Below, in pieces: positions 1-50,111 of a DNA stretch of 50,111 bases (position 1 is its first letter; each line of letters starts with the position of its first letter). Made by a program: the position numbers and the translations under genes. The notes under the pieces are model-generated. The model made no database searches. It was not told the DNA's origin and saw nothing but the letters and a program-made list of their open reading frames with translations. Source of the stretch: an uncultured Verrucomicrobia subdivision 3 bacterium (lineage in GTDB: Bacteria; Verrucomicrobiota; Verrucomicrobiae; Limisphaerales; UBA11358); assembly GCA_903847285.1 (NCBI GenBank), contig CAINDH010000239.1, positions 1-50,111 on the forward strand. Reading direction: 5' to 3'.

Positions 1-284
1 CGGTTCAACGATTTCACCGAAGTTGGCACCAGCTTCCGCTTCAAGCATCCTCAATTTTTGAACTCCATCATCAACGAAGCGTTGACTGCGATGTTCCGCG
101 ACATCATGCCGCCGCAGGGACGCCTGTCCGGCAAATCCGCCTCGCGATGTATAACCTGGAGCGACTCGACACTCATCCCACACTGTGGGGCCGGACGACC
201 GATTCTTCCGATTTCGCCAACCGTGGTGACATGATTAATCAATTTCGTTGTTATAAGTCGGTTGCCATCGGTTGCCAATTATGA
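1..284 (+). pseudogene. 3' fragment of an unrecognised coding sequence, probably frameshifted
   Basis: The window opens inside an open frame (frame 1, stop at 232-234) that reads like protein for about 43 residues, with a stretch ...NSIINEALTAMFRDIMPP. From about position 130 the frame-1 translation becomes Cys/Ser/Pro-rich and unconvincing. Frame 3 then gives a more protein-like run starting MYNLERLDTHPTLWG at 147 and ending at 284. One missing base in the GG near 129-131 would join the two. I do not recognise the family. The 3' end runs into the repeat at 256-318, so the last residues may not belong to the original gene. From 285 to 471 I see only AT-rich sequence with no gene. Confidence is low because the 5' part lies outside the window. 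Confidence 0.35.
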
Positions 285-318
285 CTTTTAACACCCCATT
301 GGTGCCTATATTGGCGGA
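256..318 (+). repeat. Diverged intergenic repeat, copy 1 (partner at 29990-30052)
   Basis: This 63-bp stretch aligns without gaps to 29990-30052 at about 73% identity by eye. The best-conserved part is the first 46 bp (about 83%), which begins AGTCGGTTGCCAT. Both copies sit in AT-rich sequence without convincing genes. It may be a dispersed intergenic element or the remnant of a larger duplication related to the glgP-tail repeats at 4651 and 30241. The spacing of the two repeat pairs differs, so they are not one simple block. Confidence 0.5.
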
Positions 319-471
319 TAGAACATACGATAGAGAAATGGCTTAAAAACCTTATATAACAAGGGGAATATAATTAATTACCAGGTATTTTAGCGTTGAG
401 AGCGCCGCCAAGCAACTGTCCCAACGGGGTCTATTACTAACCATTTTGTCGCACTACAAATGTGAAACTAA

Positions 472-3147
472 AGAATCACCCTCTTGAGCGATGGCGGCAA
501 CATCTCCGGCTCCACCACGCCGGTGTTGACTATCACCAATGTCCTCGGCGCGGATGGCTCGATCTACAGCGTCAGCATCAGCAACGCCGCCGCTCTGGTG
601 GCGAGCAGCAATGCCTCGCTCACGGTCATTGATCCGATCATCACCAGCCAGCCGGTCAGCCGCACCAACAACCTTGCCACGGCGGCCAGCTTCACGGTCG
701 CGGCCTACGGCACAGCGCCGCAGTATCGGTGGTTGAAAAATGGCGTCACCATTTCCGGCGCAAATACCGCAACGTATTCCATCCCGAGCGTCGCCGTCAC
801 AGACGAAGCGGCTTATAGCGTCGTCGTGAGCAAAGCCTTTGGTATTGTCACCAGCGCGCCGCCGGCGGCGTTGACGGTGATCAGTCCGCCGGTCATCACC
901 TCACAGCCGTTGAGCCGCACGAATAATGCGGGGACGACCGCGACGTTCTCGGTTACCTATACCGGCACCACGCCCACATTGCAGTGGTATAAGGGCGTAT
1001 TGCCGATCGCCAACGAGACGAACGCGACTCTGACGCTGTTGAACGTGCAGCAGACGGACGCGGCGGATTACAGTGTGGTGTTGAGCAACGTGGTGGGCAC
1101 AGTCACGAGTAGCAACGCGCATCTCACGGTGATTGACGCCCCGGTGATTGTTTCGCAGCCGAGCAGCAGGACGAATAATGCGGGCACGATTGCGACATTC
1201 ACGGTGGGTTACACCGGCACTGCGCCGATCTTCCAATGGTTCAAGAACGGCACTCCGTTGAGCAACGCCGGCAACGTGTCGGGCGCAACAAGCGCGACGC
1301 TCACGTTGGCTAACGTGCAGGACGCGGACGTGGCTGGCTACACGGTGTCGTTGAACAACGCGGCGGGCAGCGTGACGAGCGCGCCGCCAGCGACATTGAC
1401 GGTGATAAATCCGCCGGTGATCACGGCGCAGCCGTTGAGCCGGACGAACAATGCAGGCACCACAGCAACGTTCACGGTTGGCTACACCGGCACTGCTCCC
1501 GCCTTCCAATGGTATAGAGGTGTGTCGCCGATTTTCAACGAGACGAACGCTACGCTGACACTACTGAACGTGCAGCAATCTGATGCGTTGAACTACAACG
1601 TGGTCTTGAGCAACGCCGCCGGAACGGTCACTAGCAGCAATGCTCGCCTGACCGTGATTGACGCGCCGGTGATTACATCTCAGCCCTTAAGTCGGACGAA
1701 CAACGCTGGCACTACAGCGACATTCACCGTCGGTTACACCGGCACCACGCCAAACTTCCAGTGGTATAAGGGAGTCGTGCCGATATCCAATGAGACGAAT
1801 GCAACTCTGGCCCTGCTCAATGTCCAGCAGTCTGCGGCTCAGGATTACAATGTGTTGTTGAGCAATGCGGCGGGAACGGTTACCAGCAGCAATGCGCACC
1901 TGACCGTGATTGATGCGCCGGTGATTACCTCGCAGCCGTTAAGCCGGACGAATAACGCGGGCACGACGGCGACGTTCACCGTCGGTTACACCGGCACCAC
2001 GCCGAGCATCCAGTGGTATAAAGGTGTGTCAGCGATCACAGACGAGACAAACGCGACACTGACACTGTTGAATGTGCAGCAGACGGACGCGGTGGATTAC
2101 GAGGTGGTGTTGAGCAACGCGGCGGGAACGGTCACGAGCAGCAACGCCCACCTCACCGTGATTGACGGCCCGGTGATCACGGCGCAGCCGTCGAGCCGGA
2201 CGAACAACGCGGGCACGACCGCCACGTTCAGTGTCAGCTACACTGGCACTTCGCCGAGCATCCAATGGTTTAAGAACGGCACCAACGCGTTGTCTAACGG
2301 TGGCAACATTTCAGGTGCGAACACGCCGACTCTCACCTTGAGTAACGTGTTTGGCATTGACCGGGGCATTTACTCGGTGGTTGTCAGCAACGCAGCGGCG
2401 GTGGTCGTCAGCAGTAATGCCACGCTCGCGGTAGTTGATCCTTTCATCGTCAGCCAGCCGGTGGGTGTCACCAACATCAACGGCAGCACGGTGACCTTCT
2501 CGGTCGGTGTCACTGGCACGGCTCCCTTGAGCTACCAATGGTATCAGGACGGATTCCTTCTGCCTGGTGAGACTGGCAGCAGCCTTACTTTGACCGACAT
2601 CGCGGATAGCGATGCGGGTGATTACACCGTGGTCGTGACCAACATCTACGGTAGTGCGACCAGTGCGTCGGCAGTGCTGGTCACTGTCCCGCCGTTGATT
2701 GTGACACAGCCGACGAGCGTCATTGCGCTTGTGGGCCAGGCCGTCCACTTCAGCGTGAATGTGAATGGCGCGACGCCGTTCAGCTACCAGTGGCAGCAGA
2801 ACGGCACCAATGTTTCCGGCGGTAACAACCGCATCCTCTCGTTTGCGAATGTGGCGCTGTCGAACGCCGGTAGCTATCGCGTGTTCGTGACGAATCCTAG
2901 CGGCACGCAATTGAGTAGCGCAGCCACGCTTTCTGTCTACACATCTACCGTGCCGCAGATGGCGATCGTTTATTCCAATGGCATCGCAACGGTCGTTTTG
3001 ACCGGTGTGCCTACCTATAACTACGCGATCCAAGCTTCAACGAACCTGCTGAACTGGACGCCGATCCAGACCAATGTATCGCCGTTCACGTTCATCGACA
3101 CCAATCGTTTCAACACACGTTTCTATCGCGGAATTTATCTTCCCTGA
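472..3147 (+). pseudogene. 5'-truncated Ig-like domain array protein with C-terminal tail module
   Basis: The open frame starts right after a stop at 469-471. Its first residues (LLSDGGNISG) are the middle of an Ig-like domain, equivalent to SNGGNISG in a later repeat. There is no signal peptide and no credible start: the first start-like codon is TTG at 484. The gene has therefore lost its 5' end. What remains is half a domain plus nine Ig-like domains of about 84 residues, each beginning P-(V/I)-I-x-(S/A)-QP and containing QW(Y/F)K and SN(A)AGTVTSSN. Domains 2 to 7 are strikingly alike, which suggests recent tandem duplication. I see no cysteine anywhere, so the folds lack the usual disulfide. 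The last 65 or so residues form a tail module (IQASTNLLNW...RFYRGIYLP) shared with three other proteins here. It was probably a secreted or surface adhesin-like protein; it may now be unexpressed. Confidence 0.8.
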
Positions 3148-3196
3148 GCGAACGGCTGACTGGTTGTGATGAAAACGAGTGTCGAAAATCACTTAG

Positions 3197-3226
3197 ACCG
3201 CGGCGTGTATCCACCCACGACGCGGT
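3197..3226 (+). terminator. Hairpin after the Ig-array gene, possible terminator
   Basis: Arms ACCGCGGCGTG (3197-3207) and CACGACGCGGT (3216-3226) pair with one mismatch around a short loop, 50 bp after the Ig-array stop. There is no T-run behind it, so an intrinsic terminator is only possible. Confidence 0.3.
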
Positions 3227-3252
3227 CGGTATAAGCTCCTAGAAAAATTACT

Positions 3253-4101
3253 TTGAAAAAAGAAAACGTATCAGATGCCCAAGGTTCTCTTGAATCGTCC
3301 CGGCAGATGGCTGGGTCATCCTCCGATTTGGAAGACGATTCATATTATCTGGAGGCGAATACTGCAACTAGAGCAGAAAGCGAAACTAGGGATGAGCTGA
3401 ATCTCTTGTTTCTTTTTCAGTCCGACGGATTCCGTCGCCTTTGCCTATGGATGGAGGAGAGGCTCCAATGTCTTCCCTTGCTTAAGGATTTATTTTTCAT
3501 CGTGCGCCCGACGACAACTTGGAATCGCGTCGTGGCCGCCCAGCGCGGAGTCATTTTCATCTTCATGTTTTACCTTTTGCCAATGATGTTGGTGACGGCT
3601 CTGATTGAAGGGTATGGACTGATGTTGTTTGGCCAGCAGCAAGCGGGGCAGGGGATGAACAATCGCTTCACGCTGCCCAAGGTGTTTGTCTATGAGTTTG
3701 GTAGCGCATTGATCAGCTTTGCGTTCATCTGCCTGGCTGCGGCCTTCATCAAGTCTTTTGCAAACGCCTGCCATGCCCGCAATAGCTATAAACAGTGTCT
3801 GGCGGTGATGTTTTATTCGGTTGGTCCGTTGTTTTTAATTCAATGTTTCAACGGCTTTCCCAATATGTATTATTGGCTGACGTGGTTGATCGGAGCATTT
3901 TTGACTATGGGTGCTCTATATCACGGTTTGCCGCGGATTATGCAGCCCGATCCGCCGTCGGCTATGGGGCTTTACATAGGGAGTGCCATCACAGTCTTCC
4001 TGCTGCTGCTCGGCGGACGCATCCTGACCGGTTACTATCTGACTGGCAATTTCAAGTCGCTGGAAGTTTTGCTCACGAACACCGCCGGAAAAATTATGTG
4101 A
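3253..4101 (+). CDS. Yip1-like multi-pass membrane protein
   Basis: This 282-residue protein has a hydrophilic, Ser/Glu-rich N-terminal part (about residues 1-80), followed by a FF-x-VRPTTTWNRVV motif typical of bacterial Yip1-domain proteins and about five hydrophobic segments (near 97-125, 138-165, 182-200, 205-220 and 242-262). The Yip1 assignment comes from the RPxxTW signature and layout, not from a search. The chosen start is TTG at 3253, because a stop lies at 3232 and no ATG precedes residue 19; ATG at 3307 is an alternative start that would shorten the soluble part. Its function is unknown. It lies between the broken Ig array and two small ORFs on the same strand. Confidence 0.65.
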   Translation: MKKENVSDAQGSLESSRQMAGSSSDLEDDSYYLEANTATRAESETRDELNLLFLFQSDGFRRLCLWMEERLQCLPLLKDLFFIVRPTTTWNRVVAAQRGVIFIFMFYLLPMMLVTALIEGYGLMLFGQQQAGQGMNNRFTLPKVFVYEFGSALISFAFICLAAAFIKSFANACHARNSYKQCLAVMFYSVGPLFLIQCFNGFPNMYYWLTWLIGAFLTMGALYHGLPRIMQPDPPSAMGLYIGSAITVFLLLLGGRILTGYYLTGNFKSLEVLLTNTAGKIM

Positions 4102-4126
4102 GGATCGTAGGCTGAAACGAAACAAG

Positions 4127-4201
4127 ATGAAAGATTTCACCCCGCTAATTGCCGGTCTGACAATACTGCTTGTTTGGCAGCTAATTGTCCGCAGGCGATA
4201 A
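4127..4201 (+). CDS. Possible 24-residue single-span membrane peptide
   Basis: A short ORF follows the Yip1-like gene by 25 bp. It encodes MKDFTPLIAGLTILLVWQLI followed by VRRR: one hydrophobic segment with a positively charged end, the layout of a tiny membrane peptide with its C-terminus in the cytoplasm. The ribosome-binding region is weak. It could be a real membrane microprotein co-transcribed with the gene before it, or chance. Confidence 0.3.
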   Translation: MKDFTPLIAGLTILLVWQLIVRRR

Positions 4202-4285
4202 TGAACCGGTAAAAGTGCATTTGAGTAAGGTTACCCAAGAAGACGTCATGGCTTAGCGCGAGGAAGAACAAAGGAATGCTCAGAT

Positions 4286-4522
4286 ATGTCTGACATAAAC
4301 AAGCCAAGCGACAATGTTAGCGAGTCCGCACCGAAACCGACGCGGAAGATGCCTGATTTATCTCTTTGCCGCGTCAGCCATACTGGAATCGGGGATTTGG
4401 TTTATTGTTGTGCCTTGGCAGACTCGAAAGATTGCGCTTATGCCGAGCATCATGCATTCGAGACATATTGTTTTCACCCGAAGTGGAACGAGATTTTAGC
4501 CCGACCCAAGGCGAATCTTTAA
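4286..4522 (+). CDS. Hypothetical small Cys/His-rich protein
   Basis: This 78-residue ORF has a disordered first 25 residues and then a compact region with Cys and His spacing reminiscent of small metal-binding domains (C-x-VSHTG..D..YCCALADSKDCAYAEHH...YCFHP). An AAAGGA about 10 bp before the ATG can serve as ribosome-binding site. I do not recognise the family. A second overlapping frame (4314-4499) has one hydrophobic stretch, but its composition looks less like a protein. No gene follows until the repeat at 4651. Confidence 0.45.
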   Translation: MSDINKPSDNVSESAPKPTRKMPDLSLCRVSHTGIGDLVYCCALADSKDCAYAEHHAFETYCFHPKWNEILARPKANL

Positions 4523-4650
4523 TTTTGAATTTCAACACGGCATGAATAGAAAGCAACGCAACCACCGATGCGTGAAGGTTTAGCAGCCGGGGAATTTTTC
4601 TTCAACTACTACTCAATCAGGCTTCAATGTCGGAAGCTGATGTTTCGGGT

Positions 4651-4797
4651 GCCGCATCAGCGCCCATCGGCGGATAAATAAAACCAGCGGACGGTTGCCC
4701 GTCCGCTGGTTGAATTGAAGCGGCTGATTAAGTCCGTCAGGTAAAACTTGTCGGTGTATTCCTTGACTATGCGGTCGGTGGTGAACTGCGGCACGAG
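4651..4797 (-). repeat. Direct repeat, left copy: displaced 3' end of glgP plus its terminator
   Basis: This 147-bp stretch matches 30241-30387 without gaps, with 7 mismatches (about 95%). On the minus strand it encodes the last residues of glycogen phosphorylase (LVPQFTTDRIVKEYTDKFYL), the stop region, the terminator hairpin and about 25 bp beyond it. The stop codon itself is altered here (AAGTAA has become GGACTTAA). The right copy is part of the intact glgP. The repeat ends 5 bp from the stop codon of the esterase gene at 4803, so the island begins immediately next to it. This is what a gene-tail attachment site looks like, or a relic of a second glgP. Confidence 0.9.
4682..4711 (-). terminator. 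Copy of the glgP intrinsic terminator
   Basis: It is a perfect 13-bp inverted repeat (AACCAGCGGACGG / CCGTCCGCTGGTT) with a 4-base loop, followed on the minus strand by TTTATTTAT. It sits about 90 bp after the stop of the esterase gene at 4803, so the displaced terminator can now end transcription of the island's long minus-strand block. Confidence 0.8.
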
Positions 4798-4802
4798 GGG
4801 TC

Positions 4803-6359
4803 TTACCATGCGTCTGTTCGGAACGGCGAAGCGGGAAGACCTGCGCCATTGAAGAGATTGCATTTGGGATTATCCGCCCAGCCGTAGCGCACGGCCAACG
4901 GCGATTTCACGTCGGGACTCGAAATGACCACTTGCTCGCCTTCAATACGCGCTTTGCCCCAATGCCATTCTTTATCCACACCCGCGATGACGAATCCTTG
5001 TAGCTCGCCGTCCTTCGCCAGCATACCGCCATCGGTGTGCTTGAAGGAGATGATGATTTTATCATCGCTGATTTTTTGTCCGGCGGGCAACGGGCCGGAG
5101 AAGGTGATTTTATCACCATACACTTGCGCCCGCGCCCAAAGCCCGAGCCGATAACCCACGGCCTGTTTGTTCTTCGGATGGATGTTGTCCGCATCGCCGA
5201 TATCGATGGCCACGGCCATGCCGGTGTTCGTCACCGCGAGCGATTTCAACATGCCTTCGCGCACTCTTGCCCAATGACTGACGGGGCAGGGGCTGTTGGT
5301 ATAGGTCCGGTAATTAGCCAACTGCACCCATGCGAACGGGAACTCGCCCTGACCCCAACGCTCGCGCCAGTCTGCGATGAGCAACGGAAGCTGGTATTCG
5401 TAAAGCTGGGCAAAGCCTTCGCGCCCGCTGTTCTCGCCCTGATACCAAATGACGCCGCGAATTGCGTAGGGAATAATCGGCGCGATCATGCCGTTGAACA
5501 GATTGGCGGGATAATTTTTATGTTCGCGCGGAGGCACCGGCTTCTCGGGCGCATAGCCGGCGGGTTTGCCCTCGGCTACGCGCTTGGCGGAATTGGTCTT
5601 CCACGCGGCATACTGCTTTTCGTATTGCGCCTGCGCTTTGACCGGGTCGAAGGGTGCGCGAAGTTTGGTCGCCCATTCCGCAAACACGGGTGCGAGTTCT
5701 TTCTTGCCTTCCTGTTTTTCCAAGCTGGTCCAGGCTTCAATCGGCGTCGCGCCCACCGAGCCGTTGATGAGGCCAACGGGCACGCCAAGCTTTTGGTGAA
5801 GCTCTCGGCCAAAGAAGTAGGCCGTCGCGGAAAAGCCGCTCACCGTTTCCGGGCTGCAAAGAACCCACTCGCCTTCGCAATCTTTCTGCGGCGTGACGGT
5901 TTCATGACGCTTCACGGTAAACATCCGGATCTGCGGAAACTTAGCCGATACTTTTTCTTGCTCCAGATCGCGAACGCTTTTCACCCACATCGCCATGTTG
6001 GACTGGCCTGAACCCAACCAGACTTCGCCGACGAGAACATCGTTCACGGTGATTTTGTTTTTACCGCTGACCACCAGCGTCAACGTATTCGTCGCCGAAA
6101 ATTTATCCAACTTCACGCTCCACTTGCCCATCGCATCCGCGGTAGTTGTCTTGGTTTGTCCTTGGATGCTGACCGTGACCGCTTCACCCGGTTCGGCCCA
6201 GCCCCAGGCGGGAACGGCAGCGTCGCGTTGCAACACCATGTGATCGGAGAAGATTGCCGGTAGCTTCACATCCGCGCAGGCAGTGACGGCGGTAATTGAA
6301 ACCAAAATTCCAAGCGCGCAGATCAGCGCGCCCGGAGTGTTCGTTCTCAGTTTATTCAT
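4803..6359 (-). CDS. Sialate O-acetylesterase-type carbohydrate esterase (SASA family), secreted
   Basis: This is a 518-residue hydrolase with an N-terminal signal peptide (hydrophobic core about residues 10-29, ending near ACAD). It then shows the hallmarks of the SASA family: LPAIFSDHMVLQRD, the catalytic-serine motif GSGQSNMAMW (about residue 118), GSVGATPIEAW, WYQGENSG, and a C-terminal NLFNGAGLPASPFRTDAW that is normal for a complete protein. The family removes acetyl groups from sialic acids or, in soil and gut polysaccharide loci, from plant or microbial glycans; here the latter is more likely because no sialic-acid genes are seen. It is the last gene of the long minus-strand block. 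Its stop codon lies directly beside the 147-bp repeat, whose terminator probably serves it. Confidence 0.88.
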   Translation of the reverse strand: MNKLRTNTPGALICALGILVSITAVTACADVKLPAIFSDHMVLQRDAAVPAWGWAEPGEAVTVSIQGQTKTTTADAMGKWSVKLDKFSATNTLTLVVSGKNKITVNDVLVGEVWLGSGQSNMAMWVKSVRDLEQEKVSAKFPQIRMFTVKRHETVTPQKDCEGEWVLCSPETVSGFSATAYFFGRELHQKLGVPVGLINGSVGATPIEAWTSLEKQEGKKELAPVFAEWATKLRAPFDPVKAQAQYEKQYAAWKTNSAKRVAEGKPAGYAPEKPVPPREHKNYPANLFNGMIAPIIPYAIRGVIWYQGENSGREGFAQLYEYQLPLLIADWRERWGQGEFPFAWVQLANYRTYTNSPCPVSHWARVREGMLKSLAVTNTGMAVAIDIGDADNIHPKNKQAVGYRLGLWARAQVYGDKITFSGPLPAGQKISDDKIIISFKHTDGGMLAKDGELQGFVIAGVDKEWHWGKARIEGEQVVISSPDVKSPLAVRYGWADNPKCNLFNGAGLPASPFRTDAW

Positions 6360-6378
6360 AACAATATCGGTTGGTTAA

Positions 6379-7206
6379 TCATGCTGCGCGATACGCTTCC
6401 CCCACGGGCGTGAGCGTTCCGTCGTCATTGAACAAAGCGCATGGGCCGAGCGGGGCGCTGTCCGGCTTGGCTGGAAACCAGGCGTAACGCTCGACAAAAC
6501 TGCAAGCATCCAGTTGCGGGAACAGTTGCTGGATAAACTGAACCACCTGCTCGGGGCGATATTTATTTTCCGCGCGGGTTTTGGCCGCCCAATCGCCGAC
6601 GGCGAATTCAGTGATCCACAGCGGACGGCCAAACATTTCGTGCACGGTCTGGAGGCGCTTCATCAACGCTTCGGCGTTTGGTCCACCGTAGGAGTGCACG
6701 CCCACGGCATCCACGCGCAACTGGCGTTCCTCCACCCCCTTCATGAACGCCTTCATCCAGTCCTTGTCAGGATGCACGCAACTCGGACTGACCAACCGGA
6801 GGCCGGTCGCCATCAGTTTGGGCCACACGTCGAGGGCTTCCTCGACCGTCATGTTGCCCTGTTTCGCCTGATCCGGCTCATTGAGACCGAGCAGTTCCTT
6901 GTAGCCAGCCTGGCGGAGTTGCATGCCCAGTTCGGTGTAGGAATCGCCCGGTTTAGCGTTCCAAACCATCGGAATAAATTCCACGCCCGCCGGGATATTT
7001 TCCGGCGGCACGCGGTTCCAAGAATAAAACCAACGTGCGCCACTCAACCGGAGCTTTTCGCGCCACAGCTTATCTTTGGTTCCCATGCCGATGCCGCGCT
7101 TGGCTAGAAGCCGCGAGCTGATTGGCGAAGTGGAAGTGGCGCAACCCGGTAACAGCGTTCCCGCCGAGGCCGCCAGTGCGAGTTGAATAAAATTTCTGCG
7201 ATTCAT
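6379..7206 (-). CDS. GH128-type glycoside hydrolase (beta-1,3-glucanase family), lipoprotein
   Basis: This 275-residue protein is a compact asl1-like/GH128 TIM barrel. The predicted acid/base lies in LLGLNEPDQ and the nucleophile in LWITEFAVGDW, both in the right order and spacing. GH128 enzymes cleave beta-1,3-glucans. I placed the start at MNRRNFIQLALAAS, where an Arg-Arg pair, a hydrophobic stretch and a lipobox-like LLPGC form a Tat/lipoprotein signal; the longer open frame upstream encodes no signal and overlaps the next gene's end. The product is probably anchored outside the inner membrane. Its neighbours are two esterases. The barrel is paralogous to the one in the 1078-residue protein at 12671-15907. 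Confidence 0.82.
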   Translation of the reverse strand: MNRRNFIQLALAASAGTLLPGCATSTSPISSRLLAKRGIGMGTKDKLWREKLRLSGARWFYSWNRVPPENIPAGVEFIPMVWNAKPGDSYTELGMQLRQAGYKELLGLNEPDQAKQGNMTVEEALDVWPKLMATGLRLVSPSCVHPDKDWMKAFMKGVEERQLRVDAVGVHSYGGPNAEALMKRLQTVHEMFGRPLWITEFAVGDWAAKTRAENKYRPEQVVQFIQQLFPQLDACSFVERYAWFPAKPDSAPLGPCALFNDDGTLTPVGEAYRAA

Positions 7207-7247
7207 AATTGTGATTTTGTTTGTTGTTCTAGATCGAGTTTGAATGG

Positions 7248-7958
7248 TTAAAACTGTTGCCGTGTCGCCCGCCTTGGCAAGGCCTCCGGCACGGCGAGCA
7301 TGTTCGTCAGCGCGGCGAACCACTTAGCCGCCATTTTCTTGGCGCCGAGGGCGTTGGGGTGGACGTGGTCGCCAATGGTGTCCGTGCGCCAGTCGAAACC
7401 GTCCGCCATGTTTACGCCGATGACCGGAGATTCTGCCGTGGTCAAACGCGTCGGGAGTTTGGCAAGTTCCGCGTTCAGTTCCGGGAGATATTCATACTTC
7501 GGAAGTTTGCCGCTGGGAATCACCTGCGCGACCAGCACGATGACTTTTGGATTCACGCTGCGCGCCTTGCGGATCATATTTTCTGTCGCGGCGATGATTC
7601 CGTTTACCGGCGCTTCGGTGTTGGTGTGATTATGGCCGGAGTGAATCAAAATAATGTCCGCAACATTCGTGCGAAAATTTTTCTCCAGAGCACCCGCGAG
7701 AAACTCCGCGTTCTTGCCGCTATAACCTTCATGCCGTAACGACCCGGCTGGCGACGCGCTCATGCGCGAGCAGGTGAATTCCACGCGATAGCCGGCCGCC
7801 GCCAGTTTTTCCAAAAGCGGATAGCGGTAGTTGGAAAAGGTTTTTCCGCCTTCCGTTATGGAATCGCCCACCGGGAGGATGCGGTAGACTTTTTGCTCCG
7901 CTGCCAATGCCGCCGACCAAACGGCGAACGCCAGCTGGCTAATGAAGATCGGCTTCAT
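7248..7958 (-). CDS. Secreted SGNH/GDSL-type esterase
   Basis: This 236-residue hydrolase has a signal peptide (MKPIFISQLAFAVWSAALAA). The SGNH blocks are visible: block I GDSITEGG with the nucleophile Ser (about residue 33), a Gly in the second block, block III as HSGHNHTNT in place of GxND, and block V as DHVHPNALG with the catalytic Asp and His. The layout resembles acetyl-xylan or carbohydrate esterases such as CE3, so it probably de-acylates a polysaccharide. Its ATG overlaps the stop of the repaired GH16 frame by ATGA, meaning translational coupling to that gene. The C-terminal tail (about 15 residues, Arg-rich) is not part of the fold. Confidence 0.8.
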   Translation of the reverse strand: MKPIFISQLAFAVWSAALAAEQKVYRILPVGDSITEGGKTFSNYRYPLLEKLAAAGYRVEFTCSRMSASPAGSLRHEGYSGKNAEFLAGALEKNFRTNVADIILIHSGHNHTNTEAPVNGIIAATENMIRKARSVNPKVIVLVAQVIPSGKLPKYEYLPELNAELAKLPTRLTTAESPVIGVNMADGFDWRTDTIGDHVHPNALGAKKMAAKWFAALTNMLAVPEALPRRATRQQF

Positions 7959-8712
7959 TTTTTCTCGTAGAAACGAACGTAATCATATATTGCCGCTGCC
8001 GGAAGTCTGGTGTCATCCACCGCCTTGGTCTTGCCGAGTTGTGAGGCGATCGTCGTGAGCCAGATATGTTGATCGCTGTGCGCGAAATTCGTGACCGCAA
8101 CGGTCTGCACGAGTTTACCCTCGAAATAATATTTCACCGTGTCCGGCGTGAACTCGCAGCCGAACGTATGGAAGTCCGCCGAAAGATCTGGCGTGGTCAC
8201 ACCTTTACCACCCATTGAAACATGCGGCTGGGATTCCATTTATGAACATTCACGCCGTAGTGCTTAAGATTCACCGAATCGTTTTCGCAAACGTCCAGTT
8301 CCTGCGCCGAAGCCGTCGGGCCGGTGCCGCCGTTGCCATCGTGCTTCATCATCCAGAACGACGTGTGCCAGCCCGCGCCAGGCGGCACTTTGAAGTGTGA
8401 TTCGTAATAGCCATATTTGAAAGCTTGTTTGCTAATGACACCCGCACCGGTGTAATGCTTGTCGCCCGCGTCCTCTTTCTTCACAGCGAGAAAAATTTTC
8501 CCGTCGCGCACCGACACATTCGCGGGCGACTGCGTGCTCCAATGTTTGCTGTCGGTGCGAAAGACCCACTTGTTCGTGTCGAGTGAACCGCCATTGAATT
8601 CGTCTGACCACGCAAGCCGGTAACCCGGCGGCGGGAGTGCAATCGGCAAATCAGTTTGCGCCCAAGCCGAGATGCCCAGCGAGGTGAAGGTCAAGAGAAC
8701 GATCGTTTTCAT
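7955..8712 (-). pseudogene. GH16 endoglucanase-type hydrolase broken by one frameshift
   Basis: Two frames together give a full GH16 of about 252 residues. The first part (8712 down to about 8213) carries a signal peptide (MKTIVLLTFTSLGISAWA), WSDEFNGGSLDTNKW and the active-site motif ELDVCE (residues 138-143). The second part carries TPDLSADFHTFGCEFTP and ends YDYVRFYEKK. The switch falls at the CCC run at 8211-8213 on the plus strand. A fourth base there would give a smooth FQWGGKGVTTPDL junction. The repaired stop overlaps the next gene's start as ATGA, which argues that the frame was recently functional or that a base was missed in sequencing. GH16 enzymes cleave beta-1,3/1,4-glucans or galactans; I cannot assign the subfamily. 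The start was chosen for the signal peptide rather than ATG 8736. Confidence 0.8.
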
Positions 8713-8744
8713 TTTGATATTAAAATTTTGATTCAAAAGTAATT

Positions 8745-11165
8745 TCAGAAATAATCAAACTGCGCGGTGGCTTTCGTATCGGCGGAGGCCGTCACGCGCA
8801 GCCAATACGCGGAGAACGCGGCGGGGAAATGGTGCTCGAGTTTTTCGCCAGGCTTCACTTGGAGTGACGTCACTTCGCTCCATTTGCCAGTGCCGGTGAA
8901 GTCCGCTTCCACCTTGAAAGTAACGGCCTCCTTGCCCGCGTGCGACAGCGTGAGGCGTTTGTGGTCATAGCCGGTGGCGAGATAGGCGTCGCTCGGAACA
9001 TTCGCCTTTACGCTGGTTTCCAGCCACGGCCCACCGTGGCCGCGCGGCTTGCCGAGTTGCCACAGATCGTCCACCGCGCCCGCCCAGAGCGCGCACTTGC
9101 CATCGTCGCTGCGGACGATGTGGTCGCCCTTCGCTTCAGTGGCGACACCGCTCAACACGAGCAACCCGCGATAGCTCGCGAAATCGTGGATGCGGCGATT
9201 GTGCGTGGCAATGGGCCGGAGTTTGATGAAACCGCCAGCGTTCGCGGCGGGCAGCTCATAGAATGTGCCGCCGACATTTAGCAAGTTGCGCTCGGTGCAA
9301 ACTTCGCGGCAGAGACGGTCATTCCCCAATTCTCCGGGTTGATCCAGCGCTTTGTCACCTTTTGGCAGACGCCAGCGTTTGCCGGTTTCATCGGTGTAGA
9401 CCATGGAGGCTGCGTCAGCAGTGATGAGCGGGGCGGCAATGGGAACGTTTTTCCGAACCCATGCTGCGCCAGCCGGGTCGTTCACGCGACGGAGATTCAA
9501 ATCGCCGTCGAGGTCGTAACAATTCGTTTCGCCCGCGCCGCCTTCCGGCACGAAGCGAAGCGTCTTGAAATCTCCGCCGCGCGCAAACAGCAATCCGGCG
9601 CTGGCGGATATGTCAGCGGGCGTCGCAATCCCAGCGAAGCTGTCAGCGGTCTTGGTCGTTCGCTTGTCCTCGGCGCGATAGTGGAAGAACGCCGTGGCCT
9701 TCAGCGCGTCGCGGTCGGGCGTGAGGCGAATCCACGCGCCGATTTCCTGAGCAGAAAATTCCAGCCATGCGCTGCCCTGCGCTGGAACGGAAACGTCGCG
9801 CAGCTTTGTCCAATGGCCGTCGCCCTTCACGTCCACTTCCAACGTGAAGGAAATTTTCTTCGCGCTGTCGTGCGCCAGAAAAAGCGAGCGATGCGCGAAA
9901 CCGGAGAACAGAAACGGCTCGCTCGCTACGCCAGCCTTCACGTCGTCGTTCAACCAGACTGCGCCGCGACCGAGCGCCGGACCGAAGGAGTCCACCGCGT
10001 CCGGCCGGACGAACCAGAGATTCGATTGCGATTTGCCCGGGCCGGAAAGATTGCCCTTGAGCCGGTCCTTGTTGAGGAACTCGTCCTTTGCAGTGTCGTC
10101 GCAGCCGAAGACGAGGCGTTCGTTCCAACGGCAGAAGTCACCGATCACTTTCAGATAAGTCGAGCGCGGCGCAATTCCAGCGGTGTTCGCTACAGAAAAT
10201 GTTTTCGGAAATTTCCAGAACTCGCCGTGCATCGTCATCAGCAGCGAATCTTCGCCGATGTCACGAATGCGCGGCCACTCGGTGTTCCAGCCGTGCGCAC
10301 CGTCGTAGCAGTGCGACGTCTTCGGCAGGCGGAACGAGTGCCATTTGCCGCCGTCGAGCAGCATGAGGATGAGCGAGCGGTTGTCCCAGCCGATGCTCCA
10401 AAGACGATCATCGCCGGGCGGATTGCCCAGGATTCCGCCCGGGCCGGTGACGTCGGTGAACTGGTTGCGCCGGACGATGCTCCATTGGTCAGCCTTGCCA
10501 TCCCACTCGGCGAGGACACCGCTCGGAACCGTCGGGTCTTTGAGTGCGGCGGACGCGTGATCGCCGTTGTTCGCATAAACATAGCGGCCTTGCGCGGAAT
10601 AAAAACCTTTGCCGTGATAGCCGGGTAGGTCGGCCTTGCGGCCGGATTTCATCTGCTCGTCGGCCCAGAGTTCCTTCACGGCGAGTGTGTGAACGTCAAC
10701 TTCGTAAATGCCTTCTTCCATTGTGGCAAAAACTATTTTGTTCGTCGGCTCGGTGAGATGCCGCGCGAGGCCGGTGAGGCGGCCAAACATATTCGTCCAG
10801 GAAATCACGCGCACGTTGCCGTTCGTGCCGATGACATACGGCCCGATGAAAAGTTGCTCCGATTCGCGGTGAAACATGCGGTCCGCCGGCGTGCCGCCGA
10901 TGCTTTCGGGACGGATGATCTGCTCCAGCGCGGGGGTGATTTCGTAGAGCTTGTCGGACGAGCCGGTGGGTTTGTGCGGCGCGTAGGAGATGACCCAGAG
11001 GCGGTCCGCCCACGGAACGACCGCGCCCGTGCCGCACTCGCCTTCGTTGTTGAAGGTCGCGAGCGAAGGATAAATGCCGGAGATCTGTGGCGGCGCGGCG
11101 CTGATAGGCGACGCAACGACCAACAACAAGGCAACGAGCTTGGATAATTTTTGGAGCATAATCAT
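8745..11165 (-). CDS. Unrecognised secreted 806-residue protein with a duplicated beta-sandwich-like module
   Basis: I do not recognise this family. A signal peptide (about residues 1-23) is followed by a region rich in short strand-like motifs (about 25-395), as in beta-propellers. A module of about 95 residues at 400-496 occurs again at 701-806: both copies share W-L-x(2)-(S/D)VKA, (S/A)G(F/Y)xH(R/K), VDxxGxGxW and KATA-x-F-(H/D)-Y. Between them is a second strand-rich stretch (about 515-690). The duplication suggests two similar halves, each a propeller-like part plus a sandwich cap that could bind sugar. The start at 11165 overlaps the transporter's stop as ATGA, so the two are coupled; a longer open frame upstream only shadows the transporter. 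Its position between transporter and GH16 suggests a role in the same polysaccharide pathway, for instance binding, lyase or hydrolase activity; no catalytic motif is evident. Confidence 0.75.
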   Translation of the reverse strand: MIMLQKLSKLVALLLVVASPISAAPPQISGIYPSLATFNNEGECGTGAVVPWADRLWVISYAPHKPTGSSDKLYEITPALEQIIRPESIGGTPADRMFHRESEQLFIGPYVIGTNGNVRVISWTNMFGRLTGLARHLTEPTNKIVFATMEEGIYEVDVHTLAVKELWADEQMKSGRKADLPGYHGKGFYSAQGRYVYANNGDHASAALKDPTVPSGVLAEWDGKADQWSIVRRNQFTDVTGPGGILGNPPGDDRLWSIGWDNRSLILMLLDGGKWHSFRLPKTSHCYDGAHGWNTEWPRIRDIGEDSLLMTMHGEFWKFPKTFSVANTAGIAPRSTYLKVIGDFCRWNERLVFGCDDTAKDEFLNKDRLKGNLSGPGKSQSNLWFVRPDAVDSFGPALGRGAVWLNDDVKAGVASEPFLFSGFAHRSLFLAHDSAKKISFTLEVDVKGDGHWTKLRDVSVPAQGSAWLEFSAQEIGAWIRLTPDRDALKATAFFHYRAEDKRTTKTADSFAGIATPADISASAGLLFARGGDFKTLRFVPEGGAGETNCYDLDGDLNLRRVNDPAGAAWVRKNVPIAAPLITADAASMVYTDETGKRWRLPKGDKALDQPGELGNDRLCREVCTERNLLNVGGTFYELPAANAGGFIKLRPIATHNRRIHDFASYRGLLVLSGVATEAKGDHIVRSDDGKCALWAGAVDDLWQLGKPRGHGGPWLETSVKANVPSDAYLATGYDHKRLTLSHAGKEAVTFKVEADFTGTGKWSEVTSLQVKPGEKLEHHFPAAFSAYWLRVTASADTKATAQFDYF

Positions 11166-12556
11166 CGGGAAGACTTTTGTGGACCCAGCCTTTGCATACC
11201 GCCAAATTTCAGCAGCAGCCACGCGATCGGATGCAGGAAGGCCATGATCAAAAACCATTGCGCGTAGCCGTGGCCTTGCACCATTTCCAGCAACGGGCCA
11301 AAGACCGACTTGATCGCGTGGTCGAGAAATCCATCCGGCTTGGTGGACGGTCCAGAAACCATCGTCGCCACAATCATGTTCATGATGATGCCGCCGATAG
11401 TGCTGCCCGTGGCGACGACGCTGAACACTGTGCCGAGCGAATGTTTTGGCACGACATCCACGACGAGCGAACTGATATTGATGAGCCACGCGAGCGACGC
11501 CAGCACGGTGCAAACCGTGAGCGTCATGGCGACATTCAAACCTGCAGCGTGCGCGATGAACGGCGATAGCGGCATCAGGCAGGCGCAACCCAGCATCACC
11601 CACAAACGACTATCAGCGGGTGCTGTGCCGCGTTTCACAAACTGGCCGGACAACCAACCGCCCAGCAAGCTGCCCACGCCCGCTGCCGCGTAGATAATCC
11701 AGGTAATTTCCAACTGCTCCTGAGAGAGATGGCGGTCAGCACTCAAGTATTTTGGAAACCAGAATTGATAAAAATACCAGACGGGATCGGTGATAAGCCG
11801 GCCCAGCAGCAAGAGCCACGTGCCGCGAAAAAGAAAAACCTGTTTCCATGACCACGCGTTCGAGGCTAGCGAGTCGGCGGGGTTTTCGGCGGCAGCGGAT
11901 TCTTCGATCAGCTTGAGTTCATCAGTGGTGATTTGTTTGCTCTCGCGCGGTTGCCGGTAAAAACACAGCCACGGAATCAGCCATGCCAACCCGGCGAGTC
12001 CCGTCAGGATAAACGCGAGGCGCCAACCCGTGCCGTGGCCGAGCCAGTTCGCGATGACGGGCATCGTTTCCTGATACGCGTGCGTCGCCAACGGGATGAC
12101 GAGATACGGCGCAACGGTCGCCCCGATGGTTGCGCCCATGGTATAGAAGCCAATGGCCAGCGCGCGTTCCTTGGCGGGAAACCATTCGGAAACGACCTTG
12201 GACGCCGCCGGCCAGACACCGGCTTCGCCGAGGCCGAGAAGAAACCGAAATCCACACAGCGACTTCATGCCCTGCGATGCCGCGGTAAGCATGTTTGCTA
12301 CCGACCACCACAAGACGAACAACGCCATGCTGGCGCGTGTGCCGAGCTTGTCTGCGATGCGACCGGAGATCAGATAGGCGATCGTGTAAGCGACGAGGAA
12401 GAGGTTAACGACGTTCGCATAATCATGGTCGTCCATTTGCAAATCGCTTTGGATGGTAGGCGCGAGCGCGGAGAGCGTTTGGCGATCCACATAGTTCAGC
12501 ACCGCCGCTCCGAAAAGCAGCGCCACAATCCACCAGCGAAATCCTTTGATCTTCAT
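11162..12556 (-). CDS. MFS sugar (acid) transporter, anion:cation symporter type
   Basis: The 464-residue protein has 12 hydrophobic segments in the MFS pattern. The N-terminus (NYVDRQTLSALAPTIQSDL, with GRIADKLGTR after the second segment) is the hallmark of the anion:cation symporter branch that contains hexuronate, glucarate and sialate transporters (ExuT/GudP-like). By analogy it would import a mono- or small oligosaccharide, possibly acidic, by proton symport across the inner membrane. It is the only obvious importer of the island; no SusC/D or ABC genes are present. It starts the block MFS, unknown 806-aa protein, GH16, SGNH, GH128, SASA, most of which are tightly spaced. A 15-bp palindrome lies about 75 bp upstream. 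Confidence 0.85.
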   Translation of the reverse strand: MKIKGFRWWIVALLFGAAVLNYVDRQTLSALAPTIQSDLQMDDHDYANVVNLFLVAYTIAYLISGRIADKLGTRASMALFVLWWSVANMLTAASQGMKSLCGFRFLLGLGEAGVWPAASKVVSEWFPAKERALAIGFYTMGATIGATVAPYLVIPLATHAYQETMPVIANWLGHGTGWRLAFILTGLAGLAWLIPWLCFYRQPRESKQITTDELKLIEESAAAENPADSLASNAWSWKQVFLFRGTWLLLLGRLITDPVWYFYQFWFPKYLSADRHLSQEQLEITWIIYAAAGVGSLLGGWLSGQFVKRGTAPADSRLWVMLGCACLMPLSPFIAHAAGLNVAMTLTVCTVLASLAWLINISSLVVDVVPKHSLGTVFSVVATGSTIGGIIMNMIVATMVSGPSTKPDGFLDHAIKSVFGPLLEMVQGHGYAQWFLIMAFLHPIAWLLLKFGGMQRLGPQKSSR

Positions 12557-12630
12557 GAATGAGCGGTGGTCAGGTGTGGTAAGAGCTCTCGAGGTTTAAA
12601 GACAAGGGCAGGCGATTCATCGCGGTCTCA

Positions 12631-12645
12631 TTCCATAATATGGAA
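12631..12645. promoter_or_regulatory. Perfect palindrome upstream of the transporter, candidate operator
   Basis: TTCCATAATATGGAA is a perfect 7+1+7 palindrome in the 113-bp gap between the GH128 protein's stop and the transporter's start, 75-89 bp before that ATG. It looks like a dimer-binding operator. I did not find a second perfect copy in the other island gaps, so the role is inferred from position and symmetry only. Confidence 0.35.
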
Positions 12646-12670
12646 CGCTTCGACTGGAAAAAACATTTAT

Positions 12671-15600
12671 TCATGGGCGAGAGAGCCGGAAGAAAACGCC
12701 TGGGTTTGCCGGCACAATCGGCAGCGTCATCTGGTTGGTGGCCGTCGAGCCGAGAACGGTCGACCAGTTTGTGCCGAGGCCGATACTCAAAGGGTTCGTC
12801 TGCGTTTGCAGGAACCAGCCGGTGTAATTGAGCGGCCAGGACAGTGTGAGATTCGACGAAGTCGCGATGAAGACTAAATTCGTTGGCGCGATCGGCAGTG
12901 GATTCATCGGCGTGGCGACGGCTTGATTGGAATTCGTAGATTCGTAGCCGATGAGATCGGTGGTGGTAACAACGTAATAGTAAGTCGTGCTGTTTATCAC
13001 GGCGTTATCGGCGAGATTCGTCGCAGTGAGATTGGTCGCGAGCAACGAGTATGCGCCGCCGTTGGTGGTGCTGCGATAAACGGAGTAACGCCAAAAATCC
13101 GCCGCCGCGCTGGCGTTCCAAGTGAGCGACACGGTCTGATTGCTTGCGACGGCCTGCAAGTTTGCGATGGCGGCGGGCGCAGTCGCTTCGCCGGGACTGA
13201 TGGGGCGGATGAAACGCCAGTTCGCCGCGTTGGTGGTGCTGGTGTTGGCGACCATCGAGAATAGCATATTGGTCGGCGCGTTGGCGGCATTGTTCGAACG
13301 CAGCAATTGCAGGCGCTTGGAACTGGCGGGGTGATCCAGATAAACCCAGCCGTAGTCCGTGCTCGGGGTAACAAGGTTAAACGACCATTCCACATTCGTT
13401 CCCGTCGTGCCGACCGGCGCGTAATCAAGCGTTGTTCCGTTGTAGCGCAGCCGACGGCCATCCTGCACAGACACGATGTATTTGCGTCCGGCGGGCGCGG
13501 GGCGTAACACCCATTGCACTGAGACATCGCTGCTGCGAATCCATGCGTTGGTGAGCGATGAATTGCCCGTGGCGCAACGCAACCGATGCCGCGCGGCCTT
13601 GTTGTGAATCATGTAAACTTTGTCGTCACGCACAGTTGCATCCTGATCCCACGCGGCGTAGGCCTCGCCGAACGCGGTGAGCGTCGTGCCGTTGGTCTCG
13701 AAAAAATTGGAGCGCGGGGCGGTCGCGGGCTTGTCCCACGGATTGGCGGCGGTTGGATTGTTCGTGTCTGCCGTGAAGATGAACAAGGCGTATTTTTTCA
13801 ACTGGTCGAGCGATTCCGCGCGCCAGACAAATTCGGTGATCCAATTGTAATTGTCCTCCTCGCTCCAGTTGCCGCCGCCGTTCCAGTCCACGGCGGAGAA
13901 TTCGGTGAGCCAGACTTTGCGTCCCCAACTGTTGTAGGTGTTCTGGATGACGGTGACGAGTGCCGAGGCCGAGCCACCGCTCGGGCCGGGGTATTGATGG
14001 ATGGCCGTGTATTCCGACCGCATCCCGCGGGCATCAACGCTATCATAGAATCCCGCCAGCCAGCCGCTGGTGGAGCTGCCCGGACACGCGCTGACGAGCG
14101 GGAGGTCCAACGATTCAAGCCTCGGCCAAAATAGAAGCGCATTGGTCAGTGCGCGCAATTCGCTGAAGGTGGCTTCGTTCGTGGCCTGAAGGTCGAGCCA
14201 TCGCCCGGTTTGCAGATATTTGTCTGGCTCGTTGTAGCCCATCAGATGCGTCGCGCCGGATCGGGGAACATACAGCGCGTAGTTGTTGCCCAGATGTCCT
14301 TTACCGGGATCGGCAAAATTCATCGGGTTGAAGATGAATTCCGGCGTGAGATCGGGATAAGGATTGGCGGCGGTCCAGTTGTAACCCCAGCTTGCAGACG
14401 AGAGATTCGTCTGGAGATAACCGGCCGAACCTTTCTTCGGGAAAAAGTCAACGTAGAGGACGCTCCACTGCTGGTTGCTGCCCGCCGTCAACGGCTGCTG
14501 CGTCACCGCACCCGCTGTGGCCTGCATCGACTTGCCGCTCCAGACGTTGATGAAAACGACGTTCGTGCTGTTCACATACTGGTATTTCCACAACTGATGC
14601 GGCATGGCCGAGTAATTGCCCTCGACGATGGACGCGCCGTCATTGGTCGAAGCCCCGGCAACTTCGAGGCATTTCCACGAAGCGCGGTTGCGGATGCGGT
14701 AGGTGTCGCTGTCGTAGTTGTAAAGCAACTGGTAACTTTTCTGATCCGTAGTCGAGGAAGCGGTCGCCTCGCCTGCGCCGTTGGTGTTACTGACGAGTAG
14801 ATTTCCGGAAGCCAGATTAACAAGGGAATAAAAGTCGTCGTGGTAATTGGTGAAGCTCTGCGTAGGCCGTGGCGCAAACTTCACGCCCGTGCCCAGCGGA
14901 TAACCCGCGCCGCCGTTCGCCGGAAAGATCATCAGCTCGCGGACGCGCTGAATGCCGGTGTTCGTCGTGTAAAAGCGGACTGAGTCCGTGGTGACCGGTG
15001 TGGTGAAATTGATGGCGAGAGCGTTGGTTGTATTGTTCGTGAAGACCGTGCCAGGAATCGTGAGCCAGTTCGTGCCGGATAGGTATTGCAGCTCGAAATT
15101 TGTGACGATGCTCAGGTTCGCGCCGACGCCGTTGTAGAAATGCGCGCTGCCGATCTTGTTGGTGGTTTCAAAATCCACCCGCAGCCAGTGCACGTTCGTG
15201 TTCGACAGGCTCAACCAGCGCGAGTTGTCGTCCACATAGCCGTCCACCGCCAGCCGGGGATAATAGGTGGTCGGGGCAAAGGTGGCGGTGCTGTCGGCCA
15301 GCGCGCCGTAAAACCCTGCGAGATTAATTTTCACATCCGTGCCCAACGGCCAGCCCGCCGGGCCGTTCGGCGGATAGAGCGCGAAGTCCTTCACCCGCAC
15401 CCGGACTTCCGTGGAGTAAAAACGGAATAGCGACGCCGTGACATTCGTGGTGAAGACAATGTTACGTTCATTGAGCGTGTTGCCCGTGATGTTCGCGCCG
15501 GGACAAGTCACCCAGTTGGATGAGTTGTCGAGGTATTGGATGGAAAAATTGGTGACCGTCAAGCCGTCGTCAATGCCGAGGAACAACTGCGCGCTGCCAA

Positions 15601-15907
15601 CCGTCATCGCCAGCGGCAACTGCACCTGCAGCGTGTGCGGAAGGGTGAGCGAGCTGATCCAGAGCGAATCGTTGTTTGCGAAGCCATCGGTCGCATTGCG
15701 TGCCGGATAATCAGTGGAAAAAGTAGAGCTGGCCGTGGTGGTTTGAAACTTTGCCAGGTTCACGCGCTGGGCGGAAGCAATGCCCGGCAGCAACAGAACG
15801 CAGAAGAACAGCCCCAGCCAACGCAGCTTAGCAGCGAGTAAAAAACGAACTGCCAGCCCGCACATCAGCGAGCCGGCACAATCGAAGCATGGTTTGGTAA
15901 AAATCAT
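12671..15907 (-). CDS. Secreted multidomain GH128-like glucanase with discoidin, trefoil and FN3 modules
   Basis: This 1078-residue modular enzyme reads in order: signal peptide (core about 30-46, ending ASAQ); two F5/8C-like sugar-binding domains (about 47-180 and 190-335, each ending in LYPPNG/IFPANG); a ricin-like trefoil (about 350-485) with SWKCLEVAG; an asl1/GH128 barrel (about 490-755) with LMGYNEPD (acid/base) and VWLTEFSAVDW (nucleophile); a second trefoil-like region (about 765-900); an FN3 domain (about 908-1000); and the tail module (about 1010-1078, WFLQTQTNPL...VFFRLSRP). It probably binds and cuts an insoluble beta-1,3-glucan outside the cell. ATG 15865 is an alternative start with a more usual signal. 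It follows the GH16 gene at 15922 by 14 bp, so the two are probably co-transcribed. Confidence 0.82.
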   Translation of the reverse strand: MIFTKPCFDCAGSLMCGLAVRFLLAAKLRWLGLFFCVLLLPGIASAQRVNLAKFQTTTASSTFSTDYPARNATDGFANNDSLWISSLTLPHTLQVQLPLAMTVGSAQLFLGIDDGLTVTNFSIQYLDNSSNWVTCPGANITGNTLNERNIVFTTNVTASLFRFYSTEVRVRVKDFALYPPNGPAGWPLGTDVKINLAGFYGALADSTATFAPTTYYPRLAVDGYVDDNSRWLSLSNTNVHWLRVDFETTNKIGSAHFYNGVGANLSIVTNFELQYLSGTNWLTIPGTVFTNNTTNALAINFTTPVTTDSVRFYTTNTGIQRVRELMIFPANGGAGYPLGTGVKFAPRPTQSFTNYHDDFYSLVNLASGNLLVSNTNGAGEATASSTTDQKSYQLLYNYDSDTYRIRNRASWKCLEVAGASTNDGASIVEGNYSAMPHQLWKYQYVNSTNVVFINVWSGKSMQATAGAVTQQPLTAGSNQQWSVLYVDFFPKKGSAGYLQTNLSSASWGYNWTAANPYPDLTPEFIFNPMNFADPGKGHLGNNYALYVPRSGATHLMGYNEPDKYLQTGRWLDLQATNEATFSELRALTNALLFWPRLESLDLPLVSACPGSSTSGWLAGFYDSVDARGMRSEYTAIHQYPGPSGGSASALVTVIQNTYNSWGRKVWLTEFSAVDWNGGGNWSEEDNYNWITEFVWRAESLDQLKKYALFIFTADTNNPTAANPWDKPATAPRSNFFETNGTTLTAFGEAYAAWDQDATVRDDKVYMIHNKAARHRLRCATGNSSLTNAWIRSSDVSVQWVLRPAPAGRKYIVSVQDGRRLRYNGTTLDYAPVGTTGTNVEWSFNLVTPSTDYGWVYLDHPASSKRLQLLRSNNAANAPTNMLFSMVANTSTTNAANWRFIRPISPGEATAPAAIANLQAVASNQTVSLTWNASAAADFWRYSVYRSTTNGGAYSLLATNLTATNLADNAVINSTTYYYVVTTTDLIGYESTNSNQAVATPMNPLPIAPTNLVFIATSSNLTLSWPLNYTGWFLQTQTNPLSIGLGTNWSTVLGSTATNQMTLPIVPANPGVFFRLSRP

Positions 15908-15921
15908 TTTCCGGAATGCTT

Positions 15922-16753
15922 CACTTCTCGTAGAACCTCACCCAATCAAACTCCGCCACGCGGGAAGTTTGGCGTCATCCACGGCTTTGGGTTTCACCGG
16001 GTCGCCCCAGAGAGCGGCCACGGAGGTGAGCCAGATATTTTGCGGCCCGTGCGGAAATTTTGTTGCCTCTGTCTCATGCGTCAGTTTGCCGTCGAGATAA
16101 AACTTTACCTTTTCGGCAGTAAATTCGCAGCCCCACACATGGAAGTCCGCCGAGAAATCCGCCGTGTCGCGATAATATTTCCGCCCGTAACCCTGCGAGC
16201 GCTTGCCGGTCTTGCCGCTCCAATCAATCACGCCCGCCGAATACGAACGCGGGTTGACTGCGTCCTGTTCGCAGATGTCGATCTCCTGAGCTCTGATCTG
16301 CGTCGCATTGGTCGCGCGCCCTTGCTCGACGAGTTGGGCAAAATCCGCTCCTGGCGGCAAGGTGCTGGGATCCGTGTAATCCATTGTCCAAAACGATGTG
16401 TGCCAACCAGCGGCGTCGGGACAACGAAAGCGCGCCTCGTAGTAGCCGTATTTGAATTGCTCGCGGCTGATCACGCCGCCCGCCGTGTATTGCGCACCAC
16501 CCGCTTTTGCTTTTTTGAGCGCAATCCGCAGCAGGCCATTGGTTACGGAAACATTTTCCGGCTGCTGAAAACTCAAGAGCCGTTTGCCCGTGCGATAGTG
16601 CCACCGGTTCGTGTCCAGCTTGCCGCCGTTGAATTCATCCGACCAGCCGAGGCGGTAGCCGGGCAGCGGTGGTGCGATGGTTTCAGCGGCGTGAAGCGCA
16701 ATGGACGCGGTGATGGCAGCGAGTCCGATCAATTGAATGGTGAAAGTCTTCAT
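15922..16753 (-). pseudogene. GH16 hydrolase with a frameshift near its C-terminus
   Basis: Signal peptide MKTFTIQLIGLAAITASIAL, then WSDEFNGGKLDTNRW, the active-site motif EIDICE (residues 157-162) and FHVWGCEFTAEKVKFYLDG mark a GH16 enzyme of about 277 residues. In the sequence as given the frame leaves the family at LPAWRSLIG and stops at 15938. One extra G at the CC of 15957-15958 restores LPAWAEFDWVRFYEK with a stop at 15922-15924, matching its paralogues. The catalytic core is intact either way; the lost strand is the last of the jelly-roll. ATG 16765 is an alternative start. A longer loop before the active site (LPPGADFAQLVEQGRATNA) sets it apart from the other three GH16 copies and may mark a different substrate. 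Confidence 0.8.
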
Positions 16754-16771
16754 AAATTCAGGCACGGCATT

Positions 16772-18649
16772 TTATTCACTTTCCGCCATGTCGTAGCCCG
16801 TGGGCGAAAATAGTTTCACGACGGTCCCGGGTTTGACTTTTGCATCAGACGTCCATGCAGCATCGCCGGGTTTCAAATCGGGCAATGCGATTTCGCCGCC
16901 GTCCCATTTCAGTTTGTAACCGCGCAACGTGTAGCTGGGGATTTCATCCACGCGACGTGGCATGACGTTGATGACGCCATTGCTCACCGTGAGCGAATGC
17001 ACTGGGCTGAACACTTTCCGCATCTGCCAGTAAGCCGGCTTGAGCTTACGATCCACGGTCACGACGCCCCATTCGCGGTTTCCCGAGGGCGGTGTGCCCT
17101 TGTAGTTGCTGCGATAGTCGTTGAAGGTCCACACAGAAACGCCGACGACGTAAGGCAGTTTTTCCAGCGGTGTAAATCGTTTGTCCATGCCGGGAATGAT
17201 GGCATTCGTGCCCACGCCAATCTGGGTCGCGCCGAACTCGGAAAAGAAGATCGGCAAATTGGGCCACTTCCCATGCAAGTTTTCCGCCAGCGGGCCATTG
17301 TTCCCGCCATAGGTGTTGTGCATCAGCAGATCGCAGACGGATATGGGATCGTTGGTCGGAGAAGATTTCGAGCCGGTGAAGCTGACGTAGTTCAGCAGGC
17401 GATACGGATCAAGCGTGCGTGTGAACTTGATCATCGAGTCAACGTAGTCGTAGTGTTGCTTGAGTTCGTTGCCCATGCTCCAGCCGATGATGCAGGGATG
17501 ATTGTAATCGAGCTCAATCATCTCCCGCATCCATTGTTCGGTCAGCGGATTGCCGGGCTTCATGTTGGGATCGCCTTCACCCCAGACCGGAATCTCCGCA
17601 AAAATCATGTAGCCCTTTTCGTCGAGGTAATCGAGCAAGTTGGGCGCTTGGGGCGAATGCATGATGCGCGAAAAATTCGCGCCCGCCCGCTTCATCAAGT
17701 CCACGTCCTGACGCACCAACGAATCCGGCTCGGTGTTGCCGGTCGCGTTGCTGTCGCTTACGCGGTTGAAGCCGCAGACGCGAATCCGCTCGCCGTTCAG
17801 CCGCAATGAATCTTTCGTGACCTCCACTTTGCGAATGCCAAAGCGGTCGGATTTTTCATACTGCAACTGGCCGCCCACCGTCAGGCGCGTCGTGAGCGTG
17901 TAGAGGTTGGGATGATCAAAATCCCATAAGCGCACGCGCTCGCGGGTCAAAGCAACGCTCGCAGTTACATTCGTGACGGATTGAGCCGCCACCGTCACGG
18001 TCCGGGCGAGCGTGGCTTCCTTCTTCCCGTCAATGCTTGAAGCCAGGGAAACTTCCTCTGCCGAGTCGCCAGAGTTAGCGATTTTGTATTCGACAAAAAC
18101 TTTCGCCGCGCCCGTCTTCAAATCTGGCTCGCTACGGATGTGTTGCCACACGATGCGCGTGTCCTCGTTGTCGATGAGCGTCACGTCGCGGCTGATGCCG
18201 CCCCAGGCCCACCACGCGCCGCGACGGAAAGTGTTATCCGCGCAGGCCGTCACCGTGTTCTCTCCGGTTCGCAGTTCCTTGGTCACATCAAACTCAAAAG
18301 GCGTGTAGCCGCCGCGATGCGTGCCAAGCGATTTCCCATTCAGCCAGACTTCTGCCGTCTCATTGACCGCGCCGAAATGTAGCCGGATGTGTTTGCTCTT
18401 CCAATCTGACGGCACGGTGAATGTGCGCTGATACCAGCCCTTGCCGATGTGCTTGGCAAACGCCGGCAAAGTGTCCCAGTTGCCGGGAACGGTGATGGTG
18501 TCCCACTTCGCATCGGCGGTAGCGACCGCCGCCTCGTTGGTGGTGAACTGCCACAGACCATTGAGCGATTGCTGTTGTTCGCCGCTTGCGGCAGCTGACA
18601 AGACAGATGCTACCAATATCGCCAATGTGAAATGAATTTTCGTTTTCAT
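16772..18649 (-). CDS. GH2-family glycosidase, secreted
   Basis: The 625-residue enzyme has a signal peptide (MKTKIHFTLAILVASVLSAA), a jelly-roll sugar-binding domain (about 28-160, with VPGNWDT and VWLNGKSLGTHRGGYTPFEFD), an Ig-like domain (about 180-270) and a TIM barrel (about 275-560). The acid/base is E395 in GWSMGNELKQ and the nucleophile E471 in FFSEFGATQ, as expected for GH2. Family members are beta-galactosidases, beta-glucuronidases, beta-mannosidases and others; sequence alone does not decide. The secreted location suggests it acts on oligomers made by the GH16/GH128 enzymes in the periplasm or outside. It lies 42 bp after the propeller enzyme and 18 bp before GH16, so these are probably one transcript. 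Confidence 0.88.
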   Translation of the reverse strand: MKTKIHFTLAILVASVLSAAASGEQQQSLNGLWQFTTNEAAVATADAKWDTITVPGNWDTLPAFAKHIGKGWYQRTFTVPSDWKSKHIRLHFGAVNETAEVWLNGKSLGTHRGGYTPFEFDVTKELRTGENTVTACADNTFRRGAWWAWGGISRDVTLIDNEDTRIVWQHIRSEPDLKTGAAKVFVEYKIANSGDSAEEVSLASSIDGKKEATLARTVTVAAQSVTNVTASVALTRERVRLWDFDHPNLYTLTTRLTVGGQLQYEKSDRFGIRKVEVTKDSLRLNGERIRVCGFNRVSDSNATGNTEPDSLVRQDVDLMKRAGANFSRIMHSPQAPNLLDYLDEKGYMIFAEIPVWGEGDPNMKPGNPLTEQWMREMIELDYNHPCIIGWSMGNELKQHYDYVDSMIKFTRTLDPYRLLNYVSFTGSKSSPTNDPISVCDLLMHNTYGGNNGPLAENLHGKWPNLPIFFSEFGATQIGVGTNAIIPGMDKRFTPLEKLPYVVGVSVWTFNDYRSNYKGTPPSGNREWGVVTVDRKLKPAYWQMRKVFSPVHSLTVSNGVINVMPRRVDEIPSYTLRGYKLKWDGGEIALPDLKPGDAAWTSDAKVKPGTVVKLFSPTGYDMAESE

Positions 18650-18692
18650 CTAAAAATTTTAGTGCGTATGTGTTGTGCTGGGCGGCGTTAAA

Positions 18693-19790
18693 TTATTCCA
18701 TCGTCTTCAACGGTATCTGCACATTAAAGCTGCCGTCGCGCGATTTGTTGCTGGCCGCCGCGCAATTCAGCGCGATCGGCTCGCCGTTTACAAACAGCAA
18801 TTGCGGTCGTTCGAGCGCGGTGAGTTTTTCCTCGTGACCATCGGCCCATTTGATAATTCCCGGATTTGCGACGAACGGATGCTTGGAGAGATTCCAGTCA
18901 ATTCCATCGGCCGATTCCCAGAGCGCGAGCGAATAGCCGCGATGGGTGAAATTGCCGTCGTTATCTTTCACCACCGCCCAGTAACGATCCTTGCCGTGCC
19001 AGATGAACGGATCTTCCGCCGCGAACATCACGCCTTTCGCGCCAAAGACTTCGCCCGGATGTTTCATGAACGGACCGAGTGGATTATCCGCCGTGGCGAC
19101 CAGATGCGACACCGGCCCGCCGAAGGGTGGCTTGCCGCGCATCGCCACGGCTTTATAGACCATGAGCACGCCGCCGTCCGGCCGTTGCGCCACGCTCGGG
19201 TTTGATGTTAGCAAAGCATCCGGCGCGTTCGTGTCAGAACTAATGTCTACGATGGGTTTGTCAAACCGCTGCCACGGGCCGTCCGGCGAATCCGCCACGG
19301 CCACGCCGATGCGCTGATGGTTGCGATGCGTCCAGTTCAACGAAGCAGTCAAAATACCGTCGCCGTAGTTGCCCATGTAGTAGAGATAAAACTTTTTGCC
19401 GATGCGGAGAATGGTCGGGTTATGCGTGCAAGAGCCGTCCCAAAAATTTGTCCCACGCGCCGGCAACGTCACGTCGTGGTGCGTCCACGGGCCAAACGGC
19501 GTGTCGCTCACCGCGTGCGCGATTTCGGAATACGAAGCCCACGCCTGATGTCCCAACTTGCGCGGCCAGCGTGAATAAAATAGATGGTATTTTCCGTCGT
19601 CGCCTTTGATCTGCGAGCCGCACCAGATATTGTAATTGGTATCCGCCCATTTCGCTGTGAGCGGCACGGGCTGGAGCATGGCGTTGAAGTCGTATTCAAC
19701 GGCATTGTTGGCCGCATCACCGCGCGCGAAACCGCCGAAGAGAAATATGCTGGCTAGGGCGAAGCTGATTGCGCGCGTGCTATGGTTCAT
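18693..19790 (-). CDS. Five-bladed beta-propeller glycosidase, GH43/GH117-like
   Basis: A 365-residue secreted protein (signal peptide about residues 1-25, from ATG 19790, which I prefer to the longer frame without a signal). The propeller character is seen in repeated blades such as WCGSQIKGDDGKYHLFYSRW, HNPTILRIGKKFYLYYMGNYG, SNPSVAQRPDGGVLMVYKA and AEDPFIWHGKDRYWAVVKD. The last resembles the D-P-F-I/V catalytic blade of GH43-clan enzymes. Families of this shape trim arabinose, xylose, galactose or anhydro-galactose from oligosaccharides; which one applies here is open. It sits between GH16 and GH2 on the same strand. Confidence 0.72.
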   Translation of the reverse strand: MNHSTRAISFALASIFLFGGFARGDAANNAVEYDFNAMLQPVPLTAKWADTNYNIWCGSQIKGDDGKYHLFYSRWPRKLGHQAWASYSEIAHAVSDTPFGPWTHHDVTLPARGTNFWDGSCTHNPTILRIGKKFYLYYMGNYGDGILTASLNWTHRNHQRIGVAVADSPDGPWQRFDKPIVDISSDTNAPDALLTSNPSVAQRPDGGVLMVYKAVAMRGKPPFGGPVSHLVATADNPLGPFMKHPGEVFGAKGVMFAAEDPFIWHGKDRYWAVVKDNDGNFTHRGYSLALWESADGIDWNLSKHPFVANPGIIKWADGHEEKLTALERPQLLFVNGEPIALNCAAASNKSRDGSFNVQIPLKTME

Positions 19791-19836
19791 AGTTGTTGTG
19801 GAACTTGGCCCGCATTTCGGACTTTTCAAGCATGAG

Positions 19837-20808
19837 TCAATTCAAATCCTTCAGCGCGCCGGAGGCATTGGGCTTCGCCGATCGTGATGGTTTTGGAATT
19901 GGCACAACCGTATTTCGCGCTGCCGACTCCGCAGCTTGATATTTCGGATGCTGGTAAACGCGAACGTAGTCGAACATCACTGCCCCAGGCAGCTTGGAGT
20001 CGTCCACCCAGCGGTCACCCTTCAATGTGCTGGCGAGCGAAGTGAGCCAGATGTTCATGTCATCATGCGGGAAGTTGCTCGATCTCTCCTCTCTGGCCAA
20101 CCGGCCATCGAAGTAAAACCGAATAATTTCCGGCGTAAATTCGCAACCCCAAACATGGTAGTCTGCCGACGTGTCCGGCGCATCTTCGATGACCCAGCGA
20201 CCCGCGTTCCACGTCTGGCCATTTTTGGAGTCAGGTATCTTATTGATGATGCCGAAACTGTAGTAATTCGGATCGCCTCCGTCCTGCTCGCAGAAGTCCA
20301 GTTCGAGCAGCGCCCGCTTTCCTTGCGTTGCACCTGGCGTCCCGTTTTTCTGCGCCCAGAAGGACGTGTGCCAGCCTTCAATCCCTGGCGTCTTGAAACG
20401 GGCTTCATAGTAGCCGTAGACAAACGTTTCCCGGCTGATGACGCCACCACCGGTGTAATCTTTCCCACCAGCGGACTCCTTGCGCAGGGCGATTTTCAGA
20501 GTGCCGTTGTTCACCGATATGTTTTCCGGCTGCTGCGTGCTGAGCAATTTGCTGCCGGTGCGATAGTCCCACCGGTTCGTATTCAGGGAAACCCCATCGA
20601 ACTCATCGTTGAAGACCAGTTGATAACCGGGCGGCGGCAGCGGCGTCACTTCCTTGGCAAGTTTCACCGGGATATGAATCTTGCTGTGAAACTTGGGCCG
20701 TTGATTTGCTTTTTCGGGCGATGCGGGCAGAGACTCAGCGAGCGTCAACTGACAAGTCAAACAGGCAAGGCCCATTGCCAGCGGCCAAATGAAAATATTG
20801 GGAAGCAT
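19837..20808 (-). CDS. GH16 endo-hydrolase, intact
   Basis: This is the only GH16 copy in the window that is both complete and catalytically intact. Signal-like N-terminus from ATG 20808 (MLPNIFIWPLAMGLACLTCQ), a charged linker (about 28-57), then the jelly-roll with FNDEFDGVSLNTNRW, the active-site motif ELDFCE (E169 and E174), YHVWGCEFTPEIIRFYFDG and the last strand FDYVRVYQH. A Ser/Lys/Ala-rich tail of about 35 residues follows, unlike its paralogues. GH16 enzymes hydrolyse beta-1,3/1,4-glucans or related galactans. It follows the oxidoreductase gene by 85 bp. Confidence 0.88.
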   Translation of the reverse strand: MLPNIFIWPLAMGLACLTCQLTLAESLPASPEKANQRPKFHSKIHIPVKLAKEVTPLPPPGYQLVFNDEFDGVSLNTNRWDYRTGSKLLSTQQPENISVNNGTLKIALRKESAGGKDYTGGGVISRETFVYGYYEARFKTPGIEGWHTSFWAQKNGTPGATQGKRALLELDFCEQDGGDPNYYSFGIINKIPDSKNGQTWNAGRWVIEDAPDTSADYHVWGCEFTPEIIRFYFDGRLAREERSSNFPHDDMNIWLTSLASTLKGDRWVDDSKLPGAVMFDYVRVYQHPKYQAAESAARNTVVPIPKPSRSAKPNASGALKDLN

Positions 20809-20893
20809 AATAGCTGATAGGAATTCGGTTGGGTGGAGGGGTTTAAACAATTGATCAGCTTTCGATGTTAGTTATTCGCGCCGCGTATCATGC

Positions 20894-23299
20894 CTAGGCA
20901 TAACACCGCACTTCAAACAGCGCGGCCGGGATAAATTCATTCGGCGCGGTCAGGTGAATCTCCAGACAATCCGTCGTGACCGGCTCGGCGAATTCCAGCA
21001 CGCGGCGCGTTTCGTGGTTGTCCACCAACTGCGCAAGCAATCCGGGCGGATGTGTTTCCGGCGAGCCGTAGCCATTTTTGTGCAGCAGTTCCGTCGCATA
21101 GCCACTCGCGCCGACGACTTTCACCGTGGCGGCGACAGGCTGCGAAGGCTTCGCGTCGCGGACGGCGCGCGGGTTTAATACCACAACGTTCGGCACGCAG
21201 AACGGCATCACGCGCTCGGGATGGCCCATCAACACTGACTCTATCGGATGGTCGTAATCGCTGTCGAACATCAACTCGACGCGGGAGATTTTTTGCAGCT
21301 TGGACCAGGTCAGCTTGATGCAAGGTTGTTCGTCCTCGAACGCAGCGATCCACGCATTCGGCTGGCGCACGGGGCGCGCGAAACCGTTGGTGAGATTCGC
21401 CACGCCGAACAGGTTCAGCGCGGGCGAAATCTGGCAGGCGAAATTTTTTCCACCCGGCCGGCGTTCGGGAATCCAGAATTCAAACGCTTCGATGCCGCTA
21501 TCCGGCGGCGGTTCTTGGCGCGGCGTCTTGGCGACGGCTCGATTAAACTTCTGCGAGACCGCGAGCACGCCGGTCAGCCGCTGGTCGCTCAGGTGAATCG
21601 AAACGTGCGGATTCGCCATCAGACAGACGAACGCATAGCGTGGCTCATCAATAACCGCGCCAAAATCGAGCGTCACGCTTTGCCGCGCGCCGGGCTTGAG
21701 CGCCAGCGTGAGTGTCTTGAGCGTCACGTCGGGCGTGTGGTTGTCGGGTTTGCTGCTCACGCGGAGTTCGCATTCCAGTTCCGTCGGGGCGGAAACATCC
21801 ACGAGGTAAGTCACCTTTGGCATCGGGCCGGCCTGCATGGGGAGCATCATGGCGCGGGCGAAATCAAGTTCGCGCGTTTCGCCGCAAGGCTTGAGTTCGC
21901 TCAAACTGAGTTCGCTGCTCGCGGCGAGCGAGGCCTTGTTGGCCAAGTTGTCTTTGTCTTCGAGTGCGACGCCGGGAATGTATTGCCCGAGCTTGAGGAG
22001 TTCGCGCTGGAGTTCCGTGATGTAAGGCCGCGCTGTGATGTCGCGCGGATTCAAGTTGTGCCGCTTGCACAATGCTGCCGCCATGCCAACAGACTGACCG
22101 CTGTGCCCGCACGTCGCCATCACGCGCGTCGAGCCAAACGCGATGTGCGATGCACTGATGATGCGACCAGCGAGGAAAAGATTCTTGATGTTGCGACTGT
22201 AAAGGCTGCGATAGGGAATCTGATAGACTCCCTTGGAATGCCATTGCTGGCAGCCGGGTTTCTCGCTGAATACGCCGTCGCTCGGATGCAGATCAATCGC
22301 CCAGCCACCGAAGGAAACGGCGTCGGGATGCTGGCGTTGCTCGATCAAGTCCTGCTGGATGATTATGTGGTCGCCCTCGAAACGACGGCTCTCGCGTTTG
22401 CCGGGGATCGTGCCGACCCATTCCAGCGTCAGGTTTTCTGCCTCGGGAAAATTGCCGGAGTTCTTGATGTAATTCCAGACGCCGTAAGCCACCTTCCACA
22501 GCTCCCACTTGATGGTTTCGGTTTCGTGAATGGTGTCGAGATTGCCGCCCCATTCGAGCCACCAAAGGCGGCAGCCGGAATCGCTGGATTTGAAATCGCG
22601 ATAACGCGGTATCTTGGTGATGTCTTTCAGCGCGTAGCTCGGCGCGATGTATTTCACCGGGCGGCCGGTGTCCTTGGAATAGAAGTAGAGCGAGTGGCCA
22701 AGCAGTTCGTTGTTGGCCTTGGTGGGCGCAAATTTTTCGCCGAACTCCGCCTGCGCTTCCGTGCCGATACGAAACGCCGCGCCCGCCATGAAACCGACAA
22801 TACCGTCTCCCGAGGCGTCGCAGAATAGCGGCGCGGCGACGAGATATTCCGTGGAATTCTGTGCACAGAAGGCGCGGATGGATTTGATGGTGTCGGCGTC
22901 GCTTTTCTCGAGATCGTGAACGGCGGTGTTGAGCAAGAGCGTGATGTTTTTCTCCGACACGACTTTTTCAATCATCACGGTGTCCAGGACGAGCACGTTG
23001 CCCTCGGGATTGCGCGCCATGTTCTCGACCATGATTTCGTCAATCACACCGCCCTCGCGCGCCCAGCGGTTGTTGTTCCCCATATGCGAGGTCGCGCCGA
23101 GAATCCACAGCCGCACTTCGCTGGAGGCATTGCCGCCGAGCACCGGACGGTCTTGGATCAACGTCACCTTGAGGCCCGCTCGCGCCGCTGTGATGGCACA
23201 GCATACGCCCGCTAGTCCGCCGCCGATGACCGCAAGGTCACAGGACAGTTCGCGCCGGAGCAGTTGGTGCCGTTCGCCGCTATTATTAATTTTTGTCAC
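20894..23299 (-). CDS. FAD-dependent oxidoreductase with C-terminal beta-sandwich, polysaccharide-locus type
   Basis: An 801-residue protein. The N-terminus has the Rossmann FAD fingerprint VIGGGLAGVCCAITAARAGLKV followed by the ERxxxLGG-like QDRPVLGGNASSEVR, and the flavin domain ends near GRIISASHIAFGSTRVMATCGHSGQ, as in the FAD_oxidored family. The last 300 or so residues form strand-rich domains, the final one discoidin-like (ISRVELMFDSDYDHPIES). There is no signal peptide, so it is probably cytoplasmic. Similar proteins often sit in sugar loci of Verrucomicrobiota and Planctomycetota, but their reactions are mostly unknown; oxidation of a sugar hydroxyl or of a glycoside before its cleavage is one possibility. 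The start is GTG at 23299. It is the first gene of the main minus-strand block, divergent from the regulator. Confidence 0.8.
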   Translation of the reverse strand: MTKINNSGERHQLLRRELSCDLAVIGGGLAGVCCAITAARAGLKVTLIQDRPVLGGNASSEVRLWILGATSHMGNNNRWAREGGVIDEIMVENMARNPEGNVLVLDTVMIEKVVSEKNITLLLNTAVHDLEKSDADTIKSIRAFCAQNSTEYLVAAPLFCDASGDGIVGFMAGAAFRIGTEAQAEFGEKFAPTKANNELLGHSLYFYSKDTGRPVKYIAPSYALKDITKIPRYRDFKSSDSGCRLWWLEWGGNLDTIHETETIKWELWKVAYGVWNYIKNSGNFPEAENLTLEWVGTIPGKRESRRFEGDHIIIQQDLIEQRQHPDAVSFGGWAIDLHPSDGVFSEKPGCQQWHSKGVYQIPYRSLYSRNIKNLFLAGRIISASHIAFGSTRVMATCGHSGQSVGMAAALCKRHNLNPRDITARPYITELQRELLKLGQYIPGVALEDKDNLANKASLAASSELSLSELKPCGETRELDFARAMMLPMQAGPMPKVTYLVDVSAPTELECELRVSSKPDNHTPDVTLKTLTLALKPGARQSVTLDFGAVIDEPRYAFVCLMANPHVSIHLSDQRLTGVLAVSQKFNRAVAKTPRQEPPPDSGIEAFEFWIPERRPGGKNFACQISPALNLFGVANLTNGFARPVRQPNAWIAAFEDEQPCIKLTWSKLQKISRVELMFDSDYDHPIESVLMGHPERVMPFCVPNVVVLNPRAVRDAKPSQPVAATVKVVGASGYATELLHKNGYGSPETHPPGLLAQLVDNHETRRVLEFAEPVTTDCLEIHLTAPNEFIPAALFEVRCYA

Positions 23300-23354
23300 A
23301 AACTTTTATTCTTTGATGCCCGCCAAAACCGGGCGTGTTTTTCAGATGCTGGCA

Positions 23355-23385
23355 CACGTCTCGAACAGTTACGAACTATGGTCGG
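23355..23385. promoter_or_regulatory. Candidate regulator site: CGAAC direct repeat one helical turn apart
   Basis: In the 171-bp gap between the divergent oxidoreductase and regulator genes, CGAAC occurs at 23362 and again at 23372, exactly 10 bp apart. AraC/XylR proteins bind directly repeated half-sites, so this could be the autoregulatory and activating site. The motif is short and unsupported by other copies. Confidence 0.22.
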
Positions 23386-23470
23386 GATGTGTTTCCAATA
23401 AAGCTAGCGCAGGCACGGAACGAAAGGTAGCCTGCCTTGCGTCTATTTTCTAATAAATCACGCCAACCCC

Positions 23471-24661
23471 ATGAGTGGTGCCCGCAAACTAAAAACCACA
23501 TTGAAACTCGCCAAAATTCCGCGCGTGGCGGTGCTGGTTGATACTTCGAGCTCTTGGGGCCGGCAGATTGTCGCGGGCATCCACGACTACATCCGCCAGC
23601 ATGAACGCTGGCAGATGTTCATCGAGACGCGGGGCGTTCAGGAGGAATGGAGCGTTCCGGCTGGCTGGCGGGGCGACGGCATCATTGCGCGCATCAGCAA
23701 TCCGCGTCTGGCGGCTGATCTCAAAGCCCGCCGCATCCCAGTGGTGAATGTTTCGGGAATCCAAATACCCAGCATAGATTTTCCGCGCGTCAGCACCGAC
23801 TTGAATGCCACCGCCCGACTCGCGGCCAAACATTTTCTGGATCGCGGTTTCAAAAGCTTTGCCTACTTCAGCCTGACGGGATTGAGCTATGTTTTTCAAC
23901 TGCAGGAATCCTTTTCGCGGGCCGTGAAAGCGGCGGGCGGCGAATGCAACATCTACACGGAAAAACCGGCCCAAGGTGCGGAGATGGACTGGAATTCCGA
24001 CCTGACGCAATTGGGACAGTGGCTGAATTCGCTGCCCAAACCGGTCGGCTTGCTCACCTGGAATTACAGCAGCGGCCGGGAAATCATGTTCGCCGCCGAG
24101 CTGGCCGGCTTGCTGGTCCCGGAAGAAGTCGCTGTGCTGTGCGGCGGCGATGACGACCTGCTGTGCGAGGTGTTGCAGACGCCCATGTCCGGCATCCGGG
24201 TGGCTAGCGAACAGATTGGCCATGAAGCCGCGCGCGTGCTGGATGATATGATGCGCGGCGGCAAAGCGCCGAAAAAACCGATTTTTTTCCCGCCATCCAA
24301 AATCATCACCCGTCATTCCACGGACACCCTGGCCATCCACGACGCCACCATGGTCAAGGCCCTCAATCATATCCGGCAAAATGCGAACAAGCCGCTGCAA
24401 GTGTTTGAAGTCTGCCGCGCTGCAGGAGTGTCGCGGCGGGTGCTGGAACGGAAATTTATCCAGGGATTGGGCCGCTCTCCCGCCACCGAGATCCGCCGCG
24501 TCCACATGGAACGCGCCAAACAGTTGCTGGCGGAAACACAGATGTCCATTCCGGATGTGGCTGAGGCCTCGGGTTTCACCTCGCCCGAATACATGGCCAT
24601 TCGTTTCCGCCTGGATCTCAAGACCAGCCCGTTTCGTTACCGCAAGGAAGTCCGAAAATAA
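23471..24661 (+). CDS. XylR-type transcriptional regulator (LacI-like sensor plus AraC DNA-binding domain)
   Basis: The 396-residue protein starts with a LacI/periplasmic-binding-like sensor (about residues 15-285: VAVLVDTSSSWGRQIVAGI, GDGIIARI, FPRVSTDLNATARLAAKHFL, VLCGGDDDLLCE) and ends with two AraC-type helix-turn-helix motifs (about 290-394: LQVFEVCRAAGVSRRVLERKF and SIPDVAEASGFTSPEYMAIRF). This is the XylR arrangement: sugar binding by the first domain controls DNA binding by the second. It is the only plus-strand gene of the island and is divergent from the oxidoreductase, so it is the natural local switch. The ligand is unknown. It has no membrane segment and should be cytoplasmic. 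Confidence 0.88.
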   Translation: MSGARKLKTTLKLAKIPRVAVLVDTSSSWGRQIVAGIHDYIRQHERWQMFIETRGVQEEWSVPAGWRGDGIIARISNPRLAADLKARRIPVVNVSGIQIPSIDFPRVSTDLNATARLAAKHFLDRGFKSFAYFSLTGLSYVFQLQESFSRAVKAAGGECNIYTEKPAQGAEMDWNSDLTQLGQWLNSLPKPVGLLTWNYSSGREIMFAAELAGLLVPEEVAVLCGGDDDLLCEVLQTPMSGIRVASEQIGHEAARVLDDMMRGGKAPKKPIFFPPSKIITRHSTDTLAIHDATMVKALNHIRQNANKPLQVFEVCRAAGVSRRVLERKFIQGLGRSPATEIRRVHMERAKQLLAETQMSIPDVAEASGFTSPEYMAIRFRLDLKTSPFRYRKEVRK

Positions 24662-24720
24662 AATCGGGCTAGCCGACCGCGTTCGCCGTTCCAAGGAATG
24701 TAATACGCCCGCAAACAATT

Positions 24721-25548
24721 TTACTGCGACTGACCGCCGTAGAAATAAATATCCAGACCGGTGAATTGCATTTTTGGTTGCGATGAATATTTCACAAATT
24801 TAACCCACTCGCCGTGGCCATCCATGTAGCCTTCGTTGCCTCCCGCCGGTTCGCTGCCGGCGCCGCCTTTCGGATGATTGACACCTCGGATGTTGAAGTC
24901 AGAGCCACGCGCCCAATCATTCAGATACTTCCGGTTGAGATCTGTCCATAACACCGGATAGTAGGGCCGATCCGTGGACTTCATGGCGAAGACCGGCAGA
25001 TGCGCGCGAATGTTATCGCCGCCCGGCAACGCTCCGTTGTTTGGATAATAGGTGCCTACCTGCGCTGAACTATTATAACTGGCTTCACCGGGAAAATAAA
25101 AATAACCCATCACGCTCGACAACGTGACCGTGACCCCGTCCGAAAAATACCAGAACGTATTATCGGTCTTGTTCCAATCAGGATTGGACGGGCAATAAAA
25201 TGAGGTTCTGGGCACTCGGTAGTCGTTCACCATTGAATTGCGGAACGTTGCGCTCATTTTATATGGCGTGGTGTTGCCAAGGCTGGCATAGCGTTCCTGA
25301 TTATCGCCAACATACATCGTTGAAGCCAAGGTCATCTGTCGGATGTTATTCAAACTGGATATGCGCTTGGCCCGCTCCTTGGCTGACGACAGCGCGGGCA
25401 ACAGCATCGCGGCCAGAATCGCAATGATGGCGATGACCACGAGCAGTTCAATCAAGGTGAAGGCGCGCCGACGGGAGACAGGTGGGCGACCGCCTGATAA
25501 CGGAGTTTTGACGGAGATTTTCATATTGCTTTTAATGATGGCTTTCAT
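24721..25548 (-). CDS. Type II pseudopilin-like protein with H-DG tail
   Basis: The N-terminus carries a basic leader ending [20 protein letters not shown]: a class III (prepilin) signal with the expected Glu at +5 and Ala rather than Gly at -1. A long hydrophobic helix and a soluble domain of about 220 residues follow, with a late [10 protein letters not shown] segment typical of the prepilin-type H-x9-DG family common in Verrucomicrobiota and Planctomycetota. The leader would be cut by a prepilin peptidase such as the one at 34466-35581. These proteins are abundant, and most have no known role. It follows the inactive-looking GH16 gene by 3 bp, so it probably shares its transcript. ATG 25524 (MKISVKT...) is an alternative start. 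Confidence 0.8.
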
Positions 25549-25551
25549 TTC

Positions 25552-26400
25552 TCACTTAGCCGGCGGAGTGCCGTTGGTTTTTGTATAAATGCGGATGTAG
25601 TCGCACTGGGCTTCCTGGGGCAAGGCGGAGTTATCCACCTGCGGGGTGCCGCCCAAATGCGAGGCGATGGAGCTGAACCAGACGTTCATTTCGCCGGGCG
25701 GAATCCGGGCGACGTCCACAGTCTGAACCAGTTTTCCATCCAGATAAAACTTGGCGGTGGCCGGAGTGAACTCACAGCCAAAGACGTGAAACTCCGCCGC
25801 CAAATCGGGTGAGGGCAGCCGCTGATAGCCCAAGGTCTCGGTCGGCAGCGGATTGTATTTGTTGAGCGCAATGGTGTAGCTCCGGTGGTCAATGGAATCA
25901 TTCTGCGCCACATCAATTCCTTGGGTGGCTTCCTGGGCATCGGTGGTGCCGGAGCCATCGTGCTTCATCAGCCAGAATGAATTATGCCACCCATCACCAG
26001 CGGGCATTTTGATGCGTGCCTCGTAGTAACCATACTTGAATGCGGGCCGACTGATGATGCCCGCGCCCGAATAATTCTTACCGCCAGCTTCCTCTTTTTT
26101 CAGGTTGAGGCGCAAGAGGCCGTCCTTGACGACGACATTTTCCGGTTTCTGGGTGCTGAGGTTTTTGCTGTCCGTGCGGTAGGTCCATTTGGCGGCATCC
26201 AGCGTGGTGCCATCAAATTCATCGCTCCAGGCCAGCGTGTAGCCGGGTAACGGGGCGGAAATGGTTTTCTCTACCGCAACTTGAGCCGCAGCCCCGGACG
26301 GCAGACAAAGCAACTGGGCGGCGATGAGCGCGGCCACGGATGCGACGGGTTGAAATAGCCCGTTGGGAACGACGGAGTTTTGCAGGCGATTTATTTTCAT
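25552..26400 (-). CDS. GH16-fold protein lacking both catalytic glutamates
   Basis: Overall it is a normal GH16: a long signal region (to about residue 39, from ATG 26400), WSDEFDGTTLDAAKW, YGYYEARIKMPAGDGWHNSFW, FHVFGCEFTPATAKFYLDG and a complete last strand CDYIRIYTK. But the active-site motif E-(I/L)-D-x-C-E of its three neighbours reads G161-I-D-V-A-Q166 here: the nucleophile Glu is Gly and the acid/base Glu is Gln. I checked this on the DNA (GGA ATT GAT GTG GCG CAG); it is in frame and not a shift. It should therefore not hydrolyse, and may be a beta-glucan-binding protein or decoy. It lies between the autotransporter-strand protein and the pseudopilin, a group of possible surface proteins. 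Confidence 0.85.
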   Translation of the reverse strand: MKINRLQNSVVPNGLFQPVASVAALIAAQLLCLPSGAAAQVAVEKTISAPLPGYTLAWSDEFDGTTLDAAKWTYRTDSKNLSTQKPENVVVKDGLLRLNLKKEEAGGKNYSGAGIISRPAFKYGYYEARIKMPAGDGWHNSFWLMKHDGSGTTDAQEATQGIDVAQNDSIDHRSYTIALNKYNPLPTETLGYQRLPSPDLAAEFHVFGCEFTPATAKFYLDGKLVQTVDVARIPPGEMNVWFSSIASHLGGTPQVDNSALPQEAQCDYIRIYTKTNGTPPAK

Positions 26401-26433
26401 GTTGGATAAGGTGGTGGATGCCCCAAACGCCAA

Positions 26434-29400
26434 TCACGGCGTGACTAACCGGAAGAATACCGAGCCATTGGCCGGGTTGATCTGGATGGTGGCCGGATTG
26501 GTGGTGCCGGTGAAATAGTTTCCCCAGTTCGTGCCGAGGCCGGTGTTGAGGGCGTTGGTCTGCGACTGGAGGCGATAGGAGCCGCCGGGTGTCCAGGAGA
26601 TTTGCAATGTATTCCCGGACTGGATCACACTTATAGACGGCGCGACCGGGAGCGAGGTGATGGTCAACTGGCCGGTGGCCGGGTTGAAGCTACCGGTGCC
26701 GCCGGGCAGAATCGCCACGCTGGCGGCGTTGGCAAAAGTTCCTGACGGCGAGGTGGCGCTGACGAGCTGGAAGACCTGGCCGTTGGTGAAAGGCACGGAT
26801 CCCTGATTGGTCACCACCAGGGTGCCGCCATAATTGACCACGCTGGCGACCAGCCGGTCGGAGAGGCTGTTGGTGGCGTCAATCTTGAAGTAAGCGGCGC
26901 TGCCGGAGTTCAGGGTCACGGTGCTGGTATTGGTCAGCACGCCCAGGATGGTCGGAACGCCCGGCGACAACGTGCCGCCGCTGTTGACGGTGATGGTGCC
27001 GGCGACGGTAGCGGCGGTGTTCGCCGATAGAGTCGCTCCGGAGTTCACGGATACGGCGGTGTTACCCAGTGTGGTGGCGAGCCGTAGTTCGCCTCCGTTG
27101 ACCACGGTATTGCCGGTGTAGGTGTTGGCGGCAACGGAATTCAAACTCTGGCGACCGGCGCCTTCCTTGACCAACCCGATCGGCTGACTGCCGTCCTGAA
27201 TTGCCGATACGGCAACGTAGCCGTTCGTGCCGACGGTGTTGATGGTCAACGTGCTGGCGACGCCGCCATTGTTAACAATCACGCCCGGCGATCCGCCGAC
27301 AAATTCCAGCAAGCCGCTGATGTTCTGGTTGAAGCCATTCAGGTCAACCGTGCCCGTGCCCACCAGAAGCAAGTTGGTTGAGAAGCCGTTGGCAACTCCT
27401 AGTTTTACGACGGCACTGCTGCCGCAGAAAGTCGCCATGCCACCGCAGGTATGTGCGGAATTCGCAATCGTGATTGAGCCGCCGTTGCCCGGACGGCAGA
27501 GCATGACATAGTTGCTGCCGTTGTCGGTGACCGGCCCGGCCACGGTGAGGTTGCCATTGATGTCTGTGCCAATACGGCCATTGTTGGCGGCTAAGACAAT
27601 CGGTCCAGCCCAGACGTTGGCCGACGAAGGATCAATGCTCCCGCGCAATTGTCCGAGCGAGCCGCCGAAGCCCGCGCCGTCGAGGGTGATGGTTTCTCCC
27701 GTGACCGTGGTGCCAGCGCCAAAGCCATCACCAATCAGCACCGTCCCGGTGCCCGTCACCGCTGTGACGCCAGCGGTGGAGCCGAGGGCGCCGCCGTTGT
27801 CCAACTGCAAAATCCCGTTGTTGACGGAGACCACGCCGGTAAAGCTGTTGCTGAGGCTCAAGAGCGTGGTGCCAGTCCCGGTCTTGGTGATGCCATTGAC
27901 GCCTGTGATCTGGCCGACGCCGGTCAAGGTCACAGCGGTGATGTTGGAGTGGTTCAAAACCACTTGCGCAGGTTTGACATTGTTCGTCAGATTTACCATG
28001 TAGAAACTCCCGCCTGCATCCGTGAAATTTACTACGTCACCCACGCCGGATGGATACTCTTGATACGCGTTCGCGCCCGAGTTCCAGTTGAGCGCGCCGT
28101 TGGTAGCCCAGTCGCTGCTGCCGGCGGTCCAGATCAGGGATTGGACCGAAAGGGTGACGTTGAGGCGCACATCATTGGGGCCATCAACCAACGTGGCCTG
28201 CAAGCCCGCCGGCAACGTGCCAAGGACGAAGGAGCCGCCGCCCGAGCGGTTGCCGCTGCTGGTATAATCAATGAGCTTCACGACGCCGGGTGTCATGCCC
28301 GCGCCGCTAGTGATGTTGATAACGTTCGTGCCGCTGATGTTTAGCGTAGCGGTCTTGATGACCGCCGTGGTGGCCGTGGGAACTGCCGTCACGGTGCCGA
28401 GCGCCAGATTGATGATGGCGTTCGTCACGCTCGTGACTGAATTCGTCCACGAGCTGTTGTTGGCCGTAATGGTGTTGCTAACGCCATTTGCCAAAGTCAA
28501 AGCGCTGCTGCTCATGGGCAATAAGTATGACAGACCGCCGCCATTCACCACGGTCGCGCCCGTGTAGGTGTTGATCTGGCCCAAAGTGAGGAGGCCAACG
28601 CCATTCTTGGTGAGACCGCCACTGCCGGCGTTGAGCAATCCTTTGGCAACGGTGGCGTCAAAGCCAGCCGTATCAATGGCTGCGCCGCCGGATTGAACAT
28701 TAACCGTGAGATTGGTTCCCGCATCGAAAATGAAAGGTGTTCCCGGACTTGCGATATTGGCTCCAAGCACGCGCAACGTGCCGCCGTTAAAGTTCAAGAA
28801 CGAAGCCATCTGGCTGGTATCGCTATCCCGCGCAGAAATGTTTCGCGTGCTCAACGTGCCACCCGCATTGAGATTAATCGTGCCAGTGCATTGCGCGCCA
28901 GCTTCCCCAGCCGTAAAACCAAAAAACGTCCGTTCAATTGTGGCGATAGAACCGCCACCGATGGTGAAGGTGCCTTGGGCAAAATTGGTTCCCCCGTTTG
29001 TGGAGCCGCCGCGATACGGCACGCACAGGACGCCGAATCCGCCCCCGTTGGCGTTGGTGTAAATGAAGTTGCCTCCGGAAAGTGTCAGCAAGCCTGAACC
29101 GCTACCGCTCGCAGCCGGTGATCCAATTAGACAGCTATCGGCCGTGGTGCCATTCATGATCACAAGGGTGCCGCTAACAACACTGACCGCGCCGGTCGTG
29201 CCGCTGCCGCTGCCAATGACAAAGCCGCGCGTGGCAACTCCCGCGTTGTTAAGAATAGTCGTGCCCATGGAGGCGTCATAAGTTGCTGTCGCCGTCCGGT
29301 TGACGTTCGTGCCAATGTTCAAACGCACATCCGCCGTGGTGGCATTGGTCTTAACCGTGCCGCTGTTCCAGTTGTTCGCCGGCGACCATGAAGTTGAGGT

Positions 29401-29547
29401 GAGCCACGCGTCAGTGGCATTGGTATAATTCAACGTGGTGTTGACTGCGTGGACGGACTTAGGAGTTCCAAGGCACAGGCCAAGCGCTATGAACCCGAAG
29501 CTGACCGCGGCGAGTGGCTTATGATATTTTACGACTGGGGTTTTCAT
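26434..29547 (-). CDS. Large secreted protein with autotransporter-associated strand repeats and tail module
   Basis: A 1037-residue protein with a signal peptide (about residues 1-34, AVSFGFIALGLCLGTPKSVHA). It is rich in Gly, Thr, Asn and Val and contains at least three strand repeats of the autotransporter-associated type: GLTKNGVGLLTLGQINTYTG, GITKTGTGTTLLSLSNSFTG and GLVKEGAGRQSLNSVAANTYTG, each followed by a (V)VNGG/NNG strand. It is probably a beta-helix. There is no beta-barrel translocator. Instead the end carries the tail module YRLQSQTNALNTGLGTNW...NGSVFFRLVTP shared with three other proteins of the window. It may act as a surface adhesin or scaffold. It is the first gene of the short block with GH16-like and pseudopilin genes. 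Confidence 0.82.
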   Translation of the reverse strand: MKTPVVKYHKPLAAVSFGFIALGLCLGTPKSVHAVNTTLNYTNATDAWLTSTSWSPANNWNSGTVKTNATTADVRLNIGTNVNRTATATYDASMGTTILNNAGVATRGFVIGSGSGTTGAVSVVSGTLVIMNGTTADSCLIGSPAASGSGSGLLTLSGGNFIYTNANGGGFGVLCVPYRGGSTNGGTNFAQGTFTIGGGSIATIERTFFGFTAGEAGAQCTGTINLNAGGTLSTRNISARDSDTSQMASFLNFNGGTLRVLGANIASPGTPFIFDAGTNLTVNVQSGGAAIDTAGFDATVAKGLLNAGSGGLTKNGVGLLTLGQINTYTGATVVNGGGLSYLLPMSSSALTLANGVSNTITANNSSWTNSVTSVTNAIINLALGTVTAVPTATTAVIKTATLNISGTNVINITSGAGMTPGVVKLIDYTSSGNRSGGGSFVLGTLPAGLQATLVDGPNDVRLNVTLSVQSLIWTAGSSDWATNGALNWNSGANAYQEYPSGVGDVVNFTDAGGSFYMVNLTNNVKPAQVVLNHSNITAVTLTGVGQITGVNGITKTGTGTTLLSLSNSFTGVVSVNNGILQLDNGGALGSTAGVTAVTGTGTVLIGDGFGAGTTVTGETITLDGAGFGGSLGQLRGSIDPSSANVWAGPIVLAANNGRIGTDINGNLTVAGPVTDNGSNYVMLCRPGNGGSITIANSAHTCGGMATFCGSSAVVKLGVANGFSTNLLLVGTGTVDLNGFNQNISGLLEFVGGSPGVIVNNGGVASTLTINTVGTNGYVAVSAIQDGSQPIGLVKEGAGRQSLNSVAANTYTGNTVVNGGELRLATTLGNTAVSVNSGATLSANTAATVAGTITVNSGGTLSPGVPTILGVLTNTSTVTLNSGSAAYFKIDATNSLSDRLVASVVNYGGTLVVTNQGSVPFTNGQVFQLVSATSPSGTFANAASVAILPGGTGSFNPATGQLTITSLPVAPSISVIQSGNTLQISWTPGGSYRLQSQTNALNTGLGTNWGNYFTGTTNPATIQINPANGSVFFRLVTP

Positions 29548-29989
29548 GTGATCAGGGTTGGTGAGTTTTTAATGATTTAATCTCGGCCGCTACGGCGCTG
29601 GAAATAGGTTTTGCAATTTTTAGAATTGGGCTTGAAAAGACACTAACACACCTCTTTGGGACCACAGTAGTCGTGTTTGCGTTTAATTTCTTATGTTCTG
29701 CGCCAGACCATTGGCGCAAGAGAAGCTACGTCTGGGCAGTCTCTCCACCAATCAAAATGCACGGTTGAGATCCATTCAATCACCGCAGTAGAATCAGCCT
29801 CTACAGTCGTCGTATAGGCACGCTACTTCACGGCAGCACTTGTTGAAATTTGTAAATGGTGCGGCAATCTAGTTTCGCGTTCCCCAATTATCTTCTGGCA
29901 AGTGCCAACTGCCTGCCCTTAGAAGAACCCCAAGGCCACCAAATAATTTGGCCGATTCGATATGAGATTAAGTTTTTAGTTTGGACGAA

Positions 29990-30052
29990 AGTCGGTTGCC
30001 ATTGGTTGTCAGAAAAGACTTTTTACACCCGATTGAGACTGATTTGCGGGGA
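29990..30052 (+). repeat. Diverged intergenic repeat, copy 2; rest of the 29548-30240 gap
   Basis: Partner of 256-318 (about 73% identity over 63 bp, beginning AGTCGGTTGCCAT). The gap of nearly 700 bp around it (29548-30240) is AT-rich and has no convincing gene: the 104-residue plus-strand ORF at 29856-30170 has odd composition and spans this repeat. The promoter of the autotransporter-strand gene should lie near 29550-29700, but I see no clear motif. A hairpin at 30187-30204 is the other structure here. Confidence 0.45.
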
Positions 30053-30186
30053 TTGCAAACAAATGGCTTTGGAAACATTTTTCGCCATTTATTTAGAATT
30101 TTTTTTTTGGTTTTATAGCGTTTTCTTTGTGTCATCAGTCGTGTTTGATTCTTTCCCAACTGGACTTTGATTTTTTAAAACACAGC

Positions 30187-30204
30187 CCGGCGTTTTCACG
30201 CCGG
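30187..30204. terminator. Short GC hairpin in the island/backbone gap
   Basis: CCGGCGT and ACGCCGG form a 7-bp stem with a 4-base loop. Read on the minus strand, TTTTAAAAAATC follows about 8 bp beyond the stem. It could be a second terminator behind glgP or an extragenic hairpin; a direct role is uncertain. Confidence 0.35.
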
Positions 30205-30240
30205 ACTATGGTAAGTTGCTCCTGCGGAGCAGAAGCGGTC

Positions 30241-30387
30241 GCCGCATCATCGCCCATCGGCGGATAAATAAAACCAGCGGACGGTTGCCCGTCCGCTGGT
30301 TGAATTGAAGCGGCTGACTTACTTCGTCAGGTAAAACTTGTTGGTGTATTCCTTGACCATGCGGTCGGTGGTGAACTGCGGCACGAG
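30241..30387 (-). repeat. Direct repeat, right copy: native 3' end of glgP
   Basis: This copy is continuous with the intact phosphorylase gene: it covers the last 23 codons with stop (30319-30387), the terminator hairpin and the 31 bp beyond it. It matches 4651-4797 with 7 mismatches and no gaps at an offset of 25,590 bp. The mismatches include the bases around the stop codon, which is functional here. This copy marks the right edge of the island. Confidence 0.9.
30272..30301 (-). terminator. Intrinsic terminator of glgP
   Basis: A perfect 13-bp stem (AACCAGCGGACGG / CCGTCCGCTGGTT) with a 4-base loop is followed on the minus strand by TTTATTTAT, 17 bp past the glgP stop codon. An identical hairpin is at 4682-4711. 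Confidence 0.88.
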
Positions 30388-32490
30388 CGTGGCCATGCTG
30401 CGGCGGATGCGCTTGATCCATTCCCGCGGGATGCCTTGTGCATCGCGGTTGAAGAACATCGGCACAATCTGTTCCGTGAGCGTGTTGTAAAGATTTGCGC
30501 TGTCCACGCGGTCCTGCTCCTCGACGTTCGGCGAATGGGAGTCGTCGCCGATGGAGAAACCATTAGTGCCGTCGTAACCTTCGCGCCACCAGCCGTCCAT
30601 GATGCTGAAACCAAGGCAGCCGTGGCAGCTCGCCTTCATGCCGCTCGTGCCGGAGGCTTCGAGCGGACGACGCGGGTTGTTCAACCAGATGTCGCAACCG
30701 GCGACCATCTGCCGCGCGACATGGATATCGTAATTCTCAATGAAGACCAAACTGCCGGTCAGTTCGCTGTGCTTGGACAAGTGAATGATCTGTTGGATGA
30801 AACGTTTGCCGTCGTCGTCGCGCGGATGCGCTTTGCCGGCAAAGATGAATTGCACAGGACGCTTCTGGTCACGGACGAGCTTCACGATATTGTCGAACTG
30901 CTGAAAAATCAGCGGCGCACGTTTATAAGTGGCGAAACGGCGTGCAAAGCCAATGGTCAGAGCGTCGGGATTCAGTAAGTGATCGAAGCGGATGTAATCG
31001 CCTTGCGTCAGCCGCTGGTTTTGGATGAGCAGTTTGCGGCGGGCAAATTCAATCAGTTCGCGACGCAACTTGTAGCGCAAAGCCCACAGTTCCTCATCGG
31101 AAACGAATTCCGGGTTGGTCATCTTTTCCCAGAAATCGGAATGGTTGATGGCCGAAGCCCAGTCGGAGCCAAATTTCTCGCGGAAGAATTTTGCCTCGCC
31201 ATTCGAGTTGTCGGTAAGTTTCTTGCGCCAGAACTGGCGGACAGAACCTTTCATCCAGCCGAGCAGATGAATGCCGTTCGTGATGTGGCCGATCGGAACT
31301 TTTTCCACAGGCACATTGTAAAGGTGCTGCCACATCTCGCGGCTGATCTGGCCGTGTAGTTCGCTCACGCCATTCGCGGCGCGGGAGAGTTTCAGCGCGA
31401 GGACGGTCATGCAGAAAGGTTCCGCTGCGTCATCCGCTTTCACGCGCCCAAGCGCGAGGATGTCTTCAAACTTCACCGGCAGTAGCGACAGGTAACGCTG
31501 CATCGCATAGCTCATCAGGTCGGGGCGGAAACGATCGTGGCCGGCCTCGACAGGCGTGTGCGTGGTGAAGAGGCATTCCGGCTTGGTGAGTGCCTGCGCC
31601 TCGGCAAAAGATTTTCCGGCGGCAATTTTTTCGCGCATGAGTTCCAGCGTGAGGAACGCCGCGTGGCCTTCATTCATGTGGAATGTGGACGGTGCGACGC
31701 CGAGCGTGCGGAGCAAACGCACGCCGCCGACGCCCAGCAGGATTTCCTGCATGATGCGCGTGGTGCTGTCGCCGCCATAAACGCGCGTGGTCAAGTCGCG
31801 GAAATGTTGTTCGTTCTGCGGGAGGTTGGTATCTAGCAGATAGACGGGAACACGTCCGACGTTCACCCGCCAGACCTGAAAGTCCACCGAGTTCATGCCG
31901 ATTTCAACATTGCCAATCAGCCGCGTGCCATCTGCCTTGAGTAAGGGTTCGAGCGGAATATTTTCAGGATGAACGGGATTGTAGAATTCCGTTTGCCAGT
32001 TGTTGGAGTCAATCGCCTGTTGGAAATATCCTTCGCGATAGAACAAGCCAACACCGACAAAGCCGAGGCCGAGGTCGCTCGCGGATTTTGCATGGTCGCC
32101 AGCGAGAATACCGAGGCCGCCTGCTGAAATGGGGAGTGATTCGTGAAAACCAAACTCGGCAGAGAAATAAGCGACCGGATTTTTGTGCAGCTTGGCTGCG
32201 TGTTTGTGGCACCAAGTGGTTTTATCTTCGAGATAGGCGGAAAATTCTTTCAGCACCGCGCGCACGTTGTCGGCAAAGCCGGGTTCCTGCAAGTGGACGC
32301 GCAATTCGTATTCCGAAACCTCGCGCAGCACGGCCACGGGATTGTGAAACATATTCTGCCAGCCACGCGGCGATAGTTTGTAAAATAAATCCTGTGCTTC
32401 CTGATTCCAGCACCACCAAAGGTTGCGTGACAGTTTGTTCAAGCCTGCCACCAGTTCGTTCAATTCCGCGCCCGTCAAAGGTTGTTTCAT
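30319..32490 (-). CDS. glgP: Alpha-glucan (glycogen) phosphorylase, short GT35 type
   Basis: The 723-residue enzyme releases glucose 1-phosphate from glycogen or maltodextrin in the cytoplasm. Features: the N-terminal LSRNLWWCWNQEAQDLF typical of the short alpha-glucan phosphorylase branch, VAYFSAEFGFHESLPISAGGLGILAGDH, HMNEGHAAFLTLE, and the PLP site ...EASGTSGMKASCHG with the Schiff-base lysine K619. The C-terminus is complete (KEYTNKFYLTK). Length fits the short branch (about 700-850). Its 3' end is the sequence duplicated at 4651-4797. It stands alone, 185 bp after accD; no other glycogen genes are in the window. Confidence 0.93.
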   Translation of the reverse strand: MKQPLTGAELNELVAGLNKLSRNLWWCWNQEAQDLFYKLSPRGWQNMFHNPVAVLREVSEYELRVHLQEPGFADNVRAVLKEFSAYLEDKTTWCHKHAAKLHKNPVAYFSAEFGFHESLPISAGGLGILAGDHAKSASDLGLGFVGVGLFYREGYFQQAIDSNNWQTEFYNPVHPENIPLEPLLKADGTRLIGNVEIGMNSVDFQVWRVNVGRVPVYLLDTNLPQNEQHFRDLTTRVYGGDSTTRIMQEILLGVGGVRLLRTLGVAPSTFHMNEGHAAFLTLELMREKIAAGKSFAEAQALTKPECLFTTHTPVEAGHDRFRPDLMSYAMQRYLSLLPVKFEDILALGRVKADDAAEPFCMTVLALKLSRAANGVSELHGQISREMWQHLYNVPVEKVPIGHITNGIHLLGWMKGSVRQFWRKKLTDNSNGEAKFFREKFGSDWASAINHSDFWEKMTNPEFVSDEELWALRYKLRRELIEFARRKLLIQNQRLTQGDYIRFDHLLNPDALTIGFARRFATYKRAPLIFQQFDNIVKLVRDQKRPVQFIFAGKAHPRDDDGKRFIQQIIHLSKHSELTGSLVFIENYDIHVARQMVAGCDIWLNNPRRPLEASGTSGMKASCHGCLGFSIMDGWWREGYDGTNGFSIGDDSHSPNVEEQDRVDSANLYNTLTEQIVPMFFNRDAQGIPREWIKRIRRSMATLVPQFTTDRMVKEYTNKFYLTK

Positions 32491-32675
32491 CTAGGTTTTT
32501 AATTTGGGTTTTGACCGGCTCCTTTGCCGGACGCGCAAAGGCTAAATTTTCAGCGCGCGTCCTGCAATCAAATTTCCCAGTTGGCGCTGCCGCATTTTCA
32601 TGCGCGTGCCGCAGTCATCAATAATGTCTTTAAGAAGCTTTTTGCGATTTGGAAGCCGGTCAGGGGCCGGAGAGT

Positions 32676-33617
32676 TTATTTCGCGTTATTTTTCCCAGCG
32701 GCGAAATAATCCAGCAGACGGACGAGTTGATCCTTCGCTTCTTTACGCGGAATGATGGTGTCGATCAAGCCGTGCTCCAGCAAAAACTCAGCCGTCTGAA
32801 AGCCCGGCGGCAAATCGGCGTGCGTGGTGTCTTTGATAACGCGAGGGCCGGCAAAGCCAATCATTGCCCCCGGCTCGGCCACGTTCAAATCACCCAGCGC
32901 CGCGTAGCTCGCCATCACCCCGCCGTAGCTATTGTTCGTGAGGTAGCTGATGTAAGGCAAACGCTGCTGTGCATGATACGCCAGCGCGGCGGAAGTTTTC
33001 GCCATCTGCATCAGACTGAAAACGCCTTCCTGCATCCGCGCGCCGCCACTGGTGGAAATGATGATGACCGGCCAATGGCCTTCGGTGCCGCGTTCGATGA
33101 GGCGAGTGAGTTTTTCGCCGACGACCGCGCCCATTGAGCCGCCCATGAAACGGAAATCCATCACGCCGAGCGCGACGGTGTGCGCGCCGATTTTGCCGAT
33201 GCCGGTGACGACGGCATCCTTGAGCATTGTGGCCTTCTTGTCGCGGTCGAGCTTACTCTTGTAGCTGGCAAATTTCAGCACGTCCACGCTGACCATCTCG
33301 GCATCCATTTCCTCGAATGTGCAGGTCTCGACAAGTGAGTGGATGCGTTCGCGGGAGGCGATGGGAAAATGATGTGCGCACTTGGGGCAGACCTGAAGAT
33401 TCTCGTCGAGCTCCTTATCGAAGATCATCGCGTCGCACGAGGGGCATTTTGTCCAGAGACCTTCGGGAATATCACGCTTTTTGGCTTTTGTTTTGCCTGA
33501 CCCCAGCTTCGGTTTTTTGGCAAATGCCGGTTGCGCCGAGGCAAGCGTCGGCGGCGTCAGCGCCGGTTCAACTTGAACGACGCCTTCAATTGTCTTCTTA
33601 AACGAAGTGGTATCCAT
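32676..33617 (-). CDS. accD: Acetyl-CoA carboxylase carboxyltransferase subunit beta
   Basis: A 313-residue protein that with AccA transfers CO2 from biotin to acetyl-CoA, the first step of fatty acid synthesis. The zinc ribbon has C58, C61, C77 and C80 (KCPSCDAM...VCPKCAHHF), followed by the crotonase-like domain with ARMQEGVFSLMQMAKTSAAL and IGFAGPRVIKDT. The first 50 or so residues are an extra Ala/Lys/Pro-rich leader. I use ATG 33617; GTG 33641 (adding MNLLVSPP) overlaps the comF stop as GTGA and is also plausible. No accA is nearby. Confidence 0.93.
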   Translation of the reverse strand: MDTTSFKKTIEGVVQVEPALTPPTLASAQPAFAKKPKLGSGKTKAKKRDIPEGLWTKCPSCDAMIFDKELDENLQVCPKCAHHFPIASRERIHSLVETCTFEEMDAEMVSVDVLKFASYKSKLDRDKKATMLKDAVVTGIGKIGAHTVALGVMDFRFMGGSMGAVVGEKLTRLIERGTEGHWPVIIISTSGGARMQEGVFSLMQMAKTSAALAYHAQQRLPYISYLTNNSYGGVMASYAALGDLNVAEPGAMIGFAGPRVIKDTTHADLPPGFQTAEFLLEHGLIDTIIPRKEAKDQLVRLLDYFAAGKNNAK

Positions 33618-33637
33618 TGGTGGTGATACTAATAAAT

Positions 33638-34381
33638 TCACAGCCCGCGTGCAACCGTCCAGACACAGACTTCCGCCGCGCCCGCCGCGCGCAATGGCTT
33701 CGCGCAGGCGTTCGTCGTCGCCCCAGTGGTGAAAACATCGTCGAGCAAAATATATCGTCGGCCTTCCAGCCGCAGGCCAGCGCGCACCGCGAACGCTCCG
33801 CCCATGTTTTGCGCCCGCTGCGCGCGCGTGAGTTTCGTCTGCGTCAGTGTGGGTGAGACGCGTTGGAGAATGTTGGTTTCAACCGGCACATTCAGCGTCG
33901 CGCCGAGGTGTCGCGCGAGCAGTTCCGCCTGGTTAAATTCCCGCTCGCGCTGCTTCAATGAATGCAACGGCACGGGAATAATCCCGTCCCAGTTTCCGGC
34001 GCGTAAAACTGGCACGGCCTCGCGCAGCAGCAGGTCCGCAAGGAACGGTTCAAACCATAGCGCGCGGGAGTATTTGAAACGATGAATTGCCTCCAGCACT
34101 ACCGTCTTCGCCACGACTGCCGAGCGAGCGGAGGTGAAATGCAAATCTAACTCATGACAGTTTGTGCAGACAAACTGGGTCGTAAGGTCGCCCGCGAACG
34201 GCAGGCCGCAGCGGTCGCAATACGGCGGGCGGATGAAGCGCACTTGCGTCCAGCATGACGGACACACCAGGCCGCCGCTGGCTTTGGCGCGTTCCACTTT
34301 GCAAAGCTGGCAGACCTCTGGAAACACCAGGCCAAACCCTGTGCGCCAGAGCGATGGCAGTTGTTTCAGTAGCGGAAACAT
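33638..34381 (-). CDS. comF: ComF-family phosphoribosyltransferase-like protein
   Basis: A 247-residue protein. Four CxxC pairs (CQLC, CPSC, CDRC, CTNC) in the first 80 residues form a double zinc finger, and a PRTase domain ends with YILLDDVFTTGATTNAC, the PRPP loop. ComF proteins take part in DNA uptake or recombination in competent bacteria and are widespread in others, where their role is less clear. It touches accD downstream and follows pilD by 84 bp; a pilin peptidase and ComF side by side would suit a DNA-uptake function, though that is inference. Confidence 0.88.
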   Translation of the reverse strand: MFPLLKQLPSLWRTGFGLVFPEVCQLCKVERAKASGGLVCPSCWTQVRFIRPPYCDRCGLPFAGDLTTQFVCTNCHELDLHFTSARSAVVAKTVVLEAIHRFKYSRALWFEPFLADLLLREAVPVLRAGNWDGIIPVPLHSLKQREREFNQAELLARHLGATLNVPVETNILQRVSPTLTQTKLTRAQRAQNMGGAFAVRAGLRLEGRRYILLDDVFTTGATTNACAKPLRAAGAAEVCVWTVARGL

Positions 34382-34465
34382 TCTGGGAATTTATTTCGCC
34401 CGGTGGCGGGTGAAAACAAAATAATTTCACCAGCACCAACGGCAGGCGTGCGCCACCACCCAAGT

Positions 34466-35581
34466 CTAATGGAAAAACACGTTCCAAATCTTCTCGCCGC
34501 CGAAGAGCCAGATGACTGCCGCCAGTGCGATGTAAGGCCCGTAAGGCATCCGCGAAGACCAGTCGCGCCGCTGCAATAGTATCAAGACCGTGCCCACTGC
34601 CGCCCCGATGACGGAACTTGCCAGCAGCGAAAAGACCGCGCCTTTCCAGCCAAGAAACGCGCCGATACCCGCCATGAATTTCACATCACCCAGACCCATC
34701 GCTTCGCGCGGCAGCGTGACCTCGGTGCATTCGGCTTCCAGATGTGGTACGGCATCGGGAAGCAGTTGCTCCGCGCCAATCTTGACTGCGCCGGGCGATA
34801 CTTTCACCACCACATCGCGGTAACCGCGATCCACCAATTCGGCGGTGCGCGCATTCAGCATGATGGTGTCGGACTGGCGGTAAAAAATTTCTTCGTAGGG
34901 AATGTCCTTGTCTGGAAGATGGAGCGCTGTTTCTCCGAAAATAATTTTTGAGTTTGCCGGCAATTTGATTTTCTCGCGCCCGAACAATAGTTTTCCCAGC
35001 CGTAGCACCGCATAGACGATGCCTGCGCCCGCCGCAATGCCAGCCAAGCTTAACACCGCGCCTTCGCTCCAAGTGCGCGCCCCCTGATGCAGCGATGGCA
35101 CAATCATCGAGATGATCAGGCCAGCGACCGCGCCCCCGAGCGTGATTTCATCCGGGATGATGAAGTGTTCGAAATCAATGAACGTCGCCGTGATGAGCCC
35201 CGCGATAAAAATTGAATAAACAAGTGCGTGCCACGGCGCGGCGTGACCAAATTGCAGCCAACATGCGAGGAACATCAGCCCCGTGAACAGTTCCACGATG
35301 AAGTAACGTGAGGAGATAGGCGCACTGCAATTTTTACAACGCCCGCGTAATGAAAGCCACGTCACGAGTGGGACATTCAAGTAAAAGGGAATCGCGTATT
35401 TGCACTTCGGACAGTGCGATGGTGGATTCACCACGCTCAAATCCAGCGGCATCCGGTAGATGCAGACGTTCAGAAAGCTGCCAACAATGCTGCCGAACGC
35501 AAAAAAAACGAGCGACCAAAAATGGAACGGCACGGCCGCCCAGTTGCGTGCGTCTAAAATATTCTCGCAAAGTGCGCTCAT
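34466..35581 (-). CDS. pilD: Prepilin peptidase (A24 family) with a soluble insertion
   Basis: A 371-residue membrane protease that cleaves and methylates type IV pilin and pseudopilin leaders. Visible: FGSIVGSFLNVCIYRMP, the zinc-type cysteines C57/C60 and C82/C85, the first catalytic Asp in TFIDFEHFIIPDEIT (D136) and the second in GLGDVKFM (D299). Between them, about residues 200-295 form a soluble stretch that ordinary PilD enzymes of 250-290 residues lack. About seven membrane segments remain. The start ATG at 35581 overlaps the aroE stop as ATGA. A natural substrate is the pseudopilin encoded at 24721-25548. Confidence 0.9.
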   Translation of the reverse strand: MSALCENILDARNWAAVPFHFWSLVFFAFGSIVGSFLNVCIYRMPLDLSVVNPPSHCPKCKYAIPFYLNVPLVTWLSLRGRCKNCSAPISSRYFIVELFTGLMFLACWLQFGHAAPWHALVYSIFIAGLITATFIDFEHFIIPDEITLGGAVAGLIISMIVPSLHQGARTWSEGAVLSLAGIAAGAGIVYAVLRLGKLLFGREKIKLPANSKIIFGETALHLPDKDIPYEEIFYRQSDTIMLNARTAELVDRGYRDVVVKVSPGAVKIGAEQLLPDAVPHLEAECTEVTLPREAMGLGDVKFMAGIGAFLGWKGAVFSLLASSVIGAAVGTVLILLQRRDWSSRMPYGPYIALAAVIWLFGGEKIWNVFFH

Positions 35582-36450
35582 TTGGAACCGATCCCGTAAA
35601 TGTTTTCTTCCAATGCCCGGCGCATGACTGCGAGCGGTGCGGGCTTGCCCGTCCAAATTTCAAACGCCTTGGCGCCTTGGTGCAGCAACATCCCCAACCC
35701 GTTGGATGTTTTGCACCCGGATATTTTGGCGGCGGAGAGCAGTGCCGTTTCCACCGGCCGGTAAATCATGTCATACACGGCACCGGCTTGTCGCAACGAG
35801 AATTGGCTTTCGTCCAGCGGCGAAGAGTCGTCCGCTTTCAAACCGAGTGAGGTCGCATTCAAAATCAGATCTACGTTGGACTTTGGATAGCCCACGGAAA
35901 CTTTCACCGATGGAAATTGTTTTTTGATTTCTTCGCCGATTTCTACTGCCTTGCTGGCTGTGCGATTGACGAGAAACAGTTCCGCCACATTTTCCGTTGC
36001 GAGCTTCAACGCTGTCGTGCGCCCCGCGCCGCCTGCGCCAAGCAGCAAAACTTTCGTGCCGCGCACCTCTACTTTCAAATCTTCGCGCAACGAGGTGATG
36101 ATGGCATCAGCATCCGTGTTGAATCCCGTCGAGCCCTGTTCGTTGAAAATAATGGTGTTTACCGCGCCCCATTTTTTTGCCGAGGCGTCCAGATGATCCA
36201 CCATGTCCACGGCGAGCAGTTTGTGCGGGACAGTGAGGTTGATGCCGGCAAAGTTCATAGCCTTCACGCCAGCGATGGCCGCGCGGAGATTTTTGGGATC
36301 TACTTCAAACGCGACGTAGCGCCAGTTCAAGCCAAGCGCGGCGAACGCGGCGTTGTGCATCGCGGGTGAGGCCGATTGTCGGATAGGCGAGCCGAACACC
36401 GCGCACAAGCGGGTGGCGGCATTGATGGCGTTGGTTTCAGGTTGCGGCAC
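35578..36450 (-). CDS. aroE: Shikimate dehydrogenase (NADP+)
   Basis: It reduces 3-dehydroshikimate to shikimate in the cytoplasm (aromatic amino acid and folate precursors). Motifs: LCAVFGSPIRQSASPAMHNAAF (substrate-binding Ser pair), INLTVPHK with the catalytic Lys, LLLGAGGAGRTTALKLA (NADP fold), NATSLGL and YRPVETALL. I use the GTG at 36450, which gives 290 residues, the normal length. The frame stays open to 36570, but those extra 40 residues are basic and overlap the start of the divergent metalloprotease gene. Coupled to pilD by ATGA. Confidence 0.9.
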   Translation of the reverse strand: MPQPETNAINAATRLCAVFGSPIRQSASPAMHNAAFAALGLNWRYVAFEVDPKNLRAAIAGVKAMNFAGINLTVPHKLLAVDMVDHLDASAKKWGAVNTIIFNEQGSTGFNTDADAIITSLREDLKVEVRGTKVLLLGAGGAGRTTALKLATENVAELFLVNRTASKAVEIGEEIKKQFPSVKVSVGYPKSNVDLILNATSLGLKADDSSPLDESQFSLRQAGAVYDMIYRPVETALLSAAKISGCKTSNGLGMLLHQGAKAFEIWTGKPAPLAVMRRALEENIYGIGSK

Positions 36451-36558
36451 GCGCAAATTTATACGCGCCAAGGCCGCGAGTTCAAAGCGCAAAGTCCACG
36501 TCCGTATTCTGTCGAACTGGACAATCCGGGTGTTTGCAGCCATCTTTTTCTGCCGCTT

Positions 36559-37671
36559 ATGAAAAAACATTTAGGCTGGGTCAAAGGGATGTGGATGAGC
36601 TGTCTGCTCGTCGTGTTGCTAACAGGCCGGGTGCAGGCGTTGACCCTTAACATCAGCTACGATGCAAGCGTGCTCGCTTCCACCAATTCAGCAAACATCC
36701 AGTCGGCGTTTAGCACGGCGGCGCAAATCATCCAGACGGCCTACACGAATAACAGCTCCATCAACATCACCGTTTATTGGGGACCCTTCGGTCCTTTCAC
36801 TGGCGGAATCGGATTGGGCGCAAGTTCAACGACGTTCTTTGGGCCGTTCACCTACTCCACCTTGACTAATGCGCTCCGCAATCAGAGCAATACCCTTTCG
36901 GACGCCAGCGCGCTGGCCAGCCTGCCGGCCAGCGACCCAATCGCCGCTAACGCATGGCGGATTCCACGGGCAGAGGTCAAGGCGATTGGACTTGCCGCCA
37001 ACATTGGCACTACCGCCAACGATCTCACGCAGGATGGCGCAGTCGGTTTTGCCACCAACGTCAGCTATACGTTTGACCCGACAAACCGTGCGGTCAGCGG
37101 CAAATATGACTTCATGAGCGTAGCGCTTCACGAAATCACTGAGGTTATGGGGCGTGTGAATTTTGACCTCACAACTAAATATGTCCCGTATGACCTTTTC
37201 CGTTTTACGAACAGCGGCGCGCGAAGTTTTGATGTAAACGCCACCAACGCTTATTTCTCCGTGGACAACGGCGTGACCGCGTTGCGTTTATTTTATACGA
37301 ATGCCAGCCTTGGCGACGTTCAAGACTGGAAGACGGTCGGCTCGGTTGACAGTTTTGATGCCTTTATTTCTTCCGGCAAAAAAGGTGTGCTGTCTTTCGC
37401 CGACCTCACGGCGCTGGATGTCATCGGATACAAATTGAACTACTCGTTGCCGCAACTGGCAGGCACAAAGTCGGGCACGAATTTCATTTTAAATTTCACC
37501 ACCACCCCCGGCACCACCTACACCGTGCTGGCTACAACGAATCTCGCGCTAATATTTTCCAACTGGCCCACGCTTGGCACTTCCACCGACAGCGTGCCGG
37601 GGCAATTTTTCTTCACCGACAAGCAGGCGGGAACCAACAAACTGCGGTTTTATCGCGTGCGGCTGAATTGA
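36559..37671 (+). CDS. Secreted HExxE zinc-metalloprotease-like protein with tail module
   Basis: A 370-residue protein with a signal peptide (WMSCLLVVLLTGRVQA). The central part resembles the NF038122-type metalloproteases of Verrucomicrobiota and cyanobacteria: VALHEITEVMGR (H191, E192, E195), with the usual third His of HExxH replaced by Glu. The end carries the tail module (YTVLATTNLALIFSNW...FYRVRLN), in place of a PEP-CTERM anchor. It is divergent from aroE with about 108 bp between the chosen starts. Proteolytic activity is inferred from the motif only. Confidence 0.75.
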   Translation: MKKHLGWVKGMWMSCLLVVLLTGRVQALTLNISYDASVLASTNSANIQSAFSTAAQIIQTAYTNNSSINITVYWGPFGPFTGGIGLGASSTTFFGPFTYSTLTNALRNQSNTLSDASALASLPASDPIAANAWRIPRAEVKAIGLAANIGTTANDLTQDGAVGFATNVSYTFDPTNRAVSGKYDFMSVALHEITEVMGRVNFDLTTKYVPYDLFRFTNSGARSFDVNATNAYFSVDNGVTALRLFYTNASLGDVQDWKTVGSVDSFDAFISSGKKGVLSFADLTALDVIGYKLNYSLPQLAGTKSGTNFILNFTTTPGTTYTVLATTNLALIFSNWPTLGTSTDSVPGQFFFTDKQAGTNKLRFYRVRLN

Positions 37672-37772
37672 GATATCCAATCCGACGTGTTTCAAAAGCC
37701 GGCTCCCCGAATTCTGTAAATAGCTTTCCAGTTAATCCGAATTTTACCGATGGGGAATGTGGGCTTATTAAG

Positions 37773-38163
37773 ATGCAACACTTTCGGAATATTTTGCTGG
37801 TAGACGACGACGAATGGATGGCGAAAGCCTTTCAGAATATTTTTTGGAGCGGAGCGGTTATCAGGTTCACGTCACAAAAAACGGTCGCGAGGCTTTTGAA
37901 TGGCTGACTGGGAGTTCCGCGGACCTCGTCCTCACTGATATCTACATGGATGTGATGGACGGCATGGAAATCGTTGCCTTGCTGAAGAAGAATTATCCGA
38001 AAATCAAGATAATCGCCATGTCCTGTGGTTCCGGGGGGTGGTCAATCTGGATAGACTGCCGGTCGCCAAGATTCTGGGCGCAGACCGGACAATGAAAAAG
38101 CCCGCCGATGCAGAAACGCTTTTCGGACTGATCGCCGAACTGGATGTAGAATTGGCAGGTTAA
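37773..38163 (+). pseudogene. Single-domain response regulator broken by two frameshifts
   Basis: Three frames in a row give one receiver domain: NILLVDDDEWMAKAFQNI (acidic pocket), then LERSGYQVHVTKNGREAFEWL and LVLTDIYMDVMDG (phospho-acceptor Asp), then VAKILGADRTMKKPADAETL (the conserved Lys-Pro). The breaks fall in the T6 run at 37840-37845 and the G6 run at 38033-38038. One added base in each gives an uninterrupted 130-residue protein ending at 38163; the total of 391 bp plus 2 is divisible by 3. It has no output domain and no kinase next to it. Either a recent double mutation or two missed bases in the reads. Confidence 0.8.
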
Positions 38164-38217
38164 AGCACAGCTCGCATTGACGCTTTCCCCGCGAGGTCTT
38201 ACGCTGTTGGCAGATTT

Positions 38218-39096
38218 ATGAGCCAACTCCAAGATTCCCTCGTCGAACTCATTCGCCGCACTTCAGCCGAAATTCCCGACGACGTCCACAAGGTCATCCT
38301 CGCGTCGCTGGAGAATGAGGAGAAAGGTTCCCTCGCTGCCAACGCGCTGAAGATCGTGGATCAAAATATTGCGATTGCAAAAAATAAATCCCAGCCCATC
38401 TGCCAGGACACCGGCAGCATTTTGTTTTACGTGGATGTGCCGGTGGGCTACGACCAGATCACCTTCGCCGAGACCGCACGCGAAGCCGTGAAACTCGCCA
38501 CTAAGAAAGGTTATCTTCGCCAGAACTCCGTGGATTCGCTCACTGGTAAAAATGACGGCACGAACTGCGGACCCGGCGCGCCGGCATTCCATTTTCACCA
38601 GCATCGCTCGCCGGAAATTTCCGTGAAGCTCGTGCTCAAGGGCGGCGGCTGCGAAAACGTCGGCGCACAATACTCACTGCCCGACGGCGGCCTCCACGCA
38701 AACCGCGACCTCGACGGTTGCCGCAAGGCAATCCTCGACGCGGTGTTACAAGCGCAGGGCAAAGGCTGCGGCCCGGGTGTGCTCGGCGTGTGCATCGGCG
38801 GCGACCGCGCGACGGGCTATGAACTTTCCAAGACCCAACTGCTGCGCCTGCTCGACGACCGCAATCCCGAGCCAAAGCTGGACGCGCTGGAGCAGGACAT
38901 TTTGAAGACCGCGAACGAACTCGGCATCGGCCCGATGGGTTTTGGCGGCAAGACGACGCTGCTGGGTGTGAAGATTTGCGCGGCCAACCGCGTGCCGGCG
39001 TCGTATTTTGTGAGCATCAGCTACATGTGCTGGGCGTATCGGCGTCAGGGCGTGACGCTGGATGCGGAGGGGAAGATTGGGAAATGGTTGTATTGA
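38218..39096 (+). CDS. Fumarate hydratase class I, alpha (N-terminal) subunit
   Basis: This 292-residue protein matches the catalytic half of two-subunit iron-sulfur hydro-lyases (fumarase A/B or tartrate dehydratase): QPICQDTGSILFYVDVP, GTNCGPGAPAFHFH, CENVGAQYSLPDG and GKGCGPGVLGVCIGGDRA with the cluster cysteines, then GPMGFGGKTTLLGVKI. It interconverts fumarate and malate in the TCA cycle. The beta (C-terminal) subunit is not next to it; a terminator follows directly. The partner must lie elsewhere. Cytoplasmic. Confidence 0.9.
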   Translation: MSQLQDSLVELIRRTSAEIPDDVHKVILASLENEEKGSLAANALKIVDQNIAIAKNKSQPICQDTGSILFYVDVPVGYDQITFAETAREAVKLATKKGYLRQNSVDSLTGKNDGTNCGPGAPAFHFHQHRSPEISVKLVLKGGGCENVGAQYSLPDGGLHANRDLDGCRKAILDAVLQAQGKGCGPGVLGVCIGGDRATGYELSKTQLLRLLDDRNPEPKLDALEQDILKTANELGIGPMGFGGKTTLLGVKICAANRVPASYFVSISYMCWAYRRQGVTLDAEGKIGKWLY

Positions 39097-39161
39097 TTAA
39101 ATTCAAAATGTCAGGCGCGCTTTTAGGTGCCGACAATTCAGCCAATCAATTGCCGAAAATA

Positions 39162-39195
39162 AAACAGGCGCGAAGATTTTTATTCGCGCCTGTTT
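39162..39195. terminator. Bidirectional terminator between fumarase and the GreA-like gene
   Basis: AAACAGGCGCGAA and TTCGCGCCTGTTT form a perfect 13-bp stem around an 8-base loop. It lies 66 bp after the fumarase stop and 19 bp after the end of the convergent GreA-like gene, with T/A runs on both sides. Confidence 0.85.
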
Positions 39196-39213
39196 CGTGA
39201 TTCAATTTTTAAT

Positions 39214-41052
39214 TCAAGCTGTCGTAGCAGCTACCGTTTTCCACACGGCAATCTTTTCAATGCGCTGGCGGCGTTTGCTGCCTTGCAGTTCGGTTTCCAC
39301 TTCGTCGCCGACTTTATGGTTGAGCAAGGCCTGCGCTACGGGCGTCAGGTAGCTGATGATACCCTGATCTGGATCGGAATCCCACGCGCCGAGAATCGTA
39401 TAAGTCTCGGTGGCGTTGGAAGCCAGATCGGTGACGGTGACCACGGTTCCATGGCCAGCGACATCGGTGCTGGCGTTGGAAAAATCCTGTCCCCGAGCGC
39501 GGCTGAGAGCGGTTTCGAGGTCTTCTTTCTGGCGCATGAGAATTTTCTGCATCTCTTTTGCGGCCTTGTATTCATGGTTCTCGCGCAAGTCGCCGTAGCT
39601 GCGGGCGATGGCGATCTCTTTCGAGTTTGCGGGAATTTTTTTCTGCACGAGTTCTTCGTATTCCTTGCGACGGCGATCGAGGCTTTCCCATGAGACGAGC
39701 AGGGCGGTGTCGTTCTTGGTCTGTTCGCCGCCGGTGATAAGCGATTGCACGGCAGGGTGGGCCTTAACGAGGCGGGCGAGGAGCGAACGCTTGTCCATGT
39801 CATCAAACACGGTCGAGAGTTGCAAGGCGCGGGTCAAATCCTTGATGACTTCGATGTCGGCGCTGGCGGTGAGTTCGCCGAGCAATTCCTGATCTTCAAG
39901 AATGTAATCGCGCAGACGGTTGGAACGGCGTTCGTTGAACTGGTCACGTTCCATCGAGGAGAGCATGGCGCGGAAAACTTCCGGTCCGAGGATGTCCACG
40001 AAGTCTTCGTTACGTTCCTTGGCGAACCAGAGGAGCAGTTCGGTGCTGGCACCGTGCTGATTGATAAGGCGGGAGAGGGTTTCCTTGAGGAGATTCAGTT
40101 TGCCGTCCTCCACGAGGAGGTTGGCGATTTCTTTGACGAGCTTGGCGGAGACGCCATTCATCACGGCGCGCAACGTCTCTTGCCATGTCTCGGGGTTTGC
40201 GGTCTTGAACGATTCCAGCGCGCGGTGCTGTTTGGCGGTGGTGACAGCTTCCAGCAATGCGGCAAATTTCATTCCGTCTTGCGACCAGATTTGCGCGGCA
40301 GTGACCTCAACATTTGCGCCAGTGATACCGGCGCCGGCGCGCAATTCATCGCGGGCAAAAATCGCTTCGAGGGCTACGGCGGGCTGCGTGCGCTGATGTG
40401 ACGCGATGTCCGGATTCAACGCGGCAACAATCTCGGTGGCAACGGCGGTCTTGTCCTTCAGGTCGGGAATGAACTTGATAAGTTCCAGCACCACGGCCAC
40501 GCGCGCTTTCAAACCTTTTGCCGCACGGAAATCTGTGAGCGAGCGGTCGGCGAGGGACGTTTCCTGCGCCTGATAAGTAACGAGCTCGGTTTTCTTTGAC
40601 GGCACGATGAAGTGGCCGTCCTTTTTCATTTCACGCTTGGCGGTTTCCCACCATTTTTTCCAATCGTCGGCGATGACATCAGGTGTCAGCACCTGTTGAA
40701 TCTGGTCAGCTGAGGCTTTGCCGCCAAAGCTGTTCAGAACCATCTTCATCAAATCAATATGGTGGGCAGCCAGATGGCGCACGGCATCGAGATCCGCTGC
40801 CTTACGAGCGAGAATGTGATCCTTCGGGATCGGCTTGAGCTGCTCGGCGGCAAAGGACAAATCCATCGTGTGCCCGGCCTTGTTCGTGAAATCAATCGTG
40901 AAACGCGCGAAGACGGTATCCACCGCCTTGATTTTTCCGAACCCCCAACTGCGATGCGAACAGCAGCCGCCGTCCACCAGATGGGTAAGCGGCTCGACAT
41001 GCTTGCCTTCAATTTTTCCCGCTGCTGCCAGTTTTTCAAATTCTTCTCTCAT
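39214..41052 (-). CDS. Long GreA/GreB-type transcription elongation factor
   Basis: The C-terminal part (about residues 455-605) is a full Gre factor: an antiparallel coiled coil with the acidic tip GDLRENHEYKAAKE (D488 and E491, which stimulate transcript cleavage by RNA polymerase) and an FKBP-like domain with ILGAWDSDPDQGIISYLTPVAQALL. The first 450 residues are extra, partly helical, with WGFGKIKAV near residue 36. Chlamydial GreA is also unusually long, so this is probably a PVC-group trait. The name greA is likely but not proven. ATG at 41052; divergent from rsmB by 51 bp. Confidence 0.85.
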   Translation of the reverse strand: MREEFEKLAAAGKIEGKHVEPLTHLVDGGCCSHRSWGFGKIKAVDTVFARFTIDFTNKAGHTMDLSFAAEQLKPIPKDHILARKAADLDAVRHLAAHHIDLMKMVLNSFGGKASADQIQQVLTPDVIADDWKKWWETAKREMKKDGHFIVPSKKTELVTYQAQETSLADRSLTDFRAAKGLKARVAVVLELIKFIPDLKDKTAVATEIVAALNPDIASHQRTQPAVALEAIFARDELRAGAGITGANVEVTAAQIWSQDGMKFAALLEAVTTAKQHRALESFKTANPETWQETLRAVMNGVSAKLVKEIANLLVEDGKLNLLKETLSRLINQHGASTELLLWFAKERNEDFVDILGPEVFRAMLSSMERDQFNERRSNRLRDYILEDQELLGELTASADIEVIKDLTRALQLSTVFDDMDKRSLLARLVKAHPAVQSLITGGEQTKNDTALLVSWESLDRRRKEYEELVQKKIPANSKEIAIARSYGDLRENHEYKAAKEMQKILMRQKEDLETALSRARGQDFSNASTDVAGHGTVVTVTDLASNATETYTILGAWDSDPDQGIISYLTPVAQALLNHKVGDEVETELQGSKRRQRIEKIAVWKTVAATTA

Positions 41053-41103
41053 AATTAGTTTTTAATCTCGCGTCCCGAAATAAGCTTCCCCACATTAAAC
41101 GAA

Positions 41104-42402
41104 TTGAACGTCCAAAATCCAAGACAAATTGCGGCGCGCGTGTTATCCCAACGACTGACAAGCGGCGAATTCACTGAAAATCTGCTCGAAACCGCGCTCG
41201 CCACGGCGCGGCTTTCGCCCGCTGATCGCGGACTTTGCCACGAACTTGTTTGTGGCGTCGTCCGCTGGCAGGCCACGCTTGATTGCCTCATCGCGCGCAA
41301 GACCACGCCTGGCCGCGAGCCGCGCCCTGCGCTCGTCAACCTCCTGCGACTGGGCCTCTATCAGATATTCTGGCTCGACCGGATTCCCGCGCACGCCGCC
41401 GTTCACGAGACCGTCGAGCAAGCCAAACTTTCCGGCTACGTCTCGCAGTCAGGCTTCATCAACGCCATCCTTCGCGCCTACCTCCGCGAGTTTGACGAGG
41501 TAAAAAAAATTCTCGCCGACATGAAAAATTCCCAGCCCGCGCTCGGCTGGTCGCATCCTGAATGGCTAGTTGAAAAATGGCGGAAACATTTTGGAGTGGA
41601 AAAAACCTTGGAATTACTGGCGTGGAACAATACGCCGCCGAAAACATTTGCACGTATCAACACGCTTAAGACTGACGCAGTTGCTTTAACCCAGCGCTGG
41701 CGTGAAGACGGAGTGGAACATGATTTTGCCTCGCGCGATTGGACCGGCGAGAACATAGCCTTTGAATTAAAGTCGCACCCGCCGTTGAATTCTCTCGGCA
41801 GTTTCCGCGATGGCTGGTTTTACGTTCAAGACCCCAGCACATTGCTGGCGCCTGTTTTACTGGGCGCACAACCGGGTGAAACGATTTTGGATCTGTGCGC
41901 CGCGCCCGGCGGCAAAGCTACCCTGATCGCGCAACAGATGAATAACGACGGCAAAATCGTCGCGCAGGATGTTGACCAAGTTCGTTTGAAACTGGTGAAA
42001 GACAACTGCTCGCGGCTCGGCGTGACCAATGTGGAAACCATTCTGCCTTCGAGCTTCGACCTGCAACCTGCAATTTTTGACCGTATCTTGATTGATGCGC
42101 CATGTTCCAACACCGGCGTGATGCGTCGGCGTGTGGATTTGCGCTGGCGGATTCAATCGGTGGAAATCGAACGTCTGCGCACCGCGCAGTCAGGCCTGCT
42201 CCAGCAGGCTGCCGCGAAACTCAAGCCCGGCGGTGTGCTCCTCTATAGCACCTGCAGCCTGGAGCCAGAGGAAAATTCGGAAGTCGTGAATGCTTTTCTT
42301 GAGGCGAACCCAAATTTCAAATTGGAAACCGAACGCCAATTACTGCCCTTTGCCGACGGCGTGGATGGCGCTTATGTGGCCAAGCTGGTCATGGCAACAT
42401 AG
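41104..42402 (+). CDS. rsmB: 16S rRNA (cytosine-967 C5)-methyltransferase, RsmB type
   Basis: A 432-residue protein with an N-terminal NusB-like RNA-binding domain (about 1-140: IAARVLSQRLTSGEFTENLL, ELVCGVVRWQATLD, FINAILRAYLREF) and a C-terminal SAM methyltransferase domain (LDLCAAPGGKATLIAQQM, ILIDAPCSNTGVMRRRVDLRWR, LLYSTCSLEPEENSEVV). Both catalytic cysteines, in PCSNTG and STCS, are present. It methylates 16S rRNA. The start is TTG at 41104; no ATG fits the NusB domain. Convergent with recO, 14 bp apart. Confidence 0.9.
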   Translation: MNVQNPRQIAARVLSQRLTSGEFTENLLETALATARLSPADRGLCHELVCGVVRWQATLDCLIARKTTPGREPRPALVNLLRLGLYQIFWLDRIPAHAAVHETVEQAKLSGYVSQSGFINAILRAYLREFDEVKKILADMKNSQPALGWSHPEWLVEKWRKHFGVEKTLELLAWNNTPPKTFARINTLKTDAVALTQRWREDGVEHDFASRDWTGENIAFELKSHPPLNSLGSFRDGWFYVQDPSTLLAPVLLGAQPGETILDLCAAPGGKATLIAQQMNNDGKIVAQDVDQVRLKLVKDNCSRLGVTNVETILPSSFDLQPAIFDRILIDAPCSNTGVMRRRVDLRWRIQSVEIERLRTAQSGLLQQAAAKLKPGGVLLYSTCSLEPEENSEVVNAFLEANPNFKLETERQLLPFADGVDGAYVAKLVMAT

Positions 42403-42416
42403 TTTGCCGGCCCGGC

Positions 42417-43058
42417 TCAAACTCCCAATGCCATTGCGCGTCCGCGCGGTAGCTTGCCGAGATGGAGCATCAGGAAGTTGTGCAACCACTGACGTAGCTC
42501 GTCAACTTGCGAGCTAGATAGTTTCAGCCGGGACCCTTCGCCCCAATCGCTGTCCAGCAGCGTCTGGACAATTTTTTTAGCGCCCGGCGTAAGCCGCGTT
42601 TCCGTCACGTCTGGTTCCTGTCCCAGTTCGCGCAGCAGTTTTAGTTCAAGCGCAAAAATGTTTTGCGGCTGTGGCGGTTGCTGGCAGAGCAGGGCGAGAA
42701 AGCCGCTGACGAGCTGGAATATTTCCGTCACCGGCGTCTCCGTTTCCGTAGCTTGCTCGATAAATGCAGTCGCGTAAGCAGCCTGTTGCAGCTTGTCCAT
42801 GTCCTGACGGATGAACCCATGCGTCGCGTGCAATTTTACTTCGCGCAGATTATGCAGTTCGGAACTTCGGCTGCGGGTGAAGGAGAAATCGGCGGAGTAA
42901 AACAAATCCAGTTTCCCCGCGAACGGTGACTTGGAACGGCGTGCGCCTTTCGCGACCGTTGCTACGCGACCCAAATCCGGGGTCAGCCAGTTGACGATGA
43001 GGCTGGTTTCAGTAAGCGGTCGAGTCCGCAAAATGATTCCGTGCGCGGACTCGATCAT
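42417..43058 (-). CDS. recO: DNA repair protein RecO
   Basis: A 213-residue protein. The OB-fold N-terminus reads IILRTRPLTETSLIVNWLTPDLGRVATVAKGARRSKSPF, with a helical C-terminal part. RecO loads RecA with RecR in the RecF pathway. The zinc-binding cysteines of some RecO proteins are absent. Its ATG overlaps the stop of the DUF502 gene as ATGA, making it the last gene of phoH-ybeY-DUF502-recO. Confidence 0.88.
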   Translation of the reverse strand: MIESAHGIILRTRPLTETSLIVNWLTPDLGRVATVAKGARRSKSPFAGKLDLFYSADFSFTRSRSSELHNLREVKLHATHGFIRQDMDKLQQAAYATAFIEQATETETPVTEIFQLVSGFLALLCQQPPQPQNIFALELKLLRELGQEPDVTETRLTPGAKKIVQTLLDSDWGEGSRLKLSSSQVDELRQWLHNFLMLHLGKLPRGRAMALGV

Positions 43059-43717
43059 TTTCTTGCGCTCGGCAGTTCGGGCGCGATGGCGCCGAGGCTG
43101 ACGATATATTTCACACCCTCAGATACGCTCATGTCTAGTTTGGTGACTTTATCCCCAGGCACGAGCACGAGAAACCCGGAGGTCGGATTCGGCGTGGTTG
43201 GGATGAACACGCTCACGAGTTTTTCGCCGGTCTTGAGATTGGCTTCGGCGTTGTCGTCGCTGGTGAGAAAGCCGACGGAGTAAACGCCTATGCGCGGAAA
43301 TTCAACAAGCACTACAGTTTTGAAGGAGCTTTTGCTGCCCGAGAACGCGTCGTTGACCTGCTTAATGGCACCGTAAAATTTATTTAGCACCGGCACGTTC
43401 ATCATCGCCATGTCGAGCCATTCGATGATGCGCTTGCCGATGTAATAACGAGCGAGCAAGCCGACGCCGGAGATGAGCGCGATAGCAAGCAGCAGCGCGA
43501 GCAGGCTCCAATACCAGAACATCGGGCCGGAATGACCGTCCTGAAAAATCTCTTTGGGCAGCAGGATATGCGGCAAGAAAAACAACAGGGTGTCGGTGAA
43601 GCTGGAGATGGTGCCGAAAATCCACTTCACCGCCGCGAGCGTCAGCAGCGCGGGCAGCGTGACGGCGAGTCCGGTAAAAAAACTCGCGCGCCAGTTGGAA
43701 AAAATCATCCTTCTCAC
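43055..43717 (-). CDS. DUF502-family membrane protein
   Basis: A 220-residue protein with two long hydrophobic segments (about 10-32 and 70-92) and a soluble C-terminal domain. DUF502 signatures: FFTGLAVTLPALLTL, PVLNKFYGAIKQVNDAF, FKTVVLVEFPRIGVYSVGFLT and VFIPTTPNPTSGFLVLVP. Its function is not established. It overlaps ybeY upstream and recO downstream by 4 bp each, so it is tightly coupled in translation. Confidence 0.88.
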   Translation of the reverse strand: MRRMIFSNWRASFFTGLAVTLPALLTLAAVKWIFGTISSFTDTLLFFLPHILLPKEIFQDGHSGPMFWYWSLLALLLAIALISGVGLLARYYIGKRIIEWLDMAMMNVPVLNKFYGAIKQVNDAFSGSKSSFKTVVLVEFPRIGVYSVGFLTSDDNAEANLKTGEKLVSVFIPTTPNPTSGFLVLVPGDKVTKLDMSVSEGVKYIVSLGAIAPELPSARK

Positions 43718-44199
43718 GCCTTGAGTTTAGCGGTGCGCGAGAGTTGCGCGAGCGAAAATCGTTTTGCGAGGTGGCGGACGAGGTGGTTCTCTTCGCGTTT
43801 CATCTCGCGGCGGAGATGTGGTTTCAAGTCATCGTAGCCCAGCAGATGCAGGACTCCGTGGACGATGTAGCGGACGACTTCCGACTGCCAGTCGGTTTTG
43901 AATTCCTTGGCCTGAGCGATCGCATCATCCACGCAGACAAAAAGTTCACCGTGGATGGCTTGCCGCTTTTTGCTTTCCGTTTGCCTCTCTTCTTTGTGGT
44001 CAAACGTAATGACATCCGTGGAACCTTCGTGCTGAAGAAAGGTCTCGTTAATCAGGGTCATTTCCCGGGCCCCGACGAGGTTGATCCCGAGTTCTGCCTC
44101 GCTGATATTCAATTCATCAAACAACTCGCTTACGATTTCTTTCAGCTCACGCGGGTTGATTTTCTTCGTCCGCTGGCGGTTGGCGATGACGAGGTTCAT
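43714..44199 (-). CDS. ybeY: Endoribonuclease YbeY with an altered metal site
   Basis: A 161-residue RNase for 16S rRNA 3'-end maturation and rRNA quality control. INETFLQHEGSTDVITF and the metal motif HGVLHLLGYDDLKPH identify it. In most YbeY proteins the motif is HGxLHLxGYDH; here the third ligand position is D124 instead of His, with H114 and H118 kept. The Asp could still bind zinc. Start overlaps the phoH stop as ATGA. Confidence 0.9.
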   Translation of the reverse strand: MNLVIANRQRTKKINPRELKEIVSELFDELNISEAELGINLVGAREMTLINETFLQHEGSTDVITFDHKEERQTESKKRQAIHGELFVCVDDAIAQAKEFKTDWQSEVVRYIVHGVLHLLGYDDLKPHLRREMKREENHLVRHLAKRFSLAQLSRTAKLKA

Positions 44200-45170
44200 T
44201 CGGCGTCCGTGGATTTGGCGCGGCCCCGATGTTCCTCGTAGGCCGTGATGATGCGTTGCACGAGTGGATGCCGCACGACGTCGCGCTTAGAAAACTCCAT
44301 GATGGCGATGCCTTCGGTGTGCTTCAGCGCGCGGTGTGCCTCGACGAGGCCGGAATGTTTGTGCGACGGCAAATCAATCTGTGTCTCGTCGCCCGTGATG
44401 ACGGCCTTGGAACCGTGGCCGAGTCGCGTGAGAAACATGAGCATCTGTTCCGCCGTGGAATTTTGCGCCTCATCCAGAATGATGAACGCGCCGTTTAGCG
44501 TGCGTCCCCGCATGTAAGCCAGCGGCGCGATTTCAATGGTGCCGCGTTCCGTGAGTTTCACAATTTCCTCGGCGGGCATCATGTCCTGCAATGCATCATG
44601 TAATGGGCGCAGATACGGCGTGATTTTTTCCGTCAAGTCGCCCGGCAAAAATCCGAGCGCCTCGCCGGCCTCGACTGCGGGGCGTGTCAGAATGATTCGT
44701 GAAACTTTACCCTCACGCAAAGCCGCCAAGCCCATCGCCACGGCCAGATAAGTTTTCCCCGTGCCCGCCGGTCCGATACCGAAGGTGATGTCGTGCTGGC
44801 GGATCGCATCAAGATATTTTTTTTGGCCGACGGTCTTGGCGGTGACGCCGGGTTTGCGTTCGTGTGTCTGCACGCGGTCGCTGACCATTTCCTTCAACGT
44901 CGTTGCACCGTCGTTCTTCACCACGTTCAGCGCGTGGGTGAACTCGCGGTTTTTCACCGGCGAACCAGCTTTCAAAAGGGATTCGAGCGAGGCAAAGAGT
45001 TGCTTGGCGCGTTCGAGGGCATCCGCGGCGCCGTCCAGCTTGATCCAGCCTTCGCGCGCGGTCGCCTTCACGCCGAGCTCGGTTTCCAGCAAGGTAAGGT
45101 TGCGCGACTCGTGATTGAATAACTGCTGCGCGAACCGGGCGTTTTCGTAATGGAGGGTTTCAGTTGCCAC
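44196..45170 (-). CDS. PhoH-family ATPase
   Basis: A 324-residue P-loop protein (YbeZ type) often paired with ybeY as here. Walker A GIGPAGTGKTYLAVAMGLAAL, Walker B FIILDEAQNST, TRPAVEAGEALGFLPGDL and an N-terminal KH-like part are clear. It probably works on RNA with YbeY. I chose GTG 45170 (VATETLHYENARF) rather than ATG 45215, because the extra 15 codons lie in a dispersed repeat (45182-45209). Confidence 0.88.
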   Translation of the reverse strand: MATETLHYENARFAQQLFNHESRNLTLLETELGVKATAREGWIKLDGAADALERAKQLFASLESLLKAGSPVKNREFTHALNVVKNDGATTLKEMVSDRVQTHERKPGVTAKTVGQKKYLDAIRQHDITFGIGPAGTGKTYLAVAMGLAALREGKVSRIILTRPAVEAGEALGFLPGDLTEKITPYLRPLHDALQDMMPAEEIVKLTERGTIEIAPLAYMRGRTLNGAFIILDEAQNSTAEQMLMFLTRLGHGSKAVITGDETQIDLPSHKHSGLVEAHRALKHTEGIAIMEFSKRDVVRHPLVQRIITAYEEHRGRAKSTDAE

Positions 45171-45181
45171 AAATTTGTCTT

Positions 45182-45209
45182 GCCACAGATTTTCACGGAT
45201 GAAACACAG
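45182..45209 (+). repeat. Dispersed 28-bp intergenic repeat, copy 1
   Basis: GCCACAGATTTTCACGGATG followed by AAACACAG matches 47792-47819 with two differences. Here it lies between the phoH start and the rplS terminator. Confidence 0.75.
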
Positions 45210-45221
45210 TTGCAAAAGAAA

Positions 45222-45245
45222 AAGGCGAAGCTTGCGCCTCGCCTT
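45222..45245 (-). terminator. Terminator after rplS
   Basis: AAGGCGA and TCGCCTT pair around a 10-base loop. On the minus strand a TTTTTC tract follows, 22 bp beyond the rplS stop. It ends the rpsP-khpA-trmD-rplS unit before phoH. Confidence 0.7.
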
Positions 45246-45266
45246 TTGAGAATGTTGTTTGCGGAA

Positions 45267-45641
45267 TTACTTGGCCGCGACTTCGGCTTTTTCTTTGCGC
45301 TCGTTGACCAGCGTTGCACCCTTGCCGAGGCGTTTGCGGAGGTAGGTGAGCTTGGCGCGGCGGACCTGGCCGTGGCGCTCGACTTCCACCTTATCTACGC
45401 GGGGCGAGTGCAGCGGGAAAATACGTTCCACGCCTTCGCCGTAGCTGATGCGGCGGACGCTGAACGTCTCGTTCAAGCCGGTGCCGCGCTTGCCGATGAC
45501 GACACCCGCGAAAATCTGGATGCGTTCCTTCTCGCCTTCGACGACCTTGGTGTGGACCTTGACGGAGTCGCCCACGTTGAACTTCGCGTCGTCTTTGCGA
45601 AACTGTTCCGATTCAATTTTCTTTTGTAATGCCTGGTTCAT
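45267..45641 (-). CDS. rplS: 50S ribosomal protein L19
   Basis: A 124-residue L19: [40 protein letters not shown] [18 protein letters not shown], and [14 protein letters not shown] are conserved. It sits at the 30S-50S interface. Last gene of rpsP-khpA-trmD-rplS, 13 bp after trmD. Confidence 0.97.
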
Positions 45642-45654
45642 AAATTTTTATATT

Positions 45655-46323
45655 TTATTTTAACAAATCTGGTCGCTGCTCTTTTGTCCGCGACTTGGCC
45701 TGCTCGCGCCGCCACTTCTCAATCTCGGCGTGGTTGCCGGAAACTAAAACGTCCGGCACCTTCGAGCCGCGAAAATCTGCCGGGCGCGTCCACTGCGGAT
45801 ATTCCAGCAGCCCGTGGCTGAAGGATTCATCGCTCGAACTTTCGTCATCGCCCAAAACTCCGGGCAGCAATCGCGCAACTGCGTCGATCACCACCATTGC
45901 GGGCAGCGCGCCGTTCGTCAGAACGTAATCGCCGATGGACAACTCGTCATCCGCCAGCGTCTCCCGAATCCGCTCGTCAAACCCTTCGTAATGTCCCGTA
46001 ACGAGCAGTAAATCATTTTCCTTGGCCAGTTCGCGCGCAATGCTCTGGTCGAACTTCCTTCCCGATGGCGAAAGCAGAATCACTTTCGTCCCTTCGCGCT
46101 TCAAACCTTCCACCGCTTCAAAAATTGGTTCCGGCTTCAGCAACATTCCGGGGCCGCCGCCGAACGGACGGTCATCGACGGTCTTGTGCCGGTCATGCGT
46201 CCAATCGCGCAACTGGTGGATTTTCAATTCCAACCGACCCGACTTGCGCGCCCGCATGATGATGCTTTCATCGAGCGGCCCAGCAAACATCGCCGGGAAC
46301 AAAGTAAGCACGTCAATTTTCAT
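45655..46323 (-). CDS. trmD: tRNA (guanine-37 N1)-methyltransferase
   Basis: A 222-residue SPOUT enzyme that makes m1G37 in tRNAs to prevent frameshifting. Motifs: [53 protein letters not shown], and the knot [21 protein letters not shown]. The usual order rpsP-khpA-rimM-trmD-rplS is kept except that rimM is missing. It starts 18 bp after khpA. Confidence 0.95.
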
Positions 46324-46341
46324 CCGTGCCTCAAATTCAAT

Positions 46342-46584
46342 TCAACTCGCCTTATCTTCAACAATCTCAACGGAGCAGCGCAGACCTTTTTTGGCGCTGC
46401 CGGCCAGCAACAATGAACGAATAGCATTGATGGTCACGCCTTGCCGTCCAATGATCTGACCAACATCTGCCGTAGCGAGTCGCAGTTCATAAACCGTGAC
46501 TCCGGCACGTTCCACAGGCGTGACCGTCACCGCGCCGGGGTTCTGCACGAGTCCTTTGACGACGTATTCGAGGAACTCCTGCAT
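46342..46584 (-). CDS. khpA: KH-domain RNA-binding protein KhpA
   Basis: An 80-residue single KH domain with the RNA-binding loop GQIIGRQGVTINAIRSLL. KhpA proteins bind RNA and in some bacteria work with KhpB in cell division and translation control. ATG at 46584 (MQEFLEYVVKGLV) lies 8 bp after the rpsP stop. The gene order next to rpsP and trmD supports the call. Confidence 0.92.
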   Translation of the reverse strand: MQEFLEYVVKGLVQNPGAVTVTPVERAGVTVYELRLATADVGQIIGRQGVTINAIRSLLLAGSAKKGLRCSVEIVEDKAS

Positions 46585-46592
46585 GACTAAAA

Positions 46593-46850
46593 TCAAGCTG
46601 CCGCCGGAGCCGCCTTGCCGAGTTTCTTGATGAAGCTCGCCACGGTGTCGCTCGGCTTGGCACCTTTACTGATCCAGTGCTGGGCGCGGTCGAGTTTGAG
46701 AGTGTAGTTTTCACCCGGCTTGAGCGGTTGGTAGGTGCCGATTTCCTCGATGCACTTACCATCACGCGGGCTGCGACTATCGGCCACCACGATGCGATAC
46801 ACCGGAGTGTTCTTCGTGCCGACCCGTTTCATGCGAATTTTTACTGACAT
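46593..46850 (-). CDS. rpsP: 30S ribosomal protein S16
   Basis: An 85-residue S16: [39 protein letters not shown] and [16 protein letters not shown] are conserved. It binds 16S rRNA early in 30S assembly. First gene of the rpsP-khpA-trmD-rplS unit. Confidence 0.97.
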
Positions 46851-46966
46851 AAATTATTTATAAAGGACGCGAAAACTATCATGCACTCGTTGTTTTGCAA
46901 GCCTTGATTTGTTGAAAGCGTGTTTGTTTATGCTTTGAACAACGGAAGCCAAGTGTTGCCTCACTA

Positions 46967-47779
46967 TTATTTGTCGGTGAACGGATTATTTTTTTCCACC
47001 ACGCCGATGCGGTTGAGAAACATGGGGCTGATGAGCAGGTAAATCCACCCGATGATGAGGTGCATGGTGAAAGCGAAGCCCAGTTGAACAAGGTCGAACA
47101 CACCAATACCGTAAAGAAAAATTCCTAGCGTCAAAATAATCGCTCCCGGCAGTAACGCGGCGGCGGCGAGTTTCCAACTGGCGCGAAAATTCAAGTCGCG
47201 GTTCGAGAAAAATGAAACGAGCCAGACGGGTAGGAGATAAACCGTCGCGAGCACCGCCCACGATACAAGCAGTCCCAAAAAAGTTCCGATGGCCACGAGG
47301 CCGAGCAAGTTGGGCGACCACGCGCCCCATGCGGGCTGCACGTCGGTGCGGTTAAAATAAAACGACTGGTCGGACGGGTAGGGGATTTCCATCTCACCAA
47401 GCAGCGAGATGATGACGAGAGAACTTTCGCTGAATTCAAATTGAAATTGTGCCGGCGAGCGGAGCGTGCGGGAGTTTTGCTGGTCCAAGGTGAGGGCTAG
47501 AAAATGTCCTTCAGCTAAAATTTGCGGCGGCAGGTCGGACTGGTTTTTCAAATTGAGTCTGCCGCGGCTGATGGTGCCCGTGTCTGGCAGATTGCGGACG
47601 GCGGCATCCACCGTCGGAAAAAATCCCGAGGACAACACCCACACCACAGCCGCCGCTGCCAGCAGCGCGATGATGGATTGCACGACGAGCAGGCGCTCCA
47701 GCGAGGCGCGCGCGAACGCCGCCACGCCACGCGGCGTGAACGGTTCCCACGCGAACTTCGGTTCTTGGAGCGCACTCAC
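46967..47779 (-). CDS. Yip1/DUF1189-like membrane protein of unknown function
   Basis: A 270-residue protein with about five hydrophobic segments (near 33-53, 154-178, 200-225, 230-250 and 250-262) and a loop of about 90 residues between the first two that carries most charges. The opening WEPFTPRGVAAFARASLERLL resembles other Verrucomicrobiota membrane proteins of this shape. I recognise no motif for a reaction. It stands alone, 116 bp before rpsP, with a dispersed repeat and a terminator upstream. Confidence 0.65.
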   Translation of the reverse strand: MSALQEPKFAWEPFTPRGVAAFARASLERLLVVQSIIALLAAAAVVWVLSSGFFPTVDAAVRNLPDTGTISRGRLNLKNQSDLPPQILAEGHFLALTLDQQNSRTLRSPAQFQFEFSESSLVIISLLGEMEIPYPSDQSFYFNRTDVQPAWGAWSPNLLGLVAIGTFLGLLVSWAVLATVYLLPVWLVSFFSNRDLNFRASWKLAAAALLPGAIILTLGIFLYGIGVFDLVQLGFAFTMHLIIGWIYLLISPMFLNRIGVVEKNNPFTDK

Positions 47780-47791
47780 ACAAAAATTCTA

Positions 47792-47819
47792 GCCACAGAT
47801 GTTCACAGATGAAACACAG
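47792..47819 (+). repeat. Dispersed 28-bp intergenic repeat, copy 2
   Basis: Same element as 45182-45209 (two differences), placed between the membrane-protein start and the terminator of the gene before it. Similar CACAGAT/TTCACGGAT elements are common between genes of several phyla; their role is unclear. Confidence 0.75.
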
Positions 47820-47830
47820 ATTAAAAGAAT

Positions 47831-47862
47831 ACGCCCCTCATCCGTTGCCAGATGAGGGGCGT
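47831..47862 (-). terminator. Intrinsic terminator after the DUF6941-like gene
   Basis: ACGCCCCTCAT and ATGAGGGGCGT form a perfect 11-bp stem with a 10-base loop, 14 bp after the stop at 47877, followed on the minus strand by ATTCTTTTAA. Confidence 0.85.
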
Positions 47863-47876
47863 TGAAAGCGGATCAA

Positions 47877-48308
47877 TCAGGCCTTGGGCGCTTCCGGTTG
47901 CGGTTGGTTCGGCTGCGGCACATGGACGACGACGAGCGGGTAACGCAGCTTCATTACGTCTTCCACCATGACTTCGATGAAATAGGTCCCAGCGGTTTCA
48001 AATTTCACGTTGCCGAAAACCATCACGCCGATGGCGGAGTGCGAGGGATCCTTCAATTCAAATTTCATTTCGCCCTTGTTGACGACCGTGGTCTGGTCCG
48101 GCGCAATGAGGCGGATGCTTTCGTTGAACTGGCCGATGCCCGCCGTCCATCGGTTAAAGATGCATAGGCGGCCGGCAACGATGGGGACTTGCGGCACGCG
48201 AAGCACATTGATGACGCCGATGAGGAAAAGATTTCCGTTCGCTTCCTGGCGGACTTCCTCGCAAACGAGCGAGCATTGGAGATCGGGGAGAATTCGGGTG
48301 GCTTGCAT
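47877..48308 (-). CDS. Conserved hypothetical protein, DUF6941-like
   Basis: A 143-residue soluble protein with no signal peptide. LQCSLVCEEVRQEANGNLFLIGVINVLRVPQVP and LCIFNRWTAGIGQF resemble the DUF6941 family as I remember it. The second half (FELKDPSHSAIGVMVFGNVKFETAGTYFIEVMVED) looks like a C2/Ig-like beta-sandwich. Function unknown. It follows folD by 30 bp. Confidence 0.7.
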   Translation of the reverse strand: MQATRILPDLQCSLVCEEVRQEANGNLFLIGVINVLRVPQVPIVAGRLCIFNRWTAGIGQFNESIRLIAPDQTTVVNKGEMKFELKDPSHSAIGVMVFGNVKFETAGTYFIEVMVEDVMKLRYPLVVVHVPQPNQPQPEAPKA

Positions 48309-48338
48309 GAAAAGTCTTTAGTTTTGGATTTTAAGTTT

Positions 48339-49229
48339 TCAGTTTGAAAATTGTTCCGCCGCGCGCACGGTGTTCTGCAACAGCATGGCGATGGTCATCG
48401 GGCCAACGCCGCCGGGATTCGGCGTGATGCGTCCGGCGATGGGCTGGATATTTTTGAAATCCACATCGCCGACGAGTTTGGTGCCGGTTTTGGAAGTCGC
48501 ATCCGGCACACGGTTCACACCCACGTCCATCACCACGACCCCGGGCTTGACCATGTCAGCCTTGAGAAATTCCGCGACGCCCATCGCCGCGACGATGATA
48601 TCCGCGCGACGGCAATGTGCCGCGATGTCGCGCGTGGCAGAATGGCAGATCGTGACGGTGGCATTTGAGCTCTTGCCTTTCTGGCACAGCATCGCCGCCA
48701 TCGGTTTGCCGACGATGTTGCCGCGACCGAGCACGACGACTTCCGCGCCATTCGTCTTCACGCCGGAACGCACGAGTAGCTCCACGACCCCAGCGGGTGT
48801 GCAAGGTTTAAAACCTGATTCATCGCCAAGCATAAGCTTGCCGACGTTGACGGGATGAAAACCATCCACATCTTTCGAAGGCAGCACGCTGGAATAGATC
48901 ACGGATTCACGAATTTGTTTAGGAAGCGGCGCTTGCACGAGGATTCCGTGAAGGTGTTTCGCCGAATTTAGTTTCGCGATGAGCGCGAGCAGGTCGTATT
49001 CGCAGGTTTTCTCAGCAAGAACGTGCGTTTCGGAAACGATGCCGAGTTCGGCGCAGGCTTTTTCCTTACGACCGACGTAGACTTTGGAAGCCGCATCCTC
49101 GCCGACACGAACAAACGCGAGGCCTGGGACGACTCCGCGTTTTTTTAGTTCCGTGACGCGCGCGGAAAGTTCGTTTTGGATTTGCGCGGCAATCGCGCGT
49201 CCGTCAATGAGGTTGTTTACTTCAGCCAC
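48339..49229 (-). CDS. folD: Methylenetetrahydrofolate dehydrogenase / methenyltetrahydrofolate cyclohydrolase
   Basis: A 296-residue bifunctional enzyme of one-carbon metabolism: it oxidises 5,10-methylene-THF and hydrolyses the product to 10-formyl-THF. VYVGRKEKACAELGI has the catalytic Lys, and QAPLPKQI, GFHPVNVGKL, VVVLGRGNIVGKPMAAML and PGGVGPMTIAMLLQNT are all present. Its start overlaps the end of the SH3 gene by 13 bp. Confidence 0.95.
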   Translation of the reverse strand: MAEVNNLIDGRAIAAQIQNELSARVTELKKRGVVPGLAFVRVGEDAASKVYVGRKEKACAELGIVSETHVLAEKTCEYDLLALIAKLNSAKHLHGILVQAPLPKQIRESVIYSSVLPSKDVDGFHPVNVGKLMLGDESGFKPCTPAGVVELLVRSGVKTNGAEVVVLGRGNIVGKPMAAMLCQKGKSSNATVTICHSATRDIAAHCRRADIIVAAMGVAEFLKADMVKPGVVVMDVGVNRVPDATSKTGTKLVGDVDFKNIQPIAGRITPNPGGVGPMTIAMLLQNTVRAAEQFSN

Positions 49230-50111
49230 AGGTAATACCAGTGCTTCTTGGCGTTGGCATCCTTCGCCGCCGGAGCGGGCTTGGGCGCGGTGGCTGGGGC
49301 GTTGCCGGAGAGAACATAGATTTTTTGCACCGTCAACACGGGCGTTGCCTGCCAGCGTGCGTCGAGACCTTCTTCGCCGGTAACGCTGATGTGTAAGCCG
49401 TTGTAGCGAACGAGATTCAAGTTCGTTGTGTTACTGAAAAGGTAGTTGATGGCTCGGTCATTGGCCGGATCATACAACTCGAAATAAGTAGGAGCTACGA
49501 TACTGACGGAACGGCGCACGGAACCTTCGTGTGTGACGATGCGCGGAGGCGGCGGCGGGACGTTCGTGTCAGTGACGACAATGATGTTCGTCTGGATGAT
49601 GACTTGCGGCTGCACCACCGGTGTTGCAACGGCCAGTTCACCACCGGCAGGGATTGTGGTCGGCGCAACTGCCACAATCGGCGCGGTGTCCGCCACTGTT
49701 GTCGGCGTCGCAGGAATGGACGGCGTTTCGGTGGAGGGCGGGGGATTGTTCGGCACGTTGCCGGACGATTCCTGTTTCAAATACATTGCAGCCATGAAGG
49801 CGTAAGCATTGGCCGGGGCTTCAATTTTTGTCCAGTCGCCCTTCACACCGGCTGCAGTCACGGCAGTTCCTTTTTCCACGACGCCGAGCACGGAATAATT
49901 CTCACCCGGGCCACCGCGCAGATTCAATTTCTTCGGCGTGACCGTCTTGGTGGTTGCGTCAATGAACTTGGAGTTCACCCACACGGTGACGTTCGTCGGT
50001 AAAGATATTTTTGCCCACTGCGCGGGTTCGTCGGCTTTATGTTTGTCCAGAGTGATTTGGCTGATGACGGTCACGGTCTCGCCCTTCTGGACGTGGGCGA
50101 TGACTTCACCC
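49217..50111 (-). CDS. SH3-domain protein, 5' end beyond the window
   Basis: The frame enters from beyond 50111; about 297 residues are visible. The first part is an SH3-like domain cut by the window edge (HVQKGETVTVISQ...WAKISLP..VWVNSKFID) and a second follows (KKLNLRGGPGENYSVLGVVEKGTAV...WTKI). A Pro/Thr/Val-rich linker (about 120 residues) and a C-terminal part ending AAKDANAKKHWYYLWLK complete it. Such bacterial SH3 proteins are usually exported and bind peptidoglycan; no signal is visible because the start lies outside. Confidence 0.75.
   Translation of the reverse strand, partial: GEVIAHVQKGETVTVISQITLDKHKADEPAQWAKISLPTNVTVWVNSKFIDATTKTVTPKKLNLRGGPGENYSVLGVVEKGTAVTAAGVKGDWTKIEAPANAYAFMAAMYLKQESSGNVPNNPPPSTETPSIPATPTTVADTAPIVAVAPTTIPAGGELAVATPVVQPQVIIQTNIIVVTDTNVPPPPPRIVTHEGSVRRSVSIVAPTYFELYDPANDRAINYLFSNTTNLNLVRYNGLHISVTGEEGLDARWQATPVLTVQKIYVLSGNAPATAPKPAPAAKDANAKKHWYYLWLK

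Follow-up and report, generated by a model that had tools for sequence, protein, structure and literature searches.

The 3′ end of a metabolic gene is found at both ends of e14, a prophage that integrates site-specifically in Escherichia coli. As described in PMC6379469, the two icd ends share their orientation over 163 bp, one copy completing the gene and the other being a pseudo-tail. Cis-mobilizable elements (CIMEs), in the account of PMC7563491, derive from ICEs or IMEs and carry direct repeats at a gene 3′ end and a cargo that includes metabolic genes, with no recombination genes; the classical ones measure 1.2–13 kb. Tandem duplications of 12–290 kb have been reported for the amplification of cat in Acinetobacter baylyi, with units of tens of kb and 0–5 bp of identity at the join (PMC9997567).

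In the window, i.e., the whole stretch of 50,111 bp that was analysed, the 3′ end of the glycogen phosphorylase gene glgP occurs twice. As in e14 and icd, the end of a metabolic gene stands in the same orientation on both sides, here over 147 bp, with one copy completing the gene and the other a pseudo-tail. It departs from e14 in having no known empty site and in that neither an integrase nor a phage gene turned up in the ORFs scanned. The repeats, and a cargo in which no recombination genes were found, resemble CIMEs, which come from ICEs or IMEs and are smaller in the classical cases; we know of no CIME at glgP. The A. baylyi amplification would be matched by a unit of tens of kb and a join at 0–5 bp of identity, but here a 147-bp remnant stands for the supposed extra copy. 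No paper was found on glycogen phosphorylase together with a genomic island, an integrase and direct repeats, nor on short-patch double illegitimate recombination. The repeat pair is genuine and marks an old rearrangement of the DNA, a scar that is modest by itself; there is so far no evidence that the cluster between the copies is, or has been, a mobile element.

The repeat pair and its surroundings

Positions 4651–4797 and 30241–30387 form a direct repeat of 147 bp, ungapped, with seven mismatches (95.2% identity), in the same orientation and 25,590 bp apart, as an earlier sequence-only reading had claimed. Comparison of the window against itself by BLASTN gave E = 9.6e-62 for the pair, which rules out a chance repeat; over a longer alignment of 152 bp the identity is 94%. 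The repeat contains 22 sense codons and the stop of glgP, the terminator and 31 bp past its stem. The last 23 codons had been assigned to both copies, which is correct for the right one, with 22 sense codons and a stop, while the left one has no stop codon. The right copy is indeed part of the intact gene, and the left copy was about rightly said to touch the stop of the last island gene, SASA, lying 5 bp from it. The features are as follows, with the strand where one was assigned:

1–4650: left flank, with a gene remnant, an Ig-repeat gene (484–3147) and a Yip1 gene (3253–4101)
4651–4797, minus strand: left copy, a degenerate glgP tail (22 codons, stop lost) with intact terminator and 31 bp
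4803–6359, minus strand: SASA-family carbohydrate esterase, last gene of the cluster, with complete C-terminus (Pfam, homolog C-termini)
6379–7323, minus strand: Glyco_hydro_cc glycoside hydrolase (Pfam), nearest solved chain 6uaq_A
7248–7958, minus strand: GDSL esterase (Pfam)
7955–8736, minus strand: GH16 gene in two frames, 7955–8239 and 8197–8736 (Pfam)
8745–11603, minus strand: 952-aa ORF without clear family (one Pfam match, below the cut-off)
11162–12556, minus strand: MFS transporter (Pfam)
12671–15907, minus strand: 1078-aa Glyco_hydro_cc enzyme with F5/8C and ricin-type domains (Pfam)
15938–26433, minus strand: three GH16, a GH2, a GH43/GH32-type (anhydro-galactosidase-like) enzyme and an FAD oxidoreductase (Pfam)
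within 15938–26433, minus strand: a 409-aa protein without clear family and an N_methyl protein
26434–29547, minus strand: 1037-aa PATR-repeat protein, first gene of the cluster
29548–30240: gap from the cluster to the glgP end, with ORFs of at most 104 aa
30241–30387, minus strand: right copy, the tail of intact glgP with terminator and 31 bp
30319–32490, minus strand: intact glgP, alpha-glucan phosphorylase of 723 aa (Pfam, NCBIfam TIGR02094)

The edge of the repeat at 4797/4798 is sharp. Outside the repeat, the likeness of the two sites does not clearly exceed that of pieces drawn at random from the window, as 5–53% of random pairs score equally, the lowest shares (5–6%) being found on the far side. 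Homology extending into SASA, for which a common GCATGG was considered, was not above background. The repeat was not seen as a dispersed element in the family genomes (in some of them only 18 first-look candidates were scored), and the 31-mer of the terminator does not occur in viral contigs.

The mismatches between the copies lie at repeat positions 30, 46, 64, 66, 68, 70 and 138. Four of the seven are packed into 7 bp at the stop, a tightness equalled in 0.5% of random placements, and a template switch is a possible source of these four. The 13-bp stem of the terminator is intact and identical in both copies, on the strand of the cluster. Folding is better than in shuffled sequences for both copies (z −5.5 and −6.3) and for the glgP ends of two related loci, L001 and L071 (z −3.2 and −5.1). 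The left copy can act, putatively, as terminator of the catabolic operon, a role that would explain why the hairpin is untouched while the coding part decays.

The polysaccharide-degradation cluster and the search for mobility genes

Every annotated gene in the block between the repeats lies on one strand. In total, the cluster holds four GH16 genes (one broken), two Glyco_hydro_cc genes and two proteins without clear family, and the nearest solved relatives of its enzymes include laminarinases, beta-galactosidases and anhydro-galactosidases. The cargo had been called a glucan-degradation locus. This describes only a part of it, for beside the laminarinase-like GH16 and the Glyco_hydro_cc enzymes there are a beta-galactosidase-like GH2 and an anhydro-galactosidase-like enzyme; the cargo is an ordinary polysaccharide-degradation cluster. 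The split GH16 gene at 7955–8736 reflects a frameshift or a sequence error. The listed start of the 952-aa ORF overlaps the MFS gene, and a relative of solved structure was sought for this ORF and not found.

The SASA protein ends with FRTDAW* in the window. Among 20 homolog loci, all 16 that show the motif have FRTDDW, and 15 of these terminate within two residues of it; a truncated SASA is ruled out by this complete C-terminus. The tetranucleotide distance to the right flank is 0.17–0.23 for the cluster up to 24800, compared with 0.15–0.18 within the flank, and 0.31–0.35 for the PATR end (24800–29547). Of 196 genomes of the order, 5 have a match to the FAD oxidoreductase at E ≤ 1e-150. Partial sets of the cluster neighbours recur in L165–L167 and L169–L171, and the whole gene set is absent from every locus examined.

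A Pfam scan of the main window ORFs detected neither a recombinase nor a relaxase nor any phage gene, and for these ORFs the earlier statement that no integrase is visible holds; nor does any ORF scanned encode an integrase inside or overlapping the block. The short ORFs of the gaps between the main genes were listed, and one translation among them was scanned with Pfam. A weak IstB match was rejected as a transposase, since it sits on a PhoH protein (PhoH E 2e-94). RecO, at 42417–43058, is a housekeeping repair protein. A tRNA or RNA-family target was sought in the window and none was found, and megablast of 4500–29450 against plasmid and phage records gave no near match. Tyrosine recombinases are plentiful in the family, 48 of 49 genomes having 1–42 matches each over the Pfam cut-off; among the recombinase matches listed, none shares a contig with a GlgP ortholog.

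glgP in relatives and the decay of the left copy

The GlgP search of the genome collection was followed up in the best 80 of 311 stretches. The nearest relatives are labelled Verrucomicrobia subdivision 3 or Verrucomicrobiia, and several others Limisphaerales. The window GlgP is 91% identical to that of L001, the top match, 90% to L002 and 87% to L071, which is labelled Methylacidimicrobium.

In the left copy the glgP stop is gone, and TK* now reads TDLISRF.... Four of the five coding mismatches show the base of the right copy in L001, L002 and L071 alike; at the remaining one, which falls in the stop codon, this base is found in L001 and L071, and L002 has TGA, another stop. As these relatives side with the right copy, all five coding changes are placed in the left one, where they are non-silent or hit the stop. 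The likeness of the three relatives to the right copy stops at the terminator. Codon 4 of the repeat is CAG in both window copies and CAA in L001, L002 and L071, from which glgP differs at 38–43% of its 4-fold sites; the copy is therefore young and comes from this lineage's own glgP. Judged from these comparisons, the duplication is younger than the split from the nearest relatives compared (GlgP 90–91%). As expected for the remnant of a duplication, the repeat stems from a neighbouring gene of the same genome.

The 10 kb downstream of glgP are present in just 36 of the 80 loci. Never more than one cluster gene was found near glgP in these best 80 of 311, and those few are weak or partial. The genes that follow glgP are, in L001, those of an EamA transporter, a Pel9A-like protein and a GH28 as well as dnaX, and, in L071, a YjeF-type gene and those of a sensor kinase and a sulfatase. 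In 27 relatives, the DNA behind glgP is unlike either flank of the window, and a motif common to L003 and L071 at this place, a candidate for the ancestral flank, was not above shuffles. The genes of the left flank were not seen downstream of glgP in relatives; homologs of its Yip1 gene (29–43%) occur in 42 of 49 genomes, always on a contig other than that of the GlgP ortholog.

A glgP tail was detected in 41 of the 49 family genomes and a second long one in none, the extra matches being just 22–27 bp. When each locus was compared with its own tail, in the 72 of 80 with enough downstream DNA, matches of 24–36 bp alone were obtained, in 5 loci. The same target was thus not seen in use in the family genomes or in these 72 loci. 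GlgP is matched at E ≤ 1e-100 in 46 of the 49 family genomes, at least one of these matches being merely a 40% paralog, and in the wider order the 33-aa GlgP tail is matched in at least 286 of 320 genomes. From the short-frame GlgP matches, G170, G286 and G007 were examined, leaving out G005, G012, G027, G031, G092, G094, G209 and G228. G170, which aligns across the whole gene with one in-frame stop, and G286, which runs into the contig end, were rejected as displaced tails. The nearest to a counter-example is G007, with a 206-residue GlgP end (84%) downstream of another GlgP (65%); it is not a near-identical repeat, and its start exactly at two N suggests a false join there.

Origin of the left copy

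We tentatively favour, as the leading candidate, a relic of the glgP 3′ end made by duplication or templated insertion, independently of homology and not by an attachment-site reaction, over an island made by an integrase. By the likeliest route, the cluster would already have been downstream of glgP. A 25.6-kb unit, from 4798 behind SASA into the glgP tail (30387), would have been duplicated in tandem, and at the join the glgP tail would have come to lie immediately after the SASA gene of the second copy; near-complete deletion of the first copy would then have left 147 bp. The start of the relic directly behind SASA would follow from this tandem duplication of 4798–30387, which joins there. 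One templated insertion of 147 bp behind SASA could have had the same outcome.

Several things observed directly argue for such a scar, namely a repeat with sharp edges and without clear extension, a left copy that is changed, young and home-made, a complete SASA gene, and a 13-bp stem kept in both terminators on the strand of the cluster. The known tandem duplications with minimal identity at the join (PMC9997567) point the same way. Nevertheless, this origin calls for two illegitimate events or for a single templated insertion across 25 kb, none of them directly seen, and a terminator-bearing gene 3′ end repeated in one orientation is the pattern of integrative elements. In tetranucleotides the right flank is closely resembled by the cluster up to 24800, but the PATR end differs from it in make-up. 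The cluster is not known beside glgP in any relative, the place being taken by other genes in L001 and L071, and neither flank could be shown as the ancestral neighbour of glgP. Duplication was chosen over integration largely because mobility genes, recombinases included, are absent from the ORFs scanned.

Integration is possible, though on balance unlikely: the 25.6-kb block would be what is left of an integrative element that had the glgP 3′ end as its target and either lost its integrase or was moved in trans as CIMEs are. The element would have carried a replacement tail, the left copy being the displaced host tail. An intact target and a displaced 3′ fragment were found in the same orientation, on the correct side and within 2–200 kb of each other, so that configuration, orientation and length are correct by the Islander filters, as given for tRNA-type genes in PMC4383910. 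The length of the repeat is near that of e14/icd (PMC6379469), protein genes are described as common island targets (PMC12884075), and elements without integrase are known in the CIMEs (PMC7563491). The gene is preserved and the tail taken as displaced is decaying, tyrosine recombinases abound in the family, and L001 likewise has polysaccharide-type enzymes (Pel9A-like, GH28) behind glgP. Against this stand the lack of an integrase or other mobility gene in the ORFs scanned, a cluster reaching to 5 bp from the left repeat, the lack of a second long tail in the family genomes and the 72 loci, the plasmid and phage records without near match, and recombinase matches listed away from the GlgP-ortholog contigs. 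The 3′-end-targeting integration put forward in the sequence-only reading is thus supported in part: the footprint is like that of e14 in icd, but neither a mobility gene in the ORFs scanned nor a second long tail in the family genomes was found, and the last alternative named there, recombination that used a duplicated tail, accounts for the locus no less well. Beyond the repeat pair, a mobile element finds no support. That the cluster is a trans-mobilised island without integrase, with the glgP 3′ end as its attachment site, is doubtful.

Misassembly, in which glgP-tail reads of a related strain were joined behind SASA, appears improbable. The window possibly stems from a metagenome, one of the GH16 genes is broken and G007 offers a suspected false join at its two N, but a left copy without stop, with changes that are non-silent or at the stop, is unlike the working glgP of another strain. 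A circle bearing a glgP piece and fixed by one homologous crossover of Campbell type would give the same repeats and geometry without an integrase, but is very improbable, as it must already have carried a glgP tail of the same lineage and no replicon or transfer gene is among the ORFs scanned.

If the cluster were a trans-mobilised island, glgP would add a new target to the protein genes used in Verrucomicrobiota. The arrangements to be expected in relatives are opposite for integration and duplication, and a datable, polarisable scar by a catabolic cluster offers a simple test of cluster movement or copy-number change in Verrucomicrobiota.

Edge of the glgP-tail repeat

In both copies of the glgP-tail repeat (4651-4740 and 30241-30330, each on the minus strand), a stem GCCGC...GCGGC is formed around the terminator hairpin. 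This stem is closed by the far end of the repeat and, therefore, the edge of the repeat is the edge of a structure. Adjoining the right copy on its far side is a hairpin motif, CCGGCGTGAAAACGCCGG (30175-30240), and stretches resembling it are present in two relatives, G024 and G040.

A dispersed intergenic element and broken genes

Self-comparison of the window revealed another repeat pair, 255-301 versus 29989-30035 (83%, E 2e-6), which is unrelated to the glgP-tail repeat. The pair is part of a dispersed intergenic element of ~110 bp, which was found at eight more places beyond the window, in 7 of the 49 genomes of the family. Its sequence includes the conserved block GTCGGTTGCCATCGGTTGCCA...GACTTTTTACACCCCATTG and, distally, CGCCCTTATTTTACAAT. 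No consistent position ahead of an ORF was observed at the seven loci examined. Also observed in the window were genes read in two frames:

1-284: gene remnant in two frames, at the left edge of the window
7955-8736, minus strand: GH16 gene in two frames

The split of the GH16 gene is a frameshift or a sequence error.

GlgP and recombinases in relatives

In the relative G007 (locus L181:3041-6671), a 65% GlgP is followed downstream, on the same strand, by a GlgP end of 206 residues that is 84% to the window and begins at two N; either a gene has been replaced here or the sequence has been wrongly joined. Among the matches listed, three consecutive tyrosine-recombinase matches on one strand were obtained in each of two other relatives (G048, contig C74:10695-13056; G016, contig C198:3203-5567), and these triplets resemble recombinase-in-trio elements.
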